DNA from: Lentibacillus sp. Marseille-P4043
Lineage (GTDB): Bacteria > Bacillota > Bacilli > Bacillales > Amphibacillaceae
Direction: 5' to 3'
DNA length: 64,000 nucleotides
Assembly (NCBI RefSeq): GCF_900258515.1
Contig: NZ_LT984884.1
Location: forward strand, 2,911,696 to 2,975,695
Positions 1 through 64,000 of this stretch are shown piece after piece; the stretch's first letter is position 1; the number at the start of each line of letters is the position of its first letter. The position numbers and the translations under genes are program-made. The notes beneath the pieces are model-generated. The model saw only the letters and a list, made by a program, of their open reading frames with translations. It was not told where the DNA came from and made no database searches.

Positions 1-334
1 TGTCATATGGTTCTTTATGCTCAATTGGTGCATCATGATGAAAATAAACACGCGCTACCCCATCACCAGAACTAATTTTTACAACGTTTGCACTGGTTGG
101 TATAGGGCTTTCTGGCAAAATATCTTCTTCCAATAATGTGTTAATCATGGTCGATTTCCCTGCCGAAAAATGGCCGGCAAAGCTGACAACGAATTCTTTT
201 TTCTTCATTTTTTCATATAGCTCTAATAGTTTTATTGCACTTTTTTCATCACCATTTTCTAGCATTGTTTCGTAAAGTGCAGCTAGTTGATTTGTTTTGA
301 TTTGTCGTGATGGCAATGTAGTGATTGATTCCAA
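1..334 (-). CDS. Dynamin-like GTPase, N-terminal part (cut by window edge)
   Basis: Only the first 111 residues are inside the window; the gene runs off the left end. A G1/P-loop motif GHFSAGKST lies near residues 54-62, preceded by VVSFA, as in bacterial dynamin family proteins (B. subtilis DynA/YpbR type), which fuse or protect membranes. A TTG start at 334 is chosen because AGAAGGG stands about ten bases before it; the first in-frame ATG is 23 codons later. The gene follows the two ABC permeases on the same strand after a gap of about 77 bases. The dynamin family assignment is firm; DynA orthology cannot be tested from the fragment. Confidence 0.8.
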   Translation of the reverse strand, partial: MESITTLPSRQIKTNQLAALYETMLENGDEKSAIKLLELYEKMKKKEFVVSFAGHFSAGKSTMINTLLEEDILPESPIPTSANVVKISSGDGVARVYFHHDAPIEHKEPYD

Positions 335-411
335 GATGTACAATTCCCTTCTTATTAACAATTCATATACATTTATTATACGTTCTTTGTCTTCGCAATG
401 CTACCTGAATA

Positions 412-1326
412 TTAGATATGCGGATATTTCTTTAATCCTTGTTTATCTTTTAATTCCAAACCTCTGGAAAGAATATAAAGTGAAAAAATAACGAGAACAA
501 AAGCAAGCAATGGATAAAAGAGTACCCAATGATAATCATAAACAAAGGAGCGCCACTGTCCAATCAGGCCTGCCCAATCATGGGTGACAGATAAGTACAC
601 GTCTTCTCCTCCCTGACGATAAATAGTCCCACCTAGAAATACGTTAAAAATACCCAATTGACCGATTAAGGATAGAACGAGGATAATTTCTTTCACAAAC
701 ATAACCATTAATGTCCCTTTTAAATGTGGCAGTAAATGCTTCCAAGCAATCCGAAAAGAGCGTGCTCCTAATGCCTTCGAAGCGGAAATATATAAATTTT
801 TCTTAAGTTCTTTTGTTTTACTAAAAACAGCCGCATAAACACCCGGGATACCTACAAGTGTCATCAAAATAGATTGTATTAAAATCAGTTCCATCATCGA
901 AAATGAAGAGTTAACAACAATACCGATCATGACAAAGTAAATGATAATAAATGCTGGTATACTACCAAGCAATCCAAAACTACTTCCAACCTTTTCATGA
1001 TTATTTCTAATTCCGTTTAACAAACCAAACAAAGCACCAATCACAATTCGTAATAATGCGACAAGTACCCCAACAACTAACGTATATTTCGCACCATATA
1101 ATAGCAGTGTTAAAATATCATAACCATACTGATCTGTTCCTAATAAATGATCACGTGATGGGGCAAACGGTGCTGCATAAACGCCGAAATCATCATTATC
1201 ATTATAGTAATATCCAGAAGGCTCCATAAAATCTTCGTCATAGGGTGCGAGTGCTGGTCCAAAAATCGCAATAAACACTAAAGACACTGTCAATACCATC
1301 CCCAGCCATAATCGCCAATTAATCAT
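412..1326 (-). CDS. ABC transporter permease, OppC/DppC type
   Basis: A 304-residue inner-membrane permease of the binding-protein-dependent family, with an N-terminal membrane segment, a long external loop containing LLGTDQYGYDIL (the usual OppC/DppC signature before the second segment), and several further segments. The EAA-like coupling region is ASKALGARSFRIAWKHLLPH. The ATG at 1326 is preferred over TTG at 1332 because AAAGGA is nine bases before it. The gene overlaps the end of the upstream permease by eight bases, so the two are translationally coupled. No binding protein or ATPase gene lies next to it. Peptide or nickel-type substrates are possible; the substrate cannot be read from the sequence. 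Confidence 0.85.
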   Translation of the reverse strand: MINWRLWLGMVLTVSLVFIAIFGPALAPYDEDFMEPSGYYYNDNDDFGVYAAPFAPSRDHLLGTDQYGYDILTLLLYGAKYTLVVGVLVALLRIVIGALFGLLNGIRNNHEKVGSSFGLLGSIPAFIIIYFVMIGIVVNSSFSMMELILIQSILMTLVGIPGVYAAVFSKTKELKKNLYISASKALGARSFRIAWKHLLPHLKGTLMVMFVKEIILVLSLIGQLGIFNVFLGGTIYRQGGEDVYLSVTHDWAGLIGQWRSFVYDYHWVLFYPLLAFVLVIFSLYILSRGLELKDKQGLKKYPHI

Positions 1327-2179
1327 AAGCAAAGGTCCTTTCTAATAGATAAATAAATAAACGAATGCACCAATATAAAATAATATATAAGACAACCAAT
1401 GTTAGCAGCGTATTTGCCATTAAACTATATTGGAAACCACCTGCATTAAATAGCAGCCCAGCCAAACCACTAATATTAAACAAGTATTCGACAATAAATA
1501 GATTACTCATTAAAATAGCGATTACTTTATGCAAATCCGCTTTTAAATATGGAAGAACATTTCTGACGACATGCTGAATAAATATATATACTTTCCGTAA
1601 GCCCTTTGCTTTTGCTGTCAATATATAATCCTCTGTCAATACATCGTAGGTTCGTTCGGATAATGATCGTATTAAATAAATCGTCGGGACAATTGTTAGC
1701 GTTATCATGGGTAGCAATATCGCATGTTCCTCAATCCCGCGAGTTGCAATACGAGCAAGTCGATGACCTGTCGTTTGATAAAAGAAAACCGTTGCAATCT
1801 GTAAAAAAAGCACCATAATGAAATCTGGAACCATTCCAAAAAATCCAATAACATCTTTCATCCACTCTTTTTTTGACCTGCTGTGCCAAGAAGCAATAAG
1901 TAATCCCAAAATTATTGCTAGAATAATAGAAACAAACAAATAGGAAAATGATGTTAAAAAGTAGCTTGGAATAATTTCTGGAAAAAAAGGATTTCGATCT
2001 TTCCCCTCCATAAAATGCAATGATTCTCCTGTTGCAAACCCTGTTATGTATTCCTTAATAGAGTCAATCATGATAGAATAATTAATCAAATCCCTACCAT
2101 AAACATCAATTGAAAGTGGTAAAGCAACAAGTACAAGGATAAGCAAAATAGTCCCCAAAATAGATAATAAAATTCTCAT
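1319..2179 (-). CDS. ABC transporter permease, OppB/DppB type
   Basis: A 286-residue membrane protein with an N-terminal segment, an external loop of about 50 residues, then about five membrane segments. The coupling-loop sequence YILTAKAKGLRKVYIFIQHVVR fits OppB/DppB permeases, the partner of the OppC-like protein encoded next. The ATG at 2179 follows AGGGG. An inverted repeat GCCTTAT-N5-ATAAGGC lies 34-52 bases upstream. At 286 residues it is shorter than typical OppB (about 305-310). The pair alone is not a full importer and must use ATPases and a binding protein encoded elsewhere, or act in an atypical way. Confidence 0.83.
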   Translation of the reverse strand: MRILLSILGTILLILVLVALPLSIDVYGRDLINYSIMIDSIKEYITGFATGESLHFMEGKDRNPFFPEIIPSYFLTSFSYLFVSIILAIILGLLIASWHSRSKKEWMKDVIGFFGMVPDFIMVLFLQIATVFFYQTTGHRLARIATRGIEEHAILLPMITLTIVPTIYLIRSLSERTYDVLTEDYILTAKAKGLRKVYIFIQHVVRNVLPYLKADLHKVIAILMSNLFIVEYLFNISGLAGLLFNAGGFQYSLMANTLLTLVVLYIILYWCIRLFIYLLERTFAYD

Positions 2180-2212
2180 ATGTATATACCCCTGTTTCTT
2201 TAGTTTGAGAGG

Positions 2213-2231
2213 GCCTTATTACCCATAAGGC
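2213..2231. promoter_or_regulatory. Inverted repeat upstream of permease pair
   Basis: A perfect 7-bp inverted repeat, GCCTTAT and ATAAGGC with a 5-base spacer, lies about 35 bases before the start of the OppB-like gene. It is not followed by a T run, so it looks more like an operator than a terminator. The regulator is unknown. Confidence 0.3.
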
Positions 2232-2423
2232 AGATAAATTAAATTTATCACTTGCAGAATTTTTAGTCAAGACGATATAATTCGACAATTTTTAAAAAGC
2301 GAAAGCAAACTGATGTTAAGTTGTCGCACAGAAATGAGGGAGCACTTTAGCGCTGGCGCTGGACGTAGGTTCATCCCTTCCCTAGAACAAATGAAAGCCA
2401 AATTTCATGCTTTCTCTTCCAAC

Positions 2424-2459
2424 AAAAAAGACTCCTGTTCTAATGACAGAAGTCTTTTA
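2424..2459 (-). terminator. Terminator after CBS-domain gene
   Basis: On the minus strand the stem AAAAGACTTCTGT pairs with ACAGGAGTCTTTT around a short loop and runs into a T tract. It lies about 20 bases after the stop of the CBS-domain gene. Confidence 0.8.
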
Positions 2460-2480
2460 ACTATCCTGTTTAAACTATAT

Positions 2481-2936
2481 TTAAATTAATTTTGTAGAAA
2501 TGTAACGAATTACATCGCCACGACTTATGACACCTACAACCTTATTGTTATTATCTACAACAGGTATTTTCTTAAATCTGTACTTAGACAAAATGGATAG
2601 TGCAACCTCGAGCTCATCATCAGGATGAACAGTATGTGTTTCTTTATGTCGCATCATTTTTTCAACCTCATGATCAACAGCATATCCCAACTTGTATTTC
2701 AAGCCCTCTTTTTCACTTACGAGAACAAGTGAAAACATGTCATAAACTGTTCTAGCTTTAGGTTGTAAGTAACGAATTACGTCCCCATCACTAATCATCC
2801 CTAGCAATTTATTTTGTTCATCAACAACAGGAACGCCGCCAATCTTACTTTTTACAAGTATTTCCAGCAACTGTTTAATTGACTTATCTTTTGTGATTGT
2901 AATCACATCGGTAATCATGAATTCATTAACCTTCAT
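2481..2936 (-). CDS. CBS-domain pair protein
   Basis: A 151-residue protein made of two CBS domains, roughly residues 7-60 and 90-150. The repeated motif GGVPVVDEQNKLLGMISDGDVIRYL and the matching KKIPVVDNNNKVVGVISRGDVIRYI mark the two halves. CBS pairs bind adenosine nucleotides and usually act as energy or stress sensors. The ATG at 2936 is chosen because GGGGTGAT stands just before it; an in-frame start 15 codons upstream has no such site. It is monocistronic, with its own terminator. The target process is not evident. Confidence 0.85.
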   Translation of the reverse strand: MKVNEFMITDVITITKDKSIKQLLEILVKSKIGGVPVVDEQNKLLGMISDGDVIRYLQPKARTVYDMFSLVLVSEKEGLKYKLGYAVDHEVEKMMRHKETHTVHPDDELEVALSILSKYRFKKIPVVDNNNKVVGVISRGDVIRYISTKLI

Positions 2937-3087
2937 TTTATCACCCCATATTAGGTCTATATAATAAGTATATTTCACCATTTAGCGAAATACAATTCTT
3001 AACAACTAAAATAAGGTGGTAATGAAGCGGTCGACTATTTAAGTTTACATAATATAATTATTGGTAATTAAAAACTTGCCAATATAA

Positions 3088-3129
3088 AACCGTCACAGGA
3101 TTGCTCTAAGGCAATCTCCTATGACGGTT
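3088..3129 (-). terminator. Terminator after carboxyltransferase gene
   Basis: Long hairpin AACCGTCA...TGACGGTT, with inner pairing of AGGAGATTGC and GCAATCCT, 17 bases past the stop of the yngE-like gene. The T run on the minus strand is short (TTTTATATT). On the plus strand CATTTTTT follows, so it may work in both directions. Confidence 0.75.
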
Positions 3130-3145
3130 CATTTTTTAACAATTA

Positions 3146-4675
3146 TTAAACTGGATATACACCATGTTTTCTTTCTGTAAATGTTACAGCTTTTGACTCA
3201 TACATCGCAAAACGGGAAGCTAGCTCTGTGCGTAGCTTTTCAGGTTCAATAATCGCATCCACAACTAGTTCGGATGCCAAGCGATAAATATCAATATTAT
3301 CCTTATATTCATCCTGTTTTTCCTTAATAAATGCTGGACGTTCTTCTTCTGGTAATTCAGCTATTTTATTTGCATAGACCGCATTAACCGCAGCTTCCGG
3401 TCCCATCACTGCAATTTGTGCAGTTGGTAATGCTAAACAGCAATCAGGTTCAAACGCAGGACCTGCCATTGCGTATAAACCGGCACCGTAAGCTTTACGA
3501 ACGACAACAGAAATTTTTGGAACAGTCGCTTCACTCATCGAAGCAAGCATTTTTGCACCGTGACGAATAATGCCAGCACGTTCTACCTTTGTTCCGATCA
3601 TAAAGCCAGGAATGTCCATTAAGAACAATAATGAAATATTGAATGCGTCACATAATTGAATGAATTTTGCTGCCTTATCCGCTGAATCAGGGAAAAGTAC
3701 TCCACCTTTAACACGTGGCTGGTTTGCAATAATTCCGACCGATTTTCCGTTGATTCTTGCTAGACCGGTAATTAATTCTGGTGCAAATTTTTTCTTGATT
3801 TCACAAAAACTAGCTTCATCAATTATTCGATCGATAAAATCATACATATTAAATGGTGCATTTTGATTTTCTGGAATTAAATCTGTAATTGTTTTCTCAA
3901 ACGCCTTCACATCTTTTGCTTCCATTGCTTTTGGTTTTTCTTTGAAATTTGCTGGAAAGTAGGTTAAATAGTTACGTGTGTAGTCAATGGCTTCTTCTTC
4001 CGTCTTCACCAAAACATCACCACAACCGGAAACAGAGCAATGCATTTGCGCACCACCCATCTCTTCAAGTGAGACTTTTTCACCAATTACTTTTTCAGCC
4101 ATTCGTGGTGAGCCTAAATACATGGATGCATTTCCTTCGACCATGATTACGATATCACAAAATGCTGGAATATATGCTCCACCAGCCGCCGATGGGCCGA
4201 ACAATAAACAGACTTGAGGTACTCTTCCTGATAATTTAATTTGATTATGAAAAATTCGACCTGCTCCTCTGCGCCCCGGAAACATTTCAACTTGGTCGGT
4301 AATTCGGGCACCTGCTGAGTCAACTAAGTATAACATTGGTAATTCAAGCTTTTCTGCTGTCTCCTGAATACGAACGATTTTTTCGACCGTTCTCTTCCCC
4401 CATGATCCAGCTTTAACTGTTGAATCATTTGCCATAACACAAACAGCTTGCCCATTTATTTTACCAATTCCAGTGACAACACCATCTGATGGCAAGGAAT
4501 CATCCATACAGTTCGCAAAAAAAGCATCTTCTATGTTGATACCATCATCAAACAACAATTCCAATCTTTTTCGAACGAATAATTTTCCCATCTCTGTATT
4601 TTTTTCGTGGTATTTTTCTTTTCCACCTTGTTGAATCTTTTCTATTCGTTGCTGCAAGTCCTCTACGTATGACAT
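3146..4675 (-). CDS. yngE: Acyl-CoA carboxylase carboxyltransferase subunit (YngE/MccB-like)
   Basis: A 509-residue carboxyltransferase subunit of a biotin-dependent acyl-CoA carboxylase. It transfers carboxyl from carboxybiotin to the acyl-CoA. The two oxyanion-type regions are visible: GPSAAGGAYIPAF near residue 165 and KAYGAGLYAMAGPAFEPD near residue 400. Length fits MccB/PccB. It is last in the operon after the YngF-like hydratase (17-base gap) and has AGGAGGT before its ATG. With the biotin carboxylase and biotin carrier encoded upstream it would form one enzyme. The AUH-like hydratase next door favours methylcrotonyl-CoA (leucine breakdown), but propionyl-CoA cannot be excluded. Confidence 0.9.
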   Translation of the reverse strand: MSYVEDLQQRIEKIQQGGKEKYHEKNTEMGKLFVRKRLELLFDDGINIEDAFFANCMDDSLPSDGVVTGIGKINGQAVCVMANDSTVKAGSWGKRTVEKIVRIQETAEKLELPMLYLVDSAGARITDQVEMFPGRRGAGRIFHNQIKLSGRVPQVCLLFGPSAAGGAYIPAFCDIVIMVEGNASMYLGSPRMAEKVIGEKVSLEEMGGAQMHCSVSGCGDVLVKTEEEAIDYTRNYLTYFPANFKEKPKAMEAKDVKAFEKTITDLIPENQNAPFNMYDFIDRIIDEASFCEIKKKFAPELITGLARINGKSVGIIANQPRVKGGVLFPDSADKAAKFIQLCDAFNISLLFLMDIPGFMIGTKVERAGIIRHGAKMLASMSEATVPKISVVVRKAYGAGLYAMAGPAFEPDCCLALPTAQIAVMGPEAAVNAVYANKIAELPEEERPAFIKEKQDEYKDNIDIYRLASELVVDAIIEPEKLRTELASRFAMYESKAVTFTERKHGVYPV

Positions 4676-4692
4676 AGGTCGACCTCCTGTGA

Positions 4693-5475
4693 TTATTTTC
4701 CTTCGTACATCGGTTTTCTCTTCTCCTTAAACGCAATTAGCCCTTCTGTTCGGTCCTCTGTTGGAAGCGTTTCTTTGTAACATAGATGCTCAATGGCTAA
4801 ACCAGTTGTAATATCAGTTTGAAAACCTTGATTTATTGCCATTTTGGCCTGACGTAAAGCAACCGGTCCATTCTGAGAAATAAGACTCGCCATTTTCATT
4901 GCATTTTCTAGTAATTCATCTGATTGACTAATTTGTTCAACCAACCCTATTTCCTTCGCCTCCGAAGCGGAAATTGGTTTCGCTGTGAAAATTAACCGTT
5001 TTGCTTGACCTAAACCTACCAGTCTCGTTAATCGTTGTGTCCCGCCAGCTCCTGGAATGATGGCTAATGATGTTTCGGTTAACCCCATTTTAGCATGTTC
5101 TGCAGCAATTCTTATATCACTTGCTAAAGTAAGCTCCAATCCGCCCCCAAATGCTGATCCGTTCAGTGCAGCAATTACTGGCATCGGTAAGTTTTCAATA
5201 TTTGTTACTGTTTCCCCAATATAACGAACAGCATTGATTGTTTGCTCATTGTTCATACCTTTACGTTCTTTTAAATCAGCACCCGCACAAAATACTTTTT
5301 CACCCGAAGCAGTAATGATCGTACACCGAATGGATTTATCTTGTTTGATTTTGTGAACGCATTCATTCAATTCATCTAGTAATGTTTTTGACATCGCATT
5401 GGCAGCTTCTGGCCGATTTAGCGTTAAAATAGCAATATGATCGCTTGTCGTTTCATAATTTACTAGATTGGTCAA
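4693..5475 (-). CDS. yngF: Enoyl-CoA hydratase, methylglutaconyl-CoA hydratase-like (YngF)
   Basis: A 260-residue crotonase-fold protein. Both catalytic glutamates are present: one in FGGGLELTLASD and one in MGLTETSLAIIPGAGGTQRL. The second block resembles AUH-type methylglutaconyl-CoA hydratases, which hydrate methylglutaconyl-CoA to HMG-CoA in leucine catabolism. The start is TTG at 5475, preceded by AAGGGG. It follows the biotin carrier gene after 88 bases that contain a hairpin with a T run. In B. subtilis an HMG-CoA lyase gene (yngG) lies between these two genes; it is missing here. Confidence 0.88.
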   Translation of the reverse strand: MTNLVNYETTSDHIAILTLNRPEAANAMSKTLLDELNECVHKIKQDKSIRCTIITASGEKVFCAGADLKERKGMNNEQTINAVRYIGETVTNIENLPMPVIAALNGSAFGGGLELTLASDIRIAAEHAKMGLTETSLAIIPGAGGTQRLTRLVGLGQAKRLIFTAKPISASEAKEIGLVEQISQSDELLENAMKMASLISQNGPVALRQAKMAINQGFQTDITTGLAIEHLCYKETLPTEDRTEGLIAFKEKRKPMYEGK

Positions 5476-5512
5476 TTACTTCACCCCTTACATGGTTTTC
5501 CAACTTTTAAAA

Positions 5513-5533
5513 GGCCCCGTTCAAACCGAGGCC
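5513..5533 (-). terminator. Hairpin with T run between yngHB and yngF
   Basis: On the minus strand GGCCTCG pairs with CGGGGCC around a 7-base loop and is followed by TTTT. It sits inside the operon, between the biotin carrier and hydratase genes, so it would lower expression of the last two genes or mark the scar of a lost gene. Confidence 0.6.
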
Positions 5534-5563
5534 ACAGAGAGAATAGGTAACCTGACAAATACA

Positions 5564-5776
5564 TTATTCAATAACGGCGATAACGTCTCCTTCATTAACA
5601 AAATCGCCTTCTGCAACCTTTAGTTCCTTAACCGTTCCATTTTGTTCTGCTGCAATTGGAATCTCCATTTTCATCGATTCCAATATAACCACATCTTGTC
5701 CTTCTTCCACATTTTCTCCTGCACTTACAGTAATTTTCCATACGCTACCTGCCATTGATGCTTTAAGTTCTTGCAT
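5564..5776 (-). CDS. yngHB: Biotin carrier (biotin/lipoyl attachment) protein YngHB
   Basis: A 70-residue single-domain biotin/lipoyl attachment protein. The biotinylation motif ESMKMEI is at residues 33-39, the lysine being the acceptor. It carries the carboxybiotin arm between the biotin carboxylase encoded upstream and the YngE-like carboxyltransferase. It lies 11 bases after accC, within one operon. No N-terminal extension like that of AccB of fatty acid synthesis is present, which supports a catabolic acyl-CoA carboxylase. Confidence 0.9.
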   Translation of the reverse strand: MQELKASMAGSVWKITVSAGENVEEGQDVVILESMKMEIPIAAEQNGTVKELKVAEGDFVNEGDVIAVIE

Positions 5777-5787
5777 TGTTATTCCTC

Positions 5788-7155
5788 CTAGTTAGTTTTC
5801 GTTTTAGTTTTAGTTATTGGTAAATAATATTCTTGTACAAATGCTGTTGTTGTTTTCCCTGCTTTAAATTGTTCATGATCGATAACAGTTTCAAGCATGG
5901 AAATATTTGTTTTAATTCCTTCAATTTTATAATGAGTTAATGCTGCTTTCATTGTTTCAATCGCATCAATTCTCGTTTCACCAGCTACGATGAGTTTACC
6001 GATCATTGGATCATAAAAAGGTGTCACATCATAATTGTCGGTTACTGCAAGTTCGTTTCTGATGTTTTCACCCGATGGAATCTGTATTGTTTCAATATGT
6101 CCAGGTGAAGGAAAAAATGTTACTGGATCTTCTGCATAAATACGAACCTCAATTGCATGACCGTTAATTTTTAATGCTGCTTGGTCTACAGTTAATGTTT
6201 TACCATTTGCGATCTTGATTTGCTCTTCAACAATATCGAGCCCTGTAATTTCTTCTGTAATGGCATGTTCCACTTGAATTCTCGTATTCATTTCCAAAAA
6301 GTAAAAGTTTTCTTTCGCATCTACAAGAAATTCAATTGTACCTGCGTTTGTATAACCGATTGCTTTTGCTGCCTTAACAGCAGTTTGCCCCATTTTCCTA
6401 CGGGTCTCTTCTGAAATAAATGGCGAAGGAGCTTCTTCTACAACTTTTTGATTTCTTCGCTGCACGGAGCATTCTCGTTCAAATAAATGAACAACATTAC
6501 CGTGTTGATCGGCCAATATTTGAATTTCAATATGGTGGGCATCTTCCAGTTTTTTCTCCATAAACATGGCACCATCACCAAAAAAGTTTTCAGCACGTTT
6601 GGAATTGCTAGCAAACGCCTTGGTTAATTCATCATCCGATTGCACAACCTGCATCCCGATTCCACCACCGCCTGCCGATGCTTTCAACATGATTGGATAT
6701 CCAATTTTATTAGCAATCTCTAATGCATCATCAACAGACGCAACAGCCCCATCAGTCCCCGGAACCACTGGAACACCCGCTTTTTGCATCGTATCACGTG
6801 CCTCGATTTTACTACCCATTTTTTCCATAATAGTACCTGAAGGACCAATGAATGTTAATCCAGCATCCTGACATCTTGTTGCAAACGATGCATTTTCACT
6901 TAAAAAGCCATAACCAGGGTGGATTGCATCAGCATTTGTTTCCTTTGCGACCGCTAATATTTTGTCAACGTTTAAATAACTTTCATTCACACGTGGTGGT
7001 CCAAGCAGGTAACTTTCATCAGCAAGTGAGACAAATGGTGCTTTCTGATCTGCCTCTGAAAAAACAGCAACAGTTAGAATATCTAAACGTTTACACGTGC
7101 GGATAATACGTGCAGCAATTTCACCACGATTTGCGATAAGTATCTTTTTAATCAT
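5788..7155 (-). CDS. yngH: Biotin carboxylase subunit of acyl-CoA carboxylase (AccC-like, YngH)
   Basis: A 455-residue biotin carboxylase that carboxylates the biotin on the carrier protein using ATP and bicarbonate. Features in order: N-terminal ILIANRGEIAARIIR, ATP-grasp glycine-rich loop KASAGGGGIGMQVV, and the FLEMNTRIQVEH active-site segment. The ATG at 7155 is eight bases after AGGGG and is preferred over the GTG/ATG three and two codons upstream. It starts just after the acyl-CoA synthetase gene. The housekeeping AccC is expected elsewhere; this copy belongs to the catabolic operon. Confidence 0.9.
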   Translation of the reverse strand: MIKKILIANRGEIAARIIRTCKRLDILTVAVFSEADQKAPFVSLADESYLLGPPRVNESYLNVDKILAVAKETNADAIHPGYGFLSENASFATRCQDAGLTFIGPSGTIMEKMGSKIEARDTMQKAGVPVVPGTDGAVASVDDALEIANKIGYPIMLKASAGGGGIGMQVVQSDDELTKAFASNSKRAENFFGDGAMFMEKKLEDAHHIEIQILADQHGNVVHLFERECSVQRRNQKVVEEAPSPFISEETRRKMGQTAVKAAKAIGYTNAGTIEFLVDAKENFYFLEMNTRIQVEHAITEEITGLDIVEEQIKIANGKTLTVDQAALKINGHAIEVRIYAEDPVTFFPSPGHIETIQIPSGENIRNELAVTDNYDVTPFYDPMIGKLIVAGETRIDAIETMKAALTHYKIEGIKTNISMLETVIDHEQFKAGKTTTAFVQEYYLPITKTKTKTN

Positions 7156-7166
7156 AAACATCACCC

Positions 7167-8801
7167 CTATTTTTCAAGTTGTTGGATTGCAAGCTTTTTT
7201 AGTTTATATTTCTGGATTTTCCCACTTGCAGTCATTGGATATTCATCAACGAATTGAATATACTTAGGAATTTTGTGCCGTGATATATTACCCTCACAGA
7301 ATGAACGAACATCCTTTTCGGATAGTAGGACACCATCTTTTAGAATAATCCAGGCCATTATTTCTTCTCCATATTTGGCGTCTGGGATCCCAACAATTTG
7401 TACATCCATTATATCAGGATGTTGATAAAGGAATTCTTCTATTTCCCGTGGATAAATATTCTCACCCCCACGGATAATCATATCTTTCATGCGACCAGTT
7501 ATTTCTAAATAACCGTTTTCATCCATTACCGCAAGATCTCCTGTATGTAGCCAACCTTCACTGTCGATTGCGGTATTTGTTGCTTCCACGTTATTGTAGT
7601 ACCCTTTCATGACATGGTAACCCCTCGTGCACAATTCTCCAGGGGTGCCTTGGGTTTGCTCCTCGTTTGTTCCAGGTACAGTGATCTTCACCTCAACATT
7701 TGGATGTGCTCTACCAACGGTTCGTGCTTTTAATTCAACCGGATCATCCGTTTTGGTTTGCGTTATAACCGGTGATGATTCAGTTTGTCCATAAGCAATC
7801 GTGATTTCTGTTGCGCCCATTCTATTCATAACATCATTCATCACTTCAATTGGACATGTGGAACCAGCCATGATCCCTGTCCGCAAATGAGAAAAATCAT
7901 ACTTAGAAAAATTAGGATGATTTAATTCTGCTATAAACATCGTCGGAACTCCATGCAAACCGGTACATTTTTCATCTGATACAGATCTCATCACTTTTTC
8001 CGCCTCGAATTGCTCTAAAATAACCATTGTTGTGCCTTTGGAAACAGCCGCAAGTACTCCCAATACACAACCAAAACAATGAAAGAATGGAACAGGTATA
8101 CATAATCGATCCTGATTTGTCAGTTTCATACAATCGGCAATTTGGTTTCCATTATTTACGATATTATGGTGGGTTAACATCACACCTTTAGGAAATCCAG
8201 TTGTACCTGAAGTATATTGCATGTTAATAACATCGTTTTCGTGTAATGTATTCTTCCGTTCTATTAGCGCAGCATCCGACACGTTTTTACCTTCTTCGAT
8301 CATTTCATCCCATGTGTATGCATTTGCATAATCCTCGTCACTAATAACAATAATATTCTTTAATGATGGAACCTTGTCCGATTGCAAATTCCCTTTCTCA
8401 GCATGTTCAAATTCAGGACATACCTTTTTTAGAATATCGATATAGGACGTGCCTTTAAATGATTCTGCCAAAATTAATGTCGTTGATTCAGACTGCTTTA
8501 ATAGATATTCTAATTCTTTTGCCTGATAATTTGTGTTTACGGTAACAAGCACTGCCCCCATCTTACCTGTCGCAAACTGGGACGTGAGCCATTCTGGTTT
8601 ATTATCAGACCAAATAGCCACATTTTCCCCTTTTTCAATCCCTAACGACATAAGCCCCTTTGCAGCTTGGTTCGCCATTTCATCAAATTCTTTGTATGTT
8701 TTTCTAAGATTTAACTCTGGATAGACAACCGCTTCTTGATTTGGTTACAAATTCACCTGTTCTTCCAATAACTCCCCAACAGTTACATGTAATAAAGACA
8801 T
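7167..8801 (-). pseudogene. yngI: Acyl-CoA synthetase (YngI-like) interrupted by an in-frame stop
   Basis: An AMP-forming acyl-CoA synthetase of 544 codons. It reads from an ATG at 8801 with GAGGGGAG before it, through MSLLHVTVGELLEEQVNL, to a TAA at 8747-8745 (codon 19). The same frame then continues without a break: PNQEAVVYPELNLRKTYKEF, the P-loop YTSGTTGFPKG, GRMKDMIIRGGENIYP and the C-terminal lysine motif TASGKIQKYKL. The family has an aromatic residue at this place, so a TAT/TAC to TAA change would explain it. An internal ATG at 8678 could give a 503-residue protein missing about 41 N-terminal residues. Either a real nonsense mutation or a sequencing error. Confidence 0.8.
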
Positions 8802-8825
8802 GAATTTTCTCCCCTCATTCGTAGT

Positions 8826-9968
8826 TTAGCATCCTAATTGTCTTGCAATTACAAGTCGTTGAATCTCAGAAGTACCTTCACCAATTTCTAGTAGTTTGGC
8901 ATCACGTAAATAGCGTTCCACCTCATATTCGCGCATATAACCATAGCCACCAAGTATCTGTACTGCTTGATTTGCCGAGCGAAAAGCTGTCTCAGTCGCA
9001 TAGAGTTTTGCATATGCAGCTTCTTTTGTGAACGGCTTGCCTTGATCCTTTAACCATGCAGCTTTATGCACCATGTTCCGTGCCAATTCCACTTCCATCG
9101 CCATATCAGCAAGTTTAAATTGAATTGCTTGGAAATTGGAAATAGATTTACCAAATTGTTTTCTTTCTTTCGCATACTCCAAAGCTTTTTCAAGGGATGC
9201 CTGCGCAATTCCTAAGCCAAGGGCACCGATGGAAATGCGTCCCCCATCAAGGGTGTGTAAAAATTGTTTAAATCCTTTCTGAGGATCACCTAACAGATTT
9301 TCTTTCGGTACTCGTACATTATCCAAAACAATTTCCGCTGTATCTGAGCCACGAACGCCCAGTTTATCATAATTATTTTTAGTTGTTACTCCTTCTGCAT
9401 CCGCTGGGACGATGATTGCGCTAATTACATTTTTACCACGATCATCTTTGCCGGTAACTGCGGTAACAATGATTGTTCTAGCATAGTTAGCATTGGTAAT
9501 AAAACACTTTTCACCGTTGATTATGTAGTCATCTCCATCTTCAACAGCAGTTGTTTTCGTCCCGCCAGCATCTGATCCGGCATTTGGTTCGGTCAAACCG
9601 AAAGATCCTAGTGCCTCTCCTTGTGCAAGTGGCTTTAAAAACTTCTCCTTCTGTTCCTCTGTTCCAAAATAATAGATTGGACTAGCGCCTAACGAAACAG
9701 CAGCAGCATAGCTTAATCCCGTACTACCGCATACCCTTGCTACTTCTTCTACAGCTAATGCATAAGATATTGTATCTCCACCTGAGCCACCATATTCCTC
9801 AGGGAACGGGATACCTAACATGCCCAGTTCCCCCATTTGTTCAAAAATATCTACTGGAAATTTTGCCTCTTGATCGATTTCTATTGCCCGTGGTTTTATA
9901 ACGTTTTCCGCAAAATCCCGAACCATTTTTTTAATCATTAATTGCTCTTTAGATAATTCAAAATTCAT
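8826..9968 (-). CDS. yngJ: Acyl-CoA dehydrogenase (YngJ-like)
   Basis: A 380-residue FAD-dependent acyl-CoA dehydrogenase, full length for the family. It has the FAD-binding [15 protein letters not shown] stretch and the C-terminal [20 protein letters not shown] and [11 protein letters not shown] blocks. The glutamate in GEGTSEIQ is the catalytic base position of butyryl/short-chain enzymes; isovaleryl-CoA dehydrogenases usually have GAGTSE there. So the substrate may be a straight short-chain or a broader range of acyl-CoAs rather than strictly isovaleryl-CoA. First enzyme gene of the operon, with AGGAGG before the ATG. It lies downstream of the TetR gene and a TetR-like operator. Confidence 0.9.
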
Positions 9969-9995
9969 GTTAAGCCTCCTAAGTTCGCGGTAATA

Positions 9996-10013
9996 AGACC
10001 GACTGGTTGGTCT
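9996..10013. promoter_or_regulatory. Candidate TetR-family operator before yngJ
   Basis: AGACCGACTGGTTGGTCT is an imperfect palindrome (half-sites AGACCGACT and AGACCAACC on opposite strands), about 30 bases before the yngJ start and between the regulator gene and the operon it likely controls. Its size fits TetR-family operators; binding is inferred. Confidence 0.55.
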
Positions 10014-10023
10014 GTTAATCGAG

Positions 10024-10049
10024 TAAAAAAATGAAAGTACTCACTTTCA
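10024..10049 (-). terminator. Terminator after the TetR gene
   Basis: On the minus strand a perfect 7-bp stem TGAAAGT/ACTTTCA with loop GAGT is followed by seven T residues. It separates the regulator gene from the yngJ operon, implying that the operon has its own promoter near the operator. Confidence 0.7.
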
Positions 10050-10063
10050 ATTAAAGAAAAATT

Positions 10064-10675
10064 TCAAATACGAATGTTTTCATCAGAAATTCTTGAGGTA
10101 CCACCTTTATTCAAAACAGAATGCAAGATCAAGTCTACAAAAATATCACCAATTTCATCGATCGTCTTCGTTCCAGTTTGTCGATACCATTTGTAAGTCC
10201 AGTTCACCATGCCCAAAATTGCCATTCCGGTAATTTCGACTGGTAGGTCTTGACGAAACTCGCCACAAGCTTTTCCTTCACGAAGGGCTTCTAATACAAT
10301 TTGTTTAAACTGGTCACGTTTTTGCTTAACCAATGTTTCAAAACGTGGTTTCAAGTAAATCGTCTCTTGATAAAAGACAGCAATATGCGGTTTATACAGA
10401 TCAAATACTTTTACAAAATCTTTTATAATTGCTTGTAATTTTTCTGTTGGTGAAGCATATGTTTTATTGGCAAACTCTGCTTTTTCCAATACATATGTAA
10501 TAAACGTGTCATGGATAACAAACAATAATTCATCTTTAGATGCAAAATGATGATAGAAACCACCTTTGGATGTACCAACATCTTCTACAATTTGATTCAC
10601 GGTTACCCCATGAAATCCATGCCTTTCAAACAAGAGTAATGCCGTCTGAATGATTCTGCTTCTTAAATCCGTCAT
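10064..10675 (-). CDS. TetR/AcrR-family transcriptional regulator of the acyl-CoA operon
   Basis: A 203-residue TetR-family repressor. The N-terminal helix-turn-helix includes RSRIIQTALLLFERHGFHGV, followed by GTSKGGFYHHFASKDELL, the most conserved TetR block. The C-terminal half is the ligand and dimer domain. The ATG at 10675 follows GGGGG. The same-strand position directly before yngJ, with a palindrome between, suggests it represses the acyl-CoA operon and responds to an acyl-CoA. Ligand identity is inference. Confidence 0.88.
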   Translation of the reverse strand: MTDLRSRIIQTALLLFERHGFHGVTVNQIVEDVGTSKGGFYHHFASKDELLFVIHDTFITYVLEKAEFANKTYASPTEKLQAIIKDFVKVFDLYKPHIAVFYQETIYLKPRFETLVKQKRDQFKQIVLEALREGKACGEFRQDLPVEITGMAILGMVNWTYKWYRQTGTKTIDEIGDIFVDLILHSVLNKGGTSRISDENIRI

Positions 10676-10728
10676 AGAACCCCCTTCTTAGAAAATTCAG
10701 TTTAATAGTATCATATTTTTGCGCATTA

Positions 10729-10742
10729 ATAAAGCGTTTTCA
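10729..10742 (-). promoter_or_regulatory. Possible CcpA (cre) site upstream of the TetR gene
   Basis: TGAAAACGCTTTAT on the minus strand matches the cre consensus TGWAANCGNTNWCA except at the last two positions. It lies where the -35 region of the regulator gene would be, with TACTAT as a possible -10 at 10710-10705. Carbon repression of a catabolic locus is plausible. Confidence 0.35.
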
Positions 10743-10805
10743 TAAAAAGTATTTAAAATAAAATGCGATAACTATCCTTTTGAAATCTGTTTCAAAGCTT
10801 TAATA

Positions 10806-10831
10806 GCTTGTCAGGCTGATACCTGACAAGC
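10806..10831 (-). terminator. Terminator after parC
   Basis: A perfect 10-bp stem GCTTGTCAGG/CCTGACAAGC with a 6-base loop, 8 bases past the parC stop. The T tract is poor (TATTAAAG), so it may be inefficient, or may instead protect the transcript end. Confidence 0.65.
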
Positions 10832-10839
10832 ATATTAAT

Positions 10840-13290
10840 TTATTCATCGGTATCGGTAAAAGGTTTCTTATAAACAGCATCTTTCCAAACTTCAACCACT
10901 TCACCTTGATTATCTGTATCAATGACAAAAGAACCATTACTATATCGATCACTAGCTGATAGCTCCAATGGGAATAAATTGTGTGTTTCCCCTTTACTTG
11001 TTTTGAAACAGATTGTATCATTTTCATTAATAATAAAGGATCCTCGTACACGATGAGCCTTGTTTTTTAGTTCACGAAGCATGACCAAGCCACGTTTTGC
11101 ACGACTGGATTTCTCGAATTCACTTAATTTCATCCGTTTACATGCACCACGATGTGTTACTAACGCGATTGATGGCTCAGCTAAGTCATCAAAAACTTGC
11201 CCACTTATAACAAACTCGTCTTTTTTAAGTTGCATTGCTTTAACGCCCGCTGCTCTTTGACCAACAGGGGTTACATCAGATTCATGATACCACAATCCAT
11301 ATCCTTTATTGGAAGTAACGAATATATCACAATGACCGTTTGTTTGAAAAACATTTACCAACTCATCATCATTTTTTAGATTTATTGCAACAAGCGCTTT
11401 GGAATATCGCTGTGCTTCATATAATTTTATTTCACTACGTTTTACCACGCCATTTTTTGTGAAAAATACGAGGTAATTATCATCTGAAAAGGTTCGAACT
11501 GGAATACATTGAATAATCCGCTCGTCTTTATCAAGGGTAACAATATTAGAAATATGTTGACCAATATCCTTCCAGCGAATGTCTGGTAGTTCGTGAATTG
11601 GAATAAAAATATATTTTCCTTTGTTCGTAAATAATAAAATTTTATCTGTTGTATTCAATTCAATTAAACCTACCAGGTGATCCTCATCTTTAATTGCTAA
11701 ATCTTTACCGTTCGAAGCAGCGTACGAACGTAAACTTGTTCTTTTAATATATCCATCTTTTGTAACCGAAACGAGTACATCTTCACTAGCAACCATTACC
11801 TCAATGTTAATCTTTAATTCTTCAATTTCGTTCTCAATCATAGTACGACGTTGATCCGCATACGTTTTTTTCAGCTGTTTTAAATCAGCTTTAATCGTTT
11901 GCAGTAATTTTTTATCACTTGACAGTATAGCTTCTAATGTAGTGATTTTTTTTCGTAAATCATCTGCTTCTTTTTCAAGTGATGTAATATCCGTATTCGT
12001 TAGTCGGTACAATTGCAACATAACAATTGCCTCAGCCTGCGCTTCAGAAAAACCATAGGCAGCAATAATCCGCTTTTTAGCATCGCCTTTGTTTTTTGAT
12101 GCCCGGATTGTCGCAATCAATTCATCTAAAATAGATATGGCTTTAATTAATCCCTCAACAATATGTGATCGTTCATTTGCTTTTCTTAATTCAAAAGTTG
12201 TTTGCCTTGTCACAACTTCTTTTTGATGTGCAATATAGGCATCAAGTATTTGCGGTAAAGAAAGCAATTTAGGTGTCTTATCTTGAATTGCTACCATATT
12301 AAAATGGTATGTAACCTGTAGATCGGTATTTTTATATAAGTACTTAAGAACACCCTCGCTTTTTGCATCTTTCTTCAATTCAATGACAATTCTTAATCCT
12401 GTACGGTCCGTTTCGTCTCGGACTTCAGCAATTCCTTCTACTTTCCGATCAATCCGAAGTTCATCGATTTTTTTTACCATATTTGCTTTGTTAACTTCAT
12501 ACGGAATTTCATCAATAACGATTTGTTCACGATTCCCTCGAACCGATTCAACTGTTGCTTTTCCCCGAACAACTATTTTACCTTTTCCTGTTTCATAGGC
12601 TTTCTTGATTCCGTCAACGCCTTGAATAATCCCGCCAGTTGGAAAATCAGGTCCTTTGATAACATCCATTAACTCATCAACTGTAACGGAAGGTTTATCG
12701 ATTTTTTTAATTACAGCATCAATTACTTCCGCTAAGTTATGTGGTGGAATATCTGTCGCATACCCAGATGAAATACCTGTTGATCCATTAACTAGTAGAT
12801 TCGGAAATTTAGCTGGAAGAACAACCGGTTCCTGTATCGTGTCGTCAAAATTGGGAATGAAATCAACTGTCTCCTTATCGATATCGCGAAGCAATTCTGA
12901 TGCAATGCTAGCCAGACGTGCTTCTGTATACCGCATGGCAGCTGGAGGGTCTCCGTCAATGCTACCGTTGTTACCATGCATCTCAACTAGCACATTACGT
13001 ACTTTCCATTCCTGACTTAGTCGTACCATTGCCTCATATACCGATGAATCTCCATGCGGGTGGTAGTTCCCAATTACGGTACCAACTGTTTTAGCCGATT
13101 TACGAAAGTTTTTATCATGCGTGTTTTTTTCCTCAAACATAGCATACAAAATCCGGCGCTGTACTGGTTTTAAACCATCCCTAGCATCAGGTAATGCTCT
13201 ATCCTGAATAATATATTTACTATACCTTCCAAATCGATCACCAATAACTTCTTCAAGTGGAAGGTCCAAATACTTCTCTGGTTGTGACAA
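10840..13290 (-). CDS. parC: DNA topoisomerase IV subunit A (ParC)
   Basis: An 816-residue breakage-reunion subunit of topoisomerase IV, which separates linked daughter chromosomes. The quinolone-resistance region [14 protein letters not shown] carries the usual serine and glutamate, and the active-site tyrosine lies in [10 protein letters not shown]. The C-terminal third is the beta-pinwheel DNA-wrapping domain with repeated blocks such as [19 protein letters not shown]. The start is TTG at 13290 after GGGGGG, 22 bases downstream of parE, so the two form one operon. ParC rather than GyrA is supported by the adjacent ParE. Confidence 0.96.
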
Positions 13291-13312
13291 ACCAATCCCC
13301 CCTTTTTTACAT

Positions 13313-15268
13313 TTAATCTATATGAATTTTATCATTTTCTAATATATTTTCAGCATCGTCCATCCCAAATTGAACATTGCCTTCAATCCATTTTCGTCTT
13401 GGTTCCACCTTGTCACCCATAAGCGTTGTAATCCTTCGTTCAGCCCGTGCAAGGTCATCGATAGTCACACGAATTAAAGTTCGAGTTTGCGGATTCATTG
13501 TTGTTTCCCATAATTGATCTGCATTCATTTCTCCGAGACCTTTGTATCGTTGTATTGTATAACCGTTTTTAAATTCCTTTAAAATATCCTGTAATTCATT
13601 ATCTTCCCATGCATAAACAATTTTTTCATTTTTGCCTTTACCTTTAGAAACTTTATATAAAGGCGGTAAAGCAATGTAAACTTTTCCAGTTTCAACCAAT
13701 AAACGCATATAACGATAGAAAAAAGTTAATAACAATACTTGAATATGCGCACCATCCGTATCAGCATCAGTCATGATAATGATTTTATCATATTGTACGT
13801 CATCTAAATCAAAATCGCCACCAACACCCGCACCAATAGTGTGAATGATCGTTGAAATTTCTTCATTTTTAAATACATCCTGAAGCTTGGCCTTTTCCGT
13901 ATTGATCACTTTACCCCTTAACGGAAGTACCGCCTGAAATTTACGATCTCTCCCTTGTTTCGCAGAGCCTCCAGCAGAATCCCCCTCAACTAAGTAAAGT
14001 TCATTTTTTTGTGGGTTTTTAGATTGTGCTGGGGTTAATTTCCCACTTAGCAATGTATCTTTTCGTTTCTTCTTTTTGCCTGTCCTGGCATCTTCGCGTG
14101 CTTTTCTTGCAGCTACTCGAGCTTCTTTAGCCTTAATCGCCTTTCGAATTAATAAACCAGCAACGTCGGGATTTTCTTCTAAAAAGTAGGAAAGCTTCTC
14201 GGAAACGACCGCATCAACTGCTGACCTTGCTTCAGATGTTCCCAGTTTACCTTTTGTCTGCCCTTCAAATTGCAGCTTTTCTTCCGGAATTCTAACAGAC
14301 ACAATGGAAGTAAACCCTTCTCGGATATCGGTACCTTCCAGATTTTTATCCTTTTCTTTTAACAAAGCTGTCTTTCTTGCATAATCATTAAAAATCCGGG
14401 TAATCGCTGTTCTAGCACCTGATTCATGTGTACCGCCATCTTTTGTCCGAACATGATTGACGAAAGATAACATACTCTCGGCATACCCATCATTAAATTG
14501 AAAAGCAAAGTCTACTTCAATTTCCTGTTGCTCCCCTTCAAATGATACAACCGGGTGTAATGTATCTTTTTCTTCGTTTAAGAATTTAACAAATGATTCC
14601 AATCCATCAGGGTACTGATAAGCTTCTTTTCGTTTCTCCCGTTCATCTATCAATTCAATTTTTAGCCCTTTTAAAAGAAATGCAGCTTCACGTAATCGTT
14701 CAGATAATGTTTCGAAGTTAAATATAGTGGTCGAAAAAATAGAGTTGTCTGGCTTGAAGTGGATAATCGAACCTTTCTTCCTTGTTGCTTCACCCTTTTT
14801 CAAGGTTCCAACCGGTTTACCGCCATTTTCAAAACGCTGATAATAAGTGTATCCATCACGAAAACTGGTTACTTCCAACCATTCTGATAAAGCATTTACA
14901 ACAGAAGCACCGACACCGTGCAGCCCCCCACTTGTTTTGTAGCCGCCTTGGCCAAATTTACCACCAGCGTGTAAAATCGTAAAAATCACTTCAATTGTTG
15001 GTCTACCGGTGCTGTGCATCCCTGTTGGTATCCCCCGTCCACTGTCTTCCACGGAAATACTATTATCTTTATGTATCGTAACCTTAATTAAATCACCGTA
15101 TCCGGCTAAAGCTTCATCAACAGCATTATCGACTATTTCAAAAACTAAATGATGGAGCCCGCGAGAGTCCGTACTCCCAATATACATTCCGGGCCTCTTT
15201 CTAACTGCATCAAGACCCTCTAATATTTGAATCGAATCATCAGAATATTGTAGCGACTGTTTATCCAA
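13313..15268 (-). CDS. parE: DNA topoisomerase IV subunit B (ParE)
   Basis: The 651-residue ATPase subunit of topoisomerase IV. GHKL motifs [20 protein letters not shown] and GGLHGVG lie in the N-terminal half; the TOPRIM part has [15 protein letters not shown] and DADTDGAHI. The TTG at 15268 is chosen because AAGGGAG precedes it by about eleven bases and the product then starts like other ParE proteins. A GTG seven codons upstream lies before this site. The promoter 40-70 bases upstream contains a LexA-like box, suggesting damage-induced expression. Confidence 0.95.
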
Positions 15269-15310
15269 TTCGTTCTCTACTCCCTTCACACACGCATATG
15301 CTTTATTACT

Positions 15311-15339
15311 ATATTAGAACAAATGTTTGTTATTGTAAA
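15311..15339 (-). promoter_or_regulatory. parEC promoter with LexA-like box
   Basis: On the minus strand a -35 TTTACA (15339-15334) and a -10 TAATAT (15316-15311) are 17 bases apart. Between them lies CAAACATTTGTTCT (15329-15316), one base off the Bacillus LexA pattern CGAAC-N4-GTTCT. parEC belongs to the B. subtilis LexA regulon as I recall it, which supports the call. Confidence 0.55.
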
Positions 15340-15421
15340 TTAAATCTGTAAAATGGACATGTTTATTAGTATACTACAAGTAAATTCTGCTTGTATAGCT
15401 ATCTTATGAAATACTGTTATT

Positions 15422-15635
15422 AGTGCGTGTTCAAAAAGGAGGATGAAAAGGACCGAGAAGTTCGAGGCGGCGTAGTTTCGAGTAGCGGAATGTATGCATT
15501 TAGATACATGAGCACAAGGGACACCCCCTGAAACTACATCGCACGAAGGAAAAGCGATTTTCTTTTCCAAGAAGCGGAGAAACAAGCCAACGAAGAAAGA
15601 TGTGTCATTTTCACCGGACTTTTTGAACAACCTCT
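15422..15635 (+). repeat. MITE-like dispersed repeat, copy A (214 bp)
   Basis: Ends AGTGCGTGTTCAAAAAG and, inverted, AGAGGTTGTTCAAAAAG; the element is flanked on both sides by the direct repeat ATT. Conserved interior blocks are shared with copies B and C: gaccgagaagttcgag (with B), GCGTAG-TTT-GAG and CAAGCCAACGAAG. This is the longest copy, with about 55 extra internal bases. No open reading frame of note. It lies between the yneT-like gene terminator and the parE promoter. Confidence 0.75.
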
Positions 15636-15646
15636 ATTACAACAAT

Positions 15647-15678
15647 AAAAAGGATGACCGATATGAGTCACCCTTTTT
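15647..15678 (-). terminator. Terminator overlapping the end of the CoA-binding gene
   Basis: On the minus strand AAAAAGGGTGAC pairs with GTCATCCTTTTT around CATATCG, ending in a T run. It overlaps the stop codon of the yneT-like gene and ends the opuF operon. Confidence 0.75.
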
Positions 15679-16102
15679 ACTGTTTATTCCCAATTAATAC
15701 AGAATGTGCAACCTTTATGCAGAGGTCCATGATTACTGTAAAATCACGTTCCTGCAAATAGTCATATGCCTCTTGGTTTGCTACACCTTGCTGGGCCCAT
15801 AATACGTTTGCGTCTGTAAGGGCGGCTTCCCTTGCTATGTCTGGCAAAAATTCTGATCGACGAAATACATTTATAATATCAAATTTCTGATCAATAGCTG
15901 TTAAGGACGGATACGCTTTTTCACCTAAAACCTCATCAACCTTAGGGTTCACAGGAATAATCTGATAGCCGTTTTCCTGCATCCGTTTGGAAATTTGATA
16001 GGATGTACGTTCTGGATTATCAGACAAACCAACAACAGCTATTGTCTTTGCATTCTGTAACACGTCTTTTATAGTATCATTTGTAGGATTTTCCATTGCC
16101 AT
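15677..16102 (-). CDS. yneT: CoA-binding domain protein (YneT-like)
   Basis: A 141-residue protein made of a single CoA_binding Rossmann domain. The nucleotide loop VVGLSDNPERTSYQI near residue 25 and the FRRSEFLPDIAREA segment are typical of the YccU/YneT family, related to the N-terminal domain of succinyl-CoA synthetase alpha. AGGAGGT stands eight bases before the ATG at 16102. The gene starts 12 bases after the OpuFB stop, so it is probably cotranscribed with the osmolyte transporter. In B. subtilis it also neighbours parE. The physiological role is unknown. Confidence 0.85.
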   Translation of the reverse strand: MAMENPTNDTIKDVLQNAKTIAVVGLSDNPERTSYQISKRMQENGYQIIPVNPKVDEVLGEKAYPSLTAIDQKFDIINVFRRSEFLPDIAREAALTDANVLWAQQGVANQEAYDYLQERDFTVIMDLCIKVAHSVLIGNKQ

Positions 16103-16114
16103 TTCTTTTACCTC

Positions 16115-17641
16115 CTATTTATCAAGCAAATTATGTTCGCTCAAAAATTGTCTTGCTACCTTTTCTGGTGAAATATCGTTATAGTCTACACGATAATTCA
16201 TTTTCCGCATTTGATCATCTGTTATTTTGCCACCTAGTCTATTTAATATCTTTTCAAGCTCCGGATATTTTTCTAATGTTTCTGCACGCAAAAGTGGTGC
16301 ACCTTGGTATGGTGGAAATAAATTTTTAGGATCATCCAATGTTACGAGACCCAATTCTATCATATAGCTATCTGTTGCATAAGCATCAATAATATCAACT
16401 TCACCATTAGACAATGCCTTTTGGCGAATTCCCGGTTCCATTGTTTTTACATTGGCAATATCTAATTGATATATATCTTGCATCCCTACATACCCATCAT
16501 ACCTGTCTTTAAACTCTAGTGTAAAGCCTGCAGTACTATTGTCTTCCACCTTATTTAAATCACCTATCGATGTTAAATCATGTTGCGTTGCAAATTCTTT
16601 CGTAGTTGCTACAGCATATGTATTGTTGTATTCCATTGGCGCTAGTAATGCCATATCATATTGTTCTTTCATACCTTGTTTCGCCTGCTCATAGACTTCG
16701 TTCGGATCATTACTATTTGCTTTCTGCTCCAAATGGGTGACAATCGCAGTACCTGTGAACTCTGGATAAATATCGATACTGCCTTCTTTTAAGGCATCAA
16801 ACACAAATGCTGTTTTACCTAAGCCGGGTTCCAATTTAACATTCAAATCTGTATTTTCTTCAATTAACAACTTATACATGTTGATTAGAATGGCTGGTTC
16901 TGCACCTAATTTAGCTCCAATAACCAAATCCGCCTTTTTCCCTGAATGAAATATTAATGGAGAAGCTACAACGAGTACCGCAATAATTAGCATTGCAATG
17001 AATGATTTGAATCCGGATCGTTTAGATACTCGCTCAAATCCACGTAAAATAAAATCCAGAATAATTGCCAGTAGTGCGGCAGGAATCGCACCTAATAGAA
17101 TCAAATTGATATCTGCACCACGATCAAGCCCCAGCAAAATCAATTCACCCAAACCACCAGCACCAATTAATGCTGCGATCGTTGTTGTTCCGACAATTAA
17201 CACCATTGAGGTACGAACTCCAGCCATAATAACAGGCATTGCAATCGGTAATTCGACCTTGGTCAATCGTTTAAATGAATTCATTCCCATTCCCGTTGCT
17301 GCTTCTTTTAAAGCAGGGTCAACTTCCATTATCCCTGTATATGTATTACGCAAAATTGGCAATAACCCATATGCAGTTAATGCGATAATGGCCGGTGTAG
17401 TACCAATTCCAAAGAACGGAATTAGAAGAGCTAATACAGCCAAACTGGGAATTGTCTGCATAATAGCTGACATGCCGATTATTGGTTCTGCAACACGTTG
17501 GTACCTCGTAAGTATTAAACCTAATGGCACAGCGATAACTATTGCAATAATTAATGATAATAATGATAGTTGCAAATGTTCCCAAATGGTTTCTACTAAT
17601 GTATCTTGTCTTTTTTCGAAAACAGAGATAAACGCATCCAT
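16115..17641 (-). CDS. opuFB: Compatible-solute ABC transporter, fused permease and binding protein (OpuFB type)
   Basis: A 508-residue fusion. Residues 1-210 form an OpuC-type permease with about six membrane segments and the EAA-like stretch EAATGMGMNSFKRLTKVELP. After one more hydrophobic segment near 220-235, residues 240-508 form an OpuAC/OsmF-type binding domain (start ADLVIGAKLGAEPAILINMYKLL) with several Tyr/Trp-rich patches. Together with the ATPase it would import glycine betaine or related osmolytes. This matches the OpuF systems of Bacillus, in which the binding protein is fused to the permease. The substrate is inferred from the family. Confidence 0.88.
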   Translation of the reverse strand: MDAFISVFEKRQDTLVETIWEHLQLSLLSLIIAIVIAVPLGLILTRYQRVAEPIIGMSAIMQTIPSLAVLALLIPFFGIGTTPAIIALTAYGLLPILRNTYTGIMEVDPALKEAATGMGMNSFKRLTKVELPIAMPVIMAGVRTSMVLIVGTTTIAALIGAGGLGELILLGLDRGADINLILLGAIPAALLAIILDFILRGFERVSKRSGFKSFIAMLIIAVLVVASPLIFHSGKKADLVIGAKLGAEPAILINMYKLLIEENTDLNVKLEPGLGKTAFVFDALKEGSIDIYPEFTGTAIVTHLEQKANSNDPNEVYEQAKQGMKEQYDMALLAPMEYNNTYAVATTKEFATQHDLTSIGDLNKVEDNSTAGFTLEFKDRYDGYVGMQDIYQLDIANVKTMEPGIRQKALSNGEVDIIDAYATDSYMIELGLVTLDDPKNLFPPYQGAPLLRAETLEKYPELEKILNRLGGKITDDQMRKMNYRVDYNDISPEKVARQFLSEHNLLDK

Positions 17642-18723
17642 TATTGAATCACCCCGTTTTCCATTTTTGTTTTACTTTTTAGAAATGCCACGATATCCTT
17701 ATCGCTTAATACTCCCACTAATCTTTGTTCTTTAACGACAGGAAATAATGTTTGATCACTAGATTGAATGATTTCCGTTGCCTTATAGAGGGGCAGATCA
17801 TTTTCAAGTGTTCTCGTTTCATGGAACACCCCATTTGTTGTAGCACCATAGTACATGTTGTGCTCATCCCTAATAATCGATGTACCAGTTGCATTGTATG
17901 TTTGATGCTCAAATTCGTTTTTGGTAATAACACGATCATTTGATTGATCCGCAATAACATCGATCGCTGTTTGCCATGGTGATTTGCGCTCACCAATGAA
18001 ATCTTTAACAAATGGTGTTGCTGGATGTAAGATTAACTGTTGTGGTGAATCAACTTGAACGATTTTTCCATTGCGCATTAAACATACTTTATCACCGATT
18101 GCCATCGCTTCATCCATATCATGCGTGACAAATACGATTGTCTTTTTAATTTCTTTTTGTAATGCTCGAATATCATGCTGCAGTTGTTCCCGACTAATTG
18201 GATCCAGTGCACTAAAAGGCTCGTCCATTAATATAATGTCTGGATTTGCTGCCAATGCACGGATTACTCCGATACGTTGCTGCTCGCCACCTGATAACTC
18301 ACTAGGCATTCGCTTCTGATATGTAGATGGATCAAGTCCGACCATTTCCAACAATTCCATGCTGCGTTCTCGTATTTTATTCCGTTTCCACTTTTTCATT
18401 TCTGGCACAACCGCAATATTCTCTTCAATTGTCAGGTGTGGAAATAAGGCAATTTCTTGCAAAACATAGCCAATATTCCAGCGCAATTCATGAATGTTAT
18501 AGTCATTAATATTTTTACCGTTTATGTAAATTGATCCGGAAGTAGGTTCGATTAAACGATTAATCATTTTCATTGTCGTTGTCTTTCCACAACCACTTGG
18601 TCCAATTAATGTTACTAATTCCCCACTATTAACCTGAAGGGAAAAATCATTTAACGCCTCTGTACCATCAGAATATACTTTCGTTACATTTTTAAATTCA
18701 ATCAAACCTTTCATCCCTTCCAA
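17641..18723 (-). CDS. opuFA: Compatible-solute ABC transporter ATPase (OpuFA type)
   Basis: A 360-residue ATPase. Walker A GPSGCGKTT, signature LSGGEQQRIG, Walker B IILMDEPFSALD and the H-loop FVTHDMDEA are in order in the first 220 residues. The C-terminal 100 residues look like a CBS pair (VVKEQRLVGVLSDKDIVAFL), as in OpuAA/OpuCA, where CBS modules sense ionic strength. It overlaps OpuFB by one base. The start is uncertain: TTG at 18723 has GGAGGT eleven bases upstream, while an ATG at 18714 and a TTG six bases later (after GGAAGGG) are alternatives. Confidence 0.88.
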   Translation of the reverse strand: MEGMKGLIEFKNVTKVYSDGTEALNDFSLQVNSGELVTLIGPSGCGKTTTMKMINRLIEPTSGSIYINGKNINDYNIHELRWNIGYVLQEIALFPHLTIEENIAVVPEMKKWKRNKIRERSMELLEMVGLDPSTYQKRMPSELSGGEQQRIGVIRALAANPDIILMDEPFSALDPISREQLQHDIRALQKEIKKTIVFVTHDMDEAMAIGDKVCLMRNGKIVQVDSPQQLILHPATPFVKDFIGERKSPWQTAIDVIADQSNDRVITKNEFEHQTYNATGTSIIRDEHNMYYGATTNGVFHETRTLENDLPLYKATEIIQSSDQTLFPVVKEQRLVGVLSDKDIVAFLKSKTKMENGVIQ

Positions 18724-18899
18724 TTTCTATTTTTACCTCCATTTTGGCAGATACCCCCAATACCAGTTTCAAAAACATTTTAAGATTTCGCAAGCTAAAT
18801 GCATTAAAATAGCGATGAATCATTATTTTGGGTTCTTTCCATCATAAGTTCATGATAAAATAAACTATACTATATTATGTATAGAGAGAAGGAAACAAG

Positions 18900-19484
18900 A
18901 TGGAATATATTGTATTTGCTATTATTGCGTATCTCTTAGGTTCTATCCCATCAGCACTAATTGTCGGCAAACTAGGATATAAATTAGATATCCGCGAACA
19001 TGGAAGCGGTAACTTAGGTGCAACCAATACGTTTCGGGTATTAGGTGTAAAAGCAGGAATTATGGTTACACTATCCGATATTCTTAAAGGAACAATCGCA
19101 ACATTGCTACCGTTATTGGTTGAAGCAGATGTTTATCGGTTAGCCATAGGACTGTTTGCTGTTATTGGTCATACATATCCACTATTTGCAAAATTTAAAG
19201 GTGGTAAAGCTGTTGCGACTTCTGGTGGGATAATTTTAGGTGTAAGCCCATTATTATTTATTAGTATGGTCGTCACTTTTTTGCTAGCGTTATATTTGTC
19301 CAAATATGTATCCCTTTCCTCGATGATAACAGGTATTGTGTCCGTCATTGTGGCTTTTCTTCTCCAGGAAGATATAGGGCTAATCATTGTAGTTGCAGCA
19401 TTAACAATCTTTGTTTTCTATCGACATAAAGAGAACATCAAACGCATCAAAAATAAAACAGAACCAAAGATTAAATGGATGTAA
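18900..19484 (+). CDS. plsY: Acyl-phosphate glycerol-3-phosphate acyltransferase PlsY
   Basis: A 194-residue membrane protein with about five segments that makes lysophosphatidic acid from acyl-phosphate and glycerol-3-phosphate. The family motifs are seen: [11 protein letters not shown] near residue 14, [16 protein letters not shown] near residue 33 and [10 protein letters not shown] near residue 100. AGAAGG precedes the ATG. It diverges from the opuF operon across a 176-base intergenic region that must hold both promoters (TATACT and TATTAT are -10-like on the plus side). Confidence 0.95.
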
Positions 19485-19615
19485 GAACAAAAGCGCAAGC
19501 GCCCGATTTCTGGCTGTTTTGTCAAGTAAGTTTGTACAAGCCAAACAATTGAATATTACTATTAGATTGAGTATAATTTTTAGTAGTTAGAGAGCAGAGA
19601 GGAGCTATCGTTGTT

Positions 19616-20548
19616 ATGGATAAAGTTAATACACTCCCAAAAAAACAATTACCAAACAAAGCAGAACGTCATAAATTATTTGGTTCCGTTGAGCCAGGTC
19701 CAAAAACTAAACCGGTCGAGAAAAACAAGATGGCCGATTTACAAAATACAAAAAAAGACTTTTTATTTGATTTAGACGAAGTTGGGATTTCCAATGTAAA
19801 ACATCCAATAATGGTCCAAAGTAATCTAAATCCTACTACACAAACCAGCATTGGAACATTTCGTTTTTCTTCAGCCATTGAAAAGTCAAGCAAAGGTACA
19901 AATATGAGTCGTTTTACAGAGCAACTAACACTGTATCATGAAGCTGGATTCACAGCAGATATCTCTACTTTAAAACAATTTACAAAGGATCTTGCTGAAC
20001 GTTTAAAACAGCGTGATGCTAAAATAGCTGTTTCATTTCCTTGGTTTTACGAACGTCGCGGTCCCCAATCAGGACTGACAGGAATGAACCATGCAGATGC
20101 AGAGATTACTGTTGCCTACGATCAGGAAAGAGGATTTAATATCACTGTTTCTCTTTCTGTACTGATTACGACCTTATGTCCTTGTTCTAAAGAAATCAGT
20201 GAGTATAGTGCACATAACCAGCGCGGTTGTGTCACAATGGAAGCTGAAATTGATCATAATTTTGATGAGGAAAAAATGGATTGGAAAGAAATGTTGCTTG
20301 AAGCTGCAGAAAGTAATGCCAGCTGTCGTTTACATCCTGTTTTAAAACGACCTGATGAAAAAATGGTAACAGAGCACGCATACGAAAATCCACGATTTGT
20401 TGAAGATATGGTCCGCCTTGTTGCGGCAGACTTATACGAAATGGCTTCTGTGCAGAAATTTAAAGTTGTTTGCCGTAATGAAGAATCAATTCATATGCAT
20501 GACGCAATCGCATCTGTGACGTATGACAAAAATGTTACGTCAGCTTAA
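19616..20548 (+). CDS. folE2: GTP cyclohydrolase I, type IB (FolE2)
   Basis: A 310-residue FolE2/MptA-type GTP cyclohydrolase that starts folate and queuosine precursor synthesis. The conserved core TLCPCSKEISEYSAHNQRG contains the catalytic cysteine region, and PWFYERRGPQSGLTGMNHADAE fits the family. GAGGAGC precedes the ATG at 19616. FolE2 enzymes work with metals other than zinc and in B. subtilis are switched on under zinc limitation by Zur; I do not see a clear Zur box upstream. The following yidD gene starts 12 bases after its stop. Confidence 0.93.
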   Translation: MDKVNTLPKKQLPNKAERHKLFGSVEPGPKTKPVEKNKMADLQNTKKDFLFDLDEVGISNVKHPIMVQSNLNPTTQTSIGTFRFSSAIEKSSKGTNMSRFTEQLTLYHEAGFTADISTLKQFTKDLAERLKQRDAKIAVSFPWFYERRGPQSGLTGMNHADAEITVAYDQERGFNITVSLSVLITTLCPCSKEISEYSAHNQRGCVTMEAEIDHNFDEEKMDWKEMLLEAAESNASCRLHPVLKRPDEKMVTEHAYENPRFVEDMVRLVAADLYEMASVQKFKVVCRNEESIHMHDAIASVTYDKNVTSA

Positions 20549-20560
20549 AAAGGGAAAATA

Positions 20561-20794
20561 ATGAAATATATTTTCATAGCTATCATTCAATTTTATCGAA
20601 AAGCGATCAGCCCATTTAAACCACCAACATGCAGGTTTTACCCTACATGTTCAGAATACGGTTTAGAAGCGTTTAGACGGTTTGGAGCAATTAAAGGAGC
20701 CTATTTAACAATCAGGCGAATTGCAAAGTGCCACCCATTCCACCCTGGTGGAGTTGATTTAGTGCCAGAAAAAAAAGAAAAAAATCATACGTAG
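20561..20794 (+). CDS. yidD: Membrane protein insertion efficiency factor YidD
   Basis: A 77-residue YidD-family protein. It has an N-terminal hydrophobic/amphipathic stretch and the hallmark cysteine segments [15 protein letters not shown] and [11 protein letters not shown]. YidD helps YidC-dependent insertion of membrane proteins, probably at the inner face of the membrane. AAGGG precedes the ATG. It sits between folE2 and the yneR-like gene on the same strand. Confidence 0.93.
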
Positions 20795-20815
20795 CTATAA
20801 AGGAGCTGGATTTGA

Positions 20816-21103
20816 TTGAAATTACATGTAACCGAAGAGGTAGCTGAATGGTACAAGGAAGAACTAGATATCGATGATACCAACCAACTTCGCTTTTATG
20901 TAAGGTATGGCGGCTCTGGCGGGCGTATTCCAGGCTTTTCTCTTGGAGTTCGTGTAGATTCACCGTATGAAGCCTTTATAACTTGTAAAGCCGGTGGGTT
21001 GACATTTTTTATTGAAGCAAAAGACGCGTGGTATTTTGATGACAATAACTTATATGTAAGGCTTAACCAGAATAAAGATGAACCAGAATTTGTATATGAC
21101 TAA
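20816..21103 (+). CDS. yneR: HesB/IscA-like fold protein (YneR)
   Basis: A 95-residue protein with the HesB/YneR-type fold pattern (LRFYVRYGGSGG...GFSLGVRVD). It has only one cysteine, so it lacks the three-cysteine iron-sulfur site of IscA and is unlikely to be a classical A-type carrier. The TTG at 20816 is ten bases after GGAG. Convergent with yneQ, sharing a two-way terminator. Function is unknown in the family. Confidence 0.85.
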   Translation: MKLHVTEEVAEWYKEELDIDDTNQLRFYVRYGGSGGRIPGFSLGVRVDSPYEAFITCKAGGLTFFIEAKDAWYFDDNNLYVRLNQNKDEPEFVYD

Positions 21104-21108
21104 TAAAG

Positions 21109-21140
21109 TGGGGAAAGTCACGAACACGTGATTTTCCCCA
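21109..21140. terminator. Bidirectional terminator between yneR and yneQ
   Basis: Stem TGGGGAAAGTCACG / CGTGATTTTCCCCA, with T or A runs on both sides, in the 41-base gap between convergent genes. Confidence 0.85.
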
Positions 21141-21144
21141 TTTT

Positions 21145-21444
21145 TTACAAGTCGAATTGTTTAATTTGCCCCCATTGCTGTTCTTTTTGTAAAATCTCTT
21201 TTTGATTTTTACCAAATAAGTCAAAATGAGGATAATCTTGATGATGATCAATCCATTCTTTTCTCAATCCATAACGAAATCCCCAGGCTGCCAACTTATT
21301 TATATCGCTACATCCGACCTTTGTGACTGTATAACAACCTGGAAATCTTGGGTCCTGCCAATAGTGTGTGAGAAAAGCAATATTTCCTTTTCTCACTTCT
21401 TGCTTCCATCGGATTAATTCTTGCCGTTTCAATCCAAATGCCAT
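21145..21444 (-). CDS. yneQ: YneQ-like protein of unknown function
   Basis: A 99-residue basic, tryptophan-rich protein with no membrane segment. The position directly after the yneP thioesterase gene, with TAATG stop-start overlap, and before yneR matches B. subtilis yneQ. No catalytic motif is recognised. Expression is likely translationally coupled to yneP. Confidence 0.75.
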   Translation of the reverse strand: MAFGLKRQELIRWKQEVRKGNIAFLTHYWQDPRFPGCYTVTKVGCSDINKLAAWGFRYGLRKEWIDHHQDYPHFDLFGKNQKEILQKEQQWGQIKQFDL

Positions 21445-21869
21445 TAAGAATCTCCATTAATTTGTTTGCTATATGCATCGTGCCAGTCGGGAAAAGCTTT
21501 TCGCAATGATAACGGGCGAAAGCTATCTTTTTTCACAATAACATGTTTTGTAGTTCCACTTACCGCAACATTGCCCTGTTCATCTATTATTTGATAACCG
21601 TATACCGTACGTAATCCATCATATTTTTCCAGCCATGTTTCAACTACTGCATCTTCACCATAGCGAACTGGTTTTTTAAATGAAATTTGTGCATCTGTTA
21701 CTGGGGACACAACATTGTCCCCCTCCATATCTGCATAGTTCAAGCCTAAGCTTTCAATATATTTTGTTCTTCCTATTTCAAACCAAACTAAATAATTTGC
21801 ATGATAGACAACACCCATTTGATCTGTCTCCTGGTATCTTACTTCTATTGGTGTACGTACCTTATTCAC
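21444..21869 (-). CDS. yneP: Acyl-CoA thioesterase, hot-dog fold (YneP/YbgC-like)
   Basis: A 141-residue 4HBT-type thioesterase. The motif RYQETDQMGVVYHANYLVWFE near residues 10-30 holds the catalytic aspartate and the following turn. It likely hydrolyses short acyl-CoAs or related thioesters in the cytoplasm. The start is GTG at 21869 with GGAGG upstream. Its stop overlaps the start of yneQ (TAATG). Confidence 0.88.
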   Translation of the reverse strand: MNKVRTPIEVRYQETDQMGVVYHANYLVWFEIGRTKYIESLGLNYADMEGDNVVSPVTDAQISFKKPVRYGEDAVVETWLEKYDGLRTVYGYQIIDEQGNVAVSGTTKHVIVKKDSFRPLSLRKAFPDWHDAYSKQINGDS

Positions 21870-21954
21870 AGTATTTCCTCCTTGTAATTACTCATCTCTA
21901 CCATTTTATCACAATTTTGGATTGAAATAAGACACGATGCCTATGTAAGTAAAA

Positions 21955-21982
21955 ACCTCAAACCATAAGGATGGCTTGAGGT
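21955..21982 (-). terminator. Terminator after tlp
   Basis: On the minus strand ACCTCAAGCCAT pairs with ATGGTTTGAGGT and is followed by TTTTT, just past the tlp stop. Confidence 0.8.
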
Positions 21983-21991
21983 AATCTGAAA

Positions 21992-22225
21992 TTATTGGTT
22001 TAGCTGATTATCGCTTGCCTCATCTTGTATTTCTTGCCGCATACCTTCAATCGCTTCTTCACGACGCTTGTTTTTAGCTTCAATTTTTTCTTTTTCTTCG
22101 CCTGAAGAAAATTGCATTGTTTCATGTGCTTCTTCAATGTTTTGAATCGTATCTTGTACCGCACTTTGCAACTTTTCTACGTTATCGCTGCGATCATCAG
22201 GTTTTGGTTTGTTATTTTTCACCAT
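21992..22225 (-). CDS. tlp: Small acid-soluble spore protein Tlp
   Basis: A 77-residue hydrophilic protein with the Tlp family core PDDRSDNVEKLQ, NIEEAHETM and EKNRREEAIE-like segments. Tlp is a minor acid-soluble protein of the spore core made under forespore control in B. subtilis. AAAGGAG precedes the ATG. The same locus order (tlp-yneP-yneQ) occurs in B. subtilis. It supports a spore-forming host. Confidence 0.92.
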   Translation of the reverse strand: MVKNNKPKPDDRSDNVEKLQSAVQDTIQNIEEAHETMQFSSGEEKEKIEAKNKRREEAIEGMRQEIQDEASDNQLNQ

Positions 22226-22292
22226 TTATATTCTCCTTTCACATCAAGTATCAACTCTATTTTCTGCAATAAAAATCATTCTATACAAAAAG

Positions 22293-22321
22293 AAGCACCT
22301 TACTAGAATAGTTAGGTGCTT
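22293..22321 (-). terminator. Terminator after the FbpB-like gene
   Basis: AAGCACCT pairs with AGGTGCTT around a 13-base loop, followed on the minus strand by CTTTTT, about 10 bases past the stop of the small gene at 22330-22476. Its presence supports that gene. Confidence 0.75.
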
Positions 22322-22329
22322 GTGATTAA

Positions 22330-22476
22330 TTACATTTCATTTGCTTTTTTTATCGATTCATTTCGTTTTATCTCTATATTTTGCTCTATCTTGTCCATTA
22401 ATAATTGGTCTTGCACAATTTGTTTACGATTTTCTTTCACCAATTCCTCAAACGATAATCTTCTCTTTAAAGAAAT
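22330..22476 (-). CDS. FbpB-like small basic protein with an apparent ATT start
   Basis: A 48-codon frame encoding a lysine/arginine-rich peptide that begins (I)SLKRRLSFEELVKENRKQ and has a second half rich in IE.KR motifs. The RxSFEELVxxN pattern is that of the Fur-regulated basic protein B family, small RNA-chaperone-like proteins of the iron-sparing response. No ATG, GTG or TTG exists between the upstream stop and the conserved core. An ATT at 22476 is nine bases after AAGGAG and is the best start, as in infC. A terminator follows the stop. The MITE-like copy B lies only about 19 bases upstream and may have separated it from its promoter. Confidence 0.55.
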   Translation of the reverse strand: MSLKRRLSFEELVKENRKQIVQDQLLMDKIEQNIEIKRNESIKKANEM

Positions 22477-22494
22477 AGCAATCCACTCCTTTTA

Positions 22495-22652
22495 AGTGCG
22501 TGTTCAAAAAGGAGGATAAAAAGGACCGAGAAGTTCGAGACAGCGTAGCTTTGAGTACCGGAACGTATGCTAAATAATACGTGAGGAACGGAAAAGCAAG
22601 CCAACGAAGAAATTCGATGTGTCATTTTTACCGGACTTTTTGAACAACCTCT
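22495..22652 (+). repeat. MITE-like dispersed repeat, copy B (158 bp)
   Basis: Same 17-base ends as copy A (AGTGCGTGTTCAAAAAG; AGAGGTTGTTCAAAAAG inverted) and flanked by TTA direct repeats. The interior shares gaccgagaagttcgag, GCGTAGCTTTGAG, AAGCAAGCCAACGAAG and GATGTGTCATTTT with copy A but lacks about 55 central bases. It is inserted between yneN and the FbpB-like gene. Confidence 0.75.
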
Positions 22653-22689
22653 TTAACAGAAGTATTACCATTTCTTCAAAAATTTATAA

Positions 22690-23274
22690 CTATTCTAGAG
22701 AATGTAACATATCGACCATAAAATCATATGTCATTGGTCCAACTTTTTTTGACTCTTGAACCTTACCATCTTTTCCAATAAAGTAAGTCGTTGGTAGTGC
22801 AGATACCATGTATTGCTCAGAAACCTTCATTTTTTTGTCTAATAGAACCGGGTACGTATAATCGTACTCATCGATAAACTTTCTTGCTTTCTCCTTGTTC
22901 GTATCGGTATTTACAGCAATTATCTCCACTTCCCCTTGGTGTTCCTCATAAAACTTTTGCATTTCAGGCATCTCAATACGACAAGGTCCACACCAGCTAG
23001 CCCAAAAATTCAAGAAAACCTTTTGCCCTTTTAGCTCAGATAGTTTAACTGTTTCCCCGGAGAGTGTCTCAAGCTCAAAGTCTGGTGCCTTTTCCCCAGT
23101 TTCAACCCCAGTTTTTCCAGGAGGAACAATTGCCGCCCCTGCCATATCTGAATCCGGGCTAACATTTTCCGGATCTTCATTGGTCGCAGTATTCTCATCC
23201 TCTTTCTCCACTACATTAAATATTACGATTCCTGCCAGAAGAACAATTACAATAATTCCAAGTACCTGCTTCAT
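22690..23274 (-). CDS. yneN: Membrane-anchored thiol-disulfide oxidoreductase (ResA/YneN-like)
   Basis: A 194-residue thioredoxin-fold protein anchored by one N-terminal membrane segment (VLGIIVIVLLAGIVIFNV), facing the outside. The active-site motif is WCGPC in FLNFWASWCGPCRIEMPEMQ, and cis-proline lies in ALPTTYF. It reduces disulfides, as ResA does on apocytochrome c, or serves another extracytoplasmic role. The second ATG (23274) is better spaced from AAGGAG than the first. In B. subtilis yneN also lies beside citB. Confidence 0.87.
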   Translation of the reverse strand: MKQVLGIIVIVLLAGIVIFNVVEKEDENTATNEDPENVSPDSDMAGAAIVPPGKTGVETGEKAPDFELETLSGETVKLSELKGQKVFLNFWASWCGPCRIEMPEMQKFYEEHQGEVEIIAVNTDTNKEKARKFIDEYDYTYPVLLDKKMKVSEQYMVSALPTTYFIGKDGKVQESKKVGPMTYDFMVDMLHSLE

Positions 23275-23386
23275 TAACATGACTCTCCTTGCTTAACACT
23301 ATGCTGTATATAGTATGCATGATGTTTTTCATATTTGTAAAGAGGATATGGCTGTTGTTCGAAAATTATTCATGAAGGAGAATAAA

Positions 23387-23422
23387 GAGAAGTCCTTACA
23401 CCAATTGATGTAAGGACTTCTC
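23387..23422 (-). terminator. Terminator after citB
   Basis: Stem GAGAAGTCCTTACA / TGTAAGGACTTCTC with an 8-base loop, 12 bases past the aconitase stop. The T run on the minus strand is brief (TTTATT). Confidence 0.8.
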
Positions 23423-23433
23423 CATTTCTAGAA

Positions 23434-26160
23434 TTAGTTTACTAGTTCACTAGTTTCTAATTTGTTACGTAAAACCATTTGCAGAATACCGCCATGACGA
23501 TAGTAGTCAATTTCTACTTCACTATCAAAACGAGCAATCGCATTAAATTCAGTAGTTTTTCCATTTTCATCAATTGCAGTAACTTTTACTAGGTCGTGTG
23601 GTTTAACATTTTCATCAATTTCAATATTAAACGACTCTTTACCTGATAAACCTAATTTATCAGCATTTTGACCTTTTTCAAATTGTAATGGTAGTACACC
23701 CATCATTACAAGATTTGAGCGGTGAATACGTTCGAAGCTTTCCGCAATAACTGTTTTTATACCAAGCAAAATAGTACCTTTTGCTGCCCAGTCACGGGAA
23801 GACCCCATTCCATAATCTTTACCACCCATAACGATTAAACCTGTACCATTTTCTTCATACTTCATTGCAGCGTCATAAATAGGCATTACTTCCTCTGTTG
23901 GCCAGTAAGTTGTATAGCCGCCTTCAGTACCAGGAGCAAGAAGATTACGGATACGAATATTTGCAAATGTACCACGCATCATTACTTCATGGTTACCACG
24001 TCTTGAACCATAAGAGTTAAAGTTACGTGGGGTAACACCTTTATCTTGTAAATATTGTCCTGCAGGCATATCTTTCGCAATTGCTCCGGCTGGTGAGATG
24101 TGGTCAGTTGTTACCGAATCACCAAATTTTCCGATTGCACGAAGATTATTTAATGGTGTAACAGAACCTGCTTCTTTTGACAATCCTTCAAAGAACGGTG
24201 GGTTTTGAATGTATGTTGATTCTTGGTCCCATGCAAACAATGGTTCATCTGTTGTATCAATTTCATTCCATTTTTCATTTGAGTTAAACACATTTTCATA
24301 TTCTTTGCGGAAAATTTCTGGTTTAACAACACTTTCCACTTGTTCTTTAATTTCTTCCATTGTTGGCCAGATATCCTTCATATAAACAGCATTACCGTCT
24401 TTATCTGTGCCAAGCGCTTCAGTGGTCAAGTCAATATCTACCGTTCCCGCTAATGCATATGCCACAACTAATGGTGGTGATGCTAAATAGTTAGCTTTCA
24501 CTAATGGATGTATACGACCTTCAAAGTTACGGTTACCAGAAAGTACGGAAGCAACAGTTAAATCATTTTTCGAGATTGCTTCTTCTATCTCTTCACGTAA
24601 CGGACCAGAGTTACCAATACAAGTTGTACAACCATAACCAACTAAATTAAAGCCAATTTGGTCAAGGTATTGCTGCAAACCAGAATCGTCAAGGTAACGT
24701 GTTACAACTTTAGATCCTGGAGCTAATGACGTCTTAACATATTCTGGTACACTTAATCCTTTTTCAACTGCTTTTTTAGCAACTAATCCGGCTCCAAGCA
24801 TAACGTATGGATTAGATGTATTTGTACAAGATGTAATTGCAGCGATAGCAAGTGCACCTGTTTTCATAGTAGAAGTTTTTCCAGTTGGATGTTCAATGGT
24901 TATTTCTTTATCAAATTCTGATTTATCCAATCCTAGCCCTTGATTGCCTGCTGGTGCAGTAACTGCCTTATTAAATTCTTCTTTCATATTTGATAAAGCA
25001 ATTAAGTCTTGTGGACGTTTTGGACCTGAAAGATTCGGTTCTAATTCAGATAGGTTAATTTCAACAAGCTCAGTGTATTCAGGATCTTCCTGATCTGGTG
25101 AATACCAAAGATTGTTTTCTTTACAATATTTTTCAACTAATGCAATATGGTCTTCTTTACGACCTGTTAGACGTAAATAATTTAGTGATTCTTCATCAAC
25201 CGGGAAGAAACCACATGTTGCACCATATTCCGGCGCCATGTTTGAAATTGTTGCACGGTCAGCAAGAGGCATATCTTGTAGGCCTGGTCCAAAGTATTCA
25301 ACAAATTTCCCAACAACATTTTGTTCACGTAAAACTTGGGTAACTTTTAACGCCAAGTCTGTAGCTGTTGTTCCTTGTGGGAAGCTACCGGTAAATTTAA
25401 CGCCAATAACTTCTGGTGCAGGGAAATAAGAAGGTTGACCTAGCATACCTGCTTCAGCCTCAATACCACCAACGCCCCAGCCTAGTACGCCAAGACCATT
25501 AATCATTGTCGTATGTGAATCAGTACCAACAAGTGTGTCTGGGAATGCATCATACGTTCCATCTTCATTTTCCAATCCATGAACAACACTTGCAATATAT
25601 TCTAAGTTTACTTGGTGAACAATACCTGTTGCTGGTGGTACTGCACGATAGTTTTCAAATGCCTTTTGAGCCCAGTTTAAAAATTGATAGCGCTCCGCAT
25701 TACGCTCAAATTCAAGTTCCATATTGGCCTTAAGCGCATTCGCCGTTCCATACTGATCGACTTGTACAGAGTGGTCAATTACCAAATCAACTGGTACTTC
25801 CGGATTGATTTTATCAGGTTCCCCACCCATATCAACCATTGCTTTACGTAATGAAGCAAGGTCAACAACTGCAGGTACACCAGTGAAATCTTGTAAAATA
25901 ACGCGTGAAGGTTTAAATGGTACGTCTACACCTTGACCTTCATTTGTTCCCCATTTAGTTAATCCGGTTACGTGTTCATCTTTAATGACACGACCATCAT
26001 GTTGACGAACAAGTGACTCTAACAAGACACGAACGGAAAATGGAAGGCGAGAAACCTTTCCTAAACCAGCGTCTTCTAATGCTTTTAATTGATAATAATT
26101 ATACGTTTTTCCATTTAGCTCAAACTGCTTTTTCGCATCAAACGCATTTTGTTTTGTCAT
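23434..26160 (-). CDS. citB: Aconitate hydratase (CitB/AcnA)
   Basis: A 908-residue aconitase that converts citrate to isocitrate in the citric acid cycle. The iron-sulfur ligands are in [11 protein letters not shown] near residue 440 and [11 protein letters not shown] near residue 510; the swivel domain has [17 protein letters not shown] near residue 785. Length fits the AcnA/IRP type, which in Bacillus also binds RNA when the cluster is lost. AAGGGG precedes the ATG. It has its own terminator and a 226-base upstream region. Confidence 0.96.
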
Positions 26161-26385
26161 GTAAGCTTTACCCCTTTCATGTTGTCATCCATTCTTTCCA
26201 TACCCCATGCTAGAATAGTAGACAATAAATACATGTATCATCTACTATATATTAAATGATTTTTGTTCAAAAATGCAACTGTTTCTCTTTATATCCTATA
26301 TATTAAAAACTTATGTAAATTGATAACTAATACTTATATATCAAATGAATAATAGCAATTAACAATTATACTTCTTTAAATTTAT

Positions 26386-27495
26386 TTATCTTTGTATTAC
26401 GATTCGAAACGTACTTCCCTTGACTTTATTACGCGATATTTCTAGTTTAGCTTTATGGTGTTCCAGTATTTGATGTGTGATCATAAGTCCCAGGCCTGTT
26501 CCATTTTGTTTCGTCGTGAAAAACGGTTCACCTAGTTTATGTACAATTTCTTCCGGCACACCTGTCCCTTGATCAATTATATCGATCATAACGTTTGAGT
26601 CAGTAGCGTAAACGTTTATGTTTATAATTCCGCCGTCATCCATTGCTTCGATTGCATTTTTGATTAGATTTATGAATACCTGTTTCATTTGAGAACGATC
26701 ACAATAAATCGAAGCATCTTTCGTTTGTTCCCATTCTATAATGCTATTTTTTAGTTTTGCTTGTGGTTTCAATAACTCAACAACATCCCGAATCATGTCT
26801 GCTATTGACTCATTTTTTTTATTATCTGTCATCGGCTTTGAAATAAATAATAGTTCAGACGTAATAGTTTCCATTTTTTCAATTTCATCGATCATGATGT
26901 TATAGTATTCCTCTTTTCGATTAACACCTGCTTGTAATAATTGGATAAAACCTTTCAAGGATGTCAATGGATTGCGAATTTCATGTGCTACACCCGCGGC
27001 CAATTGACCTGCAATCGACATTTTTTCTGACCGAATCATCATTTCTTCCATTTCTTTTTTATCTGAAATATCTCGTAATGTTGAAATATAATAGTTTTCA
27101 TTTGTTTCATCATCAAGAATTTTTGCAACATTACACTCGGACCAAATATACTTTCCAAACTTATTGCGTATGTTGATATTAAAAATTTTCCCAGTATATG
27201 TTGTATTATGAATATGTTTTTCAATGTAGGAAACATCCTCTGGTGAAATTTTTTCATACCAACGTGTTCCTTGAAGCTCACATGTTTTGTACCCTAACAG
27301 ACGTTCTACAGATTTCGACATAAAGCGGATTATTCCATTTTCATCCCAAACCGTTATCAAATCATTTTTATTCCGTTCTATCCATTCAATCATCGATTTT
27401 GGCAGTTCCGTCTCATCACAAAAATACAAGCTATCCGGTTGATTCTCAATCGTGTTATCACCTGTGTTTTTACAATGATCTATTTCGTACTTCAA
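26386..27495 (-). CDS. PAS-domain sensor histidine kinase
   Basis: A 369-residue soluble kinase. A PAS domain covers about residues 35-150 (VWDENGIIRFMSKSVERLLGY) with a following PAC-like part (YYISTLRDISDKKEMEE). The H-box AAGVAHEIRNPLTSLKGF is at about 167-184, and N, G1 and G2 boxes (NLIKNAIEAMDDGG, DQGTGVPEE, GTGLGLMI) are in the ATPase domain. The TTG at 27495 is seven bases after GGGGG and is preferred over an upstream frame extension. No partner response regulator lies beside it, as with Spo0A phosphorelay kinases of Bacillus (KinE/KinA type); a sporulation role is inference. Confidence 0.88.
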   Translation of the reverse strand: MKYEIDHCKNTGDNTIENQPDSLYFCDETELPKSMIEWIERNKNDLITVWDENGIIRFMSKSVERLLGYKTCELQGTRWYEKISPEDVSYIEKHIHNTTYTGKIFNINIRNKFGKYIWSECNVAKILDDETNENYYISTLRDISDKKEMEEMMIRSEKMSIAGQLAAGVAHEIRNPLTSLKGFIQLLQAGVNRKEEYYNIMIDEIEKMETITSELLFISKPMTDNKKNESIADMIRDVVELLKPQAKLKNSIIEWEQTKDASIYCDRSQMKQVFINLIKNAIEAMDDGGIININVYATDSNVMIDIIDQGTGVPEEIVHKLGEPFFTTKQNGTGLGLMITHQILEHHKAKLEISRNKVKGSTFRIVIQR

Positions 27496-27759
27496 ACCAT
27501 CGCCCCCTTTTTTCTGCACAATCCAACATATATCCCCTTTAAAACTACTTATATGTTTTCTAACACGATAATATGACACTTGTATGTAACGATAACTCCG
27601 ATTATAATTATATTAGTGCTTATTGTTTTATATAAACGTTTGTTTAAACAAAAAGTACCAATTATTAGTATCTTACTATAAATGTTGAAAAAAATAAATC
27701 TTTGGAACTGTTTATATAATTGATTTATTATACATACTATAAGAGAAATAGGTGATATT

Positions 27760-28227
27760 ATGTCGGTCATTATGGATTATTTAATCGTATTGTGGGGAAT
27801 TTTGTTGATTACCCTCATGTCAATCGGTGGATTTTTCATGTTTCGTAAATTTTTAAAACGTCTACCAAAAGAGGACGGTAATTCGACTCTTGACTGGGAA
27901 GAATACTATATGGATAAAACAAAGCACATGTGGGGGAATAGTGAAAAAAAATTACTAGAAGAGCTGGTCTCACCTGTTCCAGAACTTTTCCGTGATGTAG
28001 CCAGACAAAAAATCGCCAGTAAAATAGGTGAGGTAGCTTTGCAAAAACACCAGAAAAAAATTACGCAAGATGTTCTAATTGAAGGCTACATTATTGCTAC
28101 TCCAAAAAGAGACCATAAATTTTTAAGAAAAAAATTACGTGAAAAAGAAATTGATGTAACACCATACGAACCGTTATTTAAACTCTCTCCTGAAACGTAT
28201 CGACGCAAACAAAAACGCCCGCAGTAA
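27760..28227 (+). CDS. yneK: YneK-like DUF2621 membrane protein
   Basis: A 155-residue protein with one N-terminal membrane segment (LIVLWGILLITLMSIGGFFMF) and a charged cytoplasmic part (LDWEEYYMDKTKHMW). It matches the DUF2621/YneK family in sequence feel and in place, next to ccdC (YneJ). Divergent from the histidine kinase and convergent with ccdC. Function unknown. Confidence 0.8.
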   Translation: MSVIMDYLIVLWGILLITLMSIGGFFMFRKFLKRLPKEDGNSTLDWEEYYMDKTKHMWGNSEKKLLEELVSPVPELFRDVARQKIASKIGEVALQKHQKKITQDVLIEGYIIATPKRDHKFLRKKLREKEIDVTPYEPLFKLSPETYRRKQKRPQ

Positions 28228-28239
28228 TGCAGGCGTTTT
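28212..28239. terminator. Bidirectional terminator between yneK and ccdC
   Basis: AAAACGCC-C-GC pairs with GC-A-GGCGTTTT; the hairpin includes both stop codons of the convergent genes and has A/T runs at both sides. Confidence 0.8.
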
Positions 28240-28714
28240 ATGCGTTCCGATACTTTAATTGCCTTTCTAACTTTTTATATTTATAGAGCATGGCAAGTCT
28301 CCACGTCAAAATCATTCCAAATGCGAGTAAAAAGAACATGCCACTCGTTTCCCCCAACGAAATTGTACTGCCAATTACCAATTTGATAATAATTCGTACG
28401 GCCAATAATCCGAACAAAATAAAAACAAATGATTTCGATGGGATCAAATATATGTCATCTTGCTTTATTTCAAATTTTGATGATTTAATCAAAAATATGG
28501 AAAATATCATTCCTACAACAAACGCCTCTAGAACTTGTGCCCACGGGACGCGTAATGCAGGAACAACAAACATCAATGCTCCTGTACTCATAAAAACTGG
28601 TGGCAAAATTATCTTTTTAACTGATGCCGGCTTCTTTGCAGCTTTTAACCGTACAAAAATCATTAAAGTAGCCATACATGCAGCAACAACTGTACTTGCT
28701 ATTATCCAAAACAT
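28238..28714 (-). CDS. ccdC: Cytochrome c biogenesis membrane protein CcdC (YneJ)
   Basis: A 158-residue membrane protein with about five segments and no cysteine motif. In B. subtilis ccdC follows ccdA and yneI and is linked to cytochrome c synthesis. Here it follows the YneI-like receiver gene after 23 bases. The family is called from sequence pattern and gene order; molecular function is not established. Confidence 0.8.
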   Translation of the reverse strand: MFWIIASTVVAACMATLMIFVRLKAAKKPASVKKIILPPVFMSTGALMFVVPALRVPWAQVLEAFVVGMIFSIFLIKSSKFEIKQDDIYLIPSKSFVFILFGLLAVRIIIKLVIGSTISLGETSGMFFLLAFGMILTWRLAMLYKYKKLERQLKYRNA

Positions 28715-28737
28715 TCAAATCAACTCTTTCTAGATGA

Positions 28738-29124
28738 CTAGCTATTTGAACTTGCTTGTTCAAATTTATGTAATACTCTATTCACAGTATCTAAGACTCG
28801 ATTCTCGTCAAACGGTTTCACAATAAAATCTTTAGCTCCAATTTCAATCGCTCCAACAACCACTTTTTGTTGCCCCATCGCAGAACACACCACTATTTTT
28901 GCTTGATCATCATATTTTTTAATTTCTTTAATGGCATCTATGCCGTTCATAACAGGCATTGTTATATCCATCGTCACTAAATCTGGTTTTGTTTGTTTGT
29001 ATTGTTCAATTGCTTCTTTTCCGTCTTGTGCTTCTCCTACAATTTCATGGTTTTCTTTTTTTAATATTGTTGAGAGCGTTGCCCTCATGAATTTAGCATC
29101 GTCTACTACAAGTATCTTTGCCAA
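28738..29124 (-). CDS. yneI: Single-domain response regulator (YneI/CcdB)
   Basis: A 128-residue receiver-only response regulator, CheY-like. The acidic pocket is in VVDDAKFMR, the phosphoacceptor aspartate in LVTMDITMPVMNG (near residue 52), and the lysine in DFIVKPFDENRV. It has no output domain. The start is TTG at 29124 after GGGGGG. It sits between the mrpB-like gene and ccdC. The cognate kinase is unknown. Confidence 0.88.
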   Translation of the reverse strand: MAKILVVDDAKFMRATLSTILKKENHEIVGEAQDGKEAIEQYKQTKPDLVTMDITMPVMNGIDAIKEIKKYDDQAKIVVCSAMGQQKVVVGAIEIGAKDFIVKPFDENRVLDTVNRVLHKFEQASSNS

Positions 29125-29147
29125 GCTATTATTCCCCCCAATAATAG

Positions 29148-29573
29148 TTATCGATCATTTGCAATGGTTAAAATGATCGTCATTGTTACACCTAGTACTG
29201 TTACATATACGCCCATGTCAAATAGCATAGCTGTTGCAAGTTCAACTTCCCCAAGTATCGGTAATGTAAAATGACCAAACGTGTGAGAAAGGAATGGTAC
29301 ATTAAAAACAAATGATCCGATTCCTGTTGATACAGCAATTAACAATCCAATCGGAATAAGTGTACGGAAATTTATTGGCAAAATTTTCTTTACCGCTTCC
29401 ATACCATAGGACATATACATTAATACAATTGCTGAGGCAGTCATTAAACCGCCAACAAACCCACCACCAGGTGAATTATGACCAGCTAAAAGTAAGTATA
29501 CAGCAAATCCCAACAATATAAATGCGATCACTGATGTCGTTGTCCGTAGAATGAGATCATTCGGTTTATACAT
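29148..29573 (-). CDS. MrpB/MnhB-like Na+/H+ antiporter subunit, standing alone
   Basis: A 141-residue protein with four hydrophobic segments. The start NDLILRTTTSVIAF and the motif AGHNSPGGGFVGGLMTASA are hallmarks of MrpB/MnhB, a subunit of the seven-gene Mrp cation/proton antiporter. No other mrp gene is nearby; the gene lies between ccdA (64 bases) and yneI (23 bases), on their strand. AAGGAG precedes the ATG. A complete mrp operon may exist elsewhere, making this a paralogue or transferred copy. Confidence 0.85.
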   Translation of the reverse strand: MYKPNDLILRTTTSVIAFILLGFAVYLLLAGHNSPGGGFVGGLMTASAIVLMYMSYGMEAVKKILPINFRTLIPIGLLIAVSTGIGSFVFNVPFLSHTFGHFTLPILGEVELATAMLFDMGVYVTVLGVTMTIILTIANDR

Positions 29574-29637
29574 TTATAGGACTCCTTTAAGGCTTATATA
29601 GTTATTATCATAATACAATTATCGTATAAAATCTATT

Positions 29638-30342
29638 CTAAAAGCCGCTAAACCCAAACAAGCCATTTAGATAAGAAGTTAAATCTGTCATCCAATCAAA
29701 AAATAACGCAATTCCCATAAAAATCATAACATAACCGCCGATTTTAACTAAACGCATACTGTGACGTTTGATCCAAGTTAGTTTGCCAATGAAGAATGAT
29801 AAAATCAAAAATGGCAATGAAAATCCTAACGCATAGCACATCATCAACATGAAGCCAAGATCGGGATTCTGTGCAGCTAACGTAATGACAATACCTAAGA
29901 TCGGTCCAGTACACGGTGTCCACCCCAATGAAAATGCCATCCCGATAATAAAAGATCCAATATAACCAGCAGGTCGATTTTTGAAAGTGATTTTTTTATC
30001 TTTCATGAGAAATTTAAAATTCAATATGCCAACAATAACAAATCCGAAGAAAATAATTAAAATGGCACCTATTTGTCTAATTAAATCCTGATAAGTAGTC
30101 AAGAATTCCCCAACTAAAGATGTGGAAAATCCTAGAATGACAAATACGCTTGAGAAGCCTAGTAAAAACAAAATAGTATGTAAAACACTTTTTTTATTAA
30201 ATGTTTTGCTATCATCTTTTAACTCACTTACACTCATACCAGTTATATACGATAAAAAGGCAGGATAAAGTGGAAGTACACATGGCGAGATAAAGGATAA
30301 AAAACCTGCACCAAATGCGATGAAAATATTAATTTCAGACAT
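29638..30342 (-). CDS. ccdA: Thiol-disulfide transporter CcdA
   Basis: A 234-residue membrane protein of the CcdA/DsbD-beta family with six segments that moves reducing power across the membrane for cytochrome c maturation. The two conserved cysteines are in ISPCVLPLYP (segment 1) and GWTPCTGPIL (segment 4). AGGAGG precedes the ATG. It is first in the ccdA-mrpB-yneI-ccdC run and would supply electrons to ResA-like proteins such as the YneN-like protein in this window. Confidence 0.93.
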   Translation of the reverse strand: MSEINIFIAFGAGFLSFISPCVLPLYPAFLSYITGMSVSELKDDSKTFNKKSVLHTILFLLGFSSVFVILGFSTSLVGEFLTTYQDLIRQIGAILIIFFGFVIVGILNFKFLMKDKKITFKNRPAGYIGSFIIGMAFSLGWTPCTGPILGIVITLAAQNPDLGFMLMMCYALGFSLPFLILSFFIGKLTWIKRHSMRLVKIGGYVMIFMGIALFFDWMTDLTSYLNGLFGFSGF

Positions 30343-30475
30343 CTTAAACCTCCTATAAAACCATTTGCTTTATCTATTTTAACAGATAATCCACTATATA
30401 AAAGCAAATGAATTTGACAATTATCCAAACCTTTTTACGGAAAAACAGGAGGCTTCTGATACATCGTGTGTTAAA

Positions 30476-30510
30476 ATACCCCTTATTACCTGCAGGGTAG
30501 TAAGGGGTAT
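30476..30510 (-). terminator. Terminator after yneF
   Basis: On the minus strand ATACCCCTTACTACC pairs with GGTAATAAGGGGTAT around CTGCA, followed by TTTT, about 50 bases past the yneF stop. Confidence 0.8.
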
Positions 30511-30559
30511 GATGCAATGATGTTAATACATTATCCTAACAATATACGATAATTGCTAA

Positions 30560-30781
30560 TTATTTACCTTGTTGATTGTTCATTGCTCGCATCATTTGAT
30601 TAATTTTCTTTTGCGATGGTTTTTGTCCCATTTGCATCATTAACGTTCGAAGCATTTGCTCATTAATTGGTGGGTTCTTCTTCAGATAATTCATCATATA
30701 TTTTCTGGCGATAAAAAATCCAAGAGCGATTCCAGCAATAAGCGCAATAATAGCAATTAATACGACCCAAATCGTGCTCAT
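30560..30781 (-). CDS. yneF: YneF-like small membrane protein (UPF0154)
   Basis: A 73-residue protein with one N-terminal membrane segment ([24 protein letters not shown]) and a basic tail with [20 protein letters not shown], the UPF0154 hallmark. Position after sirA matches B. subtilis. Function unknown. Confidence 0.9.
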
Positions 30782-30831
30782 TCAAGCTTTCCTCCTTCTT
30801 ATTGTCTCTTATACAGTATAGTAAATCAATG

Positions 30832-31287
30832 TTAAGAATACAATACCTGTCCATGCAAATATGCTCTTTCCATGGAAACTAGTGAAATCCAGCCATAATT
30901 ATCCAGATCATTTCCCACGATAAACAAACACGGGTGAAACGAGCGGAGTGCAGGAAATAGCAATTTTTCGGCATCATGCAACATTTCACATCGAAAGTTT
31001 ATCTGTTTTTCTTGAATATGTAAAGTAATATAGTGTGAATCATTGGTAAACATTTCAATATACTTACCATTCACCATTATGTTTTTTCTAGTTTGCAGAT
31101 GATTTTTGATATGGGTTAACAAAGAAGCAGCTGGAAACGATTTGGTAATATAGTTAAATTGATTTTTCAGATCTGTTCTTTCAGTATTTGTTTGATATTC
31201 CTTTAAAAAGCGATATAATATCCCACTCTTATGGAAATAACGATAAGCAAATTCCTCTTTTATCCAATAGATCGAATAATTACCCAA
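30832..31287 (-). CDS. sirA: Sporulation inhibitor of replication SirA
   Basis: A 151-residue soluble protein that starts MGNYSIYWIKEEFAYRYFHK and shows the SirA family pattern, including the C-terminal GWISLVSMERAYLHG. In B. subtilis SirA binds domain I of DnaA to block new replication rounds when Spo0A is active. Its place between tkt and yneF matches that genome. GGAGGGG precedes the ATG. A TATAAT -10 lies at 31317-31312 and a Spo0A-box-like site about 90 bases before the start. Confidence 0.88.
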   Translation of the reverse strand: MGNYSIYWIKEEFAYRYFHKSGILYRFLKEYQTNTERTDLKNQFNYITKSFPAASLLTHIKNHLQTRKNIMVNGKYIEMFTNDSHYITLHIQEKQINFRCEMLHDAEKLLFPALRSFHPCLFIVGNDLDNYGWISLVSMERAYLHGQVLYS

Positions 31288-31367
31288 TGGAAACCCCTCC
31301 TCTTTTATTCTATTATACGTATTCTAGCTGCAATATATGTCACTTCCTGATGCAAAACCCAACTAGT

Positions 31368-31380
31368 TTTGTCGACAACA
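31368..31380. promoter_or_regulatory. Possible Spo0A box upstream of sirA
   Basis: TTTGTCGACAA contains TGTCGAC on both strands, one base off the Spo0A box TGTCGAA. It lies between the tkt terminator and the sirA -10. sirA is Spo0A-activated in B. subtilis. The spacing to the promoter (near -68) is larger than usual, so the call is weak. Confidence 0.35.
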
Positions 31381-31397
31381 GAACAAAAAGCAAAAAA

Positions 31398-31438
31398 ACA
31401 GGTGACTCACTAATTGTAAGCCACCTGTCCATTTTTAT
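31398..31438 (-). terminator. Terminator after tkt
   Basis: ACAGGTGGCTTAC pairs with GTGAGTCACCTGT on the minus strand, followed by seven T residues, about 30 bases past the transketolase stop. Confidence 0.85.
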
Positions 31439-31468
31439 TCGTCCAAATAAAGTGCATGGAGTTTCATT

Positions 31469-33475
31469 TTATTTAGATAATAATTTTTTAACTTCTGCAA
31501 CAACATTTTCTACAGTGAAGCCATATTCATCGATAACTTTTTCACCTTTTGCAGAAGCGCCAAATGTATCGATACCAATAACAGTACCGTTATCGCCAAC
31601 ATAGCGTTCCCAGCCGAATGGTGAAGCCATCTCGATTCCTACCCGAGCCTTAACGTTTGCTGGTAATACTTCATTTTTGTATGCTTCGTCCTGTTGATTA
31701 AATCGATCCCATGAAGGCATGCTTACAACACTGACATCAATACCTATTTCTTGAAGTTCTTTTTTGGCTTTCACTGCTAATTGAACTTCTGACCCAGTTG
31801 CAAGCAACAATGCATCTGGTTCATCTTTTGTTGCTTTGCTAATCACATAGGCGCCTTTTTTGACACCTTCATATGCATGTTCCTTTGTTCCCTCTAATGT
31901 TGGCAGCCCTTGACGAGTTAGTACTAAAGCTGTTGGCTGATCTGTAGATTCCAATGCCAAACGCCAGGCAGCTTGAGTTTCGTTGCCGTCTGCTGGGCGA
32001 ATAAGTGAAAGTCCCGGCATTGCGCGGAAAGCTGCTAGTTGTTCAATTGGTTCGTGGGTTGGACCATCTTCCCCAACCGCGATCGAATCATGGGTGAACA
32101 CATATGTTACTGGTGTCTTCATAATAGACGATAACCTTACAGCAGGTCGCAAATAGTCACTAAACACGAAGAAGGTACCAGCATATACATTTAATCCACC
32201 ATGTAATGCCATTCCATTTAATGCGGCTGCCATTGCATGTTCCCGTACACCAAACCAGATATTTCGTCCAGCATAGTTATCACGTGAAAAATCCGCCTCA
32301 TCCTTAATGCTTGTTTTATTCGATCCTGCTAAATCAGCACTTCCACCAAAGAAATTTGGTACAGATTGAGCAATCGCATTTAATACTTCACCAGAGGAGG
32401 CCCTTGTTGCTAGTTTATCTTTTTCCGGTTCGTATATTGGTAATTCTTTGTCCCAATTGTCTGGTAGATCACCTTTTATTGCTAGCTCGAGTTCATTCGC
32501 TAATTCAGGATATTTTTCCTGATATTGGTTAAAAAGGTCGTTCCATTCTTGTTCCGATTTAGCACCTTGTTTATTAATTTTTTCTTTGAAGTCAGCATAT
32601 ACTTCATCTGGAACATTGAAGTCTTCCTGTTCCCACTTATAATACTCTTTTGTTAATTTGACTTCATCTTTACCAAGTGGTGCACCATGTGATGCTGCGG
32701 AATTTGATTTATTAGGTGAACCATAGCCGATAATTGTTTTTACCTCAATTAATGTCGGTTGCTTGGTATTTTCTTTTGCTTGTTTTATGGCCTGACGCAA
32801 TGCTTCTACATCATTTCCATCTTCCACCCTAATAACTTCCCAACCGTATGCTTTAAAACGTTCTTCTGTATTATCAGAGAATGATCGATTAAGTTCACCA
32901 TCTAGTGAAATGTCATTTGAATCATACAAAGCAATTAATTTTCCTAATCCAAGATGGCCTGCAAGTGAAGCTGTTTCATGTGAAATACCTTCCATTAAGT
33001 CACCATCACTGATAAGTGCATATGTATAATGATCAATAATGGAAAGGTCATCCTGATTATATGTTGCAGCAAGGTGTGCTTCAGCCATTGCCATTCCTAC
33101 CGACATTGCAATACCTTGTCCAAGAGGTCCAGTTGTTGCTTCTACACCATCTGTATGATGTACTTCAGGATGGCCAGGTGTTTTTGAATTCCATTGACGA
33201 AATCCTTTTAAATCATCAATGGTAACATTATATCCTGATAAATGAAGCAACCCATATAAAAGCATGGAACCATGGCCAGCTGAAAGAACAAACCTGTCTC
33301 GATTAAACCATTTTGAATTTTTTGGATTGTGGTTCATAAAATCAGTCCACAGTGTATACGCCATCGGAGCGGCACCCATTGGCAAACCTGGATGACCTGA
33401 ATTTGCGTTTTCGATTGCGTCAATTGCTAGCGTTCGTATTGTATTAATGGATAACTGCTCGACATCTTTTGACAT
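31469..33475 (-). CDS. tkt: Transketolase
   Basis: A 668-residue thiamine diphosphate enzyme of the non-oxidative pentose phosphate pathway. The ThDP/metal motif [16 protein letters not shown] segment ([12 protein letters not shown]) is near residue 155, the invariant [19 protein letters not shown] near residue 405, and [19 protein letters not shown] near residue 460. Full length. AAAGGGG precedes the ATG. Flanked by sirA and ynzC as in B. subtilis, with its own terminator. Confidence 0.96.
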
Positions 33476-33575
33476 ATTTATTCCCCTTTCATTTTACATA
33501 CTTTCTACCTCTTAACATTTTATAATGAAGATGGATTTCCCACAAGTAATACTTTACCTTTAATAGTATTGGCAA

Positions 33576-33809
33576 TTATTGATCTTTATTTTTTCCTTGC
33601 AGGTCACGCAACTTTTGTGGTGTAACATCATTGCCTTCGCGGTCAACAACAGTCATTGTTTTAAATTGATTTTTAAAGGATTTACGAACGTTTTGTAAAT
33701 ATTCTTGCCTGAGTTCTTTTTGTTCTTTTTTTTCCTTGTCTGTCAACCCTTCAGTTTTCGACTTATTAGCTAATTTATTTATTCTATCTAATTTCTCTTT
33801 GGCTATCAT
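33576..33809 (-). CDS. ynzC: YnzC-like DUF896 protein
   Basis: A 77-residue charged helical-hairpin protein of the UPF0291/DUF896 family: MIAKEKLDRINKLANKSK near the start and LTDKEKKEQKELRQEYL, the most conserved stretch. ATG at 33809 is chosen because CAGGAGGT precedes it; an upstream in-frame start has none. In B. subtilis ynzC follows yneA-yneB in the SOS-induced group. Function unknown. Confidence 0.9.
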   Translation of the reverse strand: MIAKEKLDRINKLANKSKTEGLTDKEKKEQKELRQEYLQNVRKSFKNQFKTMTVVDREGNDVTPQKLRDLQGKNKDQ

Positions 33810-33894
33810 AAAAAATACCTCCTGTACCATGCAAAAAAGCAAGAACAATAATCACGTTCTTGCCTTTTCATGATACCTTTCCTTTATAAGAGTT

Positions 33895-34581
<687 letters not shown>

Positions 34582-34677
34582 CTATGCGCTGGTAACCATT
34601 GAAAAGTATAAAAACCCCAATGTTAAAGCAAAAGTAACAAGATAGAATACATCTGTTTTAGTAAGTTTTCCAAACAT
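34582..34677 (-). CDS. 31-residue SOS membrane peptide in the place of YneA
   Basis: An ATG at 34677, nine bases after AGGAG, opens a 31-codon frame ending in TAG. The peptide starts MFGKLTKTD and is then almost wholly one membrane segment (VFYLVTFALTLGFLYFSMV), ending TSA. It is divergent from lexA across three LexA-type boxes and 30 bases before yneB. In B. subtilis the gene here is yneA, an SOS-induced division inhibitor of about 100 residues with a membrane segment and a LysM domain. Only the membrane part is present here and no room is left for LysM. It may be a minimal inhibitor, comparable in position to small SosA-type proteins, or a relic. Confidence 0.6.
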   Translation of the reverse strand: MFGKLTKTDVFYLVTFALTLGFLYFSMVTSA

Positions 34678-34701
34678 ATCAATCAGCTCCTTCATCAAAT
34701 A

Positions 34702-34715
34702 AGAACTATTGTTCG
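34702..34715. promoter_or_regulatory. LexA box 1, lexA/peptide intergenic region
   Basis: On the minus strand CGAACAATAGTTCT fits the Bacillus LexA pattern CGAAC-N4-GTTCY. It is nearest to the small peptide gene, about 25 bases before its start. Confidence 0.7.
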
Positions 34716-34733
34716 TCTATCAATATAGTACAT

Positions 34734-34747
34734 CGAACGTACGATCT
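34734..34747. promoter_or_regulatory. Degenerate LexA box 2
   Basis: CGAACGTACGATCT keeps the left CGAAC half-site but has two changes in the right half (GATCT for GTTCG). It lies midway between the two good boxes, as in the three-box arrangement of the B. subtilis lexA-yneA region. Confidence 0.4.
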
Positions 34748-34761
34748 TGTCAATGTATTTT

Positions 34762-34775
34762 CGAACGAACGTTTG
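34762..34775. promoter_or_regulatory. LexA box 3, proximal to lexA
   Basis: CGAACGAACGTTTG matches CGAAC-N4-GTTYG fully. It lies about 63 bases before the lexA start and would serve lexA autorepression. Confidence 0.75.
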
Positions 34776-34837
34776 CTTATTAATGATTCTAGTGATAAAC
34801 TAGTATCAATAAATAATATGCGTGAGGTGTTTGCTAA

Positions 34838-35461
34838 ATGACTAAACTTTCCAAAAGGCAGCAAATGATTCTTGATTTTATTAAGGACCAGGTTAGCAAA
34901 AAAGGCTATCCACCGTCCGTAAGAGAAATAGCTGAAGCAGTTGGTCTTGCGTCAAGTTCTACTGTTCACGGTCATCTTGCAAGAATAGAGAGTAAAGGCT
35001 ATATAAGGAGAGACCCGACGAAACCTAGAGCAATAGAGGTTTTAAATCCGTCAGAAGAAAATAATATACCGAAAGAAGAGGCCCGATATGCACCGGTTAT
35101 AGGAAAAGTTACCGCCGGAATTCCGATTACCGCTGTAGAAAATATTGAAGAATTCATCCCCTTGCCAAGTTCAAGCGCAGGACCAGATGATAGTTTATAT
35201 GTCTTAGTAATCGAAGGAGAAAGCATGATCGAAGCTGGTATATTAAATGGTGACATGGTTATTGTAAAACAACAAAACACGGCGCAAAACGGAGATATTG
35301 TTGTGGCAATGACAGATGAGGATGAAGCTACAGTAAAACGATTCTTCAAGGAAAAAGATCATATTCGCTTACAACCTGAGAACGCAACAATGGAACCGTT
35401 AATCTATCAAAATGTTACGATTCTAGGTAAAGTAATTGGATTATACCGAAACATCCATTAA
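34838..35461 (+). CDS. lexA: SOS repressor LexA
   Basis: A 207-residue repressor of the SOS regulon. The winged helix covers the first 65 residues ([20 protein letters not shown]). The self-cleavage site is Ala93-Gly94 in VTAGIP. The catalytic pair is Ser129 (EGESM) and Lys167 (ATVKRFF). It diverges from the small membrane peptide and yneB, with LexA boxes between. GAGGTG precedes the ATG. A strong hairpin terminator follows. Confidence 0.97.
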
Positions 35462-35464
35462 AAA

Positions 35465-35494
35465 ACCCTTGATACGTTGAATACGTATCAAGGG
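35465..35494. terminator. Bidirectional terminator between lexA and glnA
   Basis: CCCTTGATACGT pairs with ACGTATCAAGGG around TGAAT, with A and T runs on both sides. It sits 4 bases past lexA and 6 before the glnA stop and serves both convergent genes. Confidence 0.88.
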
Positions 35495-35500
35495 GATTTT

Positions 35501-36838
35501 TTAATAAGACGCTAAATACTGTTCACGTTCCCATGGGTGTACAGTTGTTCTGAACATGTCCCATTCAATCTCTTTAGCCTCAATAAAATGCTCATAAAGA
35601 TGCTCACCTAGTGCAACTGAAACAACTTCATCTTTTTCCAACTCACTTAGTGCATCCATCAATGTTGCAGGTAAGTCTTTGATTCCGTTTCTTTCACGTT
35701 CTGCTTTATCCATTACATAAATGTTGCGGTTTACTGGTTCTGGCGGTGTTAGTTTTGACGTAATCCCATCAAGACCTGACGCAAGAAGTACTGCCATAGC
35801 CATATAAGGGTTTGCGGCGGGGTCAACACTTCTAAGTTCAACCCTGGTACTTAATCCTCTTGAAAACGGGATCCGTACTAATGGACTCCGATTTTGTGCT
35901 GACCACGCAACATAACTTGGCGCCTCATATCCCGGAACTAAACGTTTATAGGAATTTACAGTTGGATTTGTCACAGCAGTGAAACTTGTAGCATGTTTAA
36001 TAAGTCCAGCTGTAAATTGATACGCTATTTCGCTCAGCTGCATATCCCCATCATTGTCAAAGAATACATTTTCTCCATCCTTAAATAAGGACATATTTAC
36101 ATGCATACCAGAGCCGTTAACACCAAATAATGGTTTAGGCATAAATGTTGCATGTAAGTTATGTTTTCGAGCGATCGTCTTAACAACAAGCTTAAATGTT
36201 TGAATATCATCACAATGTTTAACTGCATCGGAATATTGGAAGTCAATTTCATGTTGACCTGGTGCACTTTCATGATGGGATGCTTCAATATTAAATCCCA
36301 TTTCTTCCAATTCAAGAACTATATCACGACGGCAGTTTTCCCCTAAATCTGTTGGAGCTAAATCAAAATACCCGCCCCGATCGTTCAATTCCAATGATGG
36401 GTCACCATGCTCATCTAGTTTAAATAAAAAGAATTCTGGTTCTGTACCAATATTAAATGCTGAGTAACCTAATTCTTCCATTTTTTTAAGATTTCGTTTC
36501 AAATTATATCTTGGACATCCTTCAAATGGTGTTCCATCTGGATTGTAAATATCACAAATAAATCGCGCAACTTTTCCTTTGTCAGATGTCCATGGGAATA
36601 CGACAAATGTATCTAGGTCTGGATGCAAATACATATCAGATTCTTCAATCCGAACAAAACCTTCAATTGAGGATCCATCAAACATCATTTTATTATCTAA
36701 CGCTTTATCCAATTGGCTTAACGGAATTTCAACATTTTTAATTGTCCCCAGCATGTCCGTAAATTGCAAGCGTATAAATCGAACATTTTCCTCCTCTATT
36801 ATTTGATAAATTTGTTCCTTCGACAATTTTGAACTCAT
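35501..36838 (-). CDS. glnA: Glutamine synthetase, type I
   Basis: A 445-residue glutamine synthetase (GSI-alpha, Bacillus size). Motifs in order: [18 protein letters not shown] with metal-binding residues, the ATP region [16 protein letters not shown] and [17 protein letters not shown]. No adenylylation site of the enterobacterial form is expected. GGGAGG precedes the ATG. It follows glnR after 36 bases as a glnRA operon. Feedback-inhibited GlnA also controls GlnR and TnrA in Bacillus. Confidence 0.97.
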
Positions 36839-36874
36839 TCGTTAGCCTCCCAGCTTTTCAAATCACCTTTATTT

Positions 36875-37249
36875 TTATTGAAAAAATCTAGATAATTCAC
36901 CTTGTCTCAAGCTAGATTTTCCCATTCTTCCAGCTTCATGTAATTCGTTCTTTAACATAATTCTAAGCTCTTTTTCGGATAACATTTCCTTTTGCTGTTG
37001 CATCTGTTTATTAGTGATAAGCAAATGCTTAATACCAGCTAAGTTAATGCCTTTGTCAAGTAAGTCTTTTATCTCCAGTAACCGATCAACATCATTAAAG
37101 GAGAACAACCGTTGATTCCCTGATGTTCTTTCAGGTTGAATAAGACCATGTTCCTCATAGTTTCTAATTTGTCTTGCCGTTAGTTCCGTTAATTTCTTTA
37201 CTATTCCTATCGAGAATAAGGGCATGGAACGTCTATCTTGATCGTTCAT
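36875..37249 (-). CDS. glnR: Nitrogen regulator GlnR (MerR family)
   Basis: A 124-residue MerR-type repressor. The HTH starts at [32 protein letters not shown], typical of GlnR/TnrA, and the C-terminal tail is the part that in B. subtilis senses glutamine synthetase. The ATG at 37249 after GAAGGGGG is chosen over an upstream in-frame extension. Two GlnR/TnrA boxes precede it, so it autoregulates glnRA. GlnR rather than TnrA is supported by the adjacent glnA. Confidence 0.94.
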
Positions 37250-37280
37250 TATTGAACCCCCTTCAACATTTATAATTAAT

Positions 37281-37309
37281 AGTTTACCGTATGTTAATAT
37301 CTCTGTCAA
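37281..37309 (-). promoter_or_regulatory. glnRA promoter
   Basis: On the minus strand -35 TTGACA (37309-37304) and -10 TAAACT (37286-37281) are 17 bases apart, about 32 bases before the glnR start. It overlaps one GlnR box and abuts another. Confidence 0.7.
37292..37308. promoter_or_regulatory. GlnR/TnrA box 2
   Basis: On the minus strand TGACAGAGATATTAACA fits TGTNA-N7-TNACA except for TGACA in the left half, the same deviation as in the proximal box of the B. subtilis glnRA promoter. It overlaps the -35. Confidence 0.65.
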
Positions 37310-37314
37310 ATAAA

Positions 37315-37331
37315 TGTAAGGTTTCCTAACA
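37315..37331. promoter_or_regulatory. GlnR/TnrA box 1
   Basis: TGTAAGGTTTCCTAACA is a perfect TGTNA-N7-TNACA palindrome, just upstream of the glnRA -35. Confidence 0.8.
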
Positions 37332-37341
37332 TAAGCACCAA

Positions 37342-37377
37342 AAAGAAATAGAGATAGATTCCCATCTCTATTTCTTT
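37342..37377 (-). terminator. Terminator after ynbB
   Basis: A perfect 14-bp stem AAAGAAATAGAGAT/ATCTCTATTTCTTT with an 8-base loop, then a short T run, directly past the ynbB stop. Confidence 0.85.
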
Positions 37378-37380
37378 ACC

Positions 37381-38625
37381 CTATTTTAATGTGAGAAAAC
37401 CTTTTTTAATGAGAGTTGTTGCAGCTTCTTTTAAAGCAATCTTCACATGTTCGTAAGTCAAACCACCTTGTACAAACGCCGTATAGGGAGCTCTTATCGG
37501 TCCGTCGGCTGTTAATTCAAGGCTTGCCCCTTGTATAAATGTTCCAGCTGCCATAATGACATCATCTTCATAACCAGGCATTGGACTTGGGACTGGTGTT
37601 ACAAATGAATTAACCGGTGAGTTCATTTGAATGGTTTGACAGAACGCAATCATTTGCTCCGCACTTTCAAATGTAACCGATTGAATTAAATCAGTTCGCT
37701 CCGCTTGATAGTCTGGCTGTGTTGTATATCCAATTAGCTCTAGAAATCGAGCTGTAAAAACGGCGCCTTTTAATGCTTCCCCAACTACATGCGGAGCCAA
37801 GAAAAACCCTTGGTACATCTCCTGCAACATATGTAATGTGGCTCCAGTTTCTTTCCCCAATCCTGGAGCTGTTAACCGATTGCCACATTGTAAAACAAGC
37901 TCTTTACGACCAACGATATATCCACCAGCCCGAACGATTCCACCACCTGGATTTTTTATTAAAGATCCAGCGATTATGTCTGCTCCAACATGTAATGGTT
38001 CTTTCTCCTCAACGAACTCCCCATAACAGTTATCAACAAACACGATAATTTCGTCATTGATTTCCTTCACAAATTGCACCATTTCTGCGATTTGTTGGAT
38101 TGTAAAGGATGGCCGATCATCATAGCCCTTCGATCGTTGAATACCTACGACCTTTGTTTTTGATGTTATGGATCGACTTGCTTCCACATAATCAATCGAA
38201 CCATCTTGCTTTAGGTCTACTTCCTTATAACCAATTCCAAAATCTTTTAATGACCCTGTATTGTCTCCACGCTTGCCAATAACCGATTCCAACGTATCAT
38301 ACGGTTTACCTGTTAAATAAACTAGTTCTTCCCCAGGTCGAAGCAGTCCAAATAGCGCGGTGGAGATTGCATGTGTTCCGGATACGATTTGCGGTCTTAC
38401 TAATGCTTCCTCTCCACCAAACACCTCCGCATAGACTGCTTCTATAGTTTCCCTACCATCATCATCATAGCCATATCCAGTTGTTGAATGAAAATGACTG
38501 TCACTTACCCGATTATTTTTAAATGCATCAAGTACCCGTTTTTGATTTACTTCGACCGTTTTACTAATTTGTATATGTTTATTTTTACAATCTTTTTCTG
38601 CTTGCTGTGCGTATTGTTCAATCAT
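37381..38625 (-). CDS. ynbB: PLP-dependent lyase family protein YnbB (aluminium-resistance family)
   Basis: A 414-residue fold-type I PLP enzyme of the YnbB/aluminium-resistance family, related to cystathionine gamma-lyase. The PLP-binding aspartate lies in IIVFVDNCYGEFVEE and the Schiff-base lysine in GSLIKNPGGGIVRAGGYIVG. The substrate is unknown; methionine gamma-lyase-like annotation is common but not proven. It follows hflX by 7 bases, with AAAGGAG before the ATG. The same hflX-ynbB-glnRA order occurs in B. subtilis. Confidence 0.87.
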   Translation of the reverse strand: MIEQYAQQAEKDCKNKHIQISKTVEVNQKRVLDAFKNNRVSDSHFHSTTGYGYDDDGRETIEAVYAEVFGGEEALVRPQIVSGTHAISTALFGLLRPGEELVYLTGKPYDTLESVIGKRGDNTGSLKDFGIGYKEVDLKQDGSIDYVEASRSITSKTKVVGIQRSKGYDDRPSFTIQQIAEMVQFVKEINDEIIVFVDNCYGEFVEEKEPLHVGADIIAGSLIKNPGGGIVRAGGYIVGRKELVLQCGNRLTAPGLGKETGATLHMLQEMYQGFFLAPHVVGEALKGAVFTARFLELIGYTTQPDYQAERTDLIQSVTFESAEQMIAFCQTIQMNSPVNSFVTPVPSPMPGYEDDVIMAAGTFIQGASLELTADGPIRAPYTAFVQGGLTYEHVKIALKEAATTLIKKGFLTLK

Positions 38626-38632
38626 TCGTACA

Positions 38633-39868
38633 TTACTGCTCCTTTAATTGGCTTGTTAATGGATGGTTCTCTTGAATATAGCCCTTCACTTTATATTTCA
38701 TCAGCTCTTCGTCATAAAACCACTCATCCATAATGGTCTCATGCTTAAGGCGCTGAAGTAATTTACCTTGATCAGGATTTAGCGTTGTTTTATACCATTC
38801 CCACTCATCTCTCAGTATCGTTTCCATTCTCCTTAACAATGCTTGAATATTTTCCTGGTCATAAGCGCTGATAAGCATTGCTGGATGATTGGAAGGAATA
38901 AAATCCCCTTCTAGCAGATCCTTTTTATTATAAACTGTTAATGTCGGAATTGTATGCGCATCTAAATCTTGCAATAAATCAAGCACCGTGTCTTGCTGCT
39001 GTTCCTTATCCGGATGTGCCACATCAACAACATGCAAAATAAAATCTGCTTCCGTCACTTCTTCAAGCGTCGATCGGAAAGAGGCAATTAAAGACGTCGG
39101 CAAGTCTTGAAGAAACCCAACGGTATCCGTTAGTAACGCATGGAAACCAGATGGGAATTGAATCTGCCTTGTAAGTGGATCGAGAGTAGCAAATAATTGG
39201 TTTTCCTCAAGTGAATGACTTTTTGTTATCCGATTAAATACAGTCGATTTTCCTGCATTCGTATATCCTACAATCGCAATTTGAAAAACGTGATTTGATT
39301 TCCGGCGTTTACGATATTGTTCACGTTGGCCAACAACAAGTTTTAACCGACGTTTTATATCATAAATTCGTCGTCTAATATGGCGTCTATCCGTTTCAAG
39401 TTTTGTTTCCCCAGGCCCACGTGTACCAATACCTGCACCCAAACGAGACATTGCTATACCTTGCCCGTGTAACCTTGGAAGCATGTATTCCAACTGTGCC
39501 AATTCAACTTGAAGTTTCCCCTCTTTGGTATGAGCACGTTGGGCGAAAATGTCTAAAATCAGCTGGCTCCTGTCAATAATTCGGACACCAAATCGTTCTC
39601 CAAGATTTCGCAATTGTCCAGCTGATAATTCATCATTGGAAATAACTAAATCAATCTCCATCTCAATTATTTCTTCCGCTATTTCTTCCATTTTACCTTC
39701 ACCGATATAGTTGGCAGGATGAATTCGGTTACGATTTTGCGTGATTACTTTTTTCACCGTTCCACCTGCAGTATTACTTAAAGAAACTAATTCATCCAAA
39801 GAAGATTGAAAGCGTTCATCATTTTGTTCTGGCTTTTTTACAGCGATGATTATAATTTGTTCTGGCAT
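38633..39868 (-). CDS. hflX: GTPase HflX
   Basis: A 411-residue ribosome-associated GTPase that can split stalled or dormant 70S ribosomes. The N-terminal HflX domain includes NDELSAGQLRNLGERFGVRIIDR and the glycine-rich GAGIGTRGPGETKLE. The G domain has GYTNAGKST (G1), DTVGF (G3) and NKKD (G4). ATG at 39868 is eight bases after GAGGT and replaces an in-frame TTG three codons upstream. Confidence 0.94.
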   Translation of the reverse strand: MPEQIIIIAVKKPEQNDERFQSSLDELVSLSNTAGGTVKKVITQNRNRIHPANYIGEGKMEEIAEEIIEMEIDLVISNDELSAGQLRNLGERFGVRIIDRSQLILDIFAQRAHTKEGKLQVELAQLEYMLPRLHGQGIAMSRLGAGIGTRGPGETKLETDRRHIRRRIYDIKRRLKLVVGQREQYRKRRKSNHVFQIAIVGYTNAGKSTVFNRITKSHSLEENQLFATLDPLTRQIQFPSGFHALLTDTVGFLQDLPTSLIASFRSTLEEVTEADFILHVVDVAHPDKEQQQDTVLDLLQDLDAHTIPTLTVYNKKDLLEGDFIPSNHPAMLISAYDQENIQALLRRMETILRDEWEWYKTTLNPDQGKLLQRLKHETIMDEWFYDEELMKYKVKGYIQENHPLTSQLKEQ

Positions 39869-39978
39869 GTTGATCAACCTCTTTCACTTACAGCATGCCT
39901 ATATCATAGCAAAGAAAAAAGCACATCACAATTTTATCCAGCATTTACGGATAGTAAATTTCATTTTATAATGAACCA

Positions 39979-40905
39979 CTATAGCTCCTCTGTAAAAGTT
40001 AAATCGCTACCAGTTAATCGGATTAAATCATCTGCTGTGTAGTGGTCTTTGCAAAGCACCCTTACTGCATGCCTACGTATCGAATGTTCAATTACATTTC
40101 TTACATATCGGGCATTTGAAAAATTACGTTCCCCTTCTCGTGTCTTTTTAGATAATTGAGTCTGTAACTTCCATTCAGCTTCTTGCGATAACTGATACTC
40201 CCGTAGTGAAACCATCTGTTTAGCGATATTCATAAGCTGGTCAACATCATAGTCCTGGAAGTCCAAAATGAAGGGAAATCTGGATTTAAGCCCTGGATTA
40301 AGCAATAAGAATCGCTCCATCTCATATGGATATCCTGCCAAAATTAAAACAAAGTCGTTATGATTATCCTCCATGTGTTTAACCAATGTATCGATTGCTT
40401 CCTTGCCAAAATCCTTTTCCCCACCACGGGCTAACGAATAAGCCTCATCAATAAATAGCATTCCACCCATAGATTTTTGGATAATAGACCGGGTTTTTTG
40501 AGCGGTTTGCCCAATATATTCACCCACCAAATCAGCCCGCTCAGCTTCAATAAATTGCCCTTTTGACAATAACCCCATTTCAAAGTATAACTTAGCGATC
40601 TTTCTGGCAACTGTTGTTTTTCCAGTTCCTGGGTTTCCTTTAAACAACATATGCAGCACCTGTTTTGTGCAGGTCAACCCCATTTGCTTTCGCCTCTCAT
40701 TGATTACAATCGTGGCATATATTTCTTTAATGGTTTTTTTTAATTTTTCCATTCCAATGAAGGATGAGAATTCCTGATCAATATGTGTAAACGGGCCATT
40801 TTCAACACGATTTATTTCTGTGCTATTTTCAATTTTTATGGCCTTTTTATCGTTGAACACAATATTAATTTGCCCATTTTTATTGCGTACCATTTGCGTT
40901 TCCAC
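39979..40905 (-). CDS. spoVK: Stage V sporulation protein K, AAA ATPase
   Basis: A 308-residue AAA+ protein of the CbxX/CfxQ class. Walker A GNPGTGKTT, Walker B GGMLFIDEAYSL and a sensor region with RFPFILDFQDYD are present. SpoVK is needed for spore maturation in the mother cell in B. subtilis. The start is GTG at 40905, seven bases after GGAG. Position between hflX and hfq matches B. subtilis. Confidence 0.93.
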   Translation of the reverse strand: METQMVRNKNGQINIVFNDKKAIKIENSTEINRVENGPFTHIDQEFSSFIGMEKLKKTIKEIYATIVINERRKQMGLTCTKQVLHMLFKGNPGTGKTTVARKIAKLYFEMGLLSKGQFIEAERADLVGEYIGQTAQKTRSIIQKSMGGMLFIDEAYSLARGGEKDFGKEAIDTLVKHMEDNHNDFVLILAGYPYEMERFLLLNPGLKSRFPFILDFQDYDVDQLMNIAKQMVSLREYQLSQEAEWKLQTQLSKKTREGERNFSNARYVRNVIEHSIRRHAVRVLCKDHYTADDLIRLTGSDLTFTEEL

Positions 40906-41013
40906 TTCATCACTCCTTCGTCACTTTAGTATACGCGTATCGTAAAATAGGTGTGACAAACGCCCATAACAGAAGTTAGAAATTAGAAGTGATATCGGTT
41001 CAAAATCACGCAA

Positions 41014-41039
41014 AACGGACACCCTGGAGAGTGTCCGTT
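41014..41039 (-). terminator. Terminator after hfq
   Basis: AACGGACAC pairs with GTGTCCGTT around CTCCAGGG-type loop on the minus strand and is followed by TTTT, 8 bases past the hfq stop. Confidence 0.85.
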
Positions 41040-41047
41040 AAACTTTT

Positions 41048-41272
41048 TTATTCTTTTTCTAGTGCCACGTTTTTAACAGGTGCAAATGTTGAAATGGCGT
41101 GTTTAAATATAAGTTGTTGCTTTCCGTCTGTTTCAAATAATACAGTAAAGTTATCGAAGGCCTTCACAATCCCTCGCAGCTGGAATCCATTTGTTAAAAA
41201 TATGGTGACCGAAATGTGATCCTTTCTAAGTTGATTTAAAAAATTATCCTGAATGTTTACTGATTGTGCCAT
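41048..41272 (-). CDS. hfq: RNA chaperone Hfq
   Basis: A 74-residue Sm-like protein that forms hexamers and binds small RNAs. Sm1 ([34 protein letters not shown]) and Sm2 ([12 protein letters not shown], with the KHA variant of YKHA) are visible. GGAGG precedes the ATG. It follows miaA, as in B. subtilis and many bacteria. Confidence 0.96.
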
Positions 41273-41310
41273 CGCATTTCCTCCTCTTTCTATCTGTATA
41301 TATACTATTT

Positions 41311-42243
41311 CTACTTTTCTTCTAAGATTCCTGCTAAATCATTTAAAATAGTTCGAAATTTTTCATCAATTGAGTCTGGTGTAACAGTATACCAATGTAC
41401 ATTCATTTTATTTTTAAACCATGTATACTGTCGTTTGGCAAACCTTCTGGAATTACGTTTTAAAACATCGATTGAAGCTTCAAGACTTTGTTCCCCTTTT
41501 AAATAAGGAATAAACTCTTTATATCCAATTCCTCGCATTGACTGCTCATTTTCAAATCCTAAGGAATATAAATTTTTAACCTCCTCTAACAGTCCCTGTT
41601 CCATCATTCTATCAACTCGTTCATTGATACGATGATACAATAATTGCCGCTCCATCTCTAATCCTATAAAAACAGGATTAAAAGGTGATTGTCCCTGCTC
41701 TCGCGTATTTCCTGACATTGTCTTCCCGGTTGTTTCATAGATTTCAATTGCCCGTATCAACCGGCGATGATTATTAGGATGTATTTTTTTAGCTTGTTCT
41801 GGATCAACTTTCTTTAAGTAATTGTGCAGCGTATATGGACCTTCCGTTTGAATAACTTTTTCCAATTGCTCGGTAAGTTGCTTGTCTCTTCTTTGTTCGG
41901 AAAAATTGTAGTTGTATAAGGCTGCTTGGATGTACAGACCGCTTCCGCCTGCTATAATTGGCAAGTGACTGTTTCCTGAAATCTGATCGATATACTGCTG
42001 AACATATGTCTGATAGTCAGCGACAGAGAAAGCTTCATCTGGCTTCTTAATGTCTAACATATAATGGGGGATTCCCTGCATTTGTGTATTCGTTATTTTC
42101 GCAGTCCCAATATCCATTCCCTGGTAAACTTGCATAGAATCCCCGCTAATCACTTCTCCATGAAAGGATTTAGCGATTTCAATACTCAATTTTGTCTTCC
42201 CAACTGCAGTAGGACCAACCACTGCAACAACATTTTGTTTCAT
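41311..42243 (-). CDS. miaA: tRNA dimethylallyltransferase MiaA
   Basis: A 310-residue enzyme that adds an isopentenyl group to A37 of tRNAs reading UNN codons. P-loop [15 protein letters not shown] at the N terminus, [16 protein letters not shown] with the catalytic aspartate, and [15 protein letters not shown] are family hallmarks. The second ATG (42243) is better placed relative to AGGGG than the first. MiaB, which acts next on the same base, is encoded at 48571-50139. Confidence 0.95.
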
Positions 42244-42266
42244 CCTCATTCCCCTATGTTATCCGA

Positions 42267-42716
42267 TTATTCGTATGCTTGAAGTGCCTGAAGCATCCAA
42301 ACGTATTTCTCTAATTTCGCTTGTAAGCCGATCATGAGATCACTTGTTGGCTCGTCTTTGTTTTCTTCAGCTAAAGGTAATCCTTCTTTTTTAATTTCAT
42401 CAATTAATTGCTCGTAATCATGACGCAATTGTGCAATGATCTCATTTTCTTTATCATCTGCAGTTGCTTCTTCAAGTGTAGCTTCTTTCAAATATTTGCT
42501 CATTGTTGCCAAAGGTTTCCCATTAATCATTAGAATACGCTCAGCAATTTCATCTAGATCATCCGCTACTACACCATACATTTCTTCAAACTGAGCGTGT
42601 AATTGAAAGAAATGCCTTCCTTGAACATACCAATGATACCGATGCAATTTTACATACATGACAAAATAATTGGACAGTAATTGATTTAAAAAATTAATTA
42701 AACGCTGATTATCCAC
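42267..42716 (-). CDS. dps: Dps-family ferritin-like protein
   Basis: A 149-residue Dps/MrgA-type protein that oxidises and stores iron and may shield DNA. Ferroxidase residues are in KLHRYHWYVQG, FFQLHAQFEEMY and DDLDEIAERI. The GTG at 42716 is preferred (AGGTG six bases before it) over a GTG three codons upstream. It lies between mutL and miaA. I see no PerR box in the short upstream gap, so it may be read from mutL or from a promoter inside it. Confidence 0.9.
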   Translation of the reverse strand: MDNQRLINFLNQLLSNYFVMYVKLHRYHWYVQGRHFFQLHAQFEEMYGVVADDLDEIAERILMINGKPLATMSKYLKEATLEEATADDKENEIIAQLRHDYEQLIDEIKKEGLPLAEENKDEPTSDLMIGLQAKLEKYVWMLQALQAYE

Positions 42717-42773
42717 AAAACACACCTCGCATTTTCCACTAGCTTAGACGAGATCTATTCTGTTTATACATCA

Positions 42774-44639
42774 TTACATAACCCGTTTGAACATTTTTTC
42801 CAGTTCGTAAGAGGAAAAATGAACAATTATTGGTCTGCCATGCGGGCATGTGAATGGATCTGTTGTTGAACGCAAGTCTTCTAATAGGCGAAACATATCA
42901 TCTTGATTCAAGTAATGGTTTGCTTTAATCGATCGTTTACACGACATTAGGATGGCCGCATCTTCTCGAATGGCTTCAATATTAATTTTTTCCTCATTCA
43001 TAATTTGTCCGATCATCTCACGAATAACTTCTTCTTCAAAACCTCGTGGAAACCAATTTGGGTGGGAGCGGATAATATAGCTCTGATTACCAAATGGTTC
43101 AAAAAACAAGCCCACTTTCTCCAGGTCTTCTTTGTATTGTTCAATAAAGATAGCTTCCTGCTTGGAGAAATCAAATGTTAACGGAATTAATAATGCTTGC
43201 GATTCATTCGTTGTTTTTCCCAATTTCTCTTTAAAAAACTCATATTTAATTCGTTCCTGTGCCGCATGCTGATCAATCATATATAGCCCATTTTCATTCT
43301 GTGCCATAATATACGTCCCTTGTAATTGTCCGATCGGGTACATTGTAGGTACACGTTCTCGCCCTACTTTAACTGGTGGCTCTTGAATTGTAAATTCCTC
43401 TTCTTCAGCTGGTTGAGCAAGTGATTGATCTGTTTCTTGCTGTTGATCAAAATTCACGTCTTGATAAAAATCCAACTCTGATTCTGGTACACCTTTATCA
43501 AAACTAGTGGCAAGTGGCATCTGCGTTTCACTTACCTGTTTTTCCAAATTCCAATCCATTGTCGATTCAGATTTTGGCACATCATCAAATGTTATCGTGC
43601 TTTGTATAGATTTTGGTGGTTGTTGTTTTTCCTTCCGTTCTAATTCAGGAATTAACGTTGTCTTCCGGAATGTCGCTTGAATGGTTTCTTCAATTGAAGT
43701 AAATAATTCTTTATCCTTACTAAACCGAACTTCAAGTTTTGCTGGATGAACATTTACATCAACTAGGATCGGATCCATATTGATCGAAAGTACGACAATC
43801 GGTTGGCGGCCGATAGGTAACAACGTATGATATCCTCTAATGATGGCTTTTGATAGTGGGATACTTTTAATATAGCGTCCATTAATAATCGTTGAAATAT
43901 AGGACCGTGACGCACGCGTAACTTCGGGCTTGGCAATATAACCCTCAATGGTAAAATCAAGTGTTTCATGCTTAATTGGTAACATTTTTTTCGCCACACT
44001 CATCCCGTATACATGGGCGATAACCTGCAGAAGATCCCCGTTTCCAGTTGTTTTAAAAAGCTGCTTGCCATTATGGGTAGCTTCAAACCTTATCGATGGA
44101 TGTGACAATGCTAAACGATTTAGTAAATCAGTAATATGGCCGAGTTCCGTATGAATTGTTTTCATGTATTTTAACCGGGCGGGCGTATTAAAAAATAAAT
44201 CCTCAACAACGATTTCCGATCCTTTCCGGGCATCGCTCTTTCGTTTATCGGTAACGTTACCACCTTCGATTTCTAGTATTGTACCTGCTGCATCACCCTG
44301 TGACGTTTTCACGGACAGTCGACTGACCGCTGCAATACTAGCTAGTGCCTCACCACGAAAACCAAGTGTTTTGATATGGAATAAATCTGATTCATTTTTA
44401 ATTTTGCTTGTGGCATGACGTAAAAAAGCTGTCTCACAATCCTGTTCTGACATTCCATCCCCGTCATCGGTGATTTTAATTTGCTGTAATCCGGCTTCTT
44501 GAATTTCTACTTTTATCCATGTACTATTCGCGTCAATACTATTTTCAATTAGCTCTTTTACGACAGATGCTGGTCGTTCTACTACTTCCCCAGCTGCTAT
44601 TTTGTTTGCTAGCGCATCAGGCATTTGAGTTATCTTCAT
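42774..44639 (-). CDS. mutL: DNA mismatch repair protein MutL
   Basis: A 621-residue MutL. The GHKL ATPase motifs [17 protein letters not shown] and [11 protein letters not shown] are in the first 110 residues. The C-terminal endonuclease motif [12 protein letters not shown] fits DQHA(X)2E(X)4E, so this MutL nicks DNA itself, as in bacteria without MutH. A proline/acidic linker lies at about 345-430. It follows mutS by 46 bases. Confidence 0.96.
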
Positions 44640-44685
44640 ACTACCTATCCTTTCTCAAGCATTCCAAACTCCGTAATCCTCCACT

Positions 44686-47265
44686 TTAGTTTTGCTTCGT
44701 TAGCTTTTGCAATCGGTATAATTCATTCATAGCATCTAATGGTGTCATATCAAACAAATCTAGATTTGCTAATGCTTGCTCTACGGCAGAATCCTGCTTT
44801 TCTATGTCTTTCTTTTTCGCAGGCTGATTTTCTTCAACAAAAAATGATAATTGATTGGAATCATGAATTTTTGCCGTTTGTTCCCCTTGATCAACATCCT
44901 CAAATTCACGCAGTATCATACTTGCTCGATTAATTAATGCTTCAGGTAAATTGGCAAGTTTTGCGACATGAATTCCATAACTCTCGTCTGCTGCCCCATC
45001 CATTATCTGGTGAAGAAACACGACATTTCCTTCATGTTCTTCTGCTCGCACATGAATATTTTTTAACTTATCCAAGGAATCTTCCAACGCTGTTAATTCA
45101 TGATAATGGGTGGAGAAAAGGGTTTTCGCATGAATATTGTTGTGAATATACTCTACGATAGCTTGGGCTAATGCCATACCATCATAAGTGCTTGTACCCC
45201 GCCCAATTTCATCTAATAAGATTAAGCTTTTATCAGTTGCATTTGCAATGGCATGATTCGCTTCAAGCATTTCAACCATAAAAGTACTTTGACCGGAGAC
45301 TAAATCATCCGCCGCTCCAATCCTAGTAAAGATTTGATCGAAAATAATCAAATCAGCTTCATCACATGGTACAAAACAGCCAATTTGTCCCATGATAACA
45401 GTTAATGCCAGTTGTCGCATAAACGTACTTTTTCCGGACATATTTGGTCCCGTTATAAGAAGTACTTCTGTTTCCTTATCAAGTTTAATATTATTTGGTA
45501 CAAATGAGCCATCTTTCATGACCTGTTCCACTACCGGATGCCGGCCATTATTTATCGACAGGTTATTTTCAACAAACCGCGGACGTTTATAATTATTTTC
45601 CTCACTAACGGTTGCAAATGCTTGTAATACATCAATTCGACTAACAACATCTGCCAATTCTTGTAATACAGGGATTTGTTCTTTTAATTGTTCACGAATT
45701 TCAATAAACAAATTATATTCCAGTTCAACACTTTTTTCTTCCGCTTCCAGGATAAGCTGCTCCTTTTCCTTTAATTCAGGTGTAATGTAGCGCTCTGCGT
45801 TTGTTAAGGTTTGTTTACGCTCATATCTTCCCTCAGGCAATAAATGTAAGTTAGCTTTTGTAACTTCAATATAATAGCCAAACACTCGATTATAGCCAAT
45901 TTTTAACGATTTGATGTTTGTTTCCTGCTTTTCCTTTTGTTCTAATTCAGCAATCCACTTTTTCCCATTCCGTGATGCATCACGATACGTATCTAACATT
46001 TCGTTATAACCATCTTTAATGATGCCACCCTCTTTGATTGAAATAGGCGGATCATCTACTAAACTACCTTCCAGCATGGTGACAATTTGCTCTGGCCAAC
46101 GAATGGCGTTACATAATTCCTTGATCTGTGGTTGTGGAAATTGTTGTAAAATAGTTTGTAATTCAGGGATTTTATTAAGTGATTGCTTAAGTTGAATTAA
46201 ATCACGTGCATTCACATTTCCATAGGCGATTCTTCCTGCTAATCGTTCTAAGTCATAAACGGACTTTAATGATTCCCGTAATGAATCACGTTCCATAAAT
46301 CCTTGATAAAATCCATCAACAATCTCAAGGCGCTCATCTATAAGATGCTGATTAATCAATGGACGTTCCAACCATTTCTTTAATAGTCTCGATCCCATTG
46401 CTGTAACTGTTCGATCTAATACCCACAACAGGCTTCCATGTTTCCCTTTTTTAATAATTGTTTCCGTTAATTCCAGATTGCGTTTGGAGTACATATCCAA
46501 TGACAAATAATCGTTTAGCTCGATCACTTTGGCAGGCTGTAAATGATCAAGTGAACGTTTCTGTGTGTGCTGGATATAATTTAACAGCCGACTGAACGCC
46601 TTCATCAAACGCTCATCATTTAAATCATCACATAGGTTGCGATATTCCCCGTTAAAAGTGATCTCATCCTGAAAAGATAATGTTACATTTAGTTTTGCTT
46701 GTAAATCGTGCTGCCAATTCCCGGGGAGATTAGACGAAATAACAATCTCTTTAATTGGTTGGTTATATAATTCGTGAATAACCGCTTCCCATCCATGTGT
46801 AACCATTGCCAACCGGTTTTCGCCAGTAGATAAATCATTATAGACAATGACGAATGTACCATCCTGAAAATGGGATAGACTAGCAATATAGTTATTTTCC
46901 CGTTCACTCAGCATGTTCGTCTCCATAACTGTTCCGGGTGTTATTAACTGCACAACTTCCCGTTTCACTACACCTTTAGCAGCTTTCGGATCTTCCACTT
47001 GCTCACATATTGCTACCTTATAACCTTTCTCAATTAAATTTTTTATGTAATTATCCGCTGAATGATAGGGTACACCGCACATTGGAATTGGCTCTTTCTG
47101 TCCCGCATCCCGTTTTGTTAGCGTAATCTCAAGCTCCCTTGCAGCCTTTGTTGCATCATCAAAAAACATTTCATAAAAATCACCTAGCCGGAAAAACAAA
47201 AAAGCATCCTTATGCTCAGCCTTGATTTGTAAATATTGTTCCATCATTGGTGTATATTTTGCCAT
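44686..47265 (-). CDS. mutS: DNA mismatch repair protein MutS
   Basis: An 859-residue mismatch-recognition ATPase. The mismatch-wedge motif GDFYEMFFDDA is near residue 30; Walker A GPNMSGKST and the DEIGRGTSTYDG block are in the C-terminal ATPase. The second of two ATGs (47265) has the better distance from GGAGG. A QxSFF-type clamp motif (QLSFFVEE) near residue 800 is the likely DnaN-binding peptide. Confidence 0.96.
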   Translation of the reverse strand: MAKYTPMMEQYLQIKAEHKDAFLFFRLGDFYEMFFDDATKAARELEITLTKRDAGQKEPIPMCGVPYHSADNYIKNLIEKGYKVAICEQVEDPKAAKGVVKREVVQLITPGTVMETNMLSERENNYIASLSHFQDGTFVIVYNDLSTGENRLAMVTHGWEAVIHELYNQPIKEIVISSNLPGNWQHDLQAKLNVTLSFQDEITFNGEYRNLCDDLNDERLMKAFSRLLNYIQHTQKRSLDHLQPAKVIELNDYLSLDMYSKRNLELTETIIKKGKHGSLLWVLDRTVTAMGSRLLKKWLERPLINQHLIDERLEIVDGFYQGFMERDSLRESLKSVYDLERLAGRIAYGNVNARDLIQLKQSLNKIPELQTILQQFPQPQIKELCNAIRWPEQIVTMLEGSLVDDPPISIKEGGIIKDGYNEMLDTYRDASRNGKKWIAELEQKEKQETNIKSLKIGYNRVFGYYIEVTKANLHLLPEGRYERKQTLTNAERYITPELKEKEQLILEAEEKSVELEYNLFIEIREQLKEQIPVLQELADVVSRIDVLQAFATVSEENNYKRPRFVENNLSINNGRHPVVEQVMKDGSFVPNNIKLDKETEVLLITGPNMSGKSTFMRQLALTVIMGQIGCFVPCDEADLIIFDQIFTRIGAADDLVSGQSTFMVEMLEANHAIANATDKSLILLDEIGRGTSTYDGMALAQAIVEYIHNNIHAKTLFSTHYHELTALEDSLDKLKNIHVRAEEHEGNVVFLHQIMDGAADESYGIHVAKLANLPEALINRASMILREFEDVDQGEQTAKIHDSNQLSFFVEENQPAKKKDIEKQDSAVEQALANLDLFDMTPLDAMNELYRLQKLTKQN

Positions 47266-47354
47266 CATTAATCCTCCAAAAACCGAATATATATTGTTCC
47301 ATTATAGCATAAATTGCAAGTTTGAAGCGACTGGATAACATGCACCGGGTTATA

Positions 47355-47371
47355 AGAGATTGTTCAAAAAG
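47355..47371 (+). repeat. Solo end of the MITE-like repeat
   Basis: AGAGATTGTTCAAAAAG matches the 17-base end AGAGGTTGTTCAAAAAG of the dispersed repeat with one change. No second end is found nearby, and the cotE terminator begins directly after it. Confidence 0.45.
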
Positions 47372-47376
47372 AAAAA

Positions 47377-47407
47377 ACTTACGAGAGAATTTATCCCTCG
47401 TAAGTTA
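47377..47407 (-). terminator. Terminator after cotE
   Basis: AACTTACGAGGG pairs with CTCTCGTAAGTT on the minus strand, followed by TTTTT; it directly abuts the cotE stop. Confidence 0.85.
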
Positions 47408-47408
47408 T

Positions 47409-47981
47409 CTAGTCTTTACTACTACTGCTTTCGTTTAGGAAATCAGGATTCACATCACTAAGTTCATCATCCGTAATATCAAAACCCCAATCATCGTCAT
47501 CATCATAATCGTGCCCTTTTGGACTTACTCGAACGTTGACTTTTGTTTCGCCAATGATTTGCACAACAAATTCACGCTCAATTTCAACAACGATTTTGTG
47601 ACCTTGATTCGCAATTTTGCATTCTAAACAGTTAGGCTGTTGTACCACTTTGCAAATTACATCATAGTCATCGTTTAAACAGTTGTCATCCTTAACAGAT
47701 AACGGAATATAATCACAGTAAGTTACTCGCTCTGTCACGACTTCTGTTTTTGTATTATCATTGTACGAATACCAAATGTTAATATCGTAGCTACCATTTA
47801 CCTCAACCGTATCCTCCGATTTTTTCTTGGCATTATACAAATGATTGATGACCCAACAACCGAGTATGCTTGATGGCCTATGTGATGGTGTTACAGAATG
47901 CGTTGCTTGCGTGAATTTACGTCCCTTTCCACAAACGGCTTTCGTAATGATTTCTCTATATTCTTGATCAAGAAAACTCAT
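47409..47981 (-). CDS. cotE: Outer spore coat morphogenetic protein CotE
   Basis: A 190-residue protein with the CotE pattern: [21 protein letters not shown] near the N terminus, ILGCWVINH, and an acidic tail rich in aspartate ([18 protein letters not shown]). CotE assembles the outer spore coat in the mother cell. AAAGGAGG precedes the ATG. Its place between mutS and ricA matches B. subtilis and is strong evidence for sporulation. Confidence 0.95.
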
Positions 47982-48098
47982 AATTACGTATACCTCCTTT
48001 TTCTCATAGTCATTTTATGCAAGACAAATACCTAAAGTGCATAACTGATTCTATGAAAGCAAAAAGAACGGTACAACGGGGAAAGGTTATGAACAAAA

Positions 48099-48132
48099 AT
48101 TCCAAGCGAGTGTGACTGCAACTCGCTTGGAT
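48099..48132 (-). terminator. Terminator after ricA
   Basis: ATCCAAGCGAGT pairs with ACTCGCTTGGA around a 9-base loop, then TTTTT on the minus strand, 7 bases past the ricA stop. Confidence 0.85.
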
Positions 48133-48139
48133 TTCTAAT

Positions 48140-48568
48140 TTAATGGCTGCATGCAGAGCCGTTATTCACCTTGGAACCAGTTTCACCTGAAAGCAGGTCA
48201 CCACCAGTTGATTCAATGACATCATTGGTTACTTCTCTGGCAATGGTACCAGTAACAAGTTGTAACACATCATTTACAACAATTTGTGTTTCTTTAAATT
48301 CTTGTACAACAGGGATTTCATCAATCTCTTCTTGTAGACGATCAATTTCTTCCTCTACTTTTTTTAATGCTTCCTTTTTTTCATATGCTTGAAAATTAAC
48401 TGCTTGTTTCTGCAGTGTTTTAATCTTATTGATCAATCGTTGTACTTTTTTATTTTCATTAATCTTAGCTTCAACTTGTTTAAAACGATCAATTTCCTCA
48501 GTGTTAGCAAGCATTCCAGCTAATTTTTTTGCTTGGTCCAATATTTGCGTACGTGTATATTCAGCCAT
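48140..48568 (-). CDS. ricA: RicA (YmcA), RNA maturation and development factor
   Basis: A 142-residue helical protein of the YlbF/YmcA family with a long coiled region (KKVQRLINKIKTLQKQAV...LKKVEEEIDRLQEEID). The C terminus ends in GSACSH; a cysteine there takes part in the RicAFT iron-sulfur complex in B. subtilis, which works with RNase Y in mRNA maturation and affects sporulation, competence and biofilm. It starts 2 bases after the miaB stop. The RNase Y gene is also in this window. Confidence 0.9.
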   Translation of the reverse strand: MAEYTRTQILDQAKKLAGMLANTEEIDRFKQVEAKINENKKVQRLINKIKTLQKQAVNFQAYEKKEALKKVEEEIDRLQEEIDEIPVVQEFKETQIVVNDVLQLVTGTIAREVTNDVIESTGGDLLSGETGSKVNNGSACSH

Positions 48569-48570
48569 GT

Positions 48571-50139
48571 TTAATTCACCTCAACTGTATTTTCTACCAT
48601 TATACCATTTAATGACCATGTTTTCGCTTCTGTTATTTCCACTTCAACGATTTTTCCGATTGCTGATTTTGGCCCTTTAAAGTTTACCAATTTGTTTCTT
48701 TCCGTGTAGCCGGCAAGAACATCCGGATCTTTTTTACTCTCACCCTCTACAAGTACCTTTACGATTTTATTGTCGTATTGTTTCATTGATTCGGCTGATT
48801 GTTTATTCACAAGGTCATTTAAACGATAGAGACGCTGCTTCTTCACTTCTTCCGGCACATCATCCTTTTTGCGTGCTGCTGGTGTACCTTCACGAGGTGA
48901 ATAAATAAATGTATATGCCGCTTCAAAACCAACTTCTTCAACAAGTGTCATTGTTTCCTCAAATTGTTCCTCTGTTTCATTTGGGAAGCCAACGATGATA
49001 TCGGTTGTTAATGTAGCGTTTGGCATGGCCTTACGGATTTTACGGACCAATTCTAAATAGTCTTCCCGGGTATATTTACGGTTCATTTTCTTCAACACTT
49101 CACTACTACCAGATTGGACAGGTAAGTGAATGTGATCAAGCAAATTACCGCCTTGGGCAAGTACTTCGATTAAGCGATCATCAAAATCACGCGGGTGTGA
49201 CGTTGTAAAACGAACTCGTGGAATATCAATTTTATGGATATCATCCATTAAATCCCCTAGCCCATACATCATATCCTCGAAATCTTTTCCGTAAGCATTC
49301 ACATTTTGACCAAGTAATGTCACTTCTTGATAGCCCTGTGCAGCCAGATGGCGAATTTCTTGAATAATATCCTCTGGCCTGCGACTGCGTTCTTTACCAC
49401 GGGTCATCGGTACAATACAATATGTACAGAACTTGTCACAGCCATACATAATATTTACCCATGCTTTAATTTTTCCCTTACGTGCTTTTGGAAGGTTTTC
49501 AATAATATCGCCTTCTTTGGACCATACCTCGACAACTTTTTCCTTGCCAAACATGGCTTCTTTCACTAACTGTGGAAGGCGATGAATGTTGTGCGTTCCA
49601 AAAATCAAATCTACATGTTGATGCTTCTTCATGATTTTATTCACAACAGATTCTTCTTGTGACATACATCCACAAACACCTAAAATCAAATCTGGTTTTT
49701 CCAGCTTTAACGGTTTTAAATGACCGATCTCGCCAAATACTTTGTTTTCGGCATTTTCCCGTATCGCACATGTATTTAACAAAATAATGTCTGCCTCATT
49801 TGTATCAGAAGTTGACTCATAGCCCATATCTGTTAAAATACCTGCCATAACTTCTGTATCATGTTCATTCATTTGACAGCCATATGTACGGATAAGAAAC
49901 TTTTTGCCTTTTCCAATGTTCTCCATGTCTTCTGGAATGCCAAAATCATAATGCACGTTTACTTTATCTCGACCTCGTTTACGTGCTTTATTAAGGTTTG
50001 GTGGTTCATAGGTTGTTTCAAAGTATTTCGCAAAATCCACACTTGTTTTTTCACTTAATGGTTTGTCCTGTCCGGATTTTTTGTCCGCGGCATCTACTTG
50101 TTTAATTTGCGCCTGCTCTTTTCGTTGTTGTTCATTCAT
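48571..50139 (-). CDS. miaB: tRNA methylthiotransferase MiaB
   Basis: A 522-residue radical-SAM enzyme that converts i6A37 to ms2i6A37. The N-terminal UPF0004 domain has cysteines in [19 protein letters not shown] and GVCGCMSQ; the radical-SAM cluster motif is [10 protein letters not shown] near residue 228; a TRAM domain ends the protein ([21 protein letters not shown]). ATG at 50139 after AAAGGAG is chosen over an upstream in-frame ATG. The B. subtilis YmcB equivalent is also beside ricA and cotE. Confidence 0.95.
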
Positions 50140-50331
50140 AACGAGACTCCTTTCTTTATATAAAAAACGCATTTACCATCATTTTTCGTACATTATTACA
50201 GTATAAAGCTTATACTTAAATTAAACAATACATGAACAATGATCGCAAACAAAAACCTTTTGCAAAGTAGAAGGCTGCAAAAAAATGCACATAAAAATAG
50301 TGCTACGCATTAAACGCAACACTTATGTTAT

Positions 50332-50488
50332 AAATCATGTTCAAAAATTGCCAAATTAGAAGCAAGCAGATCGATGCGGCGTAGCTTTGGGCCCCGGAAT
50401 GTACAATAAAAAGGTACAAAAGGAGCGAAAAAGCAAGCCAACGAAGCGATTCACCACTTATTATTTGGTATCTTTTTGAACAACTCCT
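50332..50488 (+). repeat. MITE-like dispersed repeat, copy C (157 bp)
   Basis: More diverged copy of the family, with inverted ends TGTTCAAAAA / TTTTTGAACA and the shared core GCGGCGTAGCTTTGGG...CCGGAATGTA...AAGCAAGCCAACGAAG. Counting six bases beyond the TGTTC motif on each side, as in copies A and B, it is flanked by TAT direct repeats. It lies between spoVS and miaB, where kbl/tdh lie in B. subtilis. Confidence 0.7.
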
Positions 50489-50501
50489 TATAATGAATTA
50501 A

Positions 50502-50762
50502 TTATCTAGGTTCTACAATCAGTTTAATTGCTGTACGTTCTTCATTATCGATCATAATGTCGGTAAATGCCGGAATACAAATCAGATCAACCCCACTTGG
50601 TGCTACAAATCCTCTAGCTATGGCTACTGCCTTCACGGCTTGGTTTAATGCACCTGCGCCGATTGCTTGAATTTCCGCTGAGCCACGTTCTCGTAAGACG
50701 TTTGCGAGTGCACCTGCTACTGAATTTGGACTTGATTTAGCTGACACTTTTAATATTTCCAT
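50502..50762 (-). CDS. spoVS: Stage V sporulation protein S
   Basis: An 86-residue SpoVS, nearly the same length as in B. subtilis: MEILKVSAKSSPNSVAGALA, IQAIGAGALNQAVKAVAIARGF and a C-terminal AIKLIVEPR. It is an Alba-like protein needed for late sporulation. GAGGT precedes the ATG at 50762, which replaces an in-frame ATG six codons upstream. It follows ymdB. Confidence 0.95.
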   Translation of the reverse strand: MEILKVSAKSSPNSVAGALANVLRERGSAEIQAIGAGALNQAVKAVAIARGFVAPSGVDLICIPAFTDIMIDNEERTAIKLIVEPR

Positions 50763-50867
50763 TACTAGTACCTCCTTCATTTGCTAATGTAGTTCTACTG
50801 CTACTATATTCTTGGAGATGATAGCTTATTACCTTATTATGCAGGAAGAATTCAAATAATTCAAATT

Positions 50868-51665
50868 TCAACTAAAAAAAGGATGGTCATCATTAATTAA
50901 AATACGCTCTACGTTGGACGCAAAACCTGTTTTATCGTTAATAGTCACTAAAAATCCATTTAATTGTGTTCTCCCTTTTTTATCGACTTCAAAACGCACA
51001 GGCAAATTTGTGAGGAACTTACTCAGTACTGCTTGCCTTTCTGTACCTAAAATAGCATCATATGGTCCAGTCATCCCTACATCCGTAATATATGCAGTAC
51101 CTTGAGGTAAAATGCGGTCATCTGCTGTTTGTGTATGTGTATGTGTACCAACGACTGCACTAACTCTCCCATCAACATACCAGCCCATTGCTTGTTTTTC
51201 ACTTGTTGCTTCCGCGTGAAAATCAAGAAAGATGATATTCGTCCGTTTTTGTGCTTCCGCTATTAATTCATCTATTTTTCGAAACGGATCATCAAGAGGC
51301 GGCAGGAAAGTCCGTCCTTGCATGTTAATGACAGCTATTTCCGTACCATTTAAATTATAGAAAACGATACCTTTTCCAGGTGTATCTTCTGGAAAGTTAG
51401 CTGGACGTATCATATATTTGGCATCATCAATAAACTCAAATATGTCTTTTTTGTCCCAAGTATGATTACCCATTGTAATCACTTGTGCACCCCATTCTAA
51501 AAACTGCTTGTAAATTTTTTCCGTAATCCCTTTCCCGGATGCCGCATTTTCTCCGTTAATGATTGTCATGTGCGGGCGGTATTTTTCCTTTAATTTTGGT
51601 AAGTATTCTTGTACCATATCTCGTCCTGGTGAGCCTACTACATCACCGATAAATAATATTTTCAT
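50868..51665 (-). CDS. ymdB: YmdB metallophosphoesterase
   Basis: A 265-residue calcineurin-like phosphoesterase. Metal ligands are in KILFIGDVVGSPGR, NGENAASGKG, MGNHTWD and the late VGTHTHTQTAD. In B. subtilis YmdB hydrolyses cyclic nucleotides and directs biofilm versus motility decisions. ATG at 51665 is chosen from family alignment; an ATG three codons upstream is an alternative. Gene order rny-ymdB-spoVS matches B. subtilis. Confidence 0.92.
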   Translation of the reverse strand: MKILFIGDVVGSPGRDMVQEYLPKLKEKYRPHMTIINGENAASGKGITEKIYKQFLEWGAQVITMGNHTWDKKDIFEFIDDAKYMIRPANFPEDTPGKGIVFYNLNGTEIAVINMQGRTFLPPLDDPFRKIDELIAEAQKRTNIIFLDFHAEATSEKQAMGWYVDGRVSAVVGTHTHTQTADDRILPQGTAYITDVGMTGPYDAILGTERQAVLSKFLTNLPVRFEVDKKGRTQLNGFLVTINDKTGFASNVERILINDDHPFFS

Positions 51666-51744
51666 AAGTCGCATTCATCCTATCTAGTATAAGTATTATA
51701 AGTGTTTCATAACAAATATGTCTTTGTCAAAATTAACGATAAAA

Positions 51745-51774
51745 AATAAAAGCGGTCACATGACCACTTTTATT
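51745..51774 (-). terminator. Terminator after rny
   Basis: AATAAAAGTGGTCA pairs with TGACCGCTTTTATT on the minus strand, with a T run after it, about 40 bases past the rny stop. Confidence 0.85.
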
Positions 51775-51811
51775 TTTTATCCAGTTTCAGCGATTATCGC
51801 TTCCACGTTTG

Positions 51812-53371
51812 TTATTTTGCATATTCAACTGCTCTTGTTTCTCGAATAACCGTTACTTTTATATGCCCTGGGTAATCGAGTTCCCCTTCAATCCGTTTGC
51901 GAATATCCCGTGCTATTCGTACCGATTCAATGTCGTCGATTTCATCAGGTTTAACCATTATACGAATTTCTCTTCCTGCCTGAATTGCAAACGATTTTTC
52001 TACACCTGTAAACGATTCTGAAATCTCTTCTAATTTCTCCAAGCGCTTAATGTAGTTCTCAAGCGTTTCACTTCTTGCTCCAGGTCTAGCTGCAGAAAGT
52101 GCATCTGCTGCAGCTACAAGGACAGAAATGATTGAAGTAGGTTCCTCATCGCCATGGTGGGAAGCAATCGAATTGATTACAACTTCATGTTCTTTATACT
52201 TCATTGCAAGTTCTTTACCAATTTCTACGTGGCTACCTTCTACTTCATGATCAATCGCTTTACCGATATCATGAAGCAAGCCAGCACGTCTTGCAAGTGT
52301 TTCATCTTCACCTAATTCTGCAGCAAGCAGCCCAGCTAAATATGCCACCTCAGTAGAATGCTTCAACACATTTTGACCATAGCTTGTACGGTATTTTAAA
52401 CGACCAAGAATTTTAATTAAATCTGGATGTAGACCATGCACCCCAACTTCAAATGTTGTTTCCTCGCCAACTTCCCGTATATATTCATCAACCTCGCGTC
52501 TGGCTTTATCCACCATTTCTTCAATCCTTGCAGGGTGAATTCTACCATCCTGTACGAGCTTTTCTAAAGCCATACGAGCAGTTTCTCTACGAATTGGGTC
52601 GAATCCTGATAAAATAACTGCTTCCGGTGTATCATCGATGATTAAATCGATTCCTGTTAACGTTTCTAATGTACGTATATTACGACCTTCACGTCCGATA
52701 ATACGTCCTTTCATTTCATCATTTGGAAGGTTTACAACAGATACGGTTGTTTCAGCAACGTGGTCTGCAGCACAACGTTGTAACGCAAGGGAAAGAATAC
52801 TTTTTGCTTTTTTATCAGCTTCTTCTTTAGCACGATTTTCAGCTTCTTTTATCATTAATGCTGACTCGTGTGTCACCTCTTGTTCAATACGCTCTAAAAT
52901 TACCTGTCTTGCCTGGTCAGTTGTATATCCTGAAATGCGTTCAAGCTCCGTTTGCTGCTCTTGTATCATAGCTTCCACTTTGCTTTCCATTTCTTCAATT
53001 TGTTGTTGTTTTTCTGTAAGCGATTGTTCCTTTTTCTCCATCAAGAGTTCACGCTTGTCCAGTGTTTCACTTTTCCTGTCCAGATTCTCTTCTTTTTGTG
53101 TCAGACGATTTTCCTGTTTTTGCATTTCGTTTCGTCTTTCTCGTAATTCATCCTCTGTCTGCTGGCGAAGTTTATGATTTTCATCTTTCGCCTCAAGAAG
53201 TGCCTCTTTCTTAGCGGCATCTGCATTTCGATGTGCTTCATCAACTATTTGCTTTGCTAAATTTTCTGCACTAGAAATTTTAGCTTCTGCAATAGATTTA
53301 CGAATCAGATAACCAACAACAATACCGACGATTAGGGTAAGCAAAATGGAGATGATCAAAGTAATATCCAC
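51812..53371 (-). CDS. rny: Ribonuclease Y
   Basis: A 519-residue membrane-anchored endoribonuclease that starts decay of many mRNAs. N-terminal membrane segment ([19 protein letters not shown]), long coiled coil to about residue 200 ([14 protein letters not shown]), KH domain ([20 protein letters not shown]) and HD domain with [17 protein letters not shown]. The GTG at 53371 lies eight bases after GGAGG; the GTG three codons upstream falls inside the ribosome-binding site. A possible promoter is TTGAAC-17-TAATGA some 40 bases upstream. Confidence 0.95.
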
Positions 53372-53380
53372 GGAATTCAC

Positions 53381-53647
53381 CTCCTATTGCTATAAAATTG
53401 TACAATTCATTATTGTCGGCATGTACCATGTTCAATGAATAAATAACCAAAAATCGTATAACAAAAATTATAAAATTATACATATTAATTTTAATTCCCA
53501 AGTTAACCAATGTCAAGGAAACGTCACAATTAAAGCAAATTTGTTTAGAAATGGATGACATTGAACCTATCTTCCATAATGAGTGAAAGTTTTTACTTAG
53601 ATCCTAGTAATTTACTTCCCTTAAGTGTTAAAAATAAATAAAAAAAT
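53381..53647. other. Intergenic region between recA terminator and rny
   Basis: About 270 very AT-rich bases. The part next to rny holds AGGAGGTG and a promoter-like TTGAAC (near 53435) and TAATGA with 17 bases between. I see no small gene or conserved structure in the rest. Confidence 0.4.
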
Positions 53648-53677
53648 AATCCTTTGCAGGTGAATTAGCAAAGGACT
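53648..53677 (-). terminator. Terminator after recA
   Basis: AGTCCTTTGC pairs with GCAAAGGATT around a 10-base loop, followed by ATTTTTTTATT on the minus strand, about 20 bases past the recA stop. Confidence 0.88.
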
Positions 53678-53695
53678 ACGGGTATTTACTTATTA

Positions 53696-54736
53696 TCAAA
53701 CATCAAGACTTCCTTGTTCTTCTAATGTTTCCTCGGATTCATCATCCGTTGCATCTAAATTATAATGGGCCCGAATGGCATCGTGAATCTCTGCCATCAT
53801 ATCCTCATTTTCTTTCAAGAATTGTTTAGAATTTTCTCTTCCTTGTCCGAGACGTTCTTCATTATAAGAATACCAGGCGCCACTTTTGTTAACAATATCC
53901 AAATCGGAGCCAATATCAAGTATTTCACCTTCCTTGGAAATACCCTCTCCATACATAATATCTACTTCCGCCTGTTTAAAAGGAGGTGCTACTTTATTCT
54001 TCACAACTTTTATTCTAGCTTTATTTCCTACCACTTCATTTCCTTGCTTAAGTGTTTCTGCGCGCCGCACTTCTAATCGTACAGATGAGTAGAATTTAAG
54101 CGCACGTCCGCCAGGGGTAGTCTCTGGATTTCCAAACATCACGCCTACTTTTTCCCGAATTTGGTTAATGAAAATAGCAGTCGTTTTTGATTTATTGATG
54201 GCACCTGATAGTTTTCTCAATGCTTGCGACATTAAACGTGCTTGCAAACCTACATGAGAGTCTCCCATCTCCCCTTCAATTTCTGCTTTTGGAACTAAAG
54301 CCGCAACAGAGTCCACGATTAAAATATCTACAGCACCACTACGCACAAGTGCCTCCGCAATTTCCAACGCCTGCTCACCTGTATCTGGTTGTGACAAAAG
54401 CAAATCTTCAATATTAACACCTAAGGCACGGGCATAAGTTGGATCGAGCGCATGTTCGGCATCGATAAATGCCGCTTGCCCACCTTTTCGCTGTGCTTCG
54501 GCAATTGCATGAAGTGCCACAGTCGTTTTACCTGATGATTCTGGACCATAAATTTCTACAACACGTCCACGAGGGTAGCCACCTATACCTAGTGCTACGT
54601 CTAACGCTAATGAGCCACTAGGGATCGTTTCTATCTTTTGCAGGGGTTGCTCACCCAATTTCATAATTGAACCTTTCCCAAACTGCTTTTCTATTTGTCT
54701 TAACGCCATATCTAAAGCTTGTTTTCTATCACTCAA
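53696..54736 (-). CDS. recA: Recombinase RecA
   Basis: A 346-residue RecA: Walker [10 protein letters not shown] near residue 65, [15 protein letters not shown], Walker B-like [18 protein letters not shown] and loop L2 [23 protein letters not shown]. It drives homologous recombination and LexA cleavage. The start is TTG at 54736 after GGAGG. A LexA-like box lies 68-81 bases upstream, and it has its own terminator. No intein. Confidence 0.97.
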
Positions 54737-54803
54737 CGAGTTTACCTCCTTTAATTAACTAATTCTATCATACATTGTTTTTTGTTATTTGCCAAGAAAA
54801 GTC

Positions 54804-54817
54804 CGAATAAATGTTCT
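54804..54817. promoter_or_regulatory. LexA box upstream of recA
   Basis: CGAATAAATGTTCT matches CGAAC-N4-GTTCY with one change (T for C at position 5). It lies between recA and the upstream cinA gene, at a distance suited to the recA promoter. Confidence 0.65.
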
Positions 54818-54911
54818 TGTTTTTTACAACAAATTACTGGTCTAAAACTAGTATTTCATACGCTGTACCAGCTCAAAAATAAATTTTCATCGATAATTGA
54901 GGACAAATTTA

Positions 54912-56153
54912 TTATTTCAACGATTGAAATAATAATTCATACCCTTTCATTACAGTTTTGCTTCTTACCGTTTTTCTATCACCTTGAAAAGTGAATTTTT
55001 CTACTTGTTGACCTGTTTTAGTAGAAATAGCAATAAAAACGGTACCAGCTGACTGACTTTCTACCGTATCTGGCCCCGCAACACCAGTAAAACTTATCCC
55101 GATTGTTGCATCTAAAAGTTTCGAAATATTTGTGGCCATTTCACTTGCACACTCATAGCTAACCGTTCCTTTTTCCTGGATGGTTTCAGAAGAGATGCGC
55201 AACACATTTTCTTTTACTTTGGTATCATAGCAAACAATGCCTCCAGCAAATACAGTAGAAGCACCCGGGATTGCTACAAATCGATCAGAAAACATCCCAC
55301 CAGTTAGACTTTCAGCAGCTGCCAATGTCCAACCTTTTTTCTGTAACAGCTGAAAAACCTTTTCCTCCAGTTTTTCATTATCAACACCGTAACAATACTC
55401 TCCTACTTTGTTGAGGATTTTCTCTTTTGTATGATTGATCAATTCAATTGCGGCGTGATGTGTATTAGCCTTTGCTGTTAAACGAATAGCGACACCCTCA
55501 GTCTGCGCTAACGGTGCAATAGTTGGATTTGTTTGTTGTGCGATAATCGATTGTAATTCATGCTCCAAACGCGATTCACCGATACCGGTAAACCGAAGCA
55601 TCGTTGATTGAATAACCATGTTGCTTCCAGTCCGCTCAGCTAAAAATGGAAGAACATGATCAGATACCATTGCCTTCATTTCTTTTGGAACCCCCGGAAG
55701 GAAAACCCACGTTTTTCCTTCATGCGTAACTATCATCCCAGGTGCCATCCCAACACGATTTTCGATCACATCTGCTCCGGCGAATACACGTGCTTGCTTT
55801 TTATTGTTTGGTGTCATGGTACTATTTTGTTTTGTAAAATAAGCCATTATTTTTTCCATTGATGGTTTGTGCTCCACAATTTCCAAATTAGAAATACGTT
55901 GAAATGCTTCTCTAGTCATATCATCATCTGTTGGGCCTAGTCCCCCTGTAACAATAATAACATCAGAGCGTTTAGATGCTTGTGAAAATTGTTCCTGCAC
56001 GCGATGTAAATTATCACCGACAACGGAATGATAATAGATATCAATTCCGTGTAATGCCAATTGTTCGGAAATCCATTGGGCGTTCGTATTAGCAATTTGC
56101 CCTAATAGAAGTTCTGTTCCAACTGCTATTATTTCTGATTTAATTTGTCCCAT
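54912..56153 (-). CDS. cinA: CinA-like protein, nicotinamide mononucleotide deamidase family
   Basis: A 413-residue protein with an N-terminal MoaB/MogA-like domain (SEIIAVGTELLLGQIANTNAQ; GGLGPTDDDMT) and a C-terminal CinA/PncC domain (AAAESLTGGMFSDRF; GISFTGVAGPD). Acts in NAD salvage and is linked to competence and recombination in Bacillus. The ATG at 56153 overlaps the pgsA stop by one base (TAATG), indicating coupled translation. It lies before recA, as in B. subtilis. Confidence 0.94.
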   Translation of the reverse strand: MGQIKSEIIAVGTELLLGQIANTNAQWISEQLALHGIDIYYHSVVGDNLHRVQEQFSQASKRSDVIIVTGGLGPTDDDMTREAFQRISNLEIVEHKPSMEKIMAYFTKQNSTMTPNNKKQARVFAGADVIENRVGMAPGMIVTHEGKTWVFLPGVPKEMKAMVSDHVLPFLAERTGSNMVIQSTMLRFTGIGESRLEHELQSIIAQQTNPTIAPLAQTEGVAIRLTAKANTHHAAIELINHTKEKILNKVGEYCYGVDNEKLEEKVFQLLQKKGWTLAAAESLTGGMFSDRFVAIPGASTVFAGGIVCYDTKVKENVLRISSETIQEKGTVSYECASEMATNISKLLDATIGISFTGVAGPDTVESQSAGTVFIAISTKTGQQVEKFTFQGDRKTVRSKTVMKGYELLFQSLK

Positions 56154-56731
56154 TATTTCGAATCCCTCATTACATTCCAATTTTTAACGAAATAGTCATA
56201 CCCAGAAAGAACCGTAAAAAATAACGCAACATATAACATGACGCTAGCAAATGGAAAGCTCATATAGGAAAATGGAAAATTGTGAAGCAGCAGTGCCGCT
56301 ATTGCAACGATTTGTGTAACTGTTTTTAACTTTCCCATTTTGCTAGCAGCAAGAACAATTCCTTCACCAGCTGCAACAAGACGTAAACCTGTCACAGCAA
56401 ATTCACGACTAATGATAACAATTACGATCCATGCTGGAGCTAACCCCATTTCAACTAATAAGATGAGTGCCGCCGAAACGAGTAATTTATCCGCTAATGG
56501 ATCAAGAAACTTTCCTAAATTCGTAACTAAGTTATGTTTTCGAGCGTAATGTCCGTCAATCCAATCTGTTGTAGATGCTATGATAAATAATAATGCCGCT
56601 ACAAAGTCAACAACCGGTAATTCGGAAGCTCCGATTTGCCACTCTCCCCAATCAAATGGAACGCTGAGCAGGATAATAAAAATTGGGATCAGACAAATAC
56701 GTGAAAGTGTGATTCTGTTTGGTATATTCAT
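56153..56731 (-). CDS. pgsA: CDP-diacylglycerol-glycerol-3-phosphate 3-phosphatidyltransferase PgsA
   Basis: A 192-residue membrane enzyme that makes phosphatidylglycerophosphate. The CDP-alcohol transferase motif is complete in DWIDGHYARK...GKFLDPLADK near residues 65-90. About four to six membrane segments. ATG at 56731 after GGAGG is chosen; the length then equals that of Bacillus PgsA. It overlaps cinA. Confidence 0.95.
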   Translation of the reverse strand: MNIPNRITLSRICLIPIFIILLSVPFDWGEWQIGASELPVVDFVAALLFIIASTTDWIDGHYARKHNLVTNLGKFLDPLADKLLVSAALILLVEMGLAPAWIVIVIISREFAVTGLRLVAAGEGIVLAASKMGKLKTVTQIVAIAALLLHNFPFSYMSFPFASVMLYVALFFTVLSGYDYFVKNWNVMRDSK

Positions 56732-56770
56732 AATGCTTTGGCCTCCTATGTATGATAACAAGTTGTAAAA

Positions 56771-56796
56771 CCCTTCCACATGGAATGAGGGAAGGG
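56771..56796 (-). terminator. Terminator after rodZ
   Basis: CCCTTCCC pairs with GGAAGGG around an 11-12-base loop, followed by TTTTA on the minus strand. It lies 28 bases past the rodZ stop and 40 before pgsA. Confidence 0.7.
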
Positions 56797-56823
56797 TTTT
56801 GTGCTACATCCAACTATTTCTTG

Positions 56824-57744
56824 TCATTCTGATGTTGGTTTTAAATTTATCCAAAGTTTTTGGTGAACTGTGTCTGCAGGGTCTACTGGATATTCTAACT
56901 CAACACCATTTATAGTTATTTTTAGTTGCGGGGCATTCCCAACGTTCAAATAAATACGTTCATCTTCGGAAACATCAATTTCTTTTGGCGACTCCTCAGC
57001 AGTGAATGGTTTTTCATAATATGATTTTCCATCCCCGTTTTTTACACCAAGATAAGAATTACCCTCTGATTCAAATGTGATTGTTACATCATCCCCCGCA
57101 TTCTCTAATTCCAGTGTTGATTCAGGGCTAGCGCCTGTACCAGTTTCAACGACTGTCAACTTCGCCTCAGTTGTATCTGTATCTGTTTTCTCATCACTAT
57201 TGTCCGCCTGATCTTCTTCAGTCTGTGTTGCATCATCATCTGCAGCTGTATCGTCTTCTGAAGCTTCTTTATTTTGATCTTCGTCATCCGGATTATAAAT
57301 GATTTCATTGTCATCTGGTTTATCAACAGGATCTGAATTGTCCTTTGAGATTGCTTCTTTATAAAAATACCAAGCAGCGAAAACAATACCTATCACTAGC
57401 AAAACAACAATTATAGTGGGTATTAATGAAAAAACTGCTGAATTTTTAGCTGAATTACTCTCTTTTCTTGATCGCTGAATTCGGGTATATTGTGCAGTGC
57501 TATCTTCATCTGTTTCGGGTATTTCTTCTTTGTACTCTTCCAATAGTTCATTCGGATCTAATCCTACAGCATTAGCATATTCCTTAATAAATGCTCTAGC
57601 ATAAAACTTACCAGGCAAAATATGAAAATTGCCCTCCTCAATCGCCATTAAGTATCGTTTTTGAATCTTCGTTGTTTCCTGTACACTATCCAACGACAAC
57701 TCTTTTTCCATTCTTGCTTCTTTTAGTCTTGTGCCTATTTCCAT
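56824..57744 (-). CDS. rodZ: RodZ-like cell-shape protein (YmfM)
   Basis: A 306-residue RodZ-type protein: N-terminal Xre-like helix-turn-helix (IGTRLKEARMEKELSLDSVQ to residue 70), a membrane segment at about 108-130 (LIPTIIVVLLVIGIVFAAWYF), an acidic D/E/T/N linker at about 140-190, and a C-terminal DUF4115 domain outside. It ties MreB to the membrane and shapes the cell. The acidic linker fits a secreted region in a salt-tolerant bacterium. Follows ymfK. Confidence 0.9.
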   Translation of the reverse strand: MEIGTRLKEARMEKELSLDSVQETTKIQKRYLMAIEEGNFHILPGKFYARAFIKEYANAVGLDPNELLEEYKEEIPETDEDSTAQYTRIQRSRKESNSAKNSAVFSLIPTIIVVLLVIGIVFAAWYFYKEAISKDNSDPVDKPDDNEIIYNPDDEDQNKEASEDDTAADDDATQTEEDQADNSDEKTDTDTTEAKLTVVETGTGASPESTLELENAGDDVTITFESEGNSYLGVKNGDGKSYYEKPFTAEESPKEIDVSEDERIYLNVGNAPQLKITINGVELEYPVDPADTVHQKLWINLKPTSE

Positions 57745-57762
57745 TCGTAAACACCATCCATT

Positions 57763-58554
57763 TTAAAAATCAAACATAGAAAAGCCGTTTCCTTGACTAA
57801 ATTGGGATCTTTCAACTGGTTCGTATGTTATTTCTTCCTCTTCATTGCTCCGCAGTTCGATAATATAGTCAAAATCATCCAACTCATACTCAGTAGATTG
57901 AACGAACATATCAGGGTGTTCCACGACTTTGACAGCAGGAAGCTGCATAATTTCCCGTATTAATTGCCAATGTTTTTCATTGGCACGACGTGTTGAGACA
58001 ATACCATCAATAATGTATAAATTATCACTACTGTATTCATCTTGTATTAATTGGCTCCGGATGGTTTGCTTTAATAAAGTACTCGAAACAAATAACCAGC
58101 GTTTATTTGCACAAACACTAGCTGCAACAATCGATTCCGTCTTACCTACACGTGGCATTCCACGAATCCCGATTAATTTATGTCCCTCTTTTTTATATAA
58201 TTCTGCCATAAAGTCAACAAGTAAACCTAATTCATTTCGGACAAAACGAAATGTCTTCCGATCATCAACATCACTGTGAATATACCTTCCATGTCTAACC
58301 GCTAATTTATCCCGTAACTTAGGTTTCCTCAGTTTTGTTATTTTTATTGTATCCATTGTTTGTAAAATTGATTTTAACCGCGTAATTTGTTCATCTTTTT
58401 TTGAAAGAAGCAGCATACCCCGTCGTGAATTTTCAACACCATTGATTGAAATGATATTGATGGATAACATACCTAATAATGAGGAAATATCACCTAATAA
58501 TCCAGGACGGTTGTATTGAATTTCATATTCAAAATACCATTCTGTTTTCTCCAT
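57763..58554 (-). CDS. ymfK: YmfK-like DUF3388 protein
   Basis: A 263-residue protein. The first 80 residues look like an ACT-type regulatory domain (YNRPGLLGDISSLLGMLSINIISINGVE). The middle has a P-loop-like GIRGMPRVGKTES. Family and gene order (ymfI-ymfK-rodZ) match B. subtilis YmfK. Molecular role unknown; nucleotide binding is suggested by the loop. AAAGGAG precedes the ATG. Confidence 0.82.
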   Translation of the reverse strand: MEKTEWYFEYEIQYNRPGLLGDISSLLGMLSINIISINGVENSRRGMLLLSKKDEQITRLKSILQTMDTIKITKLRKPKLRDKLAVRHGRYIHSDVDDRKTFRFVRNELGLLVDFMAELYKKEGHKLIGIRGMPRVGKTESIVAASVCANKRWLFVSSTLLKQTIRSQLIQDEYSSDNLYIIDGIVSTRRANEKHWQLIREIMQLPAVKVVEHPDMFVQSTEYELDDFDYIIELRSNEEEEITYEPVERSQFSQGNGFSMFDF

Positions 58555-58672
58555 AGTACGCTCCTTTTAATCCATACTTAAAAATTACATCCTACTCTAT
58601 AATAAATGATTTTTTGTATTGTGAAAAGGAGATTAACAATATAAATGCAGATTCCTAGAAAAATATGCTAAA

Positions 58673-58689
58673 AGAGGTTGTTCAAAAAG
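58673..58689 (+). repeat. Solo end of the MITE-like repeat
   Basis: AGAGGTTGTTCAAAAAG is identical over 17 bases to the inverted right end of repeat copies A and B. No second end is seen in the next 150 bases, so it is a truncated or decayed copy. Confidence 0.55.
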
Positions 58690-58725
58690 TTACTTTCAGA
58701 TTATTTAATGAACATATTACACAAA

Positions 58726-58762
58726 AATAAAGAAGCCGACTTATCTCCTCAGCTTCTTTATT
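58726..58762 (-). terminator. Terminator after ymfI
   Basis: AATAAAGAAGC pairs with GCTTCTTTATT around a 15-base loop, then TTTTG on the minus strand, about 90 bases past the ymfI stop. Confidence 0.75.
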
Positions 58763-58853
58763 ATAAAGATTTTTAATGTAAATTTCCTTCATTTTGCACA
58801 AGTTTTACCATCGATTGTTTATACATGTAGGAAGCGATGCCGGCCTAAAGACG

Positions 58854-59570
58854 TTACCAACCACCATTTATTTCAATAATTTCCCCTTGAATATAGTTCG
58901 ATCGTTCATCCAGCAAAAAACTGAGAGTATGTGCAATTTCTTCTGGTTTCCCGGCCCTGTTCATAGGGATCTGGGCGATGACTTCTTCCTTTTCTGCTGG
59001 TGATAAATTCGCATTCATTTTCGTATCAATGAAGCCCGGACTAATTGCATTAACCGAGACCCCACTTGGAGCAACCTCCTTGGCCAACGATTTCACAAAA
59101 CTGTTTTGTGCTCCTTTGACCGAAGAATACATGACCTCATTACTAGCTCCAACATTTCCCCAAATCGACGTAATAAAAATAATGGAACCAAAGTGTTGTT
59201 GAATCATGGACGGCAATAGTTGCTTTGTAATGATCCAAGGTGCTTTTACATGTAAGGTTAACATGTCATCCATCTCTTCAACAGTTGTTTGTTGAAACAG
59301 GCCATAATGCGCATTACCACTAGCAAAAACAATCGCATCAACAGGAAAAACCAATTGATTGAGCAACCTATCAATCCCATTTACCGTTGCGAGGTCTGCT
59401 TGAACCTCCAGCAGAATTTGTTCTCGTTTTACGGTATTTCGCAATTGATCAATAGCTTGCTTATTTTTATGGTAATGTAAAATCAATTGGTTTCCATCTG
59501 TTGCTAAACGCTTTGCGATGGCGATCCCAATATCGCCACTTGCTCCAACAATTAGTATATTTCTCCCCAT
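58854..59570 (-). CDS. ymfI: Short-chain dehydrogenase, EF-P-modification type (YmfI)
   Basis: A 238-residue SDR enzyme. The NAD(P) loop is GASGDIGIAIAKRLA, NAxx is FASGNAHYG, and the catalytic Ser and Tyr-X3-Lys are in FITSIWG and YSSVKGAQ. In B. subtilis YmfI reduces the 5-aminopentanone on elongation factor P. It follows ymfH by 14 bases, as there; the alternative is a FabG-like ketoreductase. Confidence 0.87.
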   Translation of the reverse strand: MGRNILIVGASGDIGIAIAKRLATDGNQLILHYHKNKQAIDQLRNTVKREQILLEVQADLATVNGIDRLLNQLVFPVDAIVFASGNAHYGLFQQTTVEEMDDMLTLHVKAPWIITKQLLPSMIQQHFGSIIFITSIWGNVGASNEVMYSSVKGAQNSFVKSLAKEVAPSGVSVNAISPGFIDTKMNANLSPAEKEEVIAQIPMNRAGKPEEIAHTLSFLLDERSNYIQGEIIEINGGW

Positions 59571-59584
59571 AATATCGCCTACTC

Positions 59585-60868
59585 TTACTCCGCAACTATT
59601 TTACAAACCGATAAACGCTCAGCCTTAATCCAGTTTTGGATAAAATTATTTGCTTCATCTAACGTTAAAGACTGAATGGTTGGAATCAACTTAAACAAAT
59701 CAATTCCTACAATGTGATAGTGGATAAATTTATTGGCGATAAATTCCAAAGAGTTCATAGCCCGTAATAATTGGCCAATTTTTTTCTTTTTCATTCGCGT
59801 AAATTCTTCCTCAGTTAGTGTTGCTTTATTTGTACGCATCAGCATTTCCTTGACCTTTTCGGCAAACTGATCAGGTTCACCTGTATTACCGCCAATCAAT
59901 GAATAGCCGAAGTTTTTCTCTAAATTGGTTTCAAAATAAAAACTGGCATCAATTAGTTTTTGATCATATAACTCTTGGTAAAATGGTCCACCCTTTGAGA
60001 AATAATGGTCAATTACCATACCTTGCAATAAATCTTTCTTTAAGAATTCATCCCCACTCATTTCTTTGGCCGATTCTTTAATACCTACTGTACATTTTGG
60101 AACTGAAACTGGCATTACAATCTTATTTTCAGCCATTGCCACTTCCTCGGGCTCATGCGGATAATTTCGTTTAATTTTCTCCAGTTTAGCAAACTTTTTT
60201 TTGCTTTGATTTGTTTTGATCAATTTTGTCATCTTGTCAACGTCAAAATTTCCGGCGATAAACAATGTCATATTTTCAGGATGATAAAACGTATTGTAGC
60301 ACGTATACAAATCATCTTTCGTAATCGAATTGATCGACTCCACTGTTCCGGCAATATCAACTTTTACAGCATGTTCTTGAAACATACCTTTAATTGTTCC
60401 CATAAACGCTTGCCAATCAGGTTGATCATCATACATTTTTATCTCCTGACCAATAATCCCTTTTTCTTTCTCCACCGATTGTTCCGAGAAAAACGGATCC
60501 TGTACAAAATCAATTAACGTTTCTACATTTTTCTCGATTTGATCTGTAGCTGCAAACAAATATGCTGTTTTTGTAAACGATGTATAGGCATTGGCTGAAG
60601 CACCCTGTTTTCCAAAATCAGCGAACACATCTCGATCCTCTTTTTCAAACATCTTATGCTCTAAAAAGTGTGCGACACCTTCTGGAACTGTAACCTGCTC
60701 ATCTTGATCAATAGGTACGAACGTTTGATCAATCGAACCGTAATTCGTTGAAAAAATGCCGTACGTTTTGGCCATTTCCTGCTTCGGTAGTAAAAATATA
60801 GTTAATCCATTATCAAGTTTCTCTGAATAAATTGTCTCTTCAATATCTTGATAAGATTGCCTATTCAT
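59585..60868 (-). CDS. ymfH: M16-family zinc peptidase (YmfH)
   Basis: A 427-residue insulinase-family peptidase. The inverted zinc motif HFLEH (HxxEH) is near residue 67 in GVAHFLEHKMFEKE, with the downstream glutamate expected in EKEKGIIGQEIKMYDD. It overlaps the end of the ymfF-like gene, so the two are made together, probably as a heterodimer of active and inactive subunits. The substrate is unknown. Confidence 0.88.
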   Translation of the reverse strand: MNRQSYQDIEETIYSEKLDNGLTIFLLPKQEMAKTYGIFSTNYGSIDQTFVPIDQDEQVTVPEGVAHFLEHKMFEKEDRDVFADFGKQGASANAYTSFTKTAYLFAATDQIEKNVETLIDFVQDPFFSEQSVEKEKGIIGQEIKMYDDQPDWQAFMGTIKGMFQEHAVKVDIAGTVESINSITKDDLYTCYNTFYHPENMTLFIAGNFDVDKMTKLIKTNQSKKKFAKLEKIKRNYPHEPEEVAMAENKIVMPVSVPKCTVGIKESAKEMSGDEFLKKDLLQGMVIDHYFSKGGPFYQELYDQKLIDASFYFETNLEKNFGYSLIGGNTGEPDQFAEKVKEMLMRTNKATLTEEEFTRMKKKKIGQLLRAMNSLEFIANKFIHYHIVGIDLFKLIPTIQSLTLDEANNFIQNWIKAERLSVCKIVAE

Positions 60869-62150
60869 CCGAATTCCCCCCGTTCTTTGTTAAAAGGTAA
60901 ACCGTGTCTAATTCCAGTTTATTGGCGACATCAACAATATCTTGTTTTTTAACTTGATTAATGTCAGCGATTAATTGTTCCGGTGGCAATTTTTTGTTTC
61001 CGATTACTTGTTGATACAACATTTCAATGATTCCTTGTGGATGATCCATCGTTTCCAATAGTTGATTAACAATTAATCCTTTCGTTTCTTCGATTTCATT
61101 TTCCGCGAATTCACCTTTTTTCATAGCTTCCATTTGTAGTTCAATAATTTCTCTTGCTTGCTCATAATCCTGTGGAGCGATTCCGCTGAAGACGAGCAAT
61201 AACCCTTTATGGCTTTCAAAACGAGACGCAGCATAATATGCTAAGCTATTCTTTTCCCGAACATTGATAAAGAGTTTGGAGCTTGGAAACCCGCCAAAAA
61301 TGCCATTAAATACTTGTAATGCAAAGTAATCATCATCGGAATACGTAATATTGGTGCGATAGCCCAGATGTAGTTTTGCTTGTTGGATTGCTTGTTTTTC
61401 AATTACTGTATTCGATTCTATCCGTTCTTTTTTTGATTCTGTTTGTTGCTCGGTATGATGATCTACCTCATTTCGTCCCAATTGTGTTGTTATTTTTTCT
61501 TTGATTTCGCGGCTTTCAATATCTCCAGAAACATAAATATCCAATTGATCTTTTTCCACTACTGTTTGGTAATAGTCATATAAATTCTCAGCCGTAATGG
61601 TGTCAAGATCTTCTTGATAACCATGAACATGTAATTGGTATACTTCGTTAGCACACATTTCATCAATCAGCCTCATATTGGCGTAACTCATTTTATCATC
61701 AATGATCGCATTTATTTTTTGGTGTAATGTTTCTTTTTCTCGCGCCAAAATTCTTTCATCAAAACAGTTAGCCGTAACATTAGGCTGAAAAATAACTTCA
61801 TTTAATAGTGCAATCCCTTTATCAATTACAGAGGATTCATCAGCGATAAACTTGTCATTTGCTATTTCCAACCGAATACTAATGATATGATTATTTCCTT
61901 TTTTTCCACCGTCAATGGACAATACTGCCCCATACAAATCGTCCAGTCTTGCTTGCAAAGATGTGCTGTTTGGAAACGATTTCGTTCCTTGCTGCAATAC
62001 GTACGGAAGTAGAGCCCTTTTGGTAATTGTTTCTCTATCCAGGGGTGCTTTCAGTTTTGCTACAAAAGCAATCGTTTTATGCTTTTTGTTCGGTATGACA
62101 TGTAAATGAAATCCATTTTCTTGAAAAACTTCTTCGGCAACATTGCTCAT
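60861..62150 (-). CDS. ymfF: M16-family peptidase-like protein lacking the zinc motif (YmfF)
   Basis: A 429-residue M16-fold protein. Where the zinc motif would stand the sequence is ALLPYVLQQGTKSFPNS, with no HxxEH, so it is predicted to be inactive and to act as the partner of YmfH. The C-terminal part keeps the FGGFPSSKLFINVREKNSLAYY substrate-binding block. ATG at 62150 follows AGGAGG and replaces an upstream in-frame start. Confidence 0.87.
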   Translation of the reverse strand: MSNVAEEVFQENGFHLHVIPNKKHKTIAFVAKLKAPLDRETITKRALLPYVLQQGTKSFPNSTSLQARLDDLYGAVLSIDGGKKGNNHIISIRLEIANDKFIADESSVIDKGIALLNEVIFQPNVTANCFDERILAREKETLHQKINAIIDDKMSYANMRLIDEMCANEVYQLHVHGYQEDLDTITAENLYDYYQTVVEKDQLDIYVSGDIESREIKEKITTQLGRNEVDHHTEQQTESKKERIESNTVIEKQAIQQAKLHLGYRTNITYSDDDYFALQVFNGIFGGFPSSKLFINVREKNSLAYYAASRFESHKGLLLVFSGIAPQDYEQAREIIELQMEAMKKGEFAENEIEETKGLIVNQLLETMDHPQGIIEMLYQQVIGNKKLPPEQLIADINQVKKQDIVDVANKLELDTVYLLTKNGGNSDE

Positions 62151-62261
62151 TCGATTTCCTCCTATTTTATGTATGTTGCTAAACTTTTCCATCCTTTTTA
62201 CTATCTCAATATTAGTTTATTCTATTCTAGTTATTATTATAGGCTATTTTTACCAAAAATA

Positions 62262-62287
62262 AAAACTGACCCTTATGGATCAGTTTT
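62262..62287 (-). terminator. Terminator after nupQ-like gene
   Basis: AAAACTGATCC pairs with GGTCAGTTTT around a short loop and is followed by TATTTTT on the minus strand. Confidence 0.85.
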
Positions 62288-62306
62288 TATTTAAGACTTA
62301 ATCATT

Positions 62307-63266
62307 CTATCTGCTTCCTTTAATATATGGTACACCATTTGCTTTTGGTGCATCGGCACGTCCAATGAATCCAGCTAATGCGAGAATTGTTAGAACGTAA
62401 GGAGCAATTAGCAAATAAATTTGTGGTACGTTATCAAGGAATGGAACCCCTGCACTTATAACACTTAAGCTTTGTGCAAATCCAAAGAATAAGGCAGCTC
62501 CCATAGCACCAAGTGGATGCCATTTACCGAAAATGACCGCAGCAAGTGACATAAATCCTTGTCCAACAATCGTTGAATGTGAGAAATTTAAGGCGATTGT
62601 TAACGCAAATACTGAACCACCTAAACCACCCATCGCTCCAGAAATCATTACCGCAATATAACGCATTTTATAAACGTTTATTCCGTTTGTATCAGCTGCC
62701 ATCGGATGTTCACCAACCGCACGCAAACGTAATCCAAAAGGTGTTTTATAAAGTACATACCATGCAACAAATGCTAAGATAATGGCCAAATATGATGTTA
62801 AATACGTATGCTGGAAAAATATTGGCCCAATCACAGGAATATCGCCTAATATGGGCACATCTGTTGTATAAAACGGCTCATCGACCATATCTGTTTGTCC
62901 TTTTCCATACCATTGTTTAGTTAAAAAGACACCTAAACCAAGTGCTAAAAAGTTTATTGCCACACCACTAACAACCTGATCAGCTCGAAAGGATACAGAT
63001 GCAACAGCATGAATAATGGAAAATATTGCGGAAACAACCATTGCCACTAGAATGGAGATCCATGGTGTCCAAGCACCCAATGCATCCGAAAATGTTAAGT
63101 TAAACACAATACCAACAAAGGCACCCATTACCATTAAACCTTCGAGACCAATATTGACAACACCAGATTTTTCACTAAATACGCCACCTAACGCCGTAAA
63201 AATAAGAGGTGCTGAAAAGAACAGTGCAGGTGTAATAATGGATTGTAATAGATCAACAATTCCCAT
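62307..63266 (-). CDS. Nucleoside-type ABC transporter permease (NupQ/YufQ-like)
   Basis: A 319-residue permease of the BmpA-associated family with about eight membrane segments. The start IITPALFFSAPLIFTALGGVFSEKSGVVNIGLEGLMVMGAF is characteristic of YufQ/NupQ, which imports guanosine and related nucleosides with NupNOP. The ATG follows the stop of the partner permease directly (TAAATG). A terminator follows, so it is the last gene of the transporter operon. Confidence 0.88.
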   Translation of the reverse strand: MGIVDLLQSIITPALFFSAPLIFTALGGVFSEKSGVVNIGLEGLMVMGAFVGIVFNLTFSDALGAWTPWISILVAMVVSAIFSIIHAVASVSFRADQVVSGVAINFLALGLGVFLTKQWYGKGQTDMVDEPFYTTDVPILGDIPVIGPIFFQHTYLTSYLAIILAFVAWYVLYKTPFGLRLRAVGEHPMAADTNGINVYKMRYIAVMISGAMGGLGGSVFALTIALNFSHSTIVGQGFMSLAAVIFGKWHPLGAMGAALFFGFAQSLSVISAGVPFLDNVPQIYLLIAPYVLTILALAGFIGRADAPKANGVPYIKGSR

Positions 63267-64000
63267 TTACTTTTCCTCCTTTTTAAAGCGAAGTAATACC
63301 CAGCGAATGATGTAACTTGATGCAACAAAGAAGATAATTAACGCAATAATAATATCAACAAGTTCAGTCGGTACACCTGCAACGGTAGGCATGTTAACCG
63401 CTCCTACCTTCAATACTCCAAACAAGAACGCCGCAAGCACAACGCCAATGGCAGAATTCGCACCAAGTAGTGCAACTGCTATCCCATCAAAACCTAAATT
63501 GGTAAAACCAGACATAACGGAAATAGTTCCATACGTTCCTAGTCCTTCCATAGCCCCAGCAAGTCCCGCAAAGGCTCCAGATATAACCATTGATAAGATA
63601 ATGTTTTTACTAACGTTCATGCCAGCATATTTTGATGCATGCCGATTATAACCAACTGCTTTAATTTCATAACCAGTTGTTGTTCGATCAATAATAAACC
63701 ACATAACAGCTGCAGCAAATAATGCGATTAAAATTCCATAGTGCAGTCTGGAAAAATACGTTAAACCTTGCAACCATTCAGATGCCAATGAAGCTGTTCC
63801 AGATATCTGATCTGTCGTTTCTGCATTATCTGTTAGAACACTTCTGATTATTTCGTTTGTACAATATAACGCAATATAGTTCATCATAATCGTAACAATT
63901 ACTTCATGTACACCCAATTTTGCTTTTAGTAAACCAGGCACAAATCCCCATACTGCACCTGCAACTGCCGCAGCGATCACAGCCAACGGCAAATGTATAT
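63267..64000 (-). CDS. Nucleoside-type ABC transporter permease (NupP/YufP-like), 5' part outside window
   Basis: The C-terminal 243 or so residues of a permease of the same family as the following gene; the frame is open to the window edge, so the start lies outside. VHEVIVTIMMNYIALY and YNRHASKYAGMNVSKNIILSMVISGAFAGLAGA are typical NupP/YufP blocks. With the NupQ-like permease it forms the membrane part of a nucleoside importer; ATPase and lipoprotein genes are expected upstream. Confidence 0.87.
   Translation of the reverse strand, partial: IHLPLAVIAAAVAGAVWGFVPGLLKAKLGVHEVIVTIMMNYIALYCTNEIIRSVLTDNAETTDQISGTASLASEWLQGLTYFSRLHYGILIALFAAAVMWFIIDRTTTGYEIKAVGYNRHASKYAGMNVSKNIILSMVISGAFAGLAGAMEGLGTYGTISVMSGFTNLGFDGIAVALLGANSAIGVVLAAFLFGVLKVGAVNMPTVAGVPTELVDIIIALIIFFVASSYIIRWVLLRFKKEEK

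Follow-up and report, generated by a model that had tools for sequence, protein, structure and literature searches.

Three repeat copies in the window

The window, by which we mean the whole stretch of 64,000 nt that was analysed, carries three copies of a short repeat between its genes (Table 1). These were the only three matches in the window, at E values up to 5, to the family model R1, which was built from 63 family sequences including copies 2 and 3 and not copy 1. An earlier note on this DNA had described three intergenic copies on one strand, with a common core and inverted ends built on TGTTCAAAAA, and all of this was borne out, except that the bounds, placed there six bases outside the TGTTC motif, actually lie five bases outside it. 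The common orientation is a property of the window; genome-wide, copies are found on both strands. The copies measure 155 to 212 bp and none overlaps with an ORF of 100 aa, in agreement with the proposed lack of coding capacity. With up to three mismatches, AAGCAAGCCAACGAAG occurs 4 times in the window in comparison to 0.66 expected, and 3 of these 4 occurrences are within copies; TGTTCAAAAA by itself shows no enrichment across the window (19 one-mismatch matches in comparison to 22 expected).

Table 1. Repeat copies, their parts and probable remnants in the window
Feature	Position	Strand	Remarks
Copy 1	15423..15634	+	212 bp, A-type arms, extra 59-bp module; R1 E 1e-26
Copy 1, left 5-bp target duplication	15418..15422		TATTA
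Copy 1, right 5-bp target duplication	15635..15639		TATTA
Copy 1, 59-bp module	15514..15572	+	in right arm, between GAGC and AGCGG
Copy 2	22496..22651	+	156 bp, A-type arms; R1 E 4e-38
Copy 2, left 5-bp target duplication	22491..22495		TTTAA
Copy 2, right 5-bp target duplication	22652..22656		TTTAA
Copy 2, left inverted end	22496..22511	+	GTGCGTGTTCAAAAAG
Copy 2, right inverted end	22636..22651	-	GAGGTTGTTCAAAAAG
Copy 2, twofold motif GAGnAnCGGA, left strand	22553..22562	+	GAGTACCGGA
Copy 2, twofold motif, right strand	22583..22592	+	GAGGAACGGA
Copy 3	50333..50487	+	155 bp, B-type arms, ends more diverged; R1 E 4e-25
Copy 3, left 5-bp target duplication	50328..50332		TTATA
Copy 3, right 5-bp target duplication	50488..50492		TTATA
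Solitary right end	58674..58689	+	GAGGTTGTTCAAAAAG; probable remnant of a further copy; no R1 match
Solitary right-end-like sequence	47356..47371	+	GAGATTGTTCAAAAAG; possible remnant; no R1 match

Target-site duplication

The 3-bp duplications reported earlier (ATT, TTA and TAT) turned out to be the middle of 5-bp duplications, TATTA, TTTAA and TTATA. To a set of 114 delimited copies, the genome of Lentibacillus sp. Marseille-P4043 contributed 28 and other genomes 86, the latter being among the matches listed for an exact 17-base core word; conservation of this word in the set reflects the way the copies were chosen, because the foreign copies were found by it. The set includes the doubtful rows L008 (false left end), L063 (entered twice) and L158 (a 73-bp form). 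The duplications were also present in these further copies, with an exact 5-bp duplication in 66 of the 114, in comparison to a mean of 6.4 and a maximum of 19 in 10000 shuffles. The exact duplication was found in 18 of 28 copies in the own genome (cross-pairing null 1.3) and in 48 of 86 among the listed copies from elsewhere (null 4.3), and its 3-bp version matches in 19 of 28 and 57 of 86, respectively. Of the 48 copies with no exact 5-bp duplication, 18 are off by one base. The 66 exact duplications comprise 21 distinct 5-mers, with the form T...A in 59 and a pure A/T composition in 56. Twelve short forms are also listed; their selection demanded an exact duplication, so the share lacking one is not readable from them. 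At one locus (L149), two tandem copies have one TTTAA in common.

The choice between five and three bases was examined in the 76 copies with the middle three bases in common; of these, 30 have C as the preceding base and 33 have G as the following one. At the left end, a non-A base adjoining the end matches its partner in 5 of 6 cases, and in 5 of 8 where the partner is non-A; at the other end the corresponding matches are 2 of 4 and 2 of 9. The copies themselves give good evidence for five bases at one end and weak evidence at the other, and the insertion sequences described below settle the length more clearly.

Sites without the element in congeners

The results showed that each of the three copies is missing from the corresponding place in at least one congener, as expected of inserted DNA in the earlier note. 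Copy 2 is absent from both G002, where the flanks join within about 9 bases, and G001, where about 20 other bases stand at the site. In G001, copy 3 is absent between the same two genes, with 103 bases in place of 241, and at the place of copy 1 the stretch is 186 bp shorter and has no end motif. In G002, about 8 kb are found instead at the place of copy 3, and a decayed family member with other arms at that of copy 1. The original TTTAA of the copy 2 site is not clearly legible in G001 or G002, and the same holds for a single TWWWA at the empty sites generally, the flanks having diverged.

Family size, spread and variants

A blastn search with copy 2 gave 42 matches in the own genome, some of which are fragments belonging to one and the same copy, and four further copies there are 93-97% identical to copy 2. 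Matches to copy 2 were found in 16 of 41 related genomes, own included; in congener G001, 86 exact right ends were counted in comparison to 0 for the reversed control. The R1 model matched 53 of 299 genomes, own included, and 29 of 119 genera of the class, presumably Bacilli, in a survey whose filters lose weak matches; carriers include Oceanobacillus, Lentibacillus, Lederbergia, Fictibacillus, Evansella, Aquibacillus and Paenisporosarcina. Among 29 further loci taken one per genome, both tips are present in 22, and 12 of these 22 have an exact duplication. No match to copy 2 was found in plasmids and phages at E 1e-5, and neither the repeat family nor its sequence was found in openly licensed full-text literature.

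Copies come with two types of arms, A (GGAGGATAAAAAGGACC) and B (TTGCCAAATTAGAAGC), to which the tips and core are common, and a third arm type occurs on Paenibacillus plasmids. The 59-bp module was seen in six distinct versions among the loci examined, two of them in the own genome including that of copy 1, by a search pattern that itself demanded the preceding GAGC. With 7 copies within an ORF set aside and 6 unclassed, 40 copies are sense and 30 antisense to genes (5 and 10 in the own genome, 35 and 20 elsewhere), which is no significant bias.

A probable mover

The plasmid NZ_CP104068.1 of Alicyclobacillus fastidiosus carries three 1636-bp insertion sequences, with three copies of a gene for a 438-aa transposase with DUF772 and DDE_Tnp_1 domains. 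All three begin with GAGCGTGTCCGAAAAG and end with GCTTTTCGGACAACCTC, giving ends of GAGCG-TGTCCGAAAAG and GAGGT-TGTCCGAAAAG, and all three are bounded by exact 5-bp duplications (TATTA, TTATA and TTTAT). The plan of the repeat's ends is GTGCG or GAGGT, then TGTTCAAAAAG, with a 5-bp duplication outside, so that the Alicyclobacillus tip TGTCCGAAAAG differs from that of the repeat at two bases; the plasmid itself has no R1 match.

The repeat's own tip TGTTCAAAAAG was found in a decayed relic in G001 (L170), a solitary end reading TATTA-GAGCGTGTTCAAAAAG, from which the stop codon of a 250-aa ORF is 206 bp away on the inner side. This distance from end to transposase compares with 201 bp in Alicyclobacillus. 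The ORF resembles DDE transposases, with scores below the curated cut-offs, and the transposase fragment is 82% identical to the 438-aa protein P0006 over 217 residues. A protein search gave 60 relatives, many of them of 438 aa with DUF772 and DDE_Tnp_1, and relatives named transposase occur in Virgibacillus, Aquibacillus salsiterrae, Mesobacillus and Paenibacillus; in Aquibacillus salsiterrae the transposase (P0011) occurs alongside a repeat copy (L052). Residues D142, D247 and E361, which we take to be the DDE triad, are invariant in 19 aligned transposases. The nearest NCBIfam models are those of IS1182 and IS5, with scores that fall far short of the cut-offs (77 and 110 in comparison to 270, and 38 and 36 in comparison to 140). 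By tblastn among all loci examined, transposase relatives were found only at L170 and the three Alicyclobacillus places, and the transposase was not found in viral contigs and phages. The insertion sequence with like ends that had been anticipated was found as a close variant in three of three intact elements and with an identical tip in one relic, the duplication being 5 bp and not 3. Judging from end layout and duplication length, the copies were probably moved by this DUF772/DDE_Tnp_1 transposase.

Pairs of ends that could bound a larger element were also collected. Among the ends listed, at spacings of 300-6000 bp, there are 2 pairs in the own genome, both with two-mismatch ends, and 9 in G001, and those at L163, L164 and L165 in G001 were rejected as the mover, having housekeeping genes between the ends, as judged by reading the translations or the DNA. 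Among the loci examined, six pairs lie 300-5000 bp apart and match in their 5-bp flanks: L149, L165 and L126 proved to be separate copies or tandem ones, the ends at L050 and L081 are poor, and L106 is the sixth. The 138 viral loci have at least 15 end pairs, and among those listed none is of insertion-sequence size with a 5-bp match. At a solitary end in the own genome (L143), no transposase was recognised among the ORFs by reading.

Conserved fold of the interior

The interior was studied in an alignment (A1) of 63 of the 114 copies, with bodies of 142-149 bp. One strand forms a hairpin of 40 pairs with 97.9% of cells paired; RNAalifold gave 38 of the pairs, and two (63-99 and 64-98) were added by eye. 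In 18 of the pairs both partners vary, and the covariation score is 0.274 in comparison to 0.108 in shuffles and at most 0.064 when slid. The number of further pair types is 41 in comparison to 37.3 in shuffles and was reached by 28 of 500 shuffles; these covariation statistics ignore the relatedness of copies. Column identity is 97 and 99% in the tips, 92 and 96% in the core, where part of the right side was ascertained by the search word, and 84 and 80% in the arms.

Each arm contains the motif GAGnAnCGGA, in which covarying pairs are interspersed with G·A and A·A mismatches. The first variable motif pair is C-G in 32 copies, T-A in 23, G-C in 5 and A-T in 1, and the second is C-G in 31, G-C in 20 and A-T in 8; the A-A between them is kept in 56 of 63, and the flanking G-A pairs in 54 to 60 of 63. 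In the 29 one-per-genome loci, the motif is present in 22 and absent by pattern in 7, and both variable pairs are standard in 22 of 22, a check that is not independent because the pairs are part of the model by which the loci were found. Outside pair 17-148, G-U cells exceed A-C cells, 46 to 12, which suggests that the left-to-right strand is the one that is folded. The alignment points to a fold on this strand that would fit RNA or single-stranded DNA alike. No Rfam family exceeded its cut-off in the window, and in eight loci the core had no match with an E value of 1 or less.

Nested units and relatives without tips

The own genome has 25 matches over cut-off to Bacillaceae-1 (RF01690), an Rfam family described as having no known function, and whose reverse complement has been suggested to bind CsrA (PMC4333381); Bacillaceae-1 is also tabulated among motifs found by comparison (PMC2864571). 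Ten of the 25 lie inside repeat copies, nine by script and one by reading (L222, with one end lost), the script's label for L227 being judged false. A second interspersed repeat accounts for 11 more, of which nine were assigned by script and two by reading (L215 and L217), and the remaining 4 are elsewhere. As 21 of 25 matches are within two interspersed repeats, Bacillaceae-1 is perhaps a repeat module and not, or not only, a small RNA gene. In G001, 5 of 16 matches are inside copies, by reading. The window has no RF01690 match over the gathering cut-off, which modules inside other copies do reach.

Relatives of the core with no tips were found beside rRNA genes. At L246 the order is 16S, tRNA, Bacillaceae-1, 5S, tipless core and 23S, and at L245 a tipless core directly precedes 5S rRNA. 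Another tipless core (L254) stands beside 5S-like letters not called by Rfam, and one (L248) precedes what is presumably a T-box antiterminator, also not called by Rfam.

Interpretation and alternatives

Taken together, we put at about four in five the probability that the repeat is a MITE-like, non-autonomous family of Bacilli, moved in trans by the approximately 438-aa DUF772/DDE_Tnp_1 transposase, with an interior that is kept as a fold. Movement of a MITE-like family in trans, as had been proposed, is supported by the copy number, the inverted ends, the duplication of fixed length and the empty sites. The usual substrate of the transposase would be the roughly 1.6-kb insertion sequence that encodes it. 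The enzyme would recognise inverted ends in which five bases (mostly G-G--) precede TGTYCRAAAAG, and would cut an AT-rich target, mostly TWWWA, with a 5-base stagger that gives rise to the 5-bp duplication, presumably by a cut-and-insert DDE mechanism. The left-to-right strand would form one long imperfect hairpin, its interior maintained by selection on the folded strand, and the likeliest reason may be that transcription within operons demands harmless folding, or that folded RNA or single-stranded DNA is the form in which the element is recognised.

The identity of the enzyme could be mistaken if another transposase with similar ends moved the copies and the DUF772/DDE_Tnp_1 insertion sequence were a look-alike, which we regard as rather unlikely: the tip of the intact examples is two bases off, with the exact tip in one relic only, whereas the five-base offset, the right-end ACCTC, the duplication length and the AT-rich targets are alike in three of three, and the relic, whose tip matches throughout TGTTCAAAAAG, comes from a congener with many copies. 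Spread by a route like site-specific recombination at TWWWA, as proposed for bcr repeats in the available portions of the published accounts, would accommodate the shared TTTAA of the tandem copies at L149; it is a very improbable explanation for 21 different exact 5-mers among 66 and for insertion sequences of the same layout.

Other alternatives concern what the interior is for. Upkeep of a DNA palindrome, in place of single-strand folding, might account for the covariation, since arms of differing sequence are all self-complementary and the further pair types barely exceed the shuffles; the mismatches retained beside covarying pairs and the excess of G-U over A-C cells speak against it, and we consider it unlikely, with some weight left to it. 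The view that the element is primarily a functional RNA of the host, repeated by chance, draws on the covarying fold and the tipless relatives before 23S and 5S rRNA, and seems to us quite improbable given its absence at the same place in congeners, the lack of significant gene-orientation bias and the restriction of matches to 16 of the 41 related genomes. Returning to the MITE-like family moved in trans, we suggest tentatively, and at somewhat less than even odds, an extended reading, i.e., that the interior may be an undescribed structured RNA of Bacilli with the GAGnAnCGGA fold, which transposes by means of a borrowed enzyme, seeds Bacillaceae-1 and the 59-bp module, and in its tipless form may have been domesticated in rRNA operons.

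Conservation of the fold across genera and arm types means that mobile DNA may spread structured RNA through Bacilli. From the nesting, Bacillaceae-1 could be a repeat module, either in place of or in addition to a small RNA gene. The probable enzyme renders movement of the family directly testable.

Comparison with known systems

The bcr1-bcr3 repeats are described, in the available parts of two reports, as intergenic, MITE-like, limited to the Bacillus cereus group, associated with a 5-base motif TTTAT and often located in UTRs or operon gaps (PMC3446304, PMC6542083). Compared by these partial descriptions only, they have in common with the present repeat the intergenic location, the MITE-like form and an AT-rich 5-base motif; among the 66 exact duplications there are zero TTTAT and one ATAAA, its reverse complement. 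TTTAT is also the duplication of one Alicyclobacillus insertion sequence, a lead only toward the bcr repeats.

Bacillaceae-1 RNA occurs inside copies in both orientations, and both structures are found in one rRNA operon (L246), but it is a separate structure, nested in copies and other repeats, and does not belong to the basic element. The Alicyclobacillus insertion sequences of the 438-aa transposase resemble the repeat in end layout and 5-bp AT-rich duplication, but are 1636 bp long and coding, and inside the tips have no sequence in common with it.

MITEs are usually viewed as two ends around filler. The repeat is like them in being short, with no room for a transposase, in its inverted ends and target duplication, and in being missing at orthologous places; it differs in that its interior is conserved and common to copies of differing arms, which would be unexpected for filler. 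With a probable mover the family is less of a mystery; what is unusual about it is the conserved folded interior, together with the nested units.

Bacillaceae-1 matches in other repeats

Besides the copies nested in some members of the element family, Bacillaceae-1 (RF01690) matches, or weaker Bacillaceae-1-like ones, sit within a second interspersed repeat of this genome (GTAGACTCCTGsGGG ... GACCCCGCAG; L206-L214, L230-L234). Because reading of the congener G001 showed two further repeated contexts with such matches (L406, L409, L410 and L417-L419), the unit may occur in at least four different repeats. The top match of this genome, in L205, has flanks which resemble coding sequence.

Settings of the element

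Spacers of two rRNA operons were found to hold members of the element family that lack the inverted-end tips, located before the 23S gene in L246 (from G228, the one read among four matches of equal score) and before the 5S gene in L245 (from G256). Two element copies in L126 occupy gaps of a glycolytic-looking operon, whose ORFs we take to be GAPDH-like and phosphoglycerate-kinase-like. The tandem pair in L149 has one TTTAA in common, as if the target duplication had been reused as an insertion target, and in L015 a short tandem repeat (AACATCAACCCGAGAACGAA...) lies downstream of an element copy. The copies in L042, L078, L091, L097 and L106, from records titled Bacillus subtilis DE0224, look by eye like the Lederbergia copies, and this record may be wrongly labelled or a mixture.

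Coordinates of the features discussed
Feature	Locus	Position
Top Bacillaceae-1 match	L205	1501-1567
Element copy	L126	about 4390-4660
Element copy	L126	about 7245-7470
Tandem element pair	L149	about 1075-1445
Element copy	L015	G000:C1:1221909
Insertion sequence	L431	NZ_CP104068.1, 174.7-176.1 kb

Comparison with bcr repeats

Within the group of the probable mover, one insertion sequence (L431) is bounded by the duplication TTTAT. The same motif has been reported for bcr repeats, which belong to the Bacillus cereus group (PMC3446304, PMC6542083).
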